Shown here: positions 1 through 64,000 of the stretch, in pieces | Position numbering within the stretch: position 1 is the stretch's first letter | Layout of the letters: each line of letters opens with the position of its first letter | Origin: Fasciola hepatica | Taxonomy: Eukaryota > Platyhelminthes > Trematoda > Plagiorchiida > Fasciolidae | DNA: 64,000 bases | NCBI GenBank assembly: GCA_948099385.1 | Contig: CANUEZ040000207.1 | Location: 372,001-436,000 of the forward strand | Reading direction: 5' to 3' | Made by a program: the position numbers and the translations under genes | The notes under the pieces: model-generated | The model's database searches: none | The model's input: the letters and a program-made list of their open reading frames with translations, nothing else | What the model was told of the DNA's origin: nothing

Positions 1-419
1 AATTACTGTCCCCAATAATGTCGGTATTATTCACCAGATGCTTGACTCAATAACAAATTCCTGACTGATGGAGAGTGGTTTCCTTTATTCTGAAGCTTTG
101 AAAAGGATCATGAAAATAACGGTTCATTGCCTGTACACTAGCCACCCTCAAAGTGTTCTAAAAGCTTGTTCTGCGTACAATCTCCCCGCAGACATATGCC
201 CTGGATCCCAGCCAGTTTGCATACCAAAACTAAACCTACACACGGAAGGTCTTAGTATGACTTACCCATTTCTTAACCACAACAGAACACAAAATTCAGG
301 CGGTCAGAGTAAGCTTTTTGACTACAGTGATGCAAATAACTGTGTCGACAGGTCGAAAATACTCCAGGTTGTTGAGGACGGAGGAGTCCGTACATTTCAT
401 ATATGACCGACCTGCACTG

Positions 420-580
420 GGGGCACCAGACTCCATTTTCGCTTTTGTTAGAGCTCATCAGTGGCGCATATCCTTCGCCATGCCCAGGGATTGAACCCAA
501 GCCCTTTCATCTCCAAGGCGTGTTTATTGCCTCGGAGCCACCCCGCTGCCGTCCGGGCTGATCCGAAACACCAAGTTGAG
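420..580 (-). repeat. tRNA-derived SINE-like element
   Basis: On the minus strand a good RNA polymerase III B-box-like motif, GGTTCAATCC, lies at 488-497. An A-box-like motif, TGGCTCCGAGG, lies at 530-540, about 33 bases upstream of it. The spacing and the surrounding text resemble a degenerate tRNA body followed by unrelated sequence, as in tRNA-derived SINEs. No cloverleaf is complete, so this is not a working tRNA gene. Element borders are not determined and no target-site duplication was identified. Confidence 0.4.
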
Positions 581-1460
581 CTTGTTCAGAAATGCCCGAC
601 AGTTTCAAATGGAGAAACAGTACCTAACCAGTTAACTCCAAGCGAATACCTCCCACTAAATTAGGTTTTTTTTCACAGGATGGGGCCAACATACCCACAT
701 TTTTGAACATGCTTCGCTGAAAATGGGCTTTCCATGGATCATAGGTCCATAAAACACATCTCTAGATTTAGTGCATATGTATGGCTATAATTGTTAACAG
801 CATCATGAATAAATACTATTGTGCTTGTGATAGTTTTATTTCCAAAATTATCTCTGAATTTCATCATCTCGTGAAAAGTGAACTTGCAAAGGCTAAATCT
901 ACATCCTCCACACACTCAAAGTTTCAACTGTTGTTTACACACACCTCTAATTGTCGCAATTCCGTTTTGCCATACCTCGCTCGTCTACCCCTCAAGCAGG
1001 CCCCTCAGAAATACAAAACAATTTGGCTATCGACCTTTAACCCGTTCTGATTATCTTTTTCCTCTGTTGAAATAGTGCACGAAAAGCTTTTTCCATCTGT
1101 AGAAGTGATGTAAAAATCTGAAAATCCACCAATCAATTACTGAATTCAATTGACTTGATTTGAAAGCAGTAAAAACCGGGCGATAAAAAGGCTGTCTCAG
1201 ATTGAGCACCTTGTTGTAAAACATGATATTGAACCATCAGTTCAAAACGACAAGAAGCACGCAATTTAGAAACGGCTTTCATGTCATGTCACCTCCTGGA
1301 TGGCCGTTGGCAGTTTATTTCTTGCCACTATCCGCCGGTAGGTAGTTGGTTTGAAAAAAACTATATCACAACTTATTTTCAACCCAACCTTTGTCCTCTT
1401 CGGAGGCGGATTATGGCGGACAAAGAACACAAAACTGACTGCCCCGATTGGCTTGTGGGG
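581..1460. other. No recognisable gene
   Basis: Short open frames only (up to 89 codons) with no motif I recognise. AT-rich, with an interrupted poly-T stretch near 665. Nothing further can be supported. Confidence 0.5.
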
Positions 1461-1580
1461 TTCACTTAGAAAGTTTGACACTTGAATGGAATCAAAATGA
1501 CAATATGATATATTGTGAATTTCATAGGAAATGTGAAAGATGTTTTAACACCAGACAATGTTTCGCCGGCAGATCGGAAG
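1461..1580 (+). repeat. Dispersed repeat family 2, partial copy
   Basis: This stretch aligns loosely with 5720-5860. Shared blocks in the same order include a TTAGAA..TTTG.CAC.TGA.TGGAA segment and an ACACCAG..A.TGTTTC segment followed by AAGTGTGA/AAGTGCAA. The match is clear by eye but diverged, and it fades after about 1580. Coding content is not evident. Confidence 0.4.
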
Positions 1581-1884
1581 TGTGAGTGTGGGGTAAATAA
1601 AATCCACTGTGGCACGATGTTATATCACGGAACAAACAGATATCGACATAATTATAGTTCTTCGAGTATCATGAATCTTGTTCGGAGCTCGGTATATTTG
1701 CGATCATGATGATTCTGTGCACGGAACAAAGAAAATATCCTGTGATCCAGGGGTGGGAGTGTGCAATTTTCAGTTGAGACGTCTTGATTATCTAAGCCCA
1801 AAACTCAAATCACAATGGTTCGTACAAAGCGCAGTCCAGTTGAACGGGTGTTTAGGAACCTCCAAATCACATTGATATTACGGA

Positions 1885-1885
<1 letters not shown>

Positions 1886-1948
<63 letters not shown>
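1886..1948. repeat. (AT)n microsatellite
   Basis: An uninterrupted run of about 31 TA dinucleotides (63 bases). It can fold on itself and is likely to be length-variable. Its right-arm partner would fall outside the window. Confidence 0.97.
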
Positions 1949-1951
<3 letters not shown>

Positions 1952-4900
1952 TGATGCATACATTTAGAAAATATTCATTCTACCTAATTCTTTATTCCGA
2001 TAAAGGACAACTATAACCTGTACTACTGGGCCTTTTGTGCGACTGAAAGACAGACGACCAGATAAACATCGAGGTGGTCATCAAGACAACTGCAAAGTGA
2101 CATAATCAGCGGAAGTTTTGCTCACCTTGGACGAATGAAGTTCATCCTTGAATTGACCTGACTTGATATCGACAGTGAAAGTTGTCAACGTAAAACCTTT
2201 CATGAAACATATTTTGTCCTAAGATAGACACAACTGTACCAAAAGTGCTAGTCAACTCAAAATGATATGAACAGCTGTTTAAACGGCAATATTTGTGCCA
2301 TAAGCATATTTTGGTTTTATTTGGGCGAAATGCCTGCGACCTTCTGGTTTGTTTTTCCATACTTTCTTGTTGTGGCACACCAATTGCCCCGATTGTTTTG
2401 GAATCCCAATGAAACGCTTTGTGTGGGTATTTGGATCAACGGACCGTGAGCTACAGGTATGGGATGAAGAAATGGCTATTTCCAGAGCAGTTTGCGGCAG
2501 TTAAACCTGGTCCTGAAGACAGAAAAATATCTTGAGACCTCCAAGTCGGTCGTGTTGTTCACTGAAATGTCATTTTGCACAATTTTCTGGGTATTCCTTA
2601 GTCGTATTTTTGTTGAAACTCTTGAAAGTTGTCCTGAAGTGGATCCTTTTTAAATCCCAATGTGTTTCCGCGCACGACGGACTGACGGGCCAGTAGTCAA
2701 GTTGTGCTCTAGGAAAACGAACCATTGATCGGTAAGACCATAAATCTGACTTAACTTACATGTCACAGTTATCAAACATCATGTGTAGTAGTTGGTGGGC
2801 AAAACTCTCCATCCATGGGTTCCTGAGAATCTGGTTTTACTCATCTGTAATAAATCGGGTCATTTGTGATGGAAATCATTATTGCGAATTGGATTCATGA
2901 CTGGTAATGGGAAATTTCGTGGGCAGGTAACGAGTGATCACTGTCAAACCCATCAAGTGTCCCTATTAGGAGAACGTTACAGCTGGTCGAATCAACTAAT
3001 ACTTGTGATTCACTTAAACATAAGAAAGATGCAAAAGCGATATTAACAGCTTCACCTGGATTCGAAATTATGTGGACAGTAACATTTCAGTGATGTCGGT
3101 TATCAAATGAAATGTACCTAGGTCTACTGGAGGTTTGTTAGGCATTCGCTGATCTCAGACTTCTACGAGTGGACGCAGCACCGATAATTATCCTGTGCAA
3201 CTCTAAGAAGTGGCCGCTCTGTGTGCGTATGGGATACAAAAAGACTGAAGTCGTCTAGAAATTGGTTTCTTCTGAACCACTTTACCACCTGGTGGATAAA
3301 CTTAAACAACGATGCTGAGATTAGGCGCCAAGCTTTGGCCAAGTGAATCAAATTCCCTCGTCAAACAATAAAATTCAGATTTGTTTCACATTTATTCCGG
3401 GATGGACTCTTCCAACAATGTTTGTTGCGGCGAATGGTAATTTTAAGCCATGTTGGGCTTTCGAACACAGGATAAGTAGAATATTCTCTAAAAACACAAA
3501 CAAAACACTTATCACAACTAGGCATGTTAAGCACATTGGGTTGGGTCCTAAAGATCTGCCTAGCTCTCCTGGATACAACCACTTACAGACAGAGATGAAT
3601 GTTGCACCCAAGGGCCCGCTTGCATTCACACAAACAAACGTTTATGAATTGATGCCACTTACCCTGATTCCTTCCTTGATACTTCCATATTGTCAGTCAT
3701 TTTGTTTTCATTTGAGTACTGAGCTCATGAATAGTAACTGGAACCATCGTACACAGTGCATATTTATTAGCCATTTAAATTGGACGGAATCACCCAAATT
3801 GTCAGCTGTTTTCGCGTAAACCAAATCAACAAGTGACACTGCGGAATATTCATATATTTGAACAGTCAATTCAGAAGACAAACACTCCTGAAAGAATTCC
3901 TTTCATCCTTCTAATACCCAAGTCCCATGGATATCACTTCAGTCACCTTATTCTCTTCAAAAATCCAGTCGTTTGCCTGATGTCATACCTACGTACACGA
4001 CTGATGAGCGTGTACGACAAGAATTTCCTCATTTAGTGTATGTATCCTAACTTGAATGTTCATGTTTGTCACAGTATCTAGGTGTCCAGGCACAATGTGT
4101 ATGCCATCATTTCCGTGTGCTTGCGAGGCGCGGTAATCATCAGGATTATGCATCTTCTTAACATGAAAAAGTTGCATACAACCCACAGGGAACAATTTAG
4201 CCTATTAATTATAGATCATTCTGAGTTGAAGAATTCTATCTTTCAACTTGGACTATCTAAAGTCTTCTCCAACCTCGATGGGTATTACCTAATGACCGAA
4301 ATGGCTGAAGGGTAAACAGTTGTTTTCAAGAATTCCTGACCTTGTTCTGGCTGATCATAATCCACGTGAATGCAGCGTGGTTAACAAGATATTAGCTAGG
4401 TAATGAGTAGTAAGCTCAAAAAAGGGGGCTTTTGTGTTCGTAATTATTATTAGACCAATTGATGGTGGCACTTTATGTATTTGTACGACGCGGCCGTAGC
4501 TTGCGAGCAAACAGCAGACAAGTGCAAGTTATCAGAGTAAAGTCAGTGAAATGCATGTACTAGCACGCATTTACCTTAGGCCAAACATGGTTAGTCGATA
4601 CAAAGTGGGATCAATGGGTCAACGAACATGGTCTGATTAAACATAAACAACCACGAAGATGATGTCGATCGATTTTCCGTGCAGTAGGCGCGACTGATTA
4701 GTCCGGACACAGCAGGAACCATTCCGACAAATTTCCGTTTTACAGCTATAATCTCATCTGAACCGAATAGAGCCTGCATGGGTGAAGTCCATTTTTAGAA
4801 TCACTCAGTGCTCAAGTATAAAGATAATTGGGCTGGAAAGCAAGGACTACGCACACCTGATAAGTGGCAACATCCGCGAAACTAGTCGTGTGCTCCCGGA

Positions 4901-5560
4901 GAAATTTCGTCCTGTCATCCACACACAATACCATACTGTTGATATCAAAACCTTCCGTTTCGAGTATTTTGCATACTGTGTCACTGACGTACTGTTTTTC
5001 CCTCTAGTTCGCTTTGATTTGCTCGCCCAATCCTTCAGGTAGTTATCGCGCCCACCTTAATGTCATTACACAGCTCAAACATTGGTATATAAGCTTGATA
5101 AATTAGGTACTGGATAACCATTCCTTTACTGAAGATAGATCAAACGCAAAATATGTCCCCCTGTCCATACGGACTTTTTATTCTTTCAGCAGCATGAGGA
5201 GCGGACAATCCCGGCTGGAATAAACATGTGGCAGGATAATTCTGCTCCTGAGTGGTCGGCGGTAGTCAGACGGTTATCACTGTGGACTTTGGGCAATAAC
5301 GGCCCGTTTTCCATTCATACCACCTCTTGTCACTTTTTCATTGGGTAGACTTTCATTGATCGCTGCCACCTCCCTGAATTGTTATGAATTGTTGTATAAC
5401 AAACGCATCGGCAGGCAAAAAGAATAGTTGTCAAGTATTTTTCCAAATATATTGTCCCATTTGTGGTTTTAAAGTTATAAGAAGTAAATTATCTAGGGTA
5501 TACAAGTGTATATTCAGAAAATATTTCATGCTGTTTCGTAACAACTTCCGGAGTTTCACT
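1949..5560. other. Long stretch without recognisable gene
   Basis: Open frames of up to 158 codons (for example 3343-3819 plus) have no motif I recognise. They sit over overlapping frames on the other strand, which suggests chance. The only distinct structure noted is a hairpin at 3992-4016. From 3511 onward the sequence is repeated in the right arm with a few base changes that do not favour synonymous positions, so coding is not supported. Confidence 0.5.
3992..4016. repeat. Perfect 8-bp hairpin
   Basis: CGTACACG and its reverse complement CGTGTACG flank a nine-base loop ACTGATGAG. It is perfect in both arms (partner at 63495-63519). Function is unknown; it may be chance. Confidence 0.6.
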
Positions 5561-5569
5561 GCCCTAGAA

Positions 5570-5900
5570 GGGACTACACAAGTAATTATTTGATTTGACT
5601 AGAGTGAACTGGACCATACTAAGAGGAGTTTGAAATATTAACGTTCTCTTCAAAATGGTAGAGTTAGCAAAACATAACAACACATAATAGACTGCCAAAA
5701 CTGGTCTGCTGCTTTCAGTTAGAAGATTTGGCACGTGAGTGGAACCCAAATGCACAGAATTTGGAATATAGTACATGGATTACAAAATAACACATTATGG
5801 GCAGGAAAACGTTGTGAACGAGTCTTTGACACCAGGTAGTGTTTCACAGTCACTTCTAAAGTGCAAGCCTATGTTGGCCCGTCCTATTGGCACAAACATG
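5570..5900 (+). repeat. Dispersed repeat family 2
   Basis: Related in reverse orientation to 28845-29095 and in the same orientation to 1461-1580. The comparison with 28845-29095 shows long interrupted matches: a segment of the form GTGCATTT..G.TCCACTCA..TG.CAAATC.TC, then GTCCAGT..ACT, then GTGTAGTCC/GTGCAGTCC. Identity is perhaps 65-70 percent. This is an old interspersed repeat of unknown class; no transposase or polymerase motif was seen. Confidence 0.55.
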
Positions 5901-6387
5901 GAATGCAGCTTGGAGTAGCCGGCAAAACATTGGACCACCTGAGAGAATTTTCAACATATTCTCCCTACTACCTGAATGTAGGTCATTTTGTGGGCCACAA
6001 AAATTACAGTTTCAACTTCACACGGAATCAGTGGCTACGGGACCTTTAAGTGATGTTTTTCACAAGAAGTAGTAACAAAGCTAACAAAATTATAACAACA
6101 GCACGATGAAAATCACAAGATGCGTAAATCACGCGAATTTCGGATTTGCAGAAAATTCATTGCATCGGTGAGCAATATAATTGTGTGCTTCTGATGAAGA
6201 CTCTGACTGAATGTTTTTAGTATTGTTACACTCGGTCCCAAGTGGAATTATTAACCCTAAAATGAATGTTTATCGATGAACATCCGAGATGAATTGAGTG
6301 AGTGGGAATGCATTCAGTGATTGATTGTGTTGCTCAGATTGAGTAAACATCCACCCCAACTAGTACTCAACAGTTCCAGGTAGCTCA
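5901..6387. other. No recognisable gene; upstream of CAP exon
   Basis: No convincing coding sequence. From about 6320 the text begins to match the region upstream of the spacer CAP exon (37030-37050, minus strand), including a shared GTTGCTCAGATT. The end of this stretch is therefore probably the former 5' flank of the CAP gene. Confidence 0.45.
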
Positions 6388-6563
6388 CATTGGGCGTTTG
6401 CTTTAGTTTGTCTTCTCTTCAATCTACGATAATCAAATTACGAGGAAGAACTGACACTAGATGAATTGAACCAGGGCATGTTGACTTGGCATAACGAGTT
6501 AAGGAAAAGAGTTCTGAACTGTCAACTAAAGGACAACCGAAAGCCAAGATGATGCCACATTTG
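6388..6563 (+). pseudogene. CAP/SCP-TAPS (venom-allergen-like) gene, exon 1, broken
   Basis: CAP-domain proteins are usually secreted, cysteine-rich proteins; in helminths they form large families (VAL/SCP-TAPS). Here the reading ELNQGMLTWHNELRKRVLN carries the family's N-terminal HN.LR.xV helix, with the His codon at 6490-6492. It is followed, after a one-base deletion near 6525, by GQPKAKMMPHL, matching the family's GQP.A..MP.L. The exon ends at a consensus donor TTG|GTGAGT at 6564. Upstream is a hydrophobic stretch (FALVCLLF) that looks like a worn signal peptide, but there is no ATG in place and a TAA follows it. The same exon, better preserved, is in the spacer at 36657-36827. With no start, one stop and one frameshift, this copy cannot make the normal N-terminus. 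Confidence 0.75.
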
Positions 6564-8184
6564 GTGAGTTGAATTTCTGTCAGAATACAATGTCCCATGA
6601 ACCACTATTGACCATTCTATCGTCCCGTCTTGTAATTAGTTATGCTGTATATATTTGACAAATGTAGCTTCATTTCTGAGCAAACTCTTTTCATCTTATA
6701 CTTTTATGTGTGTTATCTATACACACACTGATAGTTTCGGTACCTGGTACCTGGTTTACCTAATCAGTCATCTGGTAGAGTGAACTCAGTATCAGTGTGT
6801 GACTAGGATCCGTGAATGGGGACGCACGTCAAACAGGCGGATGATATTATCATTTGGAATGAGTCAGTACCCGTGAATAAGTACAATTTGGATCAGTCAC
6901 TTCGGCTAGTAGAACTGGTCATGCAACTGAAACCGGGGGGGGACGACAATCACCCATCTGTGTGTTTCAAATGTGGTGCGATTGCTGGTTTCCCTTGAAT
7001 TCGAAATGGAATAGATTTGTCTATCATAGGAGTACACTTGTGAAATGATTTACCAAGCAACATCAACGCTCAGTTCACCATTAAAGATCATCGAAAAATC
7101 GTATTCTCCTCGCTGTTCCCTCCTGATTAGGAATCACCATTATTACTCATAATGAATAAGCAGACAATCTCTGCCAGAAATACTTGTTTCACTTGGGATC
7201 ATGCGAAGGTGGCATTCCTCGTGAGAGTCAACCCAAGTGTGAATGGTCGATTGTTACTGTTCAAAGCCCATGATGGGAGGGCAATTTCTCATTCAGTGTT
7301 GATGCTAAAATACTCTTCTGAATCTCATTAGGGACTCGGAGGATGTGTACCAGTGATGATTCCTGACAAGAATGAAACAACTGCTCCCCCCGAGTTTCCA
7401 GTGATCCGTTGAGGGTGGATTCAGCCTGATGAATCATTTGCCAAATACACGAACCCTCTCCCCCTTATCCTTGCCCACTCCGATCAAAGAACACATTTAC
7501 AAATAGCAGGAGCAGGTAGAGATGAAAAAATCCATTAACTTGGTTCAGAGTGGAATAGATACATAGGGTTTCATAACACACCACCACGAAACCAATTAAA
7601 TGTGCTTAAGAGTTACACTAGAAAGAAGTGGACCATTTACACTTGAGGTATTCACTTGCGCCGGTAGGGAATGCTGAGTCCAAAGTCTTTTCTAAGTAAA
7701 CGGGGGTAAATGACAGCAAATCAACGCACGGGACATGACAGGACACTTGCCAGAACTGAGAGGATTGTGTTGTCAATACATCAAAAGCAGATCTGGTTTA
7801 TTCCGATCATGTGATGTTCTGAGTGAGAGTGACGTACAAATACCTCACAGGCTTCAACACGATCAAGTCGTTTCTGTGCTCATTTAGGCCTCAACCATTT
7901 TCTAGCAATGATGCAGATCGACTAACTATGAGAAACGAAGAGGAAATGTCCTCCCATTTAAAGGAGTTATCACTCACATAATGCTCAGCCAACGGGTCGG
8001 ACAAATCAGATACATCATTTTGGAAAACAGACAAGATAAAGTCAGACATGCACTGTCACACTGAATAGACATTGACGACTGGTACAGAAAAAAGAGAACG
8101 CTCGTTTTGAAATACAGTTGTAATGTTCATTAATGCTACCGTAACATCCGTAGTTAGTAACAACAGAAATCATTCTGCTTTCAG
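6564..8184 (+). other. Former intron 1 of the arm CAP gene
   Basis: Lies between the GTGAGT donor at 6564 and the TTCTGCTTTCAG acceptor ending at 8184. The first part (near 6950-7030) is related to the sequence just downstream of the spacer CAP exon (around 36540-36600, minus), so the duplication included intronic DNA. At 6741-6745 the left arm has 5 bases where the right arm has 139. A run of eight G lies at 6935-6942 (nine in the right arm). A frame at 6816-6998 reads through this stretch but is probably not coding. Confidence 0.6.
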
Positions 8185-8324
8185 ATATGTGATTTTGAAT
8201 TGGCTGCTAAGGCCCAGTCTTGGGTGGACAACTGTAACATGGATTTCAATAAAATCAAAGTTCAGAATACTAAAAATTATCAAACAATGGGTCAAAATGT
8301 TGGCATAAGATTCACATAGGATTT
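8185..8324 (+). pseudogene. CAP/SCP-TAPS gene, exon 2
   Basis: The acceptor TTCTGCTTTCAG ends at 8184. Reading in phase from 8185 gives DFELAAKAQSWVDNCNM and, at codons 35-39, MGQNV. These match two hallmarks of the CAP domain: the ELA..AQ.WA..C helix and the GQN strand. The phase (0) fits the end of exon 1. The frame meets TAG at 8317-8319, just before a good donor GTGAGT at 8325. Either the true donor lay a little upstream (GTTGGCATAAG looks like a decayed GT donor) or the exon is disabled by the stop. In the right arm MGQNV reads LGQNV, a conservative change. Confidence 0.8.
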
Positions 8325-8438
8325 GTGAGTCCAAACACATTTGTCATTCCTTCACTGAATAAACGGTACATGTTAAATGAGCCAGGGTTTTTTCATTTTG
8401 TGCCTAGCCAGAACTGCATTAACACACTATTCCCACAG

Positions 8439-8558
8439 AAACCCGCCCTGTTCCATTCATTCTCCAGTTCAGTGAAAGGATGGGCCTCCGAATATCAGAA
8501 CTACGATTTCTCTCTGAACTCATGCAAAAAGGGTTACGAGTGTGGAGAATACACGAAG
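8439..8558 (+). pseudogene. CAP/SCP-TAPS gene, exon 3
   Basis: Between a CCCACAG acceptor ending at 8438 and a GTAAGA donor at 8559 lie 40 codons in phase 0. They include VKGWASEYQNYDF and CKKGYECGEYTK. These correspond to the CAP signature V..W..E...Y.Y followed by C.....CGHYTQ, where His is replaced by Glu and Gln by Lys. An alternative acceptor TTCTCCAG ends at 8467. The exon itself is open and well preserved. A following exon carrying the VVW...GCG motif was not found with confidence, so the gene looks truncated as well as broken upstream. Confidence 0.82.
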
Positions 8559-11500
8559 GTAAGAAAGCATGCATATATTTTGCAATTTCCCGCACCCTGA
8601 TCACACTTTCTTTTTCACGAGCCCAAAGATAGTGATGGGCACTGAGCTCTTGTAATGGCTGATGGTTCCAGTCCAAAACCGGCGCTGAATAAACGAGGCT
8701 CAGTCCACGAAATCAAATCGAAGGATTCTTCCAGTTGGTGACAGTGGAAAATCACAACTGTTGGTCATGATAGACCGGGTTTGAGGGACTCTCGCTTGAC
8801 GGGTTTTCTTCACGGTTTGATCAAATAACCCATACACAAATCATCTCAGTTATATTTCTGAGCATCAAAAGTTTGTCGTCAGACTCCATCAAGAACAATG
8901 TCAACACTAGGAGACAATGAACAATACCCTGTTGATGCGACTTCATGATGCTTGGGCCAGGGCCTCGCAAATGGTCAAACTACAGTTCTGATGGACGATA
9001 TCTTCACAATTATGTCGACAGCATCCGAATACTGACACTATTTCGTGAATAGAAATTGGATGGGAAATAATCGTTGTTATATACATCCTTTGTCAGAGTG
9101 TCACGAAAACCAACGTGGAAGCAAGCTACTAACTGAGTGAAGGTGCCAAACCGAGTAAGTTTATCAACACGCCTCCAACCACGTATGTTGTTGAGTCAAC
9201 GGTGTGAACATTGAAAAAATCGGTCCTAGTGGACTAAAGAAAAAAGCTCAGTCAAGCAGACCCCACGATGCGAAAATGCCACTGGAAAAGCGGGTCTAAG
9301 TTATTCTTTTTTTCAACAGTTCGTCTTCATGTCATGACAATACATTGTCAACTGTCGTACTGTGTTTTCCCCCTTCTGATTACTGTTAACGGGCGCGTGT
9401 GTTAGGGGCTGCAAGCAGAGCCCGATCACTCAGGTCGTCCGTAGAAAAAGAGATCGTCGAATAGAAACTCAAGGGATCACAGATCCGTTGATCCGGCTTC
9501 GCATTAAGATCAGTCGTACATTATCAAAAGTTTGTCTTTCTATACGCTTACTTCAATTTGTCTTATTGATCTTTATTGCCAAATTACGCATGCGACCCCG
9601 CACTCCTTCCTGTAGTTCTCAGTATATTCCAACTAGCGAAGTGAATATTTTGCATATCAATTTCTTTAGTTTCTCCGGAACAGAGTGATTCTGAAATATG
9701 ACTGTCGACCCATTATGAGCTGATAAATCCAAAAGTTTGTACCTGCATGTCTTCTGATAGACCCTATTTCGTGTCAGTTCAAGTAGTCACGTATACAGTC
9801 AGACAGCCACACACACACACCGTTACTGACTGCCTACTGACTTATGCTTGTAAGCCAACAAGATAAGTTACATGTGCGCACCTGGCATCTGACCGCACCA
9901 TTCATCCAGTCACATTTCTCTAGAAACCGGACAGTCACACATGGCCGTGTCGACTGCATGTGCAGCTTGCGCTTGCTCAGTTTTCCGTACTTGTTTGAGC
10001 GTGCGCCAAAGAACTGTTTTTCGCATTACTAACAATGTCTGAACACAATACCTTAGGTGATCAGTGAAAACAGCAGCCCTTATGATCACCCAACGAGCCT
10101 TTTACCGATATCGGGTAGTGTCGAATGATATCATACTCTATCATCTCTGCAGTCGGAGGTTCCAGTCTTGATGCTTTCGATGAAGCCGGTCGAGGGCAGC
10201 AACACACTACCTAATGGGGTTTGTTAACACACCTTCGTGGCCCTTCGAAATATTCCTCATGCAGTTCTATACTGCTCCAAGTCTGCGGGTCAGGTTGCTG
10301 GTTCTCCATAATGGGACAGTTGTCGTTTGGGACTATGAGCCACGGCTGTTCCGCAACACTCATGCCCATGTTTATAACAAAATATGGCCAATAAGTATGT
10401 CGCGTAATAATGTGTCACGAGGTCGATTGGGTGTCCACGAGCGTTTGGAAATTATCTGTTTCAAATACTAGGCATCGAAAAGAAAACTTCCTTATCACGA
10501 CCGGATTCCAACAACCAACATTCATTGGAACATGTATAATCGGACAACTCGGAAAAATTGCCTTATCACTTCCAATTCACTTGTGTTGACATAAACAAAT
10601 GCCGTCATTCTATTAGTAATTAAACACTCCGTGCGCTTTATGTGTCGAAAATAAAGTATACGAACTCAATAAAATCCGGATTATCTCATGCCCAGACACA
10701 CATACACACACACAAGAAATTCTTCTCGTCACTGTCTTTGAACAGATGGTTTGGGCCAAATCAAAGGCAATAGGATGCCCCAAAAAATGTGCTTTTCTGG
10801 CAATATGATCTTAGATTTGATAATGTGCAATTACGACCCAGCGTAAATTGATTCATGGTACATTATCCGATTCCAATGAACTATTCTGTTGGGTTCAATT
10901 TTCCCCCATCAATTGTGTACCGTGAATGGAATTTGGAGACCTTTCGAGTTATACATGTTTGTAATATCAATCTGCAAACCATCCCGTACAAAACGTAACC
11001 CCTTTAGATATGTAATGACCTGGAGACAATTTTGGTTTCACATGTGAATTCAATAATGAAAGTTATTCCAGACAAACACCACTAATTAGTAATAAATAGG
11101 GGTGTTTCGTATATTGTTCAATGCTACTGAGCTGCTCGTTGTTTGTCCCCTGCCTTTGAAGACCACTGGTTTCCGCCGTTTGAAAAACATCTTTGACAGG
11201 TCTGCTTGTAAATGGATGAATTCTAGCTTCCTCAGATAACCTGATGTCCGATGTTGCTCTAACCTCTAAGCATGATCGACAAGCTGCGTCACATATTGTC
11301 TCTTACCTATCCTAACGAGGTCTTACCGTGGTTTGCGGTCATTGAAACATTTGGCTTGTTACCCGTTACCTAGGTCATTCCGGCAATTTAGTTATTACCT
11401 AGTAATTTGGAGTGATAAAGATATATCATGATCCTTATTGGTATATCTCAGTCAAGCACAAACTAGCTAGTGTCCACAATCACTATTTCTATTTGAATTT

Positions 11501-11585
11501 CGTAGAAGTGAAAAAATAATCAGATCCTGCAGTTCCCCTGATCATGCTTTATCTTGCTGAATTTTCCCAGGGGAAACATTGAAGG
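8559..11585. other. No recognisable gene; small simple repeats
   Basis: Beyond the exon 3 donor no further CAP exon is convincing. A GGTTCCAGTCC motif near 8667 resembles a weak B box and may mark another worn SINE. A CA run lies at about 9808-9820 and another near 10698-10713. Open frames are short and unrecognised. Confidence 0.45.
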
Positions 11586-11910
11586 GGAACGTCCTTACGA
11601 AGTGGACAGGAACGGCGAATGCCCACCACCAGTAAAAAACGACAACGGCGCCCACCACCACCACTAACACAAAAACAACAACGATAAAAAGAACAAGTGC
11701 ATTGATTACCACCACGAATACAACTACTGCTGTGAAGACTACGAAACTGGAAACCACGACAAAACCATACAGTGAAGCACCAACCACTTTAGTGCCAATA
11801 AACAATGCAAGCACCAAATGTGCATCACCCATGTGCTATGCGTCTATCTGGATACAACTGAGCGTAGTCGGGACATGTTGGCTCAAGATATCTCATGATT
11901 TATTGTGACT
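11586..11910 (+). repeat. Thr-coding low-complexity tract
   Basis: A degenerate ACC/ACA/AAC-rich stretch. On the plus strand it reads as Thr-rich peptide (TTTAPTTTTNTKTTT, then TTTNTTTAVKTTKLETTTKP) and runs open to a stop after 11906; on the minus strand it reads as Val-rich. Mucin-like Thr-rich exons look like this, but so do decayed trinucleotide repeats. A TAA at about 11630 interrupts the plus frame. No signal peptide or clear splice sites support a gene. The right arm keeps the frames unchanged. Confidence 0.4.
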
Positions 11911-13189
11911 TGATCCACTCCTGTTCATTTGTTTCAGTGGACTGTCCCCAGTTGATCGATTCTGTTCAGTTTTCAAGTTCTGAAATTATTGTCCCATTTC
12001 TTACTTCGATAACAATAAAAATCGCATGAAAACAGTGAACAAATAGGATCGGGCACGAACACACACGGGCATACGCACACAAGTTTTTCACTTACTGAAC
12101 ATGTTATTCAATCCAAGAGTCCCCCATCAATTTGTCGATTACTCTACATTCCAGCCTATTTCATGCGCACCATCTTATGGTCTCACTCCATGCAGCGGGG
12201 TTTTATTACTTACAATTCATGAGACTATGAAATGATGTGATTCAAACCATGGGCGTTTCCGGAGTTGTTTAGGCCTCGTGAAGCACGAAGCATAACGGAC
12301 TGACCAGAATCACTAATCACATGAACCACTGCATCCGCCAATTACGTGTAAATCAGCTGACAACTGACATTAATTATCATTGGACCAAGTGTGAGCTGGA
12401 TTTTTTTGTTTAGTTAGGACCAAGCTAGTGTGTTTACATGGGGTGTGTGCATCGCATCAGTAATGTACATGTAGATGTTTCCACATGATTTTGTATTGAG
12501 ATCCAAAATAGATAGAGTCTCGGATTCGAAATCGTTGCGTAAAGCGACGATGATCGGTTTTTCAATAAAATATTGTATATTTAAGCAATAAGAAGAGAAT
12601 TTCGGTTTGGGGCTCCATAAAAAATCCGCATAGTATTCTTCGGTCGATACGGAGCTCTATATGATTGCCGACCCGGAGGGGAGCTACCCGTCATCTCCGT
12701 CTTCCTCGAAGTCTCTTTCCCTGGTATATTGTGATAGGAAGTAAAATTTCTTTATTGGTTCTTTCAATTATATCACTAATGGGAATCTGGAAGCTAGTCA
12801 CATCAATACCCAGGGCATTTTTCCCGTCCCTGCTACCTGTCCACTTGACGTGACAATTAATTAATTTCCGTTCAATTTATGACCAAGAGCAAGATTTCAG
12901 TTGAGACACATGCGCCATGGTCCAAGCAACACCAAACGCCGAGGCGCATTCATCTACGGCTTGTATATACCTACTGCACAAGCCTGAATGGTAAACATTC
13001 CATGGATTAGAGTCGAATGAAATGGAGCTCAAAGTGAGGACAAGTTGGGGAAATGTACGTTACCAACAATGGCAGACGTGTGGTTACTGAGGTGTTTAGA
13101 CTTGCACTCTATCACAAAGGTGCTGATGTAAGATATGAAATACGTACAAACAATTTTTGTCGGTATACATCATCGTTCGATTATAGAAG
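11911..13189. other. No recognisable gene
   Basis: Only short unrecognised frames. Several single-base differences from the right arm lie here (for example near 12510, 12628 and 12658). Confidence 0.45.
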
Positions 13190-13400
13190 TGATAACTATT
13201 CCGCAACGTTTGCGTTACGGAGCCGGGCGGTTGATGCGAGAGGAATTGAAATCACCCAGAGTTATCATTTCATCAGCAACATCAGTGTTGATCCGGGTTT
13301 CTTGTAGCAAAATCAAACCCAGTTGATTGTACTGCCGATTATGGACGAAACATGTCAATTTCGCCAACTTTTTAGACAATGATCAAGTAGTTGAAACTTG
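13190..13400 (-). mobile_element. CR1-like LINE endonuclease fragment (inverted)
   Basis: Minus-strand reading gives LGLILLQETRINTDVADEM followed by ITLGDF and RKRCGIVI. The LLQETxI core contains the catalytic Glu of the AP-like endonuclease of CR1/Jockey-type non-LTR retrotransposons. The segment is short and broken by stops. It lies immediately before a reverse transcriptase fragment on the opposite strand (13420-14190), the layout expected when the 5' part of a LINE is inverted on insertion. It could instead be a separate element. Confidence 0.6.
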
Positions 13401-13419
13401 TGACAATTGCTTAGGACAT

Positions 13420-14190
13420 AATTGACAAAGCTTGCTTCATTGGTTCAACTTTCAACCACCTCGATGGTAAAGGCGATGACGATTGTCTCCTTGTTAAATA
13501 CGCCGATGGTATGATTTTTGGAATGCCCAACTCTAGGAGCTCCGCTTTTCCCATTTTACAACAAAGAGCAGCTGAGCTCGTCAACTGGCCTTCCGGTCCA
13601 AATCTAAGGACGAATCACTCAGAGTTGTTTGATACACTGTTTGATCCCCAAAAAATCCATCAGTGCTTCAACTTGATGGTATCCTATCCTAACATTGTCA
13701 TCCTTGGAGAACCGATAAAATGTGCGCCCCCTGTCAAGTACCTCGGTGTAACTATCAGCCGTGACCTTACTTGGACAGATCACATCCCAGGTGCCTTTAT
13801 GAAAGTTCGATGACTCAGCTTCTAACTGGTGAGGTACGAGCCTTTTTTTTACCGCATTTCACTTGGTTAAATGTTTTGTACTTCGATGCATCTTTCCACT
13901 GGTTCTATGCCTTTCCTCTCATATTCCTCGGAATGATTGACAAGGATTTTAAGATTATCGCCAGGTTTCTTCAACCTTTATCTCAACCCAGTGGCATCAC
14001 TAGCGATCTGCTCATCCACTTTATCGAGACCTAACAGCACAACGCTTGTCTGGCTTCCTCTCGTACGATCTTGAATGACAGCACTCAACCCCTTCATCCC
14101 GATCTTATTTGTATTTGCATGTGGTAATCTGTTCAGACTTTTGCATAAACAGATATCCGCATTTCAGTCAAGAAAGATTTACAGTTTGCA
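13420..14190 (+). mobile_element. CR1-like LINE reverse transcriptase fragment
   Basis: The plus strand reads LLVKYADGMIFGMP at 13490-13530, the reverse transcriptase YADD box with its second Asp changed to Gly (YADG at 13499-13510). The next block, PVKYLGVTISRDLTWTDHI, is the thumb motif of CR1/Jockey-type elements. After a frameshift it continues as FKIIARFLQPL and ACLASSRTILNDSTQPLHPDL, which resembles the corresponding part of the better preserved element at 19911-22470. Changed catalytic box, frameshift and missing 5' part make it inactive. Confidence 0.75.
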
Positions 14191-14199
14191 CCTAATGGA

Positions 14200-14600
14200 A
14201 ACGATAAGATGAAAAACAAAAGATGACATCAAAATTCCCACTAAATTCTGCCGATAATCGTGCCCGGTTTGTGAGGAATCGGGCTAGATATGGAAAGGTG
14301 AAGTTCTTGTAGATGGTAACACGAGAGGGAATGGATCGAAAGGAAAAACATTAGGAAGTGAGAGGGTTACATTATGGCACATCACTGTGTAAAATGTTAG
14401 AGCAATCTGCAAGGATTTTGTGAGCAAACATTTCACATGCGGCCAGGTGTAGTTCACACAGCTTAGCAGATTTTCGGGTGCGGGTATAAAAGATACTCGA
14501 CCAGTAACAAATAGACCTCGTTGAAGAACTTTAAAATCTTTCATCAGCAGGCCAGAAAATAACCACGGACCAGTAAATAAGGACAGAAAATATATTGATA
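14200..14600 (-). mobile_element. CR1-like LINE 3' end
   Basis: The minus strand reads WLFSGLLMKDFKVLQRG and then an open stretch of some 80 codons ending LPSTRTSPFHI. The GLL.KDFK.L pattern occurs in the same place near the end of the reverse transcriptase ORF of the other CR1-like copies here (GLLLKNFKFI in the 19911-22470 element). It points toward the preceding plus-strand fragment, so two LINE pieces meet tail to tail. In the right arm the frame is broken differently and KDFK is preceded by Lys instead of Met. Confidence 0.55.
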
Positions 14601-14959
14601 AATAAAAAGAGAATAACTCTGTTCAACGTTGAAACGCCTGAGATTTCGGATCGGTTAAGGTAGCCCGCGTAGGTTTTTCACATCGTTTGGAATGTGAGAT
14701 GACCTCTTCACATTTGCATCGATGGTAATTTCTGAGTATTTGTCAAAACACACTCGAGCTGGTGGTTCCGTGCAAATGACAGCTGGATCACAAGGATAAG
14801 CCGATTGAGGAATGGTAAGTATGCATTCAAAGAATTTGGACAAATTTAAAGGTAAACCGAGTCTAACGTAGAAATCATAATTATGGGACAGATCGTGGTA
14901 GAGTTTTATCGCTCAATAACACAGCGTTGTCGAAATCGTTGGTAGGTTGTCGACGTTTC

Positions 14960-14975
14960 GGTTACCATGGTAACC
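14960..14975. repeat. 16-bp perfect palindrome
   Basis: GGTTACCATGGTAACC is its own reverse complement and is present in both arms (52401-52416). It follows GTCGACGTTTC. It could be a protein-binding site or part of an old transposon end; neither can be shown here. Confidence 0.6.
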
Positions 14976-15662
14976 TTTTCCAAGACTGTTTTTACAACCA
15001 AATGAAACTGGAGTGATACACTCCGAACCAATCTCGGTTCTGACACCTAATGAGACAAATTATCGGAAAAGTCTTTGAAGTCCCTGGTTACAGAAGCAGC
15101 TTGACGAAGAACCACGTTCTCGGTGTACTTAAACAGATGTGGAGGAGAACGGGATGAAAAGTCACTAATGTGGGTGGAAAATAATTAAGGGGAAAGTACA
15201 GCTTCCTGAAGCATTCCCGAATTGTTCACCAAGTGTTTCGATGTTAAAAAACCTAATCGTGTGCACTGAAATCTGCTGGTAAAATAATCAGACAGCCATG
15301 CTAGTTAAGGTGAGGGACAGCCGAAAGCTTCCAGTTTACGGAGGAGGAGAGGTCGCGGAATAGAATAAAAACCGAACGAGTTGTCTTCAAAAGTGCATCA
15401 CACAGACTTCGCTGATCCATCGAAGGATTTTGTTGCATGGTGAACTAGGAAAGCGATAGCATCCACAGTGAACCTGTTCGATTTATAGACCAACTGTCAG
15501 GGTTCTTTTGGAAAGTTCGTAGAAGAATTCAGTCGCAGTACAAACACCTGATTGCTCGCACTAGAATTTACACATCATCTGTGCAGTGGTTATGTAACAG
15601 CTGGATATTCACCTTTGGGTGCGTAAAGCATAGAATGGACCTCTCTTGAGCCTGGAACGAAC

Positions 15663-15682
15663 TGTGTGTGTGTGTGTGTGTG
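15663..15682. repeat. (TG)10 microsatellite
   Basis: Ten TG units; the right-arm partner at 51693-51714 has eleven CA units. This length difference is an internal marker that tells the arms apart. Confidence 0.95.
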
Positions 15683-18600
15683 ATCGATATCGGCTCCGAG
15701 GGTTTGTTCTGATTTCTTGTTGGAGTGTTTTTATATTATCTGATCAAAAGCCATTCAGGGGGTGAAATCTGGTTACCATAGACGGTGTACAATCATTATT
15801 GTTATTGGTCTGTAAGATCGCATGACTTTAGTGTAAAGGAAGGCAGCTTTTTCCAAGAGATTGCTATTGACACGAGCAGGAGTGCGGGGTCTCATTTCAG
15901 AGTCGGGAATCTACGAAGCGTGCTCAAAGAAAACTGGAAACACTGAGTTAGTCAAAAATCAAAGTAAACTGCTGTCCTGCCCAATATTCTGAACAAACAT
16001 GCAGGCAGCTGAAAGTCAGGAATTCGGAAAAAAGGAGAAGAAAAACCCAGGCCCATTGACAAAATGATCCCAACGAAATTATAGCCCGAATCGACAATTG
16101 CACTGCACGCGTTGACTGAAGCCCGCGTCAGTGACCACAAATGAACTCAGTTAAAATGTCATCGTCTGCGGTGGATATAAATGCACCACGACGCAAGTGA
16201 GTAACATCGCGGAACCTGTTAGGAATTGAACTCAAATGTGTGAATTAGTGCGGTTTTGACTGATTCACCTGCATCGGTGATGCGAACGGTGAGGTCTGGT
16301 GAACGGTGCACGCTGAAGACTGGAACGATGCGATAAGTTGGACAAGACTCGCTAACATTAGACAAGTCTCGCGACACCTATCATTGATCGGCGAGGAAGG
16401 AAATCACAGCATCATATTAGAATGGACGTAACTTTATCATTTCAACATGAAGGGAAGATGGTTTGCTTCTGGTGAATCATACCCAAATCCACATGAAACC
16501 GTCACGTTTTTCTCAAGTAGTAACATGCAAATCACTATTGTGTTGATCAGTTCAGATCACGGTTTAAAAGACATCATACATAGTGAAACCAAAATGCTAC
16601 TTCCATAGTATGAAAAGTTTTACGGGAGATAAAAATACCTACTTTAGTGAGAAAGCATCAATAAAAAGGGGAGATATACAAATAAGGGAAACGCAGAATG
16701 GCGCTAGCTTTCCAACTGGAATACGAATGCGACTTAATTCGCCCAGACAATAGACAAAATGGACTACTCAGTGTTAACGTCAATCCTAGGGTCATGGGAG
16801 AGATCACTCTGTCTCCAAAAATTCACAGTGGTCTAAAGATTAGAAGATGAATTATAGAAGTCCCCTTTTGTTGATACAATATAACAAGTAGTTACGACAT
16901 CAGTATATGTAATGACTGTTCCAAACAAGTCAAAGGAGAGGATGCTGGCTTAAATACTGAAAAAGGGTGAAAGCAAAACAGGATGGAGAGCTCCAGATTT
17001 ATTTATTAAAAAGCTGGACCAATTGCCGGCAGAAACCTTCCAATGGATACATCCCGAAAAATAGTTTATACATCATACTAATAAACTAGATGGGCGACCA
17101 ACTGGATCAGACTTCTGTGGTAAAAGTGAGCTTTGAATGAATCCATAGTTTGAAAAGTGGCCCTAAAACACGCTCCCAACATATTCAACAGAAGTGTTTA
17201 GCAATTTGCTGTTAGAAAGAATTAGATGACGTATATACGAAGTCATTTTATTTGGCCGATTTTTCAGTGTCGTGTTTATGTGTTATACCTTAACTTAAAA
17301 TGGAATGTCAATGCTTCCACACTTGTACGTTACAGTACTAAGGTCAGATGGTGTGTGAAACATCATACACTTACAAAGGATAACCGAAGAGAAGCGGTTC
17401 ACCATCAAGAAACTCCAGAATTACTAATGAAGTTGGTTGGGAAAGATGGGGCATGCCGAGCGGAAATAGGGTACTTCCAGTATGTGACTATAATTCTTTT
17501 TATTTTTTCGAAGAGGCTGGCACGTCGCCATTAGACGACTTGGTTTGCTTAGAAAATGGTATGATAGATTAGCGAGCAGCCAGCACATCTTGGCCCATTT
17601 TGAAGCGGAGAGAAGACAGGAGTGAAATAATAGGTCTGACAGGCCAATCAATTTTCAACTGTCGTTGGACCTAATGGACAAAAATCGTTTATTACGAAAC
17701 TAACCAATCGGGAGAGCCGGCTGTGGATAGCAGTTGGACAAAGGTGCGAGTCAGAATTTGGATAAGACCACCATGCATCGTATTCACATTGCATTTTATA
17801 TATTAGTAAATTGAGATGGTTCCAAGCCAGATGAGTCTTTACATTACATCCATCCAGTGCACTTCGTGACCTAGTATGCCCTACCAACATTTGGCCATTT
17901 CGACAAACTTATTCATCCATTTGGAAGACATGTGTGACAAGCGCATTCAGTAAACAAAGTTGCAATTTATCCCTTGATCACGAGCACTATGGTTGTTACA
18001 TGACTTTTTGGCTACTGACAATGTTCCCAGTAGTAAAACCTGGAATTCTACCGGTATAAGAAATCACCCGACTCATTTGGTAGACCGAAAGGTGCTTCTG
18101 TGATTCTCAAAGGCAGGCTTAGCAGTCAGACTGTTTGATGACTCATTGGTTATGATATGGATCTTCCACCACTACATATGTGTATATATTGAGAATACAG
18201 CCAACTTCATGTGCTTTAAACTAAAGGCTTGTGAGATGGAGGTACGGTTCGGACCGGATCTCGTTCAAGTACGTCAATATTTGAGAATTTGATTGGTAAA
18301 TTGGAATAGAAGTCGTTGTTGAGACAATTTTGGTTCTAACTGTAACTTTAAAAGAAACGCAGCCGTGAAGTAATTAGGGTACTCTACAGATAGTATATCA
18401 ATACAGGTAGTGAAGTATTTCAGCTGAAACCGAAAAATACCTTTGAAGCAGAATTACAGAAAACAACGTTCCGCAGTAGTCCATTGACGATAGTGTAAAA
18501 TAAAAAAATCTTGTATGTAACATAGTGCTGGGGGATTTGGTTACCACCTTCTGGTAGCCAACAGAATAAAGACATACCCCAGAATCTGAGCGAATGTCTG

Positions 18601-18780
18601 AAACCAAATTCACATACGATTTTCTCCTGAAAGAGCAGTTCCACCATTGAAAATCTTGACGATGCTTATTCAAGCCGAGTATCTTTTAGCATACAACACT
18701 GACTTTGATCGGCACATCCAACACTATTACAATAAATCTTGTGTACTGGAAGAAGGTGAACCAAGTGCCACAAGTCGTTT

Positions 18781-19910
18781 GTATTCTTTCTCTTGTCTTT
18801 TAGATATGGCATCCCTGGTGATCGAGGAGCAGTAGGAGATGTCAGCAGAAAGTGGTCGAACGGTTGTTGCCGACTGAGGACCTCTGCTCCCCCCACCAGA
18901 GTGTTGCTTATTTGTCTAATGAGTTAACTTGTAAACTGTTTGGTTTCAGTGGCATTGTGTTTCATTGACTTCATGCAACGTGCTTCGAATCTTCGAATCT
19001 GTGCTGTTGATTGCAGACTGGTGCAAAAAAATGTGCATTATTCAAGCATTGTGGTTTTCTGAATTTCTCAAAAATAGATAATAAAATGCACAGTGTGTTA
19101 TTGTGAAAATGCTCATCTTGAAGCAGAAACACAGATCAAACTAGCGGCAACTGGCGGATCCTTCCGATCAGGCCGTGCTTTTGTGCTCACTGATGATTTA
19201 ACCATTATGCGCACTCGTCCGGTTGGAATCATCGTTTAAATCCATCTCGTTATGCAGCTGTTATGTTCACCCACTTCCCGAAGTTCTCATAATAACTCAG
19301 ACTTTCTGTGTTATCACGCGACTTCAGATTTATTGGGAAATTATCCCACCAACTATCTAGCGGTAGCATAACACAGAGCCGTAAACAATGTGGCATTACT
19401 AGAATGCATCAAGTTGGCTGACAGGTGAATTTAGGTCATTCAGACCACAAAAATATATCAAAACCCATCACCCACTTAATCAAGGTGCTTTCTCTGTCGG
19501 GAAAGATTACAGATTTGGTGAATTTCGCAAAGCTGTCCGAACTCGCTACATTAGAAATCAAAATACTGTAGAAGACGTGGCTGAATCATGAAACTGATGG
19601 TTCGCCTATCGAACTCGAAGAATTCCACGTCTACCGGGTTGACCACTGTTATCAAGATCGGCAATGCAGAAGCAGCCTGGTCATTTACATTAAAAGATCC
19701 TGCCGCAAGAGTTCAGAAGCATTATTTTCATATGGTATCAAACAGATTGCTCGCTTATCTATGCAATTAAAACCACGATTCCTAGGTAAATTTCGATCGA
19801 CTATCACAACTAATGTCTATATTTCGCTACCTCGCTCATCAAATGGCATTTCTGCAGTCACAGATAATTTCACATTAGAAATAATAGAAACATTGAAACC
19901 ACATTCAAGT
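18781..19910. other. No firm gene; possible collagen-like exon trace
   Basis: After a pyrimidine-rich acceptor-like TCTTTCTCTTGTCTTTTAG ending at 18803, the plus strand reads GIPGDRGAVGDV at 18808-18843: four Gly-X-Y triplets in a row, as in collagen. The pattern then stops. This is too short to call a gene. The rest to 19910 shows nothing recognisable. Confidence 0.25.
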
Positions 19911-22470
19911 CAGTCAAGTCAAGTCAAGTAATTGCTTTATGCATCCCGAGAGGAGAAAATTTAACCTTCATATAACCATGTAAACGTCCCGAAAAAATTG
20001 GAACCCTGGGGGATGGGTGGTTAGGATTCGTGTAATTCTAAAATGTTCTGTTAGTTCTGATATTATATAAGCCAGATTGTGCAAATGCCTGACCAGGTCG
20101 GGATGGATCCACAGCTGTTTATCCTAGTGCGTGGATAAATGTGTTTGTACGGAGAACAGGTGCAAGAAGCGGATATGCATTTCATCAGGTCTTTGTGAAG
20201 AGGATGAGCAGAATCGATGAGAATCTCTGTAGACAGCTTTTGGCAAGCTCTGCTCTGCTCGGATTTGACAAATTGAATGAAGTGCCGTCGGGGTATGCTG
20301 CCGTTGGACCATGAAGGCTTCAGGGAATTACCAATGAACTTGAAGTTCTTCAACAACAGGCCGGGAAAGATGACGGGTGAAACGCAAAGGCAACGAGGTG
20401 GGACACAAGAGAATACGAGGCTTTTGATAACATGAGTGGGCATGGAGTGGAACTTAAAGCATAGAAAATAGAAAAACAGGCTTCTCGTTTTGCAAAAATG
20501 AAAGCAACATGTTTTGACCAAGTCAAGTTATGGTCCAGCACTCCGAAGTATTTCACTGAATCAAAATGGTTCTGTTGTTCCCCGTTTATTTAAGTGGAAA
20601 CGCAGTCGTTTTGAAAACTCGGTTGCTTTCCGCCTTAAAAAAGAGAAACTGCAATGTCACCACGCTTGACATGGTTAACACCTAAGTTGTGAGCATGAGA
20701 CGAATTTGAAATTTCAGTGACGCCATTTAGTAGAGTAGAGAATGTAGGATTGCAGGTATACCGCCAGCCAAATATGACATCATCCGCATATCTGATTAGA
20801 AGAGTAATCTCCTGTACATGAGTAGTAGAAGTTTAGGCAGAAATTGAAATAAGGAGACAACTTGACGCCTGATGGACTCCATGGCTATCTGTAACAAGAG
20901 AGGAGGTTTGTTCCGTTATGCTGTGTGAAAAACTGACGATTGTGAAAGTAATCTCACATCAAAGAAACAAGTGAAAGCTGAACACCAGAGAAAGAGAGAG
21001 AGAAAAAGAAGGGAAAACAGCTTGTTTCTGTCGGTGCAGTTTATTACATCCCTGTAGTCTAGAGAACGTATTCTTACCGCTTAGGTCTTTCTGTCAAGTT
21101 CGGACAGAATGTAATGTGTCAAGATGGTGAGAGCATCGAAAAAGGAGTGTGACCGTCGGTGAGTCAACTGATCAGGATCTGGAAAGTTCAAAAATTTTCA
21201 GTCTTTGGAGAAAGAGATTTTCATGGGATTAGGATTGATAGCTACTGTCCTCCAACTGTCCGAAATCATCTTTACCTCAGATATTAGTTCGAAGGATCAG
21301 AGAGTATAGGGATGTAGGTAAACGCATGTTCCTGAGATAGACTGTTTTCAAGAAGTACGGGAAAGAAAACGTTCCTCTTCTCTGTCAAATGATTTGTTGA
21401 GCTCGTCTACGTTAAAAGCATCAGATTTGAGTGCGGATGATTCACTAGTTAGATCTTAACGGAATTTCCACTTGTCGCAATAACTTCTGTTGGTTAGGAG
21501 GGTACGCGAGTAGTTGGAATGGAGGCAGCGTAACTCATTCTTTATTGATTTTTGTTAGAATCATGACAGCTGTAAGATTATGATGATTTGAAGGTGCATT
21601 CCTTCTTGCGAAGAAATTGCTTGAGGTGGGGAAGTGACAGACAATCAGGGCGCAAATGCAAAGTTTCAACTGGGTAACAAAGATTGAAGTGAAAATGTAA
21701 CTAATCCATGATTTGATCCCAGGAAACCGAAAGGTCCGTGTCTGAGAATGCATACATTTTTTTCTTGGAAACCATTTCCCGTGGCCTCCCGTGAAGTGGG
21801 CAGGATTCGTATGACTAGATCTTGCGTGAGGTTCCGATTATTGCGTGGTCAGAGGAGCCTAGGTGAGAGTGATGGGAAATGAAAAATGACATGGTTTGTT
21901 AACTGAAAGAAAGTCCAGAATTGCTTCCATTCTAGTTGGAAATGTGAAAATGTTCGTCAGACCGAACGGATAAATGAAGCTCACACCAGAACGAATAAAA
22001 TCACCAGCTACGATGTTCAATGAGTTGTCAGTATAATCTACCAAAATTTGTGAGATTGAATCAACAAATTCTAGGTAATCTGTCGCGGAACGTTTGGGGG
22101 GAATATGTACATTCATCCACAGAAGTAATCGAAAAGTGCTCAAAAACGTGGGTTTGCAAAAATGTATCAAGCAGCTAATAAAGATCGTGTAATAGCTAAA
22201 ATTAATTCTGACCCGTTTTCTTTAACGATTGTTTATATACGTGATAACTCCGCCACCTCGCTGGCGATGTGATGTAGGGCTATCCATGCGGTATCCCGTA
22301 AAAACATCAAGTGTAACGATTTCATCGTCAACGTCACTTTGGAGCCAGGTTTCTTGCAGAAGCATTACTCTGAGCTGGGAGTATTCTTTCGCCTCAAAAC
22401 AATCCGACGGTACTGGAAAATTGCCCAGTAAAGATCGAGCATTGTTGATGAATATTGTGTAACATATGAC
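19911..22470 (-). mobile_element. CR1-like non-LTR retrotransposon, decayed
   Basis: Read on the minus strand. The 5' part (22470-22222) is an AP-like endonuclease start: INNARSLLGNF, VMLLQETWLQSDVDDE and RQRGGGVITYINN. It continues as VAGDF and FPTR near 22000 and the catalytic SDH at 21845-21853. The reverse transcriptase part has a worn DGV.QAS box, an intact YADD at 20779-20790, and KYFGVLDHNLTWSKH near 20550, then a C-terminal region to about 20050. The 3' end is a short tail of CAAGT/TTGAC pentamers at 19905-19930, a tail type typical of CR1-like elements. Several frameshifts and stops, and a shortened middle, mean it is not functional. Full CR1-like ORF2 is usually near 3 kb. Confidence 0.85.
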
Positions 22471-22689
22471 CAAAAGATATCAGTTAAGCTGAGTGGTCCC
22501 CGCTACTTATTTTTTTCCTTAAATAACAGCAATTTGTTTCTCGGATTAGGCATTACTTTATCGGCACAACAACCACTATGGTAACTATGGCGAGAAAAAC
22601 AGTAAACCTGAAAATGTGTGTACAGCTATATGATGTGTATTCCGATCGAGATGGAATAGTGCGGTCATATTCAAAGGCCCCACCCCCCC
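22471..22689. other. Gap between two head-to-head LINEs
   Basis: About 220 bases separating the 5' ends of two divergent retrotransposons, ending in a run of ten C at 22683-22692. No promoter motif was recognised. Confidence 0.5.
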
Positions 22690-24640
22690 CCCACACCCCG
22701 TCTTGGTCACCGGAGATTCTGACCAAGTTGACTTTAGACCTGTAAAGTGCCTCGCGCTAGAGAATATTTTGAGCTCCTCTCAAAGAGACAATGTACAGCT
22801 TGATCTCATCTATGTCAACGATGTTGATATTACCTCCATCTAAATAAGAGCCCCCTTATCTGGCTCTGATCACTTTACCCCCAAAGGTCACCTCAATATT
22901 TTTTCCAAGTCACGCCATGTTGTACATACCCGTTCTTCTGACCGCACGATTCTCCGTAGGCAGTTCGACGTAGAAAACCTAACATTGCCACGAGAAAGAT
23001 TTGAGAAACTGATTTTTGTCAGTTCTACAACCCATCTCTTTCAGTCTATTACGATCGTCTATGAAGTTACTTGAAATGTTGTTACGATATTTGTTGCCCA
23101 CTAGAGTCAACTTATATCCGACCCACCAAGTTGTCTTTACCCTAAGTAAAAACATCGAGAAGATAGAAAGTACTTGCTGATGTCACTGGAAATCATACAT
23201 CAGTGAAGCAAATGAATACATAATCCATTCTGAAATCAAAAATGGACAGGCAGTATGTATGAATTATATTTGGAGACTCCAGCCATCGCCAAATTTGGAA
23301 CATGATGAAGAAGCTCTGTGGCATGGGATTCTTGTAGCAAGTAACCTAAAAGATGATTACGGCGCTTATTTTGATATTTTGTACACTACAAACACTCAAC
23401 ATGGTGTTACGGGAATTCAATTTTGAACTTAGCCTAAATATGGATGCTTTTTTGTCAGCCCAAGCTAATTGCCAACCGAGCTGAAAGGACGAATTTTAAC
23501 CAACCGTCTTTAAGGAGTGTATCTCCCACTTTCCCGAACCTCTTGCGGTGCTTTTTCACGAATGCATCGAAGGAAGCACTATCGCTGACCACTGGGGATC
23601 AGCTTGTATCCCCCAAACACCCCGGAAGGAAATGGGCAAGCCTAATTACATTCTTTGTTGTTTTTCTGAAGGTGTTTTCGATAAATTTCGTAAACGTGGT
23701 AAATAGTGCATCGCTATTGAGGATGATTACCGATTTACATACCGAAACAAAAGCTGTAGAGTAGACGTCTTATCACATTCAGTCAACTCCATGTCACTCT
23801 CCTTCGATTGTACTGGAAAGCATTTTCCTTTACTTTTTCTGTATAACAGAATTGCTTTCAATTTTGTTGGTAGGTCTCTCGTGTTATCAAAGTTACAAAA
23901 CCCAAGCATACATTCAAGTATGTTGTCTTTGCCTAGAGACTATCTCACTAATAAAACACACGATGTACAACACTGGATGGCATATCTGAGTCTCTCCAAT
24001 GCAGGAGTACTTTCAGGTGCCAATTTTTGCCATTTTTCTGGGTTTTTTATTTGCTACTTACTCAAGGCTTCTGACGACCTCTCAGTTGAATACGTACGAA
24101 GAAACGGTCCAGCAAATTGCAAATGGACAGCTCAGTCAGGTGAAGCAGACAGCACGTGATCTGTGGTCAAGCGATCAATAAACCAATCAGCGGTTAACAT
24201 TTGTGTGAACCCTCCAGAGCCAAATCAACCAAACTCTTCGTACCAACACACAAACCACCCAGAAGCGCCGTTTAGGTCTATCAGTAGACCTACAAGCTTT
24301 TATGTACGGTTTTAGTTATGATCAGTACATACGTTTGTATCAATAAATGGGACTGATTCGAAGGCAAAAATGTCTCCTCACCAGATTTAGTGAGGCAATT
24401 TGGAATAGCACTCCAATGATATTTCGGCTAAGATCAAATCTGAAAATAACTTCCAATTTTCTAAACGGAGTGACTCCTAATCTTGTATTATCAATTGGTC
24501 CACGTCGTCACGTCCACTTCACAAAGTACAAAACTGTTCACCGACTGTTCTCCATCGACATAAGTAGAAGTCTATCTTCAACTGAGAGTAGCTGTGCTTA
24601 CCATATTGACAACAAAACTATACCCAAGGTTCGGTCAGTT
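22690..24640 (+). mobile_element. Second LINE relic (EN to C-terminus)
   Basis: Near the 5' end the plus strand reads LVTGDSDQVDFRPVKC and, some 40 residues on, VQLDLIYVNDVDIT and a SDH at about 22868-22876. This is the end of an AP-like endonuclease domain (GDF-like, LDLI, SDH). No clear reverse transcriptase box remains in the middle, where frames at 23444-24181 are unrecognised. At 24347-24640 the reading EAIWNSTPMIFRLRSNL, FLNGVTPNLV and RRHVHFTKYKTVHRLFS resembles the C-terminal tail found after the reverse transcriptase in many LINEs. Whether both ends belong to one element is inferred from orientation and spacing. Confidence 0.5.
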
Positions 24641-27319
24641 CATCTGATCCAAACACACTCACAATTCGTTCAAAAAGATGTGATGATTGTCTTTTATTAT
24701 CCTTTAATTCAGATCCTTACATGTTCTACAACATCTTACTAAAAATTTCGTATTTTCCACCTGTGGTCTTTGAGGGGGCTTCGAAAGATCGAGTTTATCA
24801 CTGTGCACAGATCCATTAAAGTTACATCACGATAGAGTAGTGTCTATCGTTTTGGTGTGACCAATTTTATTACAGAAAAATAATGTTTTGCATGCGAAAA
24901 GTTTGCCCGAAACACTCATCGGACTCGAATTATCCTGTGCATATGTAATAACCTGGGGGCATTTGCCCCCATCAGGCAGGTATAAATACATTTTCTACAC
25001 TCACACAGACTCCCATCATTTATCTTTACTTCTCCGTCTCCTAACATACAGCAGCAACCTCTTACTGATGTCTGGTGAATTCAGAAACACTTTGTTCCTA
25101 CTCATTATGCTATCTTTATTTGTCAAAGCTGCTCAAAATAAGTTCTTATTTTATTCCTTACAATTGTCCGAATATAAAACAAATTTATCGAAAGGGAAAT
25201 GAACCAATGAGCATTGTGCTGAAAACCCATCCACTAGGACGAGTAAAGGCATATTTGGAAAAATATCGAAGTTTCAAATGTTGTATCCCATTGGTAAAGT
25301 GTCCGCCTCATTGATTCTTACCATTTTCTTACTCATTCTTGCCCCAAGAATTTGATCGCTGATCAGGGTGTTGGTGTATACCTGAACGGAATAATAACAG
25401 TGAATGATAAAGGTGAACTGCCAACGATTAAATGCTTCAATTTGTGGGCAATCGGGCCACTATATAAGGTTTGTCCACCGAAAGTGGAACCACCCTCGGG
25501 AGGATGACTTTTCTTAATATGCCACTGAGAATGACGACAGCAGTTAACTGATTGTTTTGTCAGTAGGTTTATTTGTTTGAGAGTTGTGTGGCTTGTGAGT
25601 TGTTTGTTTGATCTTATTACAGTCTACCGCTGATTGTCCAGTAAAGTATTTTTCAGAATCGAGAAGCACAATGCAACACAAATAGCCTATGAAGAGCGAA
25701 GGACTTCAATCAATCCAATTCGTGCCACAGAATTATTTTATATGAAAAACAAAAAAAAGGCGCTACAAGACGCGCTCGCGTTCCTCAGAATCTCGAACAG
25801 GATTAAACAAGACTGTTAAATAGCCTGAGTTTCTAATTTTTTGTGAGAAGTATGCACTTGTCGACGACACCGTTATCAGCTTGTGATGTAAGTAGTACTG
25901 CAAGATCAGGTACGGAGGTCTGTCACACACCCCCACCTCCAACCGGCTTGGATAACTGCACCAAACCCATCACCTTTCACTAGTGCACATACAAAATGAA
26001 GTCATCTCGTGTGCGTGCAATCTGTGGATAGATTCATAGCTATGTCTAATTGAAAGCATCTCGATTCAATAAAACCCCCAATTTTTCTCATTTTCCTCAC
26101 GACCGGAGGATTATTAAAATGTACGTGCAAATGGTTTGCAAAGAAATTTCACAAGCACCTGGAATTCCGAAAAGAGAGGAGAAAACTTAGTCAACTGAGA
26201 TTTTCACTTTGTTCTCGTCAAACGTGAATCGAATTCCGCGACACCCTCAGAGAACGGTGAAAAAACGGTCTCATTTTGAAGTGGTTCAACGAATTCGGAG
26301 CAAATTATCGAACTGTCAGCTGACCGGACGCCCATAGGCTAAGACCATGCAAAATTTCAAGGCTATATGGCCGATATATGTGTTTCAGAAATTTTATTTG
26401 GACGTAGCTGTATAAGTTCAGCACTGAGTAAACAGTAGCACATCTGGTCACGACACAAACGAAGATCAGTAAACAACAAAATAGCAAAATGTCGGTTAGA
26501 ATTTTGCAGTTTGAAGTGATATCCAGAAGTAAGTTATCGCATTTGCATTAGGTGCTTGAATTTATATCTGAATTTTCCTTGATCGCTCCGGTGTGAGTCG
26601 ACATGGAGTGAGATAAAAGAGTACTCATTCATGATAAAAGTACTATACATAAATGAATAGATAGGAGTACCGGATATGCAGACCTGATGAACGTCAGCAA
26701 CCACGAAATCGGGCAGGTTCTTCAAAGAAACTTTGTCCACCCAACTGAAGATGGTAATTATATCAAAAATGCCAAGCACGACGACAGCATCATCATTCTC
26801 AAGGTTATCTTCGACTATTTTGTACAAGACTATCTGCAAATCACAGTTATGGTTTCTCAGAGAACCCTTCTAAGCGGATCATCCACTCATACTCCTGATG
26901 TACAAATTAGATTGTTGTGAGTGTTTATTACGTTTTTTGCCAAACTGTTTATCTTCAAGTATGATCAACCAAAGTGATCAATCTTTATATTCATGGAGCA
27001 TTCGTTATGCGGGTCGAAGAGCGCGTGAACTACGAATGTTCAACAAACAAATATACACGAATTCAAACATGTGGTCACTGCACTCAAGTTATTCGTTCTC
27101 ACATACTATCATCACCACTTTTTGGAATGTATTCTGCAGTATTCGGCTTATGACTGGTAATCTGAGACGAACACCTCACGAGAGAAAACTAGCGAGTGAG
27201 GTTGCCAATATAAATCTGATTCATTTCAAAGTAGACGAATTCTCTCTGTCTGCTCTAGTAATCACACTGCCGTTGTCAGATAATTTTAAATGTCGGAACA
27301 TTTTGCTCGTTGTTAGTGT
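24641..27319. other. No recognisable gene
   Basis: Frames up to about 100 codons without motifs. Part of the block that looks identical in both arms, so arm comparison gives no coding signal. Confidence 0.5.
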
Positions 27320-27560
27320 TAGTGATAATGACTTTGATGATTTCGTTGATTACCATGATGATGATTTCAATGGTGATAATGATGATGGCGATCTGGATGA
27401 TGAAAATAATAATATTAATTCGGATGAGGATGGGCTTGACAACTTGATGATGAGGCTGATGATGATAATGACGGTGATGATGGTGATGATGACGATGATC
27501 TGGATGACAATGATCTAAATGATAATGGTGATAGTGATTCCGATGATGGTTTCGATCCCT
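27320..27560. repeat. Degenerate GAT trinucleotide tract
   Basis: Imperfect GAT/GATGAC/AAT repeats. They create a long Asp/Met-rich frame on plus (tail of the 206-codon frame at 26898-27518) and a His-rich frame on minus (27276-27674). Both frames are a by-product of the repeat; nothing else supports a protein. Confidence 0.85.
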
Positions 27561-28084
27561 AAGAGAAAGACCAATCAGTTGCATTACAAACCATGAAATC
27601 TGTACCTGGGTCGTATTTTCCAATCCGCAAGAAAAACTATTTGAGTTTTTCTCATTGCCTAGACATTTTACCACAATTTCATGTTTATTATTGCATCTTG
27701 CCTGTTATCTTCCTTACACGGATGGTATTCTCAAATCAATTTTTTCCCAGATGCATAAATATTTACAGGACTGATTTTCTCAAGACTTGGAAGGACTCGA
27801 AGATTAACAAGAACAGAAACTTCACACCTAGACATTCTATAGCATCAGTCCTAAGGCACTCTCTTCGAATGATCTAGTGTTGATGCTTGTATTGAGAGAC
27901 TGGAAATCCTGCACTACCGGTCAACACTGCTGTTCCCCAGCTCTCTGTCGTTGTCGACCCAGTTGGGGCTTCCTACTTTCATCTGTACTGCTGGAGGTGT
28001 GAGCAGTTATTACAAATTTACTTTCGTGTATGGGACCGCATTTCGGTCGAAGAGGCATCATTCATTCTCCCATAACCCTCTCGA
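27561..28084. other. No recognisable gene
   Basis: Short frames only; nothing recognised. Confidence 0.45.
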
Positions 28085-28325
28085 GAATAATTTCAAAAAT
28101 TCACAGAAAAGCGAAAAAGATCATTCGCTTGCCCAAAACTGGTCACAATTTGATTGTGGAATGTTGCGACTGGCTTTTTATTATCATCTCTATCTGAAAT
28201 TTATCACACACGTGCTAGAAATGAAAAGGAACTGCTGTAAATTTCCGCAACACAATGACCGTTTTTTAATACGAAACCCCAATAGCAGGTTTCTATTATT
28301 TCCAACATGCCAATTTTACTTCCAG
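28085..28325 (+). repeat. Dispersed repeat family 1
   Basis: Closely related (about 85 percent by eye) to spacer 34044-34287 in the same orientation. Both read HSL.QNWSQFD.GMLR.A.YYH.YLKF and EMKRNCCKFP.HN.RF in one frame, which keeps the frame but with small indels. It is either an interspersed non-coding repeat or a relic of a repeated coding sequence. No known domain was recognised. Confidence 0.7.
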
Positions 28326-28459
28326 ACATCGTTCGGACAGTCTTATCAACACTTGGGTGAGCGTACGCGAATTGCACGAAAACCGATAAATTTCCGTGTC
28401 CAGGGCTACGGTTGAAAACTGTGGCCTGGAGTAAGTAAGATTTTACTGTGCTCAAAGTG

Positions 28460-28575
28460 TCCTGAATTTAGCCTGGATGACCTCGTATCACCACTGACGA
28501 CTCCAAATACTACGCACCGGGTTCGAGTCCCGGATGGAATTGTCGTCGATTCACGAAGTATGGTGAATTGTGCCC
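28460..28575 (+). repeat. tRNA-derived SINE
   Basis: A perfect polymerase III B box, GGTTCGAGTCC, lies at 28520-28530. An A-box-like TAGCCTGGATG lies at 28469-28479, 40 bases upstream. The B box is framed by CCGG..CCGG, giving a T-arm-like stem. The rest does not fold as a tRNA. This is the expected head of a tRNA-derived SINE; its 3' end is not defined. Confidence 0.6.
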
Positions 28576-28844
28576 ACTAATTACTGATTAAACAGCACAC
28601 TACGCATAACTCATTTATGGCCAATTGCGGAGTGACAATGAACGCGACCACGTGAGAGGGAGCGAATGCAATAAGCCAAAGGAAGACATGCTTTATTTCT
28701 GGATGTTACTCTGGGTATACCGAGTCGCTTACCTTTACCGTGCTATTATAATGGGATACTACAAAGTTCTATCTTGAAGGAGTCTACGAAAGAAAACCTG
28801 GAGACAAAATAGCCTCCACATATTTTTCTCAAGCCTACCATGTA
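28576..28844. other. No recognisable gene
   Basis: Probably SINE body or intergenic sequence; nothing else recognised. Confidence 0.4.
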
Positions 28845-29095
28845 CCATTTTGTTGTTCACGGAATACTTTCTGACTTTGGTGCATTTCTGCTCCACTCAT
28901 ATGGCAAATCCTCCAACTCAATGTAACAAACTAATTATGATGGTCAATTATGCCTTTTTGTACAGATCTAAACCTACCTTTGTAGAAGACAACGCTTATG
29001 CTTCATGTATTTCTCAGCATAGTCCAGTAACTTCAAGTTAAGTCAAGTGAAGTACTCACCTGTGCAGTCCTGGATAGGACAGGAAAATTCCATTA
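28845..29095 (-). repeat. Dispersed repeat family 2
   Basis: Reverse-oriented relative of 5570-5800. The copy ends only about 60 bases from the inner border of the inverted repeat at 29155. It contains AAGTTAAGTCAAGTGAAGT near 29034, a pentamer-like tract similar to the CR1 tail. Confidence 0.55.
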
Positions 29096-29155
29096 CACTC
29101 GCTCAAGTGAAACCAGAACCAGTGAGTGGTGGTAACGGGCAGAATGACGGTGACC

Positions 29156-32100
29156 TGACCTCAAAACATTATCAAAATCTGCCAACCATCAATATTCATG
29201 TAAATTCAGCATTACTTTCTGGTCGAAAGGGAGCAGTATAGAAATTTTGCAGTCTGCTCAGTCATTCGTAAGGTGTATAATGTAACCAGAATGTGCTAAA
29301 CAACAATTTCTTTGTCTTTCGGAGGTCCTTGTGAGTTGTGGTCACACTTACTGAAAGATGCTAGGTTCTTGAGGAAAAAAATGACAGTTGAGCCCTGACA
29401 GATTGCAAGCGGGGAGAAATCAGGCTTATGCACGTGACCAATTTGCTTGTATCGCTGACGGTAGGGAAATCACCCGTTGAAATAGAAGTTCCAAATTACA
29501 AATGAGATGGAACGGATTTATTCGTCAATATTCATTCTTAAACATAACTTACTTAATGAGGATAAGGTAAAGTTCAATAACCGCAAAAACAAGCAAGATA
29601 TACTCGGCGTACAATGAGAAACTCAGACAAGAGTTAAAGTCAGTGGGATTTTATTTGGTGTGAAATAACGAACTGGGTGATTTCACTCCGAGAGAAAAAT
29701 AAAGCTGCGTACTGAACAGTGATTGTTGTTATCCTCCAAAAATAGATAATATGGAGTGACATCCGACAATCACATTACCAACAGCAATCCAGAAGCAATT
29801 CATGGCAAATTGAGACAAACCAGACCATTTGAAATCGAAGTCGGTGCCTGACCTCTTTCTTGAAGTGTGACTGATCTTGACAAATGCATTAGCAGTTATC
29901 AAGGGCCGGGAGCTCGTATCCACGTAGGTTCCCTATGTTTGTATGGACCGATGTGGAGCCATTCATTTTCCCATGGGTTATGATATTCAAGGTGAAACTG
30001 CCAACTGGCAAGTTACCTTTCCCGTTCCAAATGAACTTTGGTGACTGTATAAAATAATGAGTTGTAGATTATATGAAAGATCATGATGTGTACCATATTC
30101 AAATGAATGTTTCGTGTAGGTAGCAAAAATGAGATGAGATCGCACGGTAACGGGAACAAGCTCAAAGTGGCAATAACCAAGTTCACAACGAACTGCAGAG
30201 GATCCGAGCTTGGGGTATACCACCACATACAGGAAGTACTCAGTAATCCTCCTTTTATGGCCCCCAATTCAACACTTTCAACAGTTTTATCCAAACCATA
30301 TCCATGCGAGAGTTTTATAAACAAATTATTCTACCCAACGGGGAGTAGTTCTGAAGCGATCGCTGATACCGCTTCAACAAATGTCTTGCTACGGTGGAGC
30401 ATAGTGAAGTTGACGAGTGTATTTTGTGTCTTAGCTCATGCAATGCCCTCCCATTGGGCCGATTTTGCGTTCTTGTGGATGATGTGGATTCTGATTGCGC
30501 ATTCAGTTAGGAACGTTCAGTAGAGTGTGTAGTGTTGACATCAACGGATTGCTTGGGGCATTTTTGTTATTCTTCACGTGTTCAATACCCATACGTATGG
30601 ACCGCACATTTGCGCAACACTTGTATTTAAACATCAAGGATAAAATATCTAACCCTAAATAAGTTTACAGCTCCAACGTCTTAACACTATGTCACTGGTC
30701 AAAATACCAAATAATGCGAGTACACCAGATTAATTGCTGTAACAGTTGTGAGTTTTCAATTGAAATGTGCACCAATATTTAACAAACCCACTGTGCAATT
30801 CCATTTTGTCCTTCTAATTCATAATAATATCTAATGTGTACGTCGAATCTTTCAAAGTACTTCCATGCAATAGGCCTTATTTCGTGAAATATGGTTCCAT
30901 GATTTTCCGAAAACAGTTCACTGTTGTATTTTCCCGGTGGTTACCACTTTGACTTTTTAGGCGCGCTAGAGCGAAGGGGAGTGAGCTGATTATTTTATGA
31001 GGGTGAAACTGAGAACACATTTGTTCCTATTCTACACAAGTCAATGGAGCTTCCAGTGATCACAGAGGCTTGACTTAGCCTGACCGAAGATTTCCTTCTA
31101 CCTGCGAACTGAACTTCAATTTTGCAAGAAAAAGTCCAATAAACCAACAATTACAAACTATGTAAAAGTAAGTAAGTCGATGGAAAATAATTTGATCACA
31201 TGGAAAATAGAAGCAGTTTGCCGAGCATTCTACTATCACGCCAATGCTGAAAAGGTCGACTCGAGCTACATTTTGGTTCTGTTCAAGTTGTGCGGACTCA
31301 ACAACAAAACACGAGGTGGATTTTGAAAGACCTTATGGTTTACACGGCTGAAATTCACGAGCCCGTGCAAAACTCGCCTGGATGAATTTCTGCCAAGCTG
31401 CTGTTTGTTGTCTCCCGCTATGGATTCTCCAACTCATGATATTCAGGTTTCATTGATGAGCTTGTTTTTATTGCATAGATACATCAAACTGTTAACTGTT
31501 GCCTTCATATCTGACTTCATGCACTCAACATCAGACTGGTTATTCGTTATTATTATTGTTCTAAAGCGCGTCCGTTGTCCGCTTCATTTATTTTATCCCT
31601 AATGTCCTTTATTTAATATCACTTTTGTTGAGTGTTGTTAGTTGTGAAAAGTTTATGACCCTCTTATTTGCAGGGGTAGTAACTTCGGGTTTTCTCTGAC
31701 TTTGTCCCATTCAGACGGGGGTTACGGAAAGCAGCGATTGGATGACATGGTTTCAAATATGATTGTTTTAAAGTTTTTTTATTAATCCTTCGAAAATGCA
31801 AAATAAATCAGAATGTTCACTGATCTGCGGACCGGAGTCCATCCAAGTGAAATAATACTCGCCATCAAAATCGGTTCAGATATCTGTTGCATATGTGATC
31901 GAGGCTAAAACCGACAACCGCACCCGTTAGATGCTCATCGTGGTCAAGATCTGCAAGGAGGTTCAGTTCAACGCAGCACATGACTCGAAGCAAAACGGGA
32001 GGCGTGAAGGGAGTTTGGAGTTCATAATGCATCTGCTGTTTGCAATCAAATCAACCTGCTGATGATAAAGCCATGGAAGAAGAATGGAGTGCGAAATAGA

Positions 32101-32590
32101 TTGAACTATGGAATAACCTCCTTGTCTATGTAGCACAAATTGTGTGAACATAAAAACCCTGTTGAAACTGTATTCCGTCGGTGATTCCCGGCTGAGCTGA
32201 TCCTGGTGCTCCAACTCTCAGCTTCGTATTTCAAGACGTTTGCCTTCCAACTATAGGACTTAAGTAGGTAAATGTTTCGTGTTCGTATATTTCCTCATTG
32301 CAATGGTTTTTACTGGGGTATGCTTTGGTTATTTCAAAAAAATGTCCGATCAAAAGGACGTGATATTTTAGTATCACCTTGGCTTGGTGCATTGCCACAT
32401 ATAAGAGTGTTTTTTGGGCAGACCTGATGGACGGATGGATCATTCGAACCAGTTATGCATGAGTATATTCAGATAACACCATGTCAAAGCAGTGCTTTGT
32501 GACATTATTATCTAAAAAAAACACAAAACACTCGAACTGAGAAAAATTAATTGAATTTAGAGATCGAAAGAACTCCTGGCGGTCGGAAAA
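29156..32590. other. Spacer: no recognisable gene
   Basis: Open frames up to 138 codons (30107-30523 plus) without motifs I recognise, overlapped by frames on the other strand. Nothing further can be supported. Confidence 0.5.
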
Positions 32591-32599
32591 ATGAACCAC

Positions 32600-33090
32600 T
32601 TTTTTGTGCTACCTCGAAATAGCCACAGTTCATGTAAGAAGAAATCTGGTATCCGCGGCGGTGTCCAACTGCTGTTCGACTGCATTTTCACTAACGGAAA
32701 GAGTGGCATGTTTACTCCGAGTGGCAAAAATGAGCCGGAATCTGACTGCTAGAACCCGAGTGTCTTCAATGGATGAACGTTTTGGTTCATATAACCTTTA
32801 GAAGCGTGGTTTGAAAGTAGGTGTGAATGGTTTTCAGACCTTGATGACAGTCCGCAGAGTATGTTGCAGTATTCCCACTTGATCACAACCTCAACACAGA
32901 CGCTAATCAGAACTGCATTCTCGATGGAAAATCCCGTGTGTCACAGCAACAATATGGAGCAGACCAAAATAGTCTTCTTTTGCGACTTTGTGCTTTGAGT
33001 AAGACGTTATCGCATCTTGAACCATGACAGCAGACACATCTGCAAGTATGCAGCTAGTTGTCAGAGTGTGATCTGTATTCTGACGCAAAT
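32600..33090 (-). mobile_element. Possible Ty3/Gypsy protease relic
   Basis: The minus strand at about 32650-32720 reads HATLSVSENAVEQQLDTAADT. In Gypsy-type elements of flatworms the aspartic protease active site commonly reads QLDTASDIT and follows a short V.V.NGV.V strand, as here. The surrounding frame has stops, and no reverse transcriptase box was found downstream (lower coordinates), so at most a fragment is present. Confidence 0.3.
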
Positions 33091-34043
33091 GGGATGGGAC
33101 ACAATTTTATATTTCTGAGTACGTCTTCGGATAGGGGTCACAAATGAAAACAGGCATTCGAATGAGAGTTCTGTGAAGAAACGGAGCGAAAAACGCTCTC
33201 TCTGATGAGTACAAATGCCAGTAAGTATGTAATGAAATCAGCTCACATTCACTCCAGTTGCTGGGTACGCTGAAATCGGATATTTAGCAGTGAAGACCGG
33301 ATACTTACAAAAAACGATAGGCTGATAACGGATTGATCGAAAGTAGGTACTCGTGGCTTTTGGGTTGTAGGAAGTTGACGATAAATTCATGCTGTGTAGA
33401 AGCGAGCTTGCATTGGATGTATCGAACTGTGAAACTGCGTAGCCAGATCAATAGGACAGAAGTCCAGGTTCCGCTTGATTCAGGAATCAAATGTGAATCA
33501 ATATTCGGGTCATACGAAAACTTATGAAAGCTTTCTTTTATATGATTGACCTACCATGAACCACCAGATAGGATGTAGTGGGGCAATCATGGGCTGAAAG
33601 CTCTATTTGTGAGTCCTGCATCAGTTGCCATTCCTCTGGCAAAATTCATGCTGGATCAGCATAATGATCTGTCACAGTCTGCAATTTCTCGGTACCACAT
33701 TGCCATTTTATTGCATTTTGTAGTCTAAACGAAATTTCTGATTGCACGTTCTTGTCTTATGGCGACCGAACCCGTAGAAAAATAGACTATCAGCAAGGGA
33801 ATTATATTCACCTTCATGTTTTGTTACATTCATAATGTTTCCAGCTGGTGCTTAGGTGCCATTCTACTCCATTTCACGTTGCCGTTCCCTGTAACGGCAG
33901 TTGTCTGTGCAACTCATATAAATCTCAAAACATATATTCGTGGCATTCACTTCCGCACTCCAACAAAAATAACACGGTGAGAATACATTTTGAGATTTGA
34001 GTATATACATGGTTAACTGGGAGGACAGTGAAAGCAAACGAAA
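33091..34043. other. Spacer: no recognisable gene
   Basis: Short frames only. A minus-strand frame at 33305-33490 is followed by GTAAGT (minus, near 33310) that could be a splice donor, but the peptide is not recognisable. Confidence 0.4.
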
Positions 34044-34287
34044 CTAATTTCAGCAGAAAGTTACAAACATACACAGAAATGCGAAAAAACCATTCGCTTG
34101 TCCAAAACTGGTCACAATTTGATGGTGGAATGTTGCGAGTGGCTTTATATTATCATCCATATCTGAAATTCATGGGAGAAATGAAAAGAAACTGTTGTAA
34201 ATTTCCGCCACACAATGGCCGTTTTTATTACGAAACCCCAATAGTAGGTCACTATTATTTCCAACATGCCAATTGTGCTTCCAGCTG
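34044..34287 (+). repeat. Dispersed repeat family 1, spacer copy
   Basis: Relative of 28085-28325 and of its mirror 39050-39290. It is diverged from the arms by about 15 percent, so it was not part of the recent arm duplication. An open frame of 86 codons (34028-34288) spans it. Confidence 0.7.
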
Positions 34288-36040
34288 ACGAGACATCGTT
34301 GTCATCTCTGAGGTATCGAATATGGAACATTCTCAATTATTAGGATAGTTGCCATCATCAGCATCTCAGCGATAATGAATACACCTGCCGCTATTGCAAC
34401 ACACAAAATCTTTCCGGGAATTTCATGTTTCACCACAATGCTCTTCTTCCGGTATAGCCGCACACATAGTTTATGTTTCCAGGACTAGTGACACGGAACA
34501 ATGCCTTCGTATCAGACGTTTTTATCTAATACTGGTATCACTGTTCTAGAATGAGAATAGAAGTCTTTGACACACTGTCCAACCTACACATTCTCCCGTA
34601 TTTACCATTTCCGTATTACATTTTTCTGACGAATCCACCTAGGTTTTCCCCAGTGTGACACCTCATCCCCTATCCAACAGTTTCAATGAAGATGTAGATA
34701 TCCATCGCTTCTAGGTATACTTGGTTCTGAGGCTCCGTGTAGCCTCATAGAAGGCTTACTTGATCTGGGCCCAACATTCTTCTAGATCCTGAGTCTCCGA
34801 GTGTTTCTATAGCCAGGCAAAAATAACGTTTTGAAAAGCAGATCTATGACTGTGGCCCAGAAGCAGCTGTGGGGTGGCGGAATTTGGTTTTGAAGCCTTT
34901 CCACGAGAAGTAGACGAAAAGCACACGGACGAAATAAAACAGACGTAAACCAAGTCGAGTGTGACCTTAATCGATCACCACTAGTCATATCCAAAGACAA
35001 CATTATGGACTAGGAATCAACATTAAGAAAATGCATGATCAAGCCAGATAAGTCAGTGCTGCTGTTTACGCAAGTCATTTCTACTCACACAAACAGTTTG
35101 TTTAGAGAAACCAGATAGGTGATTCAAACTATGCTGTTGGCTTGACCACTTTTATGGGGGAAATGTTATCTCTATGCGTTGCAGATTTGTCCTTGTTATT
35201 CCTGAAATTAAGTGGGTAGAACAAAAGCACGCATGGGCGAATGATGATATATTCAGCACTAGTATAAGTTAGGTGCAAATACAAGCATGTGGATGAAAAG
35301 GCAAACAAGTGGGTAAAACCTTTAGTTGGAGTTATGTGCAACTGAAAAGCGCAAACCAAGTTTGCAATCGGGTTGAACCACAAAAGGCCGTTTGGCACGC
35401 GGTCCGATCTGACTGCTCAGTACAGTCCGGTAATAGTAGTAGTAGTAGTAGTTATATAAGTATTTGTCCAGAAGTTTGCAAATAGCTTGTCCTCAGCAGT
35501 AAGCACGCAATGAAGGTCAATGCAATAGGGATATACATTGATCCTCCCACCCCAATCAACTGCTGATGGCTAGGCAGCAAAGGTAGCATTATCCCGTATG
35601 TTTGATTTCAAGACCAACGGTAGGACTACACTAAATTCCACACACCTGACACAGAGATAGGGAGATTTTGGACACCCTGCGAAACAGTACAGGCAAAGCC
35701 GTTTGAAGTTTACCGTCAAGCTAATGACCCACCTTGAGAATATTAGCACGTTCCCCTGAAGACAGTATCTTGAAGTATGAATTACACAGAGATACAGGTG
35801 GCTCTACGAATTTCCATGAAATAGTTGTGGGTTGTTCACCGAAAGGCTTACGTTTGACGTAGGCCCCTACAGTGAATTCATGCAACACAGTAGTCCACCG
35901 CTTTTTCGGAAACTTGGTAATACCTTTCAAAGCCAGAGACGGAATCGTGCTAATATCGTGTAGTGTATATATTCAACAAATCATTGAGGGCCAGCTCAAA
36001 TGTTCGACTCACAATCGTTCACCACGAGTTGAAATCTTGG
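34288..36040. other. Spacer: no recognisable gene
   Basis: Contains an (AGT)6 microsatellite at 35435-35452. Frames such as 35721-35930 (minus) carry no motif I can identify. Confidence 0.45.
35435..35452. repeat. (AGT)6 microsatellite
   Basis: Six perfect AGT units. Confidence 0.95.
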
Positions 36041-36044
36041 TCAG

Positions 36045-36325
36045 AGCTCAGTGAACCTTACCATCTAGGTCTCTCTGTACTTTATGTTTTTCCTCTTGAA
36101 CTACGGCGCATTAGGAGAGAGCTGTCTTTAGTGCTTGAACAATTTTTCACGCGTTCGAACATGGAATCCCTCCGTTGTCCTGATAAGACACTGTGTGAAA
36201 TTTTCAGGGCAATACTTCTTTCTATGCAGAATAGCCTCCTCGTGGAATGGCTTACCACAGGGGATGGCCCACTGATATTTCTTCAGTGTGTTTGTTGGCA
36301 TCATGGTCCCACTGTAAGTATTTAG
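36045..36325 (+). mobile_element. Possible LINE C-terminal relic
   Basis: Within the frame 35963-36325 the reading YHLGLSVLYVFPLELRRIRR resembles the LxLxxLxxRRxRGDL segment found after the reverse transcriptase of many non-LTR elements. Some 70 further codons are open but unrecognised, ending near a GTAAGT at 36315. The match is short, so this may be chance. Confidence 0.25.
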
Positions 36326-36499
36326 TACGTTTTTTAATCCATCCTAATCCGGCGACTCATATAGAAAGACAGTTATTCATTTCGTATTTCTGAATGAGTC
36401 CGGGTGCCTCCCATTTTTGTCCAGTGATCACTCTTCTAGCTCATGGAAAGCATAAACAAAGAGATACACTTATGATCCAGGGATACATGGGCTCAGACC

Positions 36500-36656
36500 T
36501 CAGACCGGTCTACTTCTTCCGAACATCACGACTTATTCTAGACAGATCCATTCCATTTTGACTTCAAGTGAACACCCCAATAGAACCATTGCCCAAACAC
36601 AGAAGATCAACTTGGTGATTAATTGGACATCGTACTATGGCAACTATCTTACTCAC
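36500..36656 (-). other. Intron remnant shared with arm CAP gene
   Basis: Just downstream of the spacer CAP donor the minus strand shows a stretch (about 36540-36600) related to 6950-7030 of the left arm: GG.AATG..TCT.TTGG.GT.T.ACTTGAA.TC.AAATGGAAT.GAT.TGTCTA. In the arm this lies about 400 bases beyond the donor, here only about 60, so the intron has a large deletion here or an insertion there. Confidence 0.55.
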
Positions 36657-36827
36657 CAAATCTGGCATTGTCTAGGCCTGTGGTTGTCCTTCTAATTGGC
36701 CGTTCAAAACCTTCTTCCTAAACTTGTTATGCAAATCCACCATTAGTTGGTTCCTTTCTTCTTGTGTGACACCTAATGCAAGCAAGGTGGGGAAAAGATG
36801 AAGTAATCCAAATAGCGAAACTTCCAT
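36657..36827 (-). pseudogene. CAP/SCP-TAPS (venom-allergen-like) gene, exon 1, one stop
   Basis: On the minus strand ATG at 36827-36825 opens a 57-codon exon ending at a consensus donor TTG|GTGAGT (GT at 36656-36655). The N-terminus MEVSLFGLLHLFPTLLALGV is a good signal peptide. It is followed by NQLMVDLHNKFRKKVLNGQL and GQPQA, then TMPDL: the start of a CAP domain with HN.xR.xVL and GQP.A..MP.L. One codon, between GQPQA and TMPDL, is TAG; the arm copies have AAG (Lys) there. The protein would be secreted if the stop were absent. No exon 2 or 3 was found in the rest of the spacer, so this is a truncated pseudogene, unless the TAG is a sequencing error and later exons lie elsewhere. Confidence 0.82.
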
Positions 36828-38219
36828 TGTTTGCATGAAGCACTGCTCTGTTAAGCGATTGTGAACACACTTTGCAGTGAGTCTGATGCAGACGAGTGGT
36901 AATATACTAATTTCAAAACGGGTATCACCCCTGCCCCGTAATCATCAACCCTACTCCAATCATTCAGCGTCTACCATGAGCTAGTTTGGACTGTTGGGCA
37001 TCAGTTGGAGATGAAGAGTTATGAATCTGAGCAACACAGTGGAAAACGTTTCTTAGTATAGTCATAATAAGTCAACCACTTACTTGTGCAATCATCCATA
37101 AAAAGGCAAGCATTTGGTCAAATTGCAGCCAGAATGCGCTTACGGTGCACTGCATGAGCTCTGAGTTCTTTGATGGAGAAAAAACTCGCTTGATACAATT
37201 GCTTGTCTTGAGAAAATATATCCGGTTCATCACAAGTTACACACACTGCTAACTGACAATCTCTGTGTCACATGCATATGCGTTTCAGACAAAATCGAAA
37301 CAAACAACAATTGGATTTTGACTTTCATTGATACCTTCAATAGCTAGTGGAAATTTATTGGGGGAGTCCCCTTTCATTTAGTGGTTTGAGGCTACCTGCG
37401 GTTTGACACAAGTTCAAGTGCAATTTGTTCTGGTACCTTGAGACAGAGGTTTTCACTGAGGAATCTCACAACCTTTGAGAAAGGTTGCACTGAGGATTCC
37501 ACCAATGTGATGGTGTCAGTACTTCAGAGGTCGGATGAGAAAGCGCTTCTAAGTAAAGACACATGCATAGAGAACAACTCAATCAAAAGGCTTATAGGAA
37601 GCCTTTCTGAGTAAGAGAAAGGTAATACAAATCGCTTGCTCTCCGAAGTCTTCACAAGATCTTCGCAGATCTAAGTCGCACAAGACCAAGGAGCATAGAG
37701 AGCCAGTAGTTGTTTTCCGTTCTTCTAATCTCGATCCTACTGATCATCATATAGGTGAATACAAAGTAGCTAACTAGACGTTGTCTGGGTTATGAGTGTA
37801 CGCAGTTCAACCACGGGATCATTCAAACAAATCTCCCTTTAATTTAGCATATTTTCGCTAATGTGGTGCTTCATTGTCTTATTCGCCTTGGCTTGCTTGC
37901 CGAGTTGCAGAATATTTATAAATTACGATACTGAACAATCCCTCGTCCGGTGAGAATGGTTGTGAATGGGTATTATCAAATGGTTCACTCGCGGAACAGG
38001 TTCCATTTTGCTCTCTCTCTTTGCGATCGGTTTGTTATTTCAGTTGCACGAAGCGTGGCCAATTCCAATTGCAATAAAATTTTGACGGAATAAGTACACA
38101 TTCTGTTATCACACATTTTGCTCGATTCGTGATTTCAAAATAACAGCCCGAAAGCGAAATAGAATATCAAAGTGTATATTTAGAAGATACTTTATTCTTT
38201 TTTGTATTGACTTCCTGAT
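36828..38219. other. Spacer: upstream of CAP exon, no recognisable gene
   Basis: Up to about 37050 it still resembles the sequence upstream of the arm exon (shared GTTGCTCAGATT at about 37030-37045 on minus). A short hairpin CAACCTTT-GAG-AAAGGTTG lies near 37468. From 37100 to the right arm border nothing is recognised. Confidence 0.45.
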
Positions 38220-38279
38220 GGTCACCGTCATTCTGCCCGTTACCACCACTCACTGGTTCTGATTTCACTTGAGCGAGTG

Positions 38280-38530
38280 TAATGGAATTTTCCTGTCCTA
38301 TCCAGGACTGCACAGGTGAGTACTTCACTTGACTTAACTTGAAGTTACTGGACTATGCTGAGAAATACATGAAGCATAAGCGTTGTCTTCTACAAAGGTA
38401 GGTTTAGATCTGTACAAAAAGGCATAATTGACCATCATAATTAGTTTGTTACATTGAGTTGGAGGATTTGCCATATGAGTGGAGCAGAAATGCACCAAAG
38501 TCAGAAAGTATTCCGTGAACAACAAAATGG
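38280..38530 (+). repeat. Dispersed repeat family 2 (right arm)
   Basis: Mirror of 28845-29095; no difference noticed. Confidence 0.55.
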
Positions 38531-38799
38531 TACATGGTAGGCTTGAGAAAAATATGTGGAGGCTATTTTGTCTCCAGGTTTTCTTTCGTAGACTCCTTCA
38601 AGATAGAACTTTGTAGTATCCCATTATAATAGCACGGTAAAGGTAAGCGACTCGGTATACCCAGAGTAACATCCAGAAATAAAGCATGTCTTCCTTTGGC
38701 TTATTGCATTCGCTCCCTCTCACGTGGTCGCGTTCATTGTCACTCCGCAATTGGCCATAAATGAGTTATGCGTAGTGTGCTGTTTAATCAGTAATTAGT

Positions 38800-38915
38800 G
38801 GGCACAATTCACCATACTTCGTGAATCGACGACAATTCCATCCGGGACTCGAACCCGGTGCGTAGTATTTGGAGTCGTCAGTGGTGATACGAGGTCATCC
38901 AGGCTAAATTCAGGA
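38800..38915 (-). repeat. tRNA-derived SINE (right arm)
   Basis: Mirror of 28460-28575. B box at 38845-38855, A-box-like motif at 38896-38906, both on minus. Confidence 0.6.
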
Positions 38916-39049
38916 CACTTTGAGCACAGTAAAATCTTACTTACTCCAGGCCACAGTTTTCAACCGTAGCCCTGGACACGGAAATTTATCGGTTTTCGTG
39001 CAATTCGCGTACGCTCACCCAAGTGTTGATAAGACTGTCCGAACGATGT

Positions 39050-39290
39050 CTGGAAGTAAAATTGGCATGTTGGAAATAATAGAAACCTGCTATTGGGGTT
39101 TCGTATTAAAAAACGGTCATTGTGTTGCGGAAATTTACAGCAGTTCCTTTTCATTTCTAGCACGTGTGTGATAAATTTCAGATAGAGATGATAATAAAAA
39201 GCCAGTCGCAACATTCCACAATCAAATTGTGACCAGTTTTGGGCAAGCGAATGATCTTTTTCGCTTTTCTGTGAATTTTTGAAATTATTC
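39050..39290 (-). repeat. Dispersed repeat family 1 (right arm)
   Basis: Mirror of 28085-28325, with identical frames. Confidence 0.7.
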
Positions 39291-39814
39291 TCGAGAGGGT
39301 TATGGGAGAATGAATGATGCCTCTTCGACCGAAATGCGGTCCCATACACGAAAGTAAATTTGTAATAACTGCTCACACCTCCAGCAGTACAGATGAAAGT
39401 AGGAAGCCCCAACTGGGTCGACAACGACAGAGAGCTGGGGAACAGCAGTGTTGACCGGTAGTGCAGGATTTCCAGTCTCTCAATACAAGCATCAACACTA
39501 GATCATTCGAAGAGAGTGCCTTAGGACTGATGCTATAGAATGTCTAGGTGTGAAGTTTCTGTTCTTGTTAATCTTCGAGTCCTTCCAAGTCTTGAGAAAA
39601 TCAGTCCTGTAAATATTTATGCATCTGGGAAAAAATTGATTTGAGAATACCATCCGTGTAAGGAAGATAACAGGCAAGATGCAATAATAAACATGAAATT
39701 GTGGTAAAATGTCTAGGCAATGAGAAAAACTCAAATAGTTTTTCTTGCGGATTGGAAAATACGACCCAGGTACAGATTTCATGGTTTGTAATGCAACTGA
39801 TTGGTCTTTCTCTT

Positions 39815-40055
39815 AGGGATCGAAACCATCATCGGAATCACTATCACCATTATCATTTAGATCATTGTCATCCAGATCATCGTCATCATCACCATCATCA
39901 CCGTCATTATCATCATCAGCCTCATCATCAAGTTGTCAAGCCCATCCTCATCCGAATTAATATTATTATTTTCATCATCCAGATCGCCATCATCATTATC
40001 ACCATTGAAATCATCATCATGGTAATCAACGAAATCATCAAAGTCATTATCACTA
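39815..40055. repeat. Degenerate ATC trinucleotide tract (right arm)
   Basis: Mirror of 27320-27560; same His-rich (plus) and Asp/Met-rich (minus) frames, unchanged in length. Confidence 0.85.
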
Positions 40056-42734
40056 ACACTAACAACGAGCAAAATGTTCCGACATTTAAAATTATCTGAC
40101 AACGGCAGTGTGATTACTAGAGCAGACAGAGAGAATTCGTCTACTTTGAAATGAATCAGATTTATATTGGCAACCTCACTCGCTAGTTTTCTCTCGTGAG
40201 GTGTTCGTCTCAGATTACCAGTCATAAGCCGAATACTGCAGAATACATTCCAAAAAGTGGTGATGATAGTATGTGAGAACGAATAACTTGAGTGCAGTGA
40301 CCACATGTTTGAATTCGTGTATATTTGTTTGTTGAACATTCGTAGTTCACGCGCTCTTCGACCCGCATAACGAATGCTCCATGAATATAAAGATTGATCA
40401 CTTTGGTTGATCATACTTGAAGATAAACAGTTTGGCAAAAAACGTAATAAACACTCACAACAATCTAATTTGTACATCAGGAGTATGAGTGGATGATCCG
40501 CTTAGAAGGGTTCTCTGAGAAACCATAACTGTGATTTGCAGATAGTCTTGTACAAAATAGTCGAAGATAACCTTGAGAATGATGATGCTGTCGTCGTGCT
40601 TGGCATTTTTGATATAATTACCATCTTCAGTTGGGTGGACAAAGTTTCTTTGAAGAACCTGCCCGATTTCGTGGTTGCTGACGTTCATCAGGTCTGCATA
40701 TCCGGTACTCCTATCTATTCATTTATGTATAGTACTTTTATCATGAATGAGTACTCTTTTATCTCACTCCATGTCGACTCACACCGGAGCGATCAAGGAA
40801 AATTCAGATATAAATTCAAGCACCTAATGCAAATGCGATAACTTACTTCTGGATATCACTTCAAACTGCAAAATTCTAACCGACATTTTGCTATTTTGTT
40901 GTTTACTGATCTTCGTTTGTGTCGTGACCAGATGTGCTACTGTTTACTCAGTGCTGAACTTATACAGCTACGTCCAAATAAAATTTCTGAAACACATATA
41001 TCGGCCATATAGCCTTGAAATTTTGCATGGTCTTAGCCTATGGGCGTCCGGTCAGCTGACAGTTCGATAATTTGCTCCGAATTCGTTGAACCACTTCAAA
41101 ATGAGACCGTTTTTTCACCGTTCTCTGAGGGTGTCGCGGAATTCGATTCACGTTTGACGAGAACAAAGTGAAAATCTCAGTTGACTAAGTTTTCTCCTCT
41201 CTTTTCGGAATTCCAGGTGCTTGTGAAATTTCTTTGCAAACCATTTGCACGTACATTTTAATAATCCTCCGGTCGTGAGGAAAATGAGAAAAATTGGGGG
41301 TTTTATTGAATCGAGATGCTTTCAATTAGACATAGCTATGAATCTATCCACAGATTGCACGCACACGAGATGACTTCATTTTGTATGTGCACTAGTGAAA
41401 GGTGATGGGTTTGGTGCAGTTATCCAAGCCGGTTGGAGGTGGGGGTGTGTGACAGACCTCCGTACCTGATCTTGCAGTACTACTTACATCACAAGCTGAT
41501 AACGGTGTCGTCGACAAGTGCATACTTCTCACAAAAAATTAGAAACTCAGGCTATTTAACAGTCTTGTTTAATCCTGTTCGAGATTCTGAGGAACGCGAG
41601 CGCGTCTTGTAGCGCCTTTTTTTTGTTTTTCATATAAAATAATTCTGTGGCACGAATTGGATTGATTGAAGTCCTTCGCTCTTCATAGGCTATTTGTGTT
41701 GCATTGTGCTTCTCGATTCTGAAAAATACTTTACTGGACAATCAGCGGTAGACTGTAATAAGATCAAACAAACAACTCACAAGCCACACAACTCTCAAAC
41801 AAATAAACCTACTGACAAAACAATCAGTTAACTGCTGTCGTCATTCTCAGTGGCATATTAAGAAAAGTCATCCTCCCGAGGGTGGTTCCACTTTCGGTGG
41901 ACAAACCTTATATAGTGGCCCGATTGCCCACAAATTGAAGCATTTAATCGTTGGCAGTTCACCTTTATCATTCACTGTTATTATTCCGTTCAGGTATACA
42001 CCAACACCCTGATCAGCGATCAAATTCTTGGGGCAAGAATGAGTAAGAAAATGGTAAGAATCAATGAGGCGGACACTTTACCAATGGGATACAACATTTG
42101 AAACTTCGATATTTTTCCAAATATGCCTTTACTCGTCCTAGTGGATGGGTTTTCAGCACAATGCTCATTGGTTCATTTCCCTTTCGATAAATTTGTTTTA
42201 TATTCGGACAATTGTAAGGAATAAAATAAGAACTTATTTTGAGCAGCTTTGACAAATAAAGATAGCATAATGAGTAGGAACAAAGTGTTTCTGAATTCAC
42301 CAGACATCAGTAAGAGGTTGCTGCTGTATGTTAGGAGACGGAGAAGTAAAGATAAATGATGGGAGTCTGTGTGAGTGTAGAAAATGTATTTATACCTGCC
42401 TGATGGGGGCAAATGCCCCCAGGTTATTACATATGCACAGGATAATTCGAGTCCGATGAGTGTTTCGGGCAAACTTTTCGCATGCAAAACATTATTTTTC
42501 TGTAATAAAATTGGTCACACCAAAACGATAGACACTACTCTATCGTGATGTAACTTTAATGGATCTGTGCACAGTGATAAACTCGATCTTTCGAAGCCCC
42601 CTCAAAGACCACAGGTGGAAAATACGAAATTTTTAGTAAGATGTTGTAGAACATGTAAGGATCTGAATTAAAGGATAATAAAAGACAATCATCACATCTT
42701 TTTGAACGAATTGTGAGTGTGTTTGGATCAGATG
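40056..42734. other. No recognisable gene (right arm)
   Basis: Mirror of 24641-27319. All frames are the same as on the left, with no motif recognised. Confidence 0.5.
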
Positions 42735-44685
42735 AACTGACCGAACCTTGGGTATAGTTTTGTTGTCAATATGGTAAGCACAGCTACTCTCAGTTGAAGA
42801 TAGACTTCTACTTATGTCGATGGAGAACAGTCGGTGAACAGTTTTGTACTTTGTGAAGTGGACGTGACGACGTGGACCAATTGATAATACAAGATTAGGA
42901 GTCACTCCGTTTAGAAAATTGGAAGTTATTTTCAGATTTGATCTTAGCCGAAATATCATTGGAGTGCTATTCCAAATTGCCTCACTAAATCTGGTGAGGA
43001 GACATTTTTGCCTTCGAATCAGTCCCATTTATTGATACAAACGTATGTACTGATCATAACTAAAACCGTACATAAAAGCTTGTAGGTCTACTGATAGACC
43101 TAAACGGCGCTTCTGGGTGGTTTGTGTGTTGGTACGAAGAGTTTGGTTGATTTGGCTCTGGAGGGTTCACACAAATGTTAACCGCTGATTGGTTTATTGA
43201 TCGCTTGACCACAGATCACGTGCTGTCTGCTTCACCTGACTGAGCTGTCCATTTGCAATTTGCTGGACCGTTTCTTCGTACGTATTCAACTGAGAGGTCG
43301 TCAGAAGCCTTGAGTAAGTAGCAAATAAAAAACCCAGAAAAATGGCAAAAATTGGCACCTGAAAGTACTCCTGCATTGGAGAGACTCAGATATGCCATCC
43401 AGTGTTGTACATCGTGTGTTTTATTAGTGAGATAGTCTCTAGGCAAAGACAACATACTTGAATGTATGCTTGGGTTTTGTAACTTTGATAACACGAGAGA
43501 CCTACCAACAAAATTGAAAGCAATTCTGTTATACAGAAAAAGTAAAGGAAAATGCTTTCCAGTACAATCGAAGGAGAGTGACATGGAGTTGACTGAATGT
43601 GATAAGACGTCTACTCTACAGCTTTTGTTTCGGTATGTAAATCGGTAATCATCCTCAATAGCGATGCACTATTTACCACGTTTACGAAATTTATCGAAAA
43701 CACCTTCAGAAAAACAACAAAGAATGTAATTAGGCTTGCCCATTTCCTTCCGGGGTGTTTGGGGGATACAAGCTGATCCCCAGTGGTCAGCGATAGTGCT
43801 TCCTTCGATGCATTCGTGAAAAAGCACCGCAAGAGGTTCGGGAAAGTGGGAGATACACTCCTTAAAGACGGTTGGTTAAAATTCGTCCTTTCAGCTCGGT
43901 TGGCAATTAGCTTGGGCTGACAAAAAAGCATCCATATTTAGGCTAAGTTCAAAATTGAATTCCCGTAACACCATGTTGAGTGTTTGTAGTGTACAAAATA
44001 TCAAAATAAGCGCCGTAATCATCTTTTAGGTTACTTGCTACAAGAATCCCATGCCACAGAGCTTCTTCATCATGTTCCAAATTTGGCGATGGCTGGAGTC
44101 TCCAAATATAATTCATACATACTGCCTGTCCATTTTTGATTTCAGAATGGATTATGTATTCATTTGCTTCACTGATGTATGATTTCCAGTGACATCAGCA
44201 AGTACTTTCTATCTTCTCGATGTTTTTACTTAGGGTAAAGACAACTTGGTGGGTCGGATATAAGTTGACTCTAGTGGGCAACAAATATCGTAACAACATT
44301 TCAAGTAACTTCATAGACGATCGTAATAGACTGAAAGAGATGGGTTGTAGAACTGACAAAAATCAGTTTCTCAAATCTTTCTCGTGGCAATGTTAGGTTT
44401 TCTACGTCGAACTGCCTACGGAGAATCGTGCGGTCAGAAGAACGGGTATGTACAACATGGCGTGACTTGGAAAAAATATTGAGGTGACCTTTGGGGGTAA
44501 AGTGATCAGAGCCAGATAAGGGGGCTCTTATTTAGATGGAGGTAATATCAACATCGTTGACATAGATGAGATCAAGCTGTACATTGTCTCTTTGAGAGGA
44601 GCTCAAAATATTCTCTAGCGCGAGGCACTTTACAGGTCTAAAGTCAACTTGGTCAGAATCTCCGGTGACCAAGACGGGGTGTGGG
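42735..44685 (-). mobile_element. Second LINE relic (right arm)
   Basis: Mirror of 22690-24640. Same worn endonuclease end (SDH near 44499-44507) and C-terminal-like frame (42735-43028). The ten-base homopolymer at the 5' end (G at 44683-44692) has the same length as on the left. Confidence 0.5.
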
Positions 44686-44904
44686 GGGGGGGTGGGGCCT
44701 TTGAATATGACCGCACTATTCCATCTCGATCGGAATACACATCATATAGCTGTACACACATTTTCAGGTTTACTGTTTTTCTCGCCATAGTTACCATAGT
44801 GGTTGTTGTGCCGATAAAGTAATGCCTAATCCGAGAAACAAATTGCTGTTATTTAAGGAAAAAAATAAGTAGCGGGGACCACTCAGCTTAACTGATATCT
44901 TTTG

Positions 44905-47464
44905 GTCATATGTTACACAATATTCATCAACAATGCTCGATCTTTACTGGGCAATTTTCCAGTACCGTCGGATTGTTTTGAGGCGAAAGAATACTCCCAG
45001 CTCAGAGTAATGCTTCTGCAAGAAACCTGGCTCCAAAGTGACGTTGACGATGAAATCGTTACACTTGATGTTTTTACGGGATACCGCATGGATAGCCCTA
45101 CATCACATCGCCAGCGAGGTGGCGGAGTTATCACGTATATAAACAATCGTTAAAGAAAACGGGTCAGAATTAATTTTAGCTATTACACGATCTTTATTAG
45201 CTGCTTGATACATTTTTGCAAACCCACGTTTTTGAGCACTTTTCGATTACTTCTGTGGATGAATGTACATATTCCCCCCAAACGTTCCGCGACAGATTAC
45301 CTAGAATTTGTTGATTCAATCTCACAAATTTTGGTAGATTATACTGACAACTCATTGAACATCGTAGCTGGTGATTTTATTCGTTCTGGTGTGAGCTTCA
45401 TTTATCCGTTCGGTCTGACGAACATTTTCACATTTCCAACTAGAATGGAAGCAATTCTGGACTTTCTTTCAGTTAACAAACCATGTCATTTTTCATTTCC
45501 CATCACTCTCACCTAGGCTCCTCTGACCACGCAATAATCGGAACCTCACGCAAGATCTAGTCATACGAATCCTGCCCACTTCACGGGAGGCCACGGGAAA
45601 TGGTTTCCAAGAAAAAAATGTATGCATTCTCAGACACGGACCTTTCGGTTTCCTGGGATCAAATCATGGATTAGTTACATTTTCACTTCAATCTTTGTTA
45701 CCCAGTTGAAACTTTGCATTTGCGCCCTGATTGTCTGTCACTTCCCCACCTCAGACAATTTCTTCGCAAGAAGGAATGCACCTTCAAATCATCATAATCT
45801 TACAGCTGTCATGATTCTAACAAAAATCAATAAAGAATGAGTTACGCTGCCTCCATTCCAACTACTCGCGTACCCTCCTAACCAACAGAAGTCATTGCGA
45901 CAAGTGGAAATTCCGTTAAGATCTAACTAGTGAATCATCCGCACTCAAATCTGATGCTTTTAACGTAGACGAGCTCAACAAATCATTCGACAGAGAAGAG
46001 GAACGTTTTCTTTCCCGTACTTCTTGAAAACAGTCTATCTCAGGAACATGCGTTTACCTACATCCCTATACTCTCTGATCCTTCGAACTAATATCTGAGG
46101 TAAAGATGATTTCGGACAGTTGGAGGACAGTAGCTATCAATCCTAATCCCATGAAAATCTCTTTCTCCAAAGACTGAAAATTTTTGAACTTTCCAGATCC
46201 TGATCAGTTGACTCACCGACGGTCACGCTCCTTTTTCGATGCTCTCACCATCTTGACACATTACATTCTGTCCGAACTTGACAGAAAGACCTAAGCGGTA
46301 AGAATACGTTCTCTAGACTACAGGGATGTAATAAACTGCACCGACAGAAACAAGCTGTTTTCCCTTCTTTTTCTCTCTCTCTTTCTCTGGTGTTCAGCTT
46401 TCACTTGTTTCTTTGATGTGAGATTACTTTCACAATCGTCAGTTTTTCACACAGCATAACGGAACAAACCTCCTCTCTTGTTACAGATAGCCATGGAGTC
46501 CATCAGGCGTCAAGTTGTCTCCTTATTTCAATTTCTGCCTAAACTTCTACTACTCATGTACAGGAGATTACTCTTCTAATCAGATATGCGGATGATGTCA
46601 TATTTGGCTGGCGGTATACCTGCAATCCTACATTCTCTACTCTACTAAATGGCGTCACTGAAATTTCAAATTCGTCTCATGCTCACAACTTAGGTGTTAA
46701 CCATGTCAAGCGTGGTGACATTGCAGTTTCTCTTTTTTAAGGCGGAAAGCAACCGAGTTTTCAAAACGACTGCGTTTCCACTTAAATAAACGGGGAACAA
46801 CAGAACCATTTTGATTCAGTGAAATACTTCGGAGTGCTGGACCATAACTTGACTTGGTCAAAACATGTTGCTTTCATTTTTGCAAAACGAGAAGCCTGTT
46901 TTTCTATTTTCTATGCTTTAAGTTCCACTCCATGCCCACTCATGTTATCAAAAGCCTCGTATTCTCTTGTGTCCCACCTCGTTGCCTTTGCGTTTCACCC
47001 GTCATCTTTCCCGGCCTGTTGTTGAAGAACTTCAAGTTCATTGGTAATTCCCTGAAGCCTTCATGGTCCAACGGCAGCATACCCCGACGGCACTTCATTC
47101 AATTTGTCAAATCCGAGCAGAGCAGAGCTTGCCAAAAGCTGTCTACAGAGATTCTCATCGATTCTGCTCATCCTCTTCACAAAGACCTGATGAAATGCAT
47201 ATCCGCTTCTTGCACCTGTTCTCCGTACAAACACATTTATCCACGCACTAGGATAAACAGCTGTGGATCCATCCCGACCTGGTCAGGCATTTGCACAATC
47301 TGGCTTATATAATATCAGAACTAACAGAACATTTTAGAATTACACGAATCCTAACCACCCATCCCCCAGGGTTCCAATTTTTTCGGGACGTTTACATGGT
47401 TATATGAAGGTTAAATTTTCTCCTCTCGGGATGCATAAAGCAATTACTTGACTTGACTTGACTG
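44905..47464 (+). mobile_element. CR1-like non-LTR retrotransposon, decayed (right arm)
   Basis: Mirror of 19911-22470, read on plus. Endonuclease start at 44905-45153 (LLQETWL, GGGVITY), AGDF and FPTR in 45205-45516, catalytic SDH at 45522-45530 in a shifted frame, worn reverse transcriptase with intact YADD at 46585-46596, thumb motif KYFGVLDHNLTWSKH near 46822-46866, C-terminal frame 46854-47312, and a TTGAC pentamer tail near 47446-47470. Differences from the left copy include CT to TC (left 21620-21621) and C for T near 45894. Both copies share the same disabling stops, so they decayed before the arm duplication or are kept alike by conversion. Confidence 0.85.
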
Positions 47465-50400
47465 ACTTGAATGTGGTTTCAATGTTTCTATTATTTCTAA
47501 TGTGAAATTATCTGTGACTGCAGAAATGCCATTTGATGAGCGAGGTAGCGAAATATAGACATTAGTTGTGATAGTCGATCGAAATTTACCTAGGAATCGT
47601 GGTTTTAATTGCATAGATAAGCGAGCAATCTGTTTGATACCATATGAAAATAATGCTTCTGAACTCTTGCGGCAGGATCTTTTAATGTAAATGACCAGGC
47701 TGCTTCTGCATTGCCGATCTTGATAACAGTGGTCAACCCGGTAGACGTGGAATTCTTCGAGTTCGATAGGCGAACCATCAGTTTCATGATTCAGCCACGT
47801 CTTCTACAGTATTTTGATTTCTAATGTAGCGAGTTCGGACAGCTTTGCGAAATTCACCAAATCTGTAATCTTTCCCGACAGAGAAAGCACCTTGATTAAG
47901 TGGGTGATGGGTTTTGATATATTTTTGTGGTCTGAATGACCTAAATTCACCTGTCAGCCAACTTGATGCATTCTAGTAATGCCACATTGTTTACGGCTCT
48001 GTGTTATGCTACCGCTAGATAGTTGGTGGGATAATTTCCCAATAAATCTGAAGTCGCGTGATAACACAGAAAGTCTGAGTTATTATGAGAACTTCGGGAA
48101 GTGGGTGAACATAACAGCTGCATAACGAGATGGATTTAAACGATGATTCCAACCGGACGAGTGCGCATAATGGTTAAATCATCAGTGAGCACAAAAGCAC
48201 GGCCTGATCGGAAGGATCCGCCAGTTGCCGCTAGTTTGATCTGTGTTTCTGCTTCAAGATGAGCATTTTCACAATAACACACTGTGCATTTTATTATCTA
48301 TTTTTGAGAAATTCAGAAAACCACAATGCTTGAATAATGCACATTTTTTTGCACCAGTCTGCAATCAACAGCACAGATTCGAAGATTCGAAGCACGTTGC
48401 ATGAAGTCAATGAAACACAATGCCACTGAAACCAAACAGTTTACAAGTTAACTCATTAGACAAATAAGCAACACTCTGGTGGGGGGAGCAGAGGTCCTCA
48501 GTCGGCAACAACCGTTCGACCACTTTCTGCTGACATCTCCTACTGCTCCTCGATCACCAGGGATGCCATATCTAAAAGACAAGAGAAAGAATACAAACGA
48601 CTTGTGGCACTTGGTTCAGCTTCTTCCAGTACACAAGATTTATTGTAATAGTGTTGGATGTGCCGATCAAAGTCAGTGTTGTATGCTAAAAGATACTCGG
48701 CTTGAATAAGCATCGTCAAGATTTTCAATGGTGGAACTGCTCTTTCAGGAGAAAATCGTATGTGAATTTGGTTTCAGACATTCGCTCAGATTCTGGGGTA
48801 TGTCTTTATTCTGTTGGCTACCAGAAGGTGGTAACCAAATCCCCCAGCACTATGTTACATACAAGATTTTTTTATTTTACACTATCGTCAATGGACTACT
48901 GCGGAACGTTGTTTTCTGTAATTCTGCTTCAAAGGTATTTTTCGGTTTCAGCTGAAATACTTCACTACCTGTATTGATATACTATCTGTAGAGTACCCTA
49001 ATTACTTCACGGCTGCGTTTCTTTTAAAGTTACAGTTAGAACCAAAATTGTCTCAACAACGACTTCTATTCCAATTTACCAATCAAATTCTCAAATATTG
49101 ACGTACTTGAACGAGATCCGGTCCGAACCGTACCTCCATCTCACAAGCCTTTAGTTTAAAGCACATGAAGTTGGCTGTATTCTCAATATATACACATATG
49201 TAGTGGTGGAAGATCCATATCATAACCAATGAGTCATCAAACAGTCTGACTGCTAAGCCTGCCTTTGAGAATCACAGAAGCACCTTTCGGTCTACCAAAT
49301 GAGTCGGGTGATTTCTTATACCGGTAGAATTCCAGGTTTTACTACTGGGAACATTGTCAGTAGCCAAAAAGTCATGTAACAACCATAGTGCTCGTGATCA
49401 AGGGATAAATTGCAACTTTGTTTACTGAATGCGCTTGTCACACATGTCTTCCAAATGGATGAATAAGTTTGTCGAAATGGCCAAATGTTGGTAGGGCATA
49501 CTAGGTCACGAAGTGCACTGGATGGATGTAATGTAAAGACTCATCTGGCTTGGAACCATCTCAATTTACTAATATATAAAATGCAATGTGAATACGATGC
49601 ATGGTGGTCTTATCCAAATTCTGACTCGCACCTTGGTCCAACTGCTATCCACAGCCGGCTCTCCCGATTGGTTAGTTTCGTAATAAACGATTTTTGTCCA
49701 TTAGGTCCAACGACAGTTGAAAATTGATTGGCCTGTCAGACCTATTATTTCACTCCTGTCTTCTCTCCGCTTCAAAATGGGCCAAGATGTGCTGGCTGCT
49801 CGCTAATCTATCATACCATTTTCTAAGCAAACCAAGTCGTCTAATGGCGACGTGCCAGCCTCTTCGAAAAAATAAAAAGAATTATAGTCACATACTGGAA
49901 GTACCCTATTTCCGCTCGGCATGCCCCATCTTTCCCAACCAACTTCATTAGTAATTCTGGAGTTTCTCGATGGTGAACCGCTTCTCTTCGGTTATCCTAT
50001 GTAAGTGTATGATGTTTCACACACCATCTGACCTTAATACTGTAACGTACAAGTGTGGAAGCATTGACATTCCATTTTAAGTTAAGGTATAACACATAAA
50101 CACGACACTGAAAAATCGGCCAAATAAAATGACTTCGTATATACGTCATCTAATTCTTTCTAACAGCAAATTGCTAAACACTTCTGTTGAATATGTTGGG
50201 AGCGTGTTTTAGGGCCACTTTTCAAACTATGGATTCATTCAAAGCTCACTTTTACCACAGAAGTCTGATCCAGTTGGTCGCCCATCTAGTTTATTAGTAT
50301 GATGTATAAACTATTTTTCGGGATGTATCCATTGGAAGGTTTCTGCCGGCAATTGGTCCAGCTTTTTAATAAATAAATCTGGAGCTCTCCATCCTGTTTT

Positions 50401-52775
50401 GCTTTCACCCTTTTTCAGTATTTAAGCCAGCATCCTCTCCTTTGACTTGTTTGGAACAGTCATTACATATACTGATGTCGTAACTACTTGTTATATTGTA
50501 TCAACAAAAGGGGACTTCTATAATTCATCTTCTAATCTTTAGACCACTGTGAATTTTTGGAGACAGAGTGATCTCTCCCATGACCCTAGGATTGACGTTA
50601 ACACTGAGTAGTCCATTTTGTCTATTGTCTGGGCGAATTAAGTCGCATTCGTATTCCAGTTGGAAAGCTAGCGCCATTCTGCGTTTCCCTTATTTGTATA
50701 TCTCCCCTTTTTATTGATGCTTTCTCACTAAAGTAGGTATTTTTATCTCCCGTAAAACTTTTCATACTATGGAAGTAGCATTTTGGTTTCACTATGTATG
50801 ATGTCTTTTAAACCGTGATCTGAACTGATCAACACAATAGTGATTTGCATGTTACTACTTGAGAAAAACGTGACGGTTTCATGTGGATTTGGGTATGATT
50901 CACCAGAAGCAAACCATCTTCCCTTCATGTTGAAATGATAAAGTTACGTCCATTCTAATATGATGCTGTGATTTCCTTCCTCGCCGATCAATGATAGGTG
51001 TCGCGAGACTTGTCTAATGTTAGCGAGTCTTGTCCAACTTATCGCATCGTTCCAGTCTTCAGCGTGCACCGTTCACCAGACCTCACCGTTCGCATCACCG
51101 ATGCAGGTGAATCAGTCAAAACCGCACTAATTCACACATTTGAGTTCAATTCCTAACAGGTTCCGCGATGTTACTCACTTGCGTCGTGGTGCATTTATAT
51201 CCACCGCAGACGATGACATTTTAACTGAGTTCATTTGTGGTCACTGACGCGGGCTTCAGTCAACGCGTGCAGTGCAATTGTCGATTCGGGCTATAATTTC
51301 GTTGGGATCATTTTGTCAATGGGCCTGGGTTTTTCTTCTCCTTTTTTCCGAATTCCTGACTTTCAGCTGCCTGCATGTTTGTTCAGAATATTGGGCAGGA
51401 CAGCAGTTTACTTTGATTTTTGACTAACTCAGTGTTTCCAGTTTTCTTTGAGCACGCTTCGTAGATTCCCGACTCTGAAATGAGACCCCGCACTCCTGCT
51501 CGTGTCAATAGCAATCTCTTGGAAAAAGCTGCCTTCCTTTACACTAAATTCATGCGATCTTACAGACCAATAACAATAATGATTGTACACCGTCTATGGT
51601 AACCAGATTTCACCCCCTGAATGGCTTTTGATCAGATAATATAAAAACACTCCAACAAGAAATCAGAACAAACCCTCGGAGCCGATATCGATCACACACA
51701 CACACACACACACAGTTCGTTCCAGGCTCAAGAGAGGTCCATTCTATGGTTTACGCACCCAAAGGTGAATATCCAGCTGTTACATAACCACTGCACAGAT
51801 GATGTGTAAATTCTAGTGCGAGCAATCAGGTGTTTGTACTGCGACTGAATTCTTCTACGAACTTTCCAAAAGAACCCTGACAGTTGGTCTATAAATCGAA
51901 CAGGTTCACTGTGGATTCTATCGCTTTCCTAGTTCACCATGCAACAAAATCCTTCGATGGATCAGCGAAGTCTGTGTGATGCACTTTTGAAGACAACTCG
52001 TTCGGTTTTTATTCTATTCCGCGACCTCTCCTCCTCCGTAAACTGGAAGCTTTCGGCTGTCCCTCACCTTAACTAGCATGGCTGTCTGATTATTTTACCA
52101 GCAGATTTCAGTGCACACGATTAGGTTTTTTAACATCGAAACACTTGGTGAACAATTCGGGAATGCTTCAGGAAGCTGTACTTTCCCCTAATTATTTTCC
52201 ACCCACATTAGTGACTTTTCATCCCGTTCTCCTCCACATCTGTTTAAGTACACCGAGAACGTGGTTCTTCGTCAAGCTGCTTCTGTAACCAGGGACTTCA
52301 AAGACTTTTCCGATAATTTGTCTCATTAGGTGTCAGAACCGAGATTGGTTCGGAGTGTATCACTCCAGTTTCATTTGGTTGTAAAAACAGTCTTGGAAAA
52401 GGTTACCATGGTAACCGAAACGTCGACAACCTACCAACGATTTCGACAACGCTGTGTTATTGAGCGATAAAACTCTACCACGATCTGTCCCATAATTATG
52501 ATTTCTACGTTAGACTCGGTTTACCTTTAAATTTGTCCAAATTCTTTGAATGCATACTTACCATTCCTCAATCGGCTTATCCTTGTGATCCAGCTGTCAT
52601 TTGCACGGAACCACCAGCTCGAGTGTGTTTTGACAAATACTCAGAAATTACCATCGATGCAAATGTGAAGAGGTCATCTCACATTCCAAACGATGTGAAA
52701 AACCTACGCGGGCTACCTTAACCGATCCGAAATCTCAGGCGTTTCAACGTTGAACAGAGTTATTCTCTTTTTATT
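47465..52775. other. Long stretch without recognisable gene (right arm)
   Basis: Mirror of 14601-19910. Holds the collagen-like trace (minus strand, 48532-48567), the (CA)11 tract at 51693-51714 and the 16-bp palindrome at 52401-52416. Two coding-like frames differ from the left by single residues (near 48600-48640 and 49634). Confidence 0.5.
51693..51714. repeat. (CA)11 microsatellite (right arm)
   Basis: Eleven CA units against ten TG units at the paired left position 15663-15682. Confidence 0.95.
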
Positions 52776-53176
52776 TATCAATATATTTTCTGTCCTTATT
52801 TACTGGTCCGTGGTTATTTTCTGGCCTGCTGAAGAAAGATTTTAAAGTTCTTCAACGAGGTCTATTTGTTACTGGTCGAGTATCTTTTTTACCCGCACCC
52901 GAAAATCTGCTAAGCTGTGTGAACTACACCTGGCCGCATGTGAAATGTTTGCTCACAAAATCCTTGCAGATTGCTCTAACATTTTACACAGTGATGTGCC
53001 ATAATGTAACCCTCTCACTTCTTAATGTTTTTCCTTTCGATCCATTCCCTCTCGTGTTACCATCTACAAGAACTTCCCCTTTCCATATCTAGCCCGATTC
53101 CTCACAAACCGGGCACGATTATCGGCAGAATTTAGTGGGAATTTTGATGTCATCTTTTGTTTTTCATCTTATCGTT
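52776..53176 (+). mobile_element. CR1-like LINE 3' end (right arm)
   Basis: Mirror of 14200-14600. Reads WLFSGLLKKDFKVLQRG, closer to the family pattern than the left copy (Lys rather than Met). A change of ATA to TTT near 52890 and C to T near 53022 also separate the arms. Confidence 0.55.
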
Positions 53177-53185
53177 TCCATTAGG

Positions 53186-53956
53186 TGCAAACTGTAAATC
53201 TTTCTTGACTGAAATGCGGATATCTGTTTATGCAAAAGTCTGAACAGATTACCACATGCAAATACAAATAAGATCGGGATGAAGGGGTTGAGTGCTGTCA
53301 TTCAAGATCGTACGAGAGGAAGCCAGACAAGCGTTGTGCTGTTAGGTCTCGATAAAGTGGATGAGCAGATCGCTAGTGATGCCACTGGGTTGAGATAAAG
53401 GTTGAAGAAACCTGGCGATAATCTTAAAATCCTTGTCAATCATTCCGAGGAATATGAGAGGAAAGGCATAGAACCAGTGGAAAGATGCATCGAAGTACAA
53501 AACATTTAACCAAGTGAAATGCGGTAAAAAAAAGGCTCGTACCTCACCAGTTAGAAGCTGAGTCATCGAACTTTCATAAAGGCACCTGGGATGTGATCTG
53601 TCCAAGTAAGGTCACGGCTGATAGTTACACCGAGGTACTTGACAGGGGGCGCACATTTTATCGGTTCTCCAAGGATGACAATGTTAGGATAGGATACCAT
53701 CAAGTTGAAGCACTGATGGATTTTTTGGGGATCAAACAGTGTATCAAACAACTCTGAGTGATTCGTCCTTAGATTTGGACCGGAAGGCCAGTTGACGAGC
53801 TCAGCTGCTCTTTGTTGTAAAATGGGAAAAGCGGAGCTCCTAGAGTTGGGCATTCCAAAAATCATACCATCGGCGTATTTAACAAGGAGACAATCGTCAT
53901 CGCCTTTACCATCGAGGTGGTTGAAAGTTGAACCAATGAAGCAAGCTTTGTCAATT
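53186..53956 (-). mobile_element. CR1-like reverse transcriptase fragment (right arm)
   Basis: Mirror of 13420-14190. Same YADG and KYLGVTISRDLTWTDH motifs; no difference seen in the frames. Confidence 0.75.
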
Positions 53957-53975
53957 ATGTCCTAAGCAATTGTCA

Positions 53976-54186
53976 CAAGTTTCAACTACTTGATCATTGT
54001 CTAAAAAGTTGGCGAAATTGACATGTTTCGTCCATAATCGGCAGTACAATCAACTGGGTTTGATTTTGCTACAAGAAACCCGGATCAACACTGATGTTGC
54101 TGATGAAATGATAACTCTGGGTGATTTCAATTCCTCTCGCATCAACCGCCCGGCTCCGTAACGCAAACGTTGCGGAATAGTTATCA
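53976..54186 (+). mobile_element. CR1-like endonuclease fragment (right arm)
   Basis: Mirror of 13190-13400. Reads LGLILLQETRINTDVADEM on plus and is again inverted relative to the neighbouring reverse transcriptase. Confidence 0.6.
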
Positions 54187-55465
54187 CTTCTATAATCGAA
54201 CGATGATGTATACCGACAAAAATTGTTTGTACGTATTTCATATCTTACATCAGCACCTTTGTGATAGAGTGCAAGTCTAAACACCTCAGTAACCACACGT
54301 CTGCCATTGTTGGTAACGTACATTTCCCCAACTTGTCCTCACTTTGAGCTCCATTTCATTCGACTCTAATCCATGGAATGTTTACCATTCAGGCTTGTGC
54401 AGTAGGTATATACAAGCCGTAGATGAATGCGCCTCGGCGTTTGGTGTTGCTTGGACCATGGCGCATGTGTCTCAACTGAAATCTTGCTCTTGGTCATAAA
54501 TTGAACGGAAATTAATTAATTGTCACGTCAAGTGGACAGGTAGCAGGGGCGGGAAAAATGCCCTGGGTATTGATGTGACTAGCTTCCAGATTCCCATTAG
54601 TGATATAATTGAAAGAACCAATAAAGAAATTTTACTTCCTATCACAATATACCAGGGAAAGAGACTTCGAGGAAGACGGAGATGACGGGTAGCTCCCCTC
54701 CGGGTCGGCAATCATAGAGAGCTCCGTATCGACCGAAGAATACTATGTGGATTTTTTATGGAGCCCCAAACCGAAATTCTCTTCTTATTGCTTAAATATA
54801 CAATATTTTATTGAAAAACCGATCATCGTCGCTTTACGCAACGATTTCGAATCCGAGACTCTATCTATTTTAGATCTCAATACAAAATCATGTGGAAACA
54901 TCTACATGTACATTACTGATGCGATGCACACACCCCATGTAAACACACTAGCTTGGTCCTAACTAAACAAAAAAATCCAGCTCACACTTGGTCCAATGAT
55001 AATTAATGTCAGTTGTCAGCTGATTTACACGTAATTGGCGGATGCAGTGGTTCATGTGATTAGTGATTCTGGTCAGTCCGTTATGCTTCGTGCTTCACGA
55101 GGCCTAAACAACTCCGGAAACGCCCATGGTTTGAATCACATCATTTCATAGTCTCATGAATTGTAAGTAATAAAACCCCGCTGCATGGAGTGAGACCATA
55201 AGATGGTGCGCATGAAATAGGCTGGAATGTAGAGTAATCGACAAATTGATGGGGGACTCTTGGATTGAATAACATGTTCAGTAAGTGAAAAACTTGTGTG
55301 CGTATGCCCGTGTGTGTTCGTGCCCGATCCTATTTGTTCACTGTTTTCATGCGATTTTTATTGTTATCGAAGTAAGAAATGGGACAATAATTTCAGAACT
55401 TGAAAACTGAACAGAATCGATCAACTGGGGACAGTCCACTGAAACAAATGAACAGGAGTGGATCA
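54187..55465. other. No recognisable gene (right arm)
   Basis: Mirror of 11911-13189. A plus frame at 54747-54962 exists only here because base changes (for example near 54748 and 54870) removed stops present on the left, which argues that the frame is not under constraint. Confidence 0.45.
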
Positions 55466-55790
55466 AGTCACAATAAATCATGAGATATCTTGAGCCAACA
55501 TGTCCCGACTACGCTCAGTTGTATCCAGATAGACGCATAGCACATGGGTGATGCACATTTGGTGCTTGCATTGTTTATTGGCACTAAAGTGGTTGGTGCT
55601 TCACTGTATGGTTTTGTCGTGGTTTCCAGTTTCGTAGTCTTCACAGCAGTAGTTGTATTCGTGGTGGTAATCAATGCACTTGTTCTTTTTATCGTTGTTG
55701 TTTTTGTGTTAGTGGTGGTGGTGGGCGCCGTTGTCGTTTTTTACTGGTGGTGGGCATTCGCCGTTCCTGTCCACTTCGTAAGGACGTTCC
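55466..55790 (-). repeat. Thr-coding low-complexity tract (right arm)
   Basis: Mirror of 11586-11910 with unchanged frames on both strands. Confidence 0.4.
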
Positions 55791-58700
55791 CCTTCAATGT
55801 TTCCCCTGGGAAAATTCAGCAAGATAAAGCATGATCAGGGGAACTGCAGGATCTGATTATTTTTTCACTTCTACGAAATTCAAATAGAAATAGTGATTGT
55901 GGACACTAGCTAGTTTGTGCTTGACTGAGATATACCAATAAGGATCATGATATATCTTTATCACTCCAAATTACTAGGTAATAACTAAATTGCCGGAATG
56001 ACCTAGGTAACGGGTAACAAGCCAAATGTTTCAATGACCGCAAACCACGGTAAGACCTCGTTAGGATAGGTAAGAGACAATATGTGACGCAGCTTGTCGA
56101 TCATGCTTAGAGGTTAGAGCAACATCGGACATCAGGTTATCTGAGGAAGCTAGAATTCATCCATTTACAAGCAGACCTGTCAAAGATGTTTTTCAAACGG
56201 CGGAAACCAGTGGTCTTCAAAGGCAGGGGACAAACAACGAGCAGCTCAGTAGCATTGAACAATATACGAAACACCCCTATTTATTACTAATTAGTGGTGT
56301 TTGTCTGGAATAACTTTCATTATTGAATTCACATGTGAAACCAAAATTGTCTCCAGGTCATTACATATCTAAAGGGGTTACGTTTTGTACGGGATGGTTT
56401 GCAGATTGATATTACAAACATGTATAACTCGAAAGGTCTCCAAATTCCATTCACGGTACACAATTGATGGGGGAAAATTGAACCCAACAGAATAGTTCAT
56501 TGGAATCGGATAATGTACCATGAATCAATTTACGCTGGGTCGTAATTGCACATTATCAAATCTAAGATCATATTGCCAGAAAAGCACATTTTTTGGGGCA
56601 TCCTATTGCCTTTGATTTGGCCCAAACCATCTGTTCAAAGACAGTGACGAGAAGAATTTCTTGTGTGTGTGTATGTGTGTCTGGGCATGAGATAATCCGG
56701 ATTTTATTGAGTTCGTATACTTTATTTTCGACACATAAAGCGCACGGAGTGTTTAATTACTAATAGAATGACGGCATTTGTTTATGTCAACACAAGTGAA
56801 TTGGAAGTGATAAGGCAATTTTTCCGAGTTGTCCGATTATACATGTTCCAATGAATGTTGGTTGTTGGAATCCGGTCGTGATAAGGAAGTTTTCTTTTCG
56901 ATGCCTAGTATTTGAAACAGATAATTTCCAAACGCTCGTGGACACCCAATCGACCTCGTGACACATTATTACGCGACATACTTATTGGCCATATTTTGTT
57001 ATAAACATGGGCATGAGTGTTGCGGAACAGCCGTGGCTCATAGTCCCAAACGACAACTGTCCCATTATGGAGAACCAGCAACCTGACCCGCAGACTTGGA
57101 GCAGTATAGAACTGCATGAGGAATATTTCGAAGGGCCACGAAGGTGTGTTAACAAACCCCATTAGGTAGTGTGTTGCTGCCCTCGACCGGCTTCATCGAA
57201 AGCATCAAGACTGGAACCTCCGACTGCAGAGATGATAGAGTATGATATCATTCGACACTACCCGATATCGGTAAAAGGCTCGTTGGGTGATCATAAGGGC
57301 TGCTGTTTTCACTGATCACCTAGGGTATTGTGTTCAGACATTGTTAGTAATGCGAAAAACAGTTCTTTGGCGCACGCTCAAACAAGTACGGAAAACTGAG
57401 CAAGCGCAAGCCGCACATGCAGTCGACACGGCCATGTGTGACTGTCCGGTTTCTAGAGAAATGTGACTGGATGAATGGTGCGGTCAGATGCCAGGTGCGT
57501 ACATGTAACTTATCTTGTTGGCTTACAAGCATAAGTCAGTAGGCAGTCAGTAACGGTGTGTGTGTGTGGCTGTCTGACTGTATACGTGACTACTTGAACT
57601 GACACGAAATAGGGTCTATCAGAAGACATGCAGGTACAAACTTTTGGATTTATCAGCTCATAATGGGTCGACAGTCATATTTCAGAATCACTCTGTTCCG
57701 GAGAAACTAAAGAAATTGATATGCAAAATATTCACTTCGCTAGTTGGAATATACTGAGAACTACAGGAAGGAGTGCGGGGTCGCATGCGTAATTTGGCAA
57801 TAAAGATCAATAAGACAAATTGAAGTAAGCGTATAGAAAGACAAACTTTTGATAATGTACGACTGATCTTAATGCGAAGCCGGATCAACGGATCTGTGAT
57901 CCCTTGAGTTTCTATTCGACGGGCTCTTTTTCTACGGACGACCTGAGTGATCGGGCTCTGCTTGCAGCCCCTAACACACGCGCCCGTTAACAGTAATCAG
58001 AAGGGGGAAAACACAGTACGACAGTTGACAATGTATTGTCATGACATGAAGACGAACTGTTGAAAAAAAGAATAACTTAGACCCGCTTTTCCAGTGGCAT
58101 TTTCGCATCGTGGGGTCTGCTTGACTGAGCTTTTTTCTTTAGTCCACTAGGACCGATTTTTTCAATGTTCACACCGTTGACTCAACAACATACGTGGTTG
58201 GAGGCGTGTTGATAAACTTACTCGGTTTGGCACCTTCACTCAGTTAGTAGCTTGCTTCCACGTTGGTTTTCGTGACACTCTGACAAAGGATGTATATAAC
58301 AACGATTATTTCCCATCCAATTTCTATTCACGAAATAGTGTCAGTATTCGGATGCTGTCGACATAATTGTGAAGATATCGTCCATCAGAACTGTAGTTTG
58401 ACCATTTGCGAGGCCCTGGCCCAAGCATCATGAAGTCGCATCAACAGGGTATTGTTCATTGTCTCCTAGTGTTGACATTGTTCTTGATGGAGTCTGACGA
58501 CAAACTTTTGATGCTCAGAAATATAACTGAGATGATTTGTGTATGGGTTATTTGATCAAACCGTGAAGAAAACCCGTCAAGCGAGAGTCCCTCAAACCCG
58601 GTCTATCATGACCAACAGTTGTGATTTTCCACTGTCACCAACTGGAAGAATCCTTCGATTTGATTTCGTGGACTGAGCCTCGTTTATTCAGCGCCGGTTT

Positions 58701-58817
58701 TGGACTGGAACCATCAGCCATTACAAGAGCTCAGTGCCCATCACTATCTTTGGGCTCGTGAAAAAGAAAGTGTGATCAGGGTGCGGGAAATTGCAAAATA
58801 TATGCATGCTTTCTTAC
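55791..58817. other. No recognisable gene (right arm)
   Basis: Mirror of 8559-11585. Several substitutions from the left arm, including two adjacent ones at the partner of 9453-9454 (AT on the left, CC when the right arm is read in the same direction). Confidence 0.45.
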
Positions 58818-58937
58818 CTTCGTGTATTCTCCACACTCGTAACCCTTTTTGCATGAGTTCAGAGAGAAATCGTAGTTCTGATATTCGGAGGCCCATCCTT
58901 TCACTGAACTGGAGAATGAATGGAACAGGGCGGGTTT
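58818..58937 (-). pseudogene. CAP/SCP-TAPS gene, exon 3 (right arm)
   Basis: Mirror of 8439-8558. Same 40 codons with VKGWASEYQNYDF and CGEYTK, ending at a GTAAGA donor on minus. No difference from the left copy was noticed. Confidence 0.82.
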
Positions 58938-59051
58938 CTGTGGGAATAGTGTGTTAATGCAGTTCTGGCTAGGCACAAAATGAAAAAACCCTGGCTCATT
59001 TAACATGTACCGTTTATTCAGTGAAGGAATGACAAATGTGTTTGGACTCAC

Positions 59052-59191
59052 AAATCCTATGTGAATCTTATGCCAACATTTTGACCCAATGTTTGATAAT
59101 TTTTAGTATTCTGAACTTTGATTTTATTGAAATCCATGTTACAGTTGTCCACCCAAGACTGGGCCTTAGCAGCCAATTCAAAATCACATAT
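59052..59191 (-). pseudogene. CAP/SCP-TAPS gene, exon 2 (right arm)
   Basis: Mirror of 8185-8324. Same acceptor and ELAAKAQSWVDNC helix. The strand reads LGQNV where the left has MGQNV. The same TAG precedes the GTGAGT donor, so the lesion is shared. Confidence 0.8.
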
Positions 59192-60947
59192 CTGAAAGCA
59201 GAATGATTTCTGTTGTTACTAACTACGGATGTTACGGTAGCATTACTGAACATTACAACTGTATTTCAAAACGAGCGTTCTCTTTTTTCTGTACCAGTCG
59301 TCAATGTCTATTCAGTGTGACAGTGCATGTCTGACTTTATCTTGTCTGTTTTCCAAAATGATGTATCTGATTTGTCCGACCCGTTGGCTGAGCATTATGT
59401 GAGTGATAACTCCTTTAAATGGGAGGACATTTCCTCTTCGTTTCTCATAGTTAGTCGATCTGAATCATTGCTAGAAAATGGTTGAGGCCTAAATGAGCAC
59501 AGAAACGACTTGATCGTGTTGAAGCCTGTGAGGTATTTGTACGTCACTCTCACTCAGAACATCACATGATCGGAATAAACCAGATCTGCTTTTGATGTAT
59601 TGACAACACAATCCTCTCAGTTCTGGCAAGTGTCCTGTCATGTCCCGTGCGTTGATTTGCTGTCATTTACCCCCGTTTACTTAGAAAAGACTTTGGACTC
59701 AGCATTCCCTACCGGCGCAAGTGAATACCTCAAGTGTAAATGGTCCACTTCTTTCTAGTGTAACTCTTAAGCACATTTAATTGGTTTCGTGGTGGTGTGT
59801 TATGAAACCCTATGTATCTATTCCACTCTGAACCAAGTTAATGGATTTTTTCATCTCTACCTGCTCCTGCTATTTGTAAATGTGTTCTTTGATCGGAGTG
59901 GGCAAGGATAAGGGGGAGAGGGTTCGTGTATTTGGCAAATGATTCATCAGGCTGAATCCACCCTCAACGGATCACTGGAAACTCGGGGGGAGCAGTTGTT
60001 TCATTCTTGTCAGGAATCATCACTGGTACACATCCTCCGAGTCCCTAATGAGATTCAGAAGAGTATTTTAGCATCAACACTGAATGAGAAATTGCCCTCC
60101 CATCATGGGCTTTGAACAGTAACAATCGACCATTCACACTTGGGTTGACTCTCACGAGGAATGCCACCTTCGCATGATCCCAAGTGAAACAAGTATTTCT
60201 GGCAGAGATTGTCTGCTTATTCATTATGAGTAATAATGGTGATTCCTAATCAGGAGGGAACAGCAAGGAGAATACGATTTTTCGATGATCTTTAATGGTG
60301 AACTGAGCGTTGATGTTGCTTGGTAAATCATTTCACAAGTGTACTCCTATGATAGACAAATCTATTCCATTTCGAATTCAAGGGAAACCAGCAATCGCAC
60401 CACATTTGAAACACACAGATGGGTGATTGTCGTCCCCCCCCCGGTTTCAGTTGCATGACCAGTTCTACTAGCCGAAGTGACTGATCCAAATTGTACTTAT
60501 TCACGGGTACTGACTCATTCCAAATGATAATATCATCCGCCTGTTTGACGTGCGTCCCCATTCACGGATCCTAGTCACACACTGATACTGAGTTCACTCT
60601 ACCAGATGACTGATTAGATAAACCAGGTACCCAGGAGGACTGGAACAACTCAAAAGAGATGCAAATTTATATTTTCCGTTGATCATAAAAGCAACAAATA
60701 GAGTGCATACCTTGGTAGCGTGCAAAAGAGTTGACCATGTTTCAAAATTTACAAATCAATAGGGTCACCACCGAAACTATCAGTGTGTGTATAGATAACA
60801 CACATAAAAGTATAAGATGAAAAGAGTTTGCTCAGAAATGAAGCTACATTTGTGAAATATATACAGCATAACTAATTACAAGACGGGACGATAGAATGGT
60901 CAATAGTGGTTCATGGGACATTGTATTCTGACAGAAATTCAACTCAC
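59192..60947 (-). other. Former intron 1 of the CAP gene (right arm)
   Basis: Mirror of 6564-8184 but longer by 134 bases net. Positions 60632-60770 (139 bases) are absent from the left arm. The nine-C run at 60434-60442 keeps a 77-codon minus frame (60328-60561) open that is cut on the left by the one-base shorter run; this is more likely coincidence than coding. Confidence 0.6.
60632..60770. other. 139-bp segment missing from left arm
   Basis: Flanked by AACCAGGTACC and CCGAAACTATCAG, which in the left arm are separated by only five bases (AGGTA on this strand). The left arm thereby has GGTACC twice in close succession. The segment has no terminal repeats or target-site duplication, so a deletion in the left arm with short filler fits better than a transposon insertion on the right. 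Confidence 0.85.
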
Positions 60948-61123
60948 CAAATGTGGCATCATCTTGGCTTTCGGTTGTCCTTTAGTTGACAGTTCAGAAC
61001 TCTTTTCCTTAACTCGTTATGCCAAGTCAACATGCCCTGGTTCAATTCATCTAGTGTCAGTTCTTCCTCGTAATTTGATTATCGTAGATTGAAGAGAAGA
61101 CAAACTAAAGCAAACGCCCAATG
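60948..61123 (-). pseudogene. CAP/SCP-TAPS gene, exon 1, broken (right arm)
   Basis: Mirror of 6388-6563. Same missing start, in-frame stop after the hydrophobic stretch, one-base deletion and donor. Shared lesions place the loss of function before the arms separated, or reflect conversion between arms. Confidence 0.75.
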
Positions 61124-61610
61124 TGAGCTACCTGGAACTGTTGAGTCATAGTTGGGGTGGATGTTTACTCAATCTGAGCAACACAATCAATCACTGAATG
61201 CATTCCCACTCACTCAATTCATCTCGGATGTTCATCGATAAACATTCATTTTAGGGTTAATAATTCCACTTGGGACCGAGTGTAACAATACTAAAAACAT
61301 TCAGTCAGAGTCTTCATCAGAAGCACACAATTATATTGCTCACCGATGCAATGAATTTTCTGCAAATCCGAAATTCGCGTGATTTACGCATCTTGTGATT
61401 TTCATCGTGCTGTTGTTATAATTTTGTTAGCTTTGTTACTACTTCTTGTGAAAAACATCGCTTAAAGGTCCCGTAGCCACTGATTCCGTGTGAAGTTGAA
61501 ACTGTAATTTTTGTGGCCCACAAAATGACCTACATTCAGGTAGTAGGGAGAATATGTTGAAAATTCTCTCAGGTGGTCCAATGTTTTGCCGGCTACTCCA
61601 AGCTGCATTC

Positions 61611-61941
61611 CATGTTTGTGCCAATAGGACGGGCCAGCATAGGCTTGCACTTTAGAAGTGACTGTGAAACACTACCTGGTGTCAAAGACTCGTTCACAAC
61701 GTTTTCCTGCCCATAATGTGTTATTTTGTAATCCATGTACTATATTCCAAATTCTGTGCATTTGGGTTCCACTCACGTGCCAAATCTTCTAACTGAAAGC
61801 AGCAGACCAGTTTTGGCAGTCTATTATGTGTTGTTATGTTTTGCTAACTCTACCATTTTGAAGAGAACGTTAATATTTCAAACTCCTCTTAGTATGGTCC
61901 AGTTCACTCTAGTCAAATCAAATAATTACTTGTGTAGTCCC
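61611..61941 (-). repeat. Dispersed repeat family 2 (right arm)
   Basis: Mirror of 5570-5900, with at least one difference (Val to Ala in an overlapping minus frame near 61635). Confidence 0.55.
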
Positions 61942-64000
61942 TTCTAGGGCAGTGAAACTCCGGAAGTTGTTACGAAACAGCATGAAATATTTTCTGAATA
62001 TACACTTGTATACCGTAGATAATTTACTTCTTATAACTTTAAAACCACAAATGGGACAATATATTTGGAAAAATACTTGACAACTATTCTTTTTGCCTGC
62101 CGATGCGTTTGTTATACAACAATTCATAACAATTCAGGGAGGTGGCAGCGATCAATGAAAGTCTACCCAATGAAAAAGTGACAAGAGGTGGTATGAATGG
62201 AAAACGGGCCGTTATTGCCCAAAGTCCACAGTGATAACCGTCTGACTACCGCCGACCACTCAGGAGCAGAATTATCCTGCCACATGTTTATTCCAGCCGG
62301 GATTGTCCGCTCCTCATGCTGCTGAAAGAATAAAAAGTCCGTATGGACAGGGGGACATATTTTGCGTTTGATCTATCTTCAGTAAAGGAATGGTTATCCA
62401 GTACCTAATTTATCAAGCTTATATACCAATGTTTGAGCTGTGTAATGACATTAAGGTGGGCGCGATAACTACCTGAAGGATTGGGCGAGCAAATCAAAGC
62501 GAACTAGAGTGAAAAACAGTACGTCAGTGACACAGTATGCAAAATACTCGAAACGGAAGGTTTTGATATCAACAGTATGGTATTGTGTGTGGATGACAGG
62601 ACGAAATTTCTCCGGGAGCACACGACTAGTTTCGCGGATGTTGCCACTTATCAGGTGTGCGTAGTCCTTGCTTTCCAGCCCAATTATCTTTATACTTGAG
62701 CACTGAGTGATTCTAAAAATGGACTTCACCCATGCAGGCTCTATTCGGTTCAGATGAGATTATAGCTGTAAAACGGAAATTTGTCGGAATGGTTCCTGCT
62801 GTGTCCGGACTAATCAGTCGCGCCTACTGCACGGAAAATCGATCGACATCATCTTCGTGGTTGTTTATGTTTAATCAGACCATGTTCGTTGACCCATTGA
62901 TCCCACTTTGTATCGACTAACCATGTTTGGCCTAAGGTAAATGCGTGCTAGTACATGCATTTCACTGACTTTACTCTGATAACTTGCACTTGTCTGCTGT
63001 TTGCTCGCAAGCTACGGCCGCGTCGTACAAATACATAAAGTGCCACCATCAATTGGTCTAATAATAATTACGAACACAAAAGCCCCCTTTTTTGAGCTTA
63101 CTACTCATTACCTAGCTAATATCTTGTTAACCACGCTGCATTCACGTGGATTATGATCAGCCAGAACAAGGTCAGGAATTCTTGAAAACAACTGTTTACC
63201 CTTCAGCCATTTCGGTCATTAGGTAATACCCATCGAGGTTGGAGAAGACTTTAGATAGTCCAAGTTGAAAGATAGAATTCTTCAACTCAGAATGATCTAT
63301 AATTAATAGGCTAAATTGTTCCCTGTGGGTTGTATGCAACTTTTTCATGTTAAGAAGATGCATAATCCTGATGATTACCGCGCCTCGCAAGCACACGGAA
63401 ATGATGGCATACACATTGTGCCTGGACACCTAGATACTGTGACAAACATGAACATTCAAGTTAGGATACATACACTAAATGAGGAAATTCTTGTCGTACA
63501 CGCTCATCAGTCGTGTACGTAGGTATGACATCAGGCAAACGACTGGATTTTTGAAGAGAATAAGGTGACTGAAGTGATATCCATGGGACTTGGGTATTAG
63601 AAGGATGAAAGGAATTCTTTCAGGAGTGTTTGTCTTCTGAATTGACTGTTCAAATATATGAATATTCCGCAGTGTCACTTGTTGATTTGGTTTACGCGAA
63701 AACAGCTGACAATTTGGGTGATTCCGTCCAATTTAAATGGCTAATAAATATGCACTGTGTACGATGGTTCCAGTTACTATTCATGAGCTCAGTACTCAAA
63801 TGAAAACAAAATGACTGACAATATGGAAGTATCAAGGAAGGAATCAGGGTAAGTGGCATCAATTCATAAACGTTTGTTTGTGTGAATGCAAGCGGGCCCT
63901 TGGGTGCAACATTCATCTCTGTCTGTAAGTGGTTGTATCCAGGAGAGCTAGGCAGATCTTTAGGACCCAACCCAATGTGCTTAACATGCCTAGTTGTGAT
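61942..64000. other. No recognisable gene (right arm end)
   Basis: Mirror of 3511-5569, including the 8-bp hairpin at 63495-63519. Sequence is cut by the window edge. Confidence 0.5.

Follow-up and report, generated by a model that had tools for sequence, protein, structure and literature searches.

The window analysed here, a stretch of 64,000 nucleotides at positions 372,001 to 436,000 of contig CANUEZ040000207.1 (C207) of a fasciolid fluke, holds two long inverted arms around a spacer (Table 1). Positions 6743-29155 are the reverse complement of 38220-60635 (22,417 columns, 99.835% identity, 32 mismatches, 4 gap openings) and 3511-6741 that of 60770-64000 (3,231 columns, 99.783%, 7 mismatches, no gaps), giving 99.8% overall for 3511-29155 against the inverted 38220-64000 and an arm divergence of 0.15% (39 mismatches in 25.6 kb). 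Chance cannot give arm matches of this length, and the giant palindrome around a 9-kb spacer that an earlier note had described is thereby borne out. Its inner borders at 29155 and 38220 were also placed correctly, whereas its outer limits, 3511 and 64000, are mere window edges, as all of 1-29155 is arm. Window 1-6741 pairs with the right side too (99.5%, including 4.5 kb past the window end), and 3.5-kb marker copies at C207:353,989-357,485 (-) and 454,003-457,623 (+), with the sequence between them read in part, would extend each arm to some 47 kb or beyond. The arms are thus inverted, tens of kilobases long and at least 99% identical, as in ampliconic arms of the sex-chromosome type, and show no excess of GC (0.4107 vs 0.4105). 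Within the palindrome the spacer occurs once, apart from one notable self-match, 34055-34284, which aligns with each of the arms (242 columns, 85%). Since the 134-bp segment of the right arm has 100% copies at three places in C207:150-350 kb, its absence from the left arm is best read as a loss.

Table 1. Features of the palindrome and near-identical copies of its spacer; positions are those of the window unless prefixed by C207.
Feature	Position	Strand	Basis or remark
(TA)n tract	1886..1948		mirror M1 links tract to window 2592, inverted
Left arm, part in window	1..29155	+	extends further left; pairs with 38220-64000 and, beyond the window, C207:436001-439486
Difference-free stretch, left arm vs right arm	21622..29112		run of 7,492 bp adjoining spacer
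Left inner joint, read as derived	29155..29156		comparison with copy at C207:553k
Spacer, 9,064 bp	29156..38219		window self-comparison and C207 copies
Spacer kilobase rich in private differences	31156..32155		18 unique to window copy among three near-identical spacers
Right inner joint, read as ancestral	38219..38220		copies at C207:553k and 2720k
Right arm	38220..64000	-	continues past the window; read up to at least C207:440,500, with a marker copy ending at 457,623
Segment of 134 bp missing in left arm after 6741	60636..60769		arm comparison
Spacer copy	C207:215043-224107	-	near-identical to window spacer
Spacer copy	C207:278166-287237	+	near-identical to window spacer

Searches of the window, which cover the arms as far as they lie in it, turned up no gene. 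Pfam searches with 10 window ORFs gave nothing convincing, as two families, with E values of 0.022 and 0.033, fell short of their cut-offs, and a scan of 150 of the 157 listed ORFs of at least 62 aa in window 1-38300, the other seven being of low complexity, overlapping or already scanned, returned four one-member families (best E 0.0011), none convincing; short exons could escape such a scan. Comparison of the window with its diverged copies revealed no clear case of coding-type substitution in 158 stretches (best third-position share 0.56), and searches of the window for tRNAs and for Rfam families at gathering scores were negative. In the neighbouring C207:150-200 and 310-350 kb, 142 of the 235 listed ORFs likewise yielded four one-member families (best E 0.00072), treated as chance.

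The palindrome is a unit of an array, which, like the reach of the arms beyond the window, lay outside the view of the earlier note. At least three near-identical palindromes lie inside 240 kb of C207, comprising at least six arm copies and three near-identical spacers, with two more mirror points, M1 and Q, connecting them. The sister palindromes at C207:195-316 kb are 99.55-99.95% identical to the window and older diverged copies surround the array at 70-96%, forming a divergence ladder; among the matches listed, 73 of 77 spacer pieces fall in C207. At mirror Q (344.2 kb), 338489-339675 and 350000-348814 are 99.8% identical, the block read stopping at 350000, and farther out 331085-331984 and 357400-356501 match at 100%. 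A separate palindrome occurs 1.9 Mb away, at 2.327-2.356 Mb, and is only about 89% like the window despite near-identical arms of its own (99.746% over 5,901 bp). Literature on fluke and flatworm palindromes, Fasciola segmental duplication and autosomal palindromes contained no fluke palindrome array among the matches listed, in sources whose coverage mostly leaves out subscription journals.

Site patterns within this one assembly indicate that sequence has been exchanged between arms or copies. The four-gamete test failed for 591 of 1,540 pairs of informative sites, and 13 of 55 adjacent pairs were incompatible, compared to 21.1 in shuffles (23 of 5,000 shuffles as low). The window's arms are the most alike of the 15 arm pairs, with 27 mismatches in 19.9 kb against 44-73 for the others; unlike the window's arms, those of the first and second palindromes, differing by 70 and 59 mismatches, are not mutually closest. 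The clean run next to the spacer was as long in none of 20,000 random placements. In the first 2 kb of the 278-kb spacer, 22 of 25 private differences also occur in the copy at 553 kb, compared to none of seven elsewhere, while each of three older copies has 5-6 of the 18 private differences of the window spacer's rich kilobase. Spacers are more diverged than arms (0.47-0.73% vs 0.22-0.37%), as gene conversion would predict; the excess falls largely in two 1-kb clusters, with p above 0.05 in 3 of 12 comparisons, and this clustering weakens the difference as proof of conversion. The mosaic patterns could partly reflect phase switches.

More diverged copies also bear on how the palindrome arose. 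In the copy at C207:553k (96-98%), the spacer and the first part of the right arm are present, and since other sequence stands where the left arm would be, we read the left joint as derived. The right joint, in contrast, is read as ancestral because the junction of spacer and right arm start is found again at 553k and 2720k, and neither of these copies has the left arm in the 0.66 kb and 1.17 kb, respectively, examined left of the spacer. The 553k copy further contains a 29-bp exact inverted repeat of 29158-29186, some 273 bp from its border, and inspection of the joint letters at the 9-kb spacer revealed no microhomology. One clear joint, M1 at about 251.51 kb of C207, with a 60-bp (TA)n tract and a loop of about 0.7 kb, points to a fold-back step, in which a broken or stalled DNA end would have used a short inverted repeat or (TA)n to fold back before being copied into an inverted duplication. 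Fold-back inversions via single-strand hairpins in yeast likewise give inverted duplications with a loop between the arms (PMC7467729); in the fluke, M1 alone shows this form directly, and the product is heritable and occurs many times over.

The units may then have been multiplied as copies recombined with one another, unequally or in inverted orientation, and gene conversion, both between arms and between units, may have kept them alike. Within this scheme there is nearly an even chance that direct duplication of a palindromic unit of about 123 kb gave the second and the window palindromes without later inversion, mirror Q being merely the seam between two copies. Such a duplication would account for the direct match of 251.5-334.5 kb to 374.6-457.6 kb of C207 at shifts of 122,981 to 123,082 bp, and for the shared orientation of the two spacers, so that we do not claim a spacer flip by inter-arm recombination for the same fact. 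On its own it leaves unexplained that the right arm of the second palindrome differs from the left and right arms of the window palindrome by 44 and 45 mismatches, while the two left arms differ by 63, and conversion is therefore still needed beside it.

The wider unit carries a candidate exon resembling venom allergen-like (SCP/TAPS) proteins at C207:331 kb, for which a check for the CAP domain of that family gave no Pfam match, a weak best solved structure (SmVAL4, E 0.071) and one protein at E 1.2e-17. Selection for dosage of such a secreted protein could have kept the array, as the first-exon region recurs at no fewer than 13 places in C207 and one in contig C47, and against the C47 copy synonymous change (0.32-0.40) exceeds non-synonymous change (0.07-0.12) in 11 comparisons. 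We nevertheless consider this highly doubtful, for the contrast is weak among the C207 copies themselves (0.00-0.13 and 0.02-0.07 against the 331-kb copy), the expected splice donor is absent in 4 of 12 copies read, including the young 331-kb copy, two of the 12 are frameshifted, and a search of C207:150-350 kb with later-exon motifs gave nine matches, none convincing. A genome-wide PF00188 search found six weak places, none in C207, and as it missed the 331-kb exon it is uninformative on family size. Because the scanned arms yielded no gene and the young copies of the exon that were read lack the expected splice donor, the newest amplification rounds were probably not driven by an intact gene.

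The earlier note had left open whether the palindrome is real or a misjoin that set two haplotypes in opposite orientations; another form of assembly error would be for the assembler to have passed repeatedly through one tangle of repeats. An arm divergence of 0.15% would suit allelic variation; a report on F. gigantica gives a 'Heterozygosity Rate (%) 1.9 x 10^-3', that is 0.19% if a fraction or 0.0019% if literal (PMC8519440). The size of C207, exactly 2,841,000, also looks as if cut in 1-kb steps. A misjoin, however, would predict at most two arm copies, and C207 has at least six with three spacers, no N in the 264 kb compared (the window, itself free of N, and C207:150-350 kb), separate joints, a further palindrome 1.9 Mb off and the patterns of exchange between copies, which together make a simple misjoin unlikely. 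Nor do the arm differences, which include the 134-bp loss, or the 78 transitions among 138 two-state sites fit it readily. A tangle with wrong copy number is still compatible with these features, and the assembler may have set a wrong copy number or order in the array; even so, we give assembly error as a whole little credence. Given the number of arms, the distant palindrome, the divergence ladder and the mosaic sites, the window probably belongs to a genuine array of ampliconic palindromes on C207.

The mitochondrial cox1 of the assembly is of fasciolid type, sharing 484 of 513 residues with that of Fasciola gigantica. Fasciolids are hermaphrodites and, to our knowledge, have no sex chromosomes, so the comparison with sex-chromosome palindromes drawn in the earlier note holds for form and fails for context; with C207 unplaced, we do not claim a sex-chromosome reading. 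Human Y palindromes likewise have long inverted arms more than 99% alike, a unique spacer and multi-kilobase clean tracts; unlike them, the window arms have neither a gene found nor a GC excess, and we know of no sex chromosome in fasciolids. The clean tract of 7.5 kb compares with a longest inferred minimum tract of 9,023 bp in P6, whose arm divergence of about 0.02% is below that of the window (PMC3723533). Closer in arrangement are two consecutive palindromes on the willow W chromosome, which share stretches of about 20 kb between four arms and show evidence of gene conversion, yet lie in a sex-determining region and bear genes (PMC7023750).

A more speculative reading, which we think distinctly improbable, has C207 behave, within the genome of a hermaphrodite, like a sex-limited chromosome, being Mb-scale, ampliconic, palindromic and conversion-homogenised with its repeats largely confined to it; such a segment might represent a block without recombination, a supernumerary chromosome or a driving element. 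The usual explanation for large palindromes homogenised by conversion is that the Y or W has no partner to recombine with. An array of this form in a hermaphrodite, where the scanned arms yielded no gene, would set apart the question of how palindromes form and persist from the reasons for which sex chromosomes retain them; it would also point to a part of a parasite genome that is changing rapidly.

Self-comparison confirmed the claim of an earlier note that the sequence at 3511-29155 recurs inverted at 38220-64000 around a 9-kb spacer (see table). The limits proposed there, 3511 and 64000, proved to be effects of the window edges, and the arms run on. As window 1-3510 pairs with the 4.5 kb of contig C207 immediately to the right, the whole of 1-29155 belongs to the arm. 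Copies of a 3.5-kb marker from C207:331 kb lie at C207:353,989-357,485 (reverse) and 454,003-457,623 (forward), indicating that each arm extends about 47 kb or more from the inner borders, if the stretches between the pieces read are taken as arm. The marker's final 0.3 kb is ~80% identical to a dispersed repeat (C96:2,013-2,021 kb; C326:89-121 kb), which is tandem in C96, about every 451 bp. The window has ~41% GC, in agreement with the published F. hepatica figure of 42% (PMC9904461).

Arms and spacer of the window palindrome, from self-comparison of the window
Feature	Position	Orientation	Identity or length
Inner arm pair	6743-29155 vs 38220-60635	inverted	99.835%
Outer arm pair	3511-6741 vs 60770-64000	inverted	99.783%
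Spacer	between arms		9,064 bp

The same palindrome is present twice more in C207:150-350 kb (spacers 215043-224107 and 278166-287237), at 99.55-99.95% identity in the pieces that match the window. The first and second palindromes are joined head to head at the mirror point M1 (centre ~251.15 kb, joint ~251.51 kb), a fold-back with a loop of ~0.7 kb, where the sequence reaches a (TA)n tract (window 1886-1948) and then continues inverted from window 2592. The second is related to the window's equally well via a further mirror point, Q (~344.24 kb, spacer ~9.1 kb), or by a direct shift of ~123 kb. The longest pure (TA)n tract in the sequence scanned for (TA)n (172 bp, C207:154477-154648) lies in the older part of the array. 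Across the assembly (1,499,821,164 bases, 656 contigs), a spacer piece (window 30000-37000) gave at least 77 matches including the window itself, 73 of the 77 in C207, a floor given that 40 of 993 candidates were scored; identities of those listed run from 100% down to 70%. Its first 3.65 kb forms inverted pairs at two older places in C207 (2.328/2.350 Mb and 0.839/0.857 Mb). The arms of the former share 99.746% identity over 5,901 bp, yet ~89% with the window, indicating that palindromes arose, or were homogenized, repeatedly.

In the copies at 553 kb and 2,720 kb, the spacer is followed by the beginning of the right arm, while the left arm is absent from the 0.66 kb and 1.17 kb, respectively, compared on the left side of the spacer; we thus read the left joint (29155/29156) as derived. 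An exact inverted repeat of 29158-29186 (29 bp) lies next to the left border of the spacer in the 553-kb copy and could have made a hairpin. No microhomology was seen on reading the joint of the 9-kb palindrome.

Exchange between copies was indicated by site patterns among the six arms, compared over 19.9 kb each (138 two-state sites, 78 transitions and 60 transversions). The four-gamete test failed for 591 of 1,540 informative-site pairs, and neighbours agreed more than shuffled sites, with 13 of 55 adjacent pairs incompatible against an average of 21.1 after shuffling (a value as low arose in 23 of 5,000 shuffles). Among the 15 arm pairs, the window's arms are the most similar (27 mismatches vs 44-73) and identical over the 7,492 bp adjoining the spacer, a length reached in 0 of 20,000 random placements. 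Arms within the first and second palindromes differ at 70 and 59 sites and in neither case are mutual closest, hence conversion within palindromes is uneven. Of the 25 private differences in the first 2 kb of the 278-kb spacer, 22 are common to the 553-kb copy, against 0 of 7 in the remainder, pointing to one tract exchanged in either direction between these copies or their relatives. Two observations weaken the case for strong conversion: the arms show no GC excess, and the excess divergence of the spacers over the arms stems partly from two clusters. At the rate of 1.73e-9 in a legend of PMC8519440, read here as per site per year, the 0.15% difference between the window's arms translates into roughly 0.4 million years, a minimum because of conversion.

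Neither a Pfam scan of ORFs nor a scan for coding-type substitution against diverged copies revealed a gene in the window. By eye alone, frames such as 13415-13810 and 21862-22479 resemble worn LINE pieces, a likeness without Pfam support, and short GAT-rich tandem repeats (27445-27527, both arms) lie within a reading frame whose end is acidic. The wider unit carries an exon weakly resembling the beginning of a venom allergen-like protein: among 12 copies read, leaving out that at 454 kb, 10 have an intact frame and 8 the expected splice donor. The young 331-kb copy, identical to the 357-kb stretch over 900 bp, is without this donor. Against a 78% copy in the 56.7-Mb contig C47, synonymous exceeds non-synonymous change, hardly so among C207 copies.

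Elsewhere in the assembly, cox1 is open throughout under the flatworm mitochondrial code. Among the 120 proteins listed, its best match is that of Fasciola gigantica (484 of 513 residues identical), which marks the source as a fasciolid fluke. Mitochondrial genomes occur as head-to-tail copies in C429, C468, C471, C552, C560, C583 and C600. Of nine distinct cox1-to-cox1 distances, one is 14,899 and the other eight equal 14,204 plus a multiple of 85 bp, suggesting a variable number of 85-bp repeat units. C207 (2,841,000 bp) and C47 (56,745,000 bp) are both exact multiples of 1,000 long, like scaffolder cuts, and C207 may have been part of a longer contig.

A single misjoin of two haplotypes, the alternative raised in the earlier note, is unlikely, since it would leave the arm in two copies and create no separate joints, whereas more than two copies and separate joints were found. 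An assembler error in copy number or order of the array is possible. Direct duplication of the palindromic unit is a version of the real-array reading, not outside it, so the probabilities of the readings overlap. The C207 array shares its form with the ampliconic regions of sex chromosomes, but, as tested, not their gene content; fasciolids are hermaphroditic and are not known to have sex chromosomes. Judging from the sequence, we are fairly confident that the window is part of a real, locally evolving palindrome array, the most likely of these readings.
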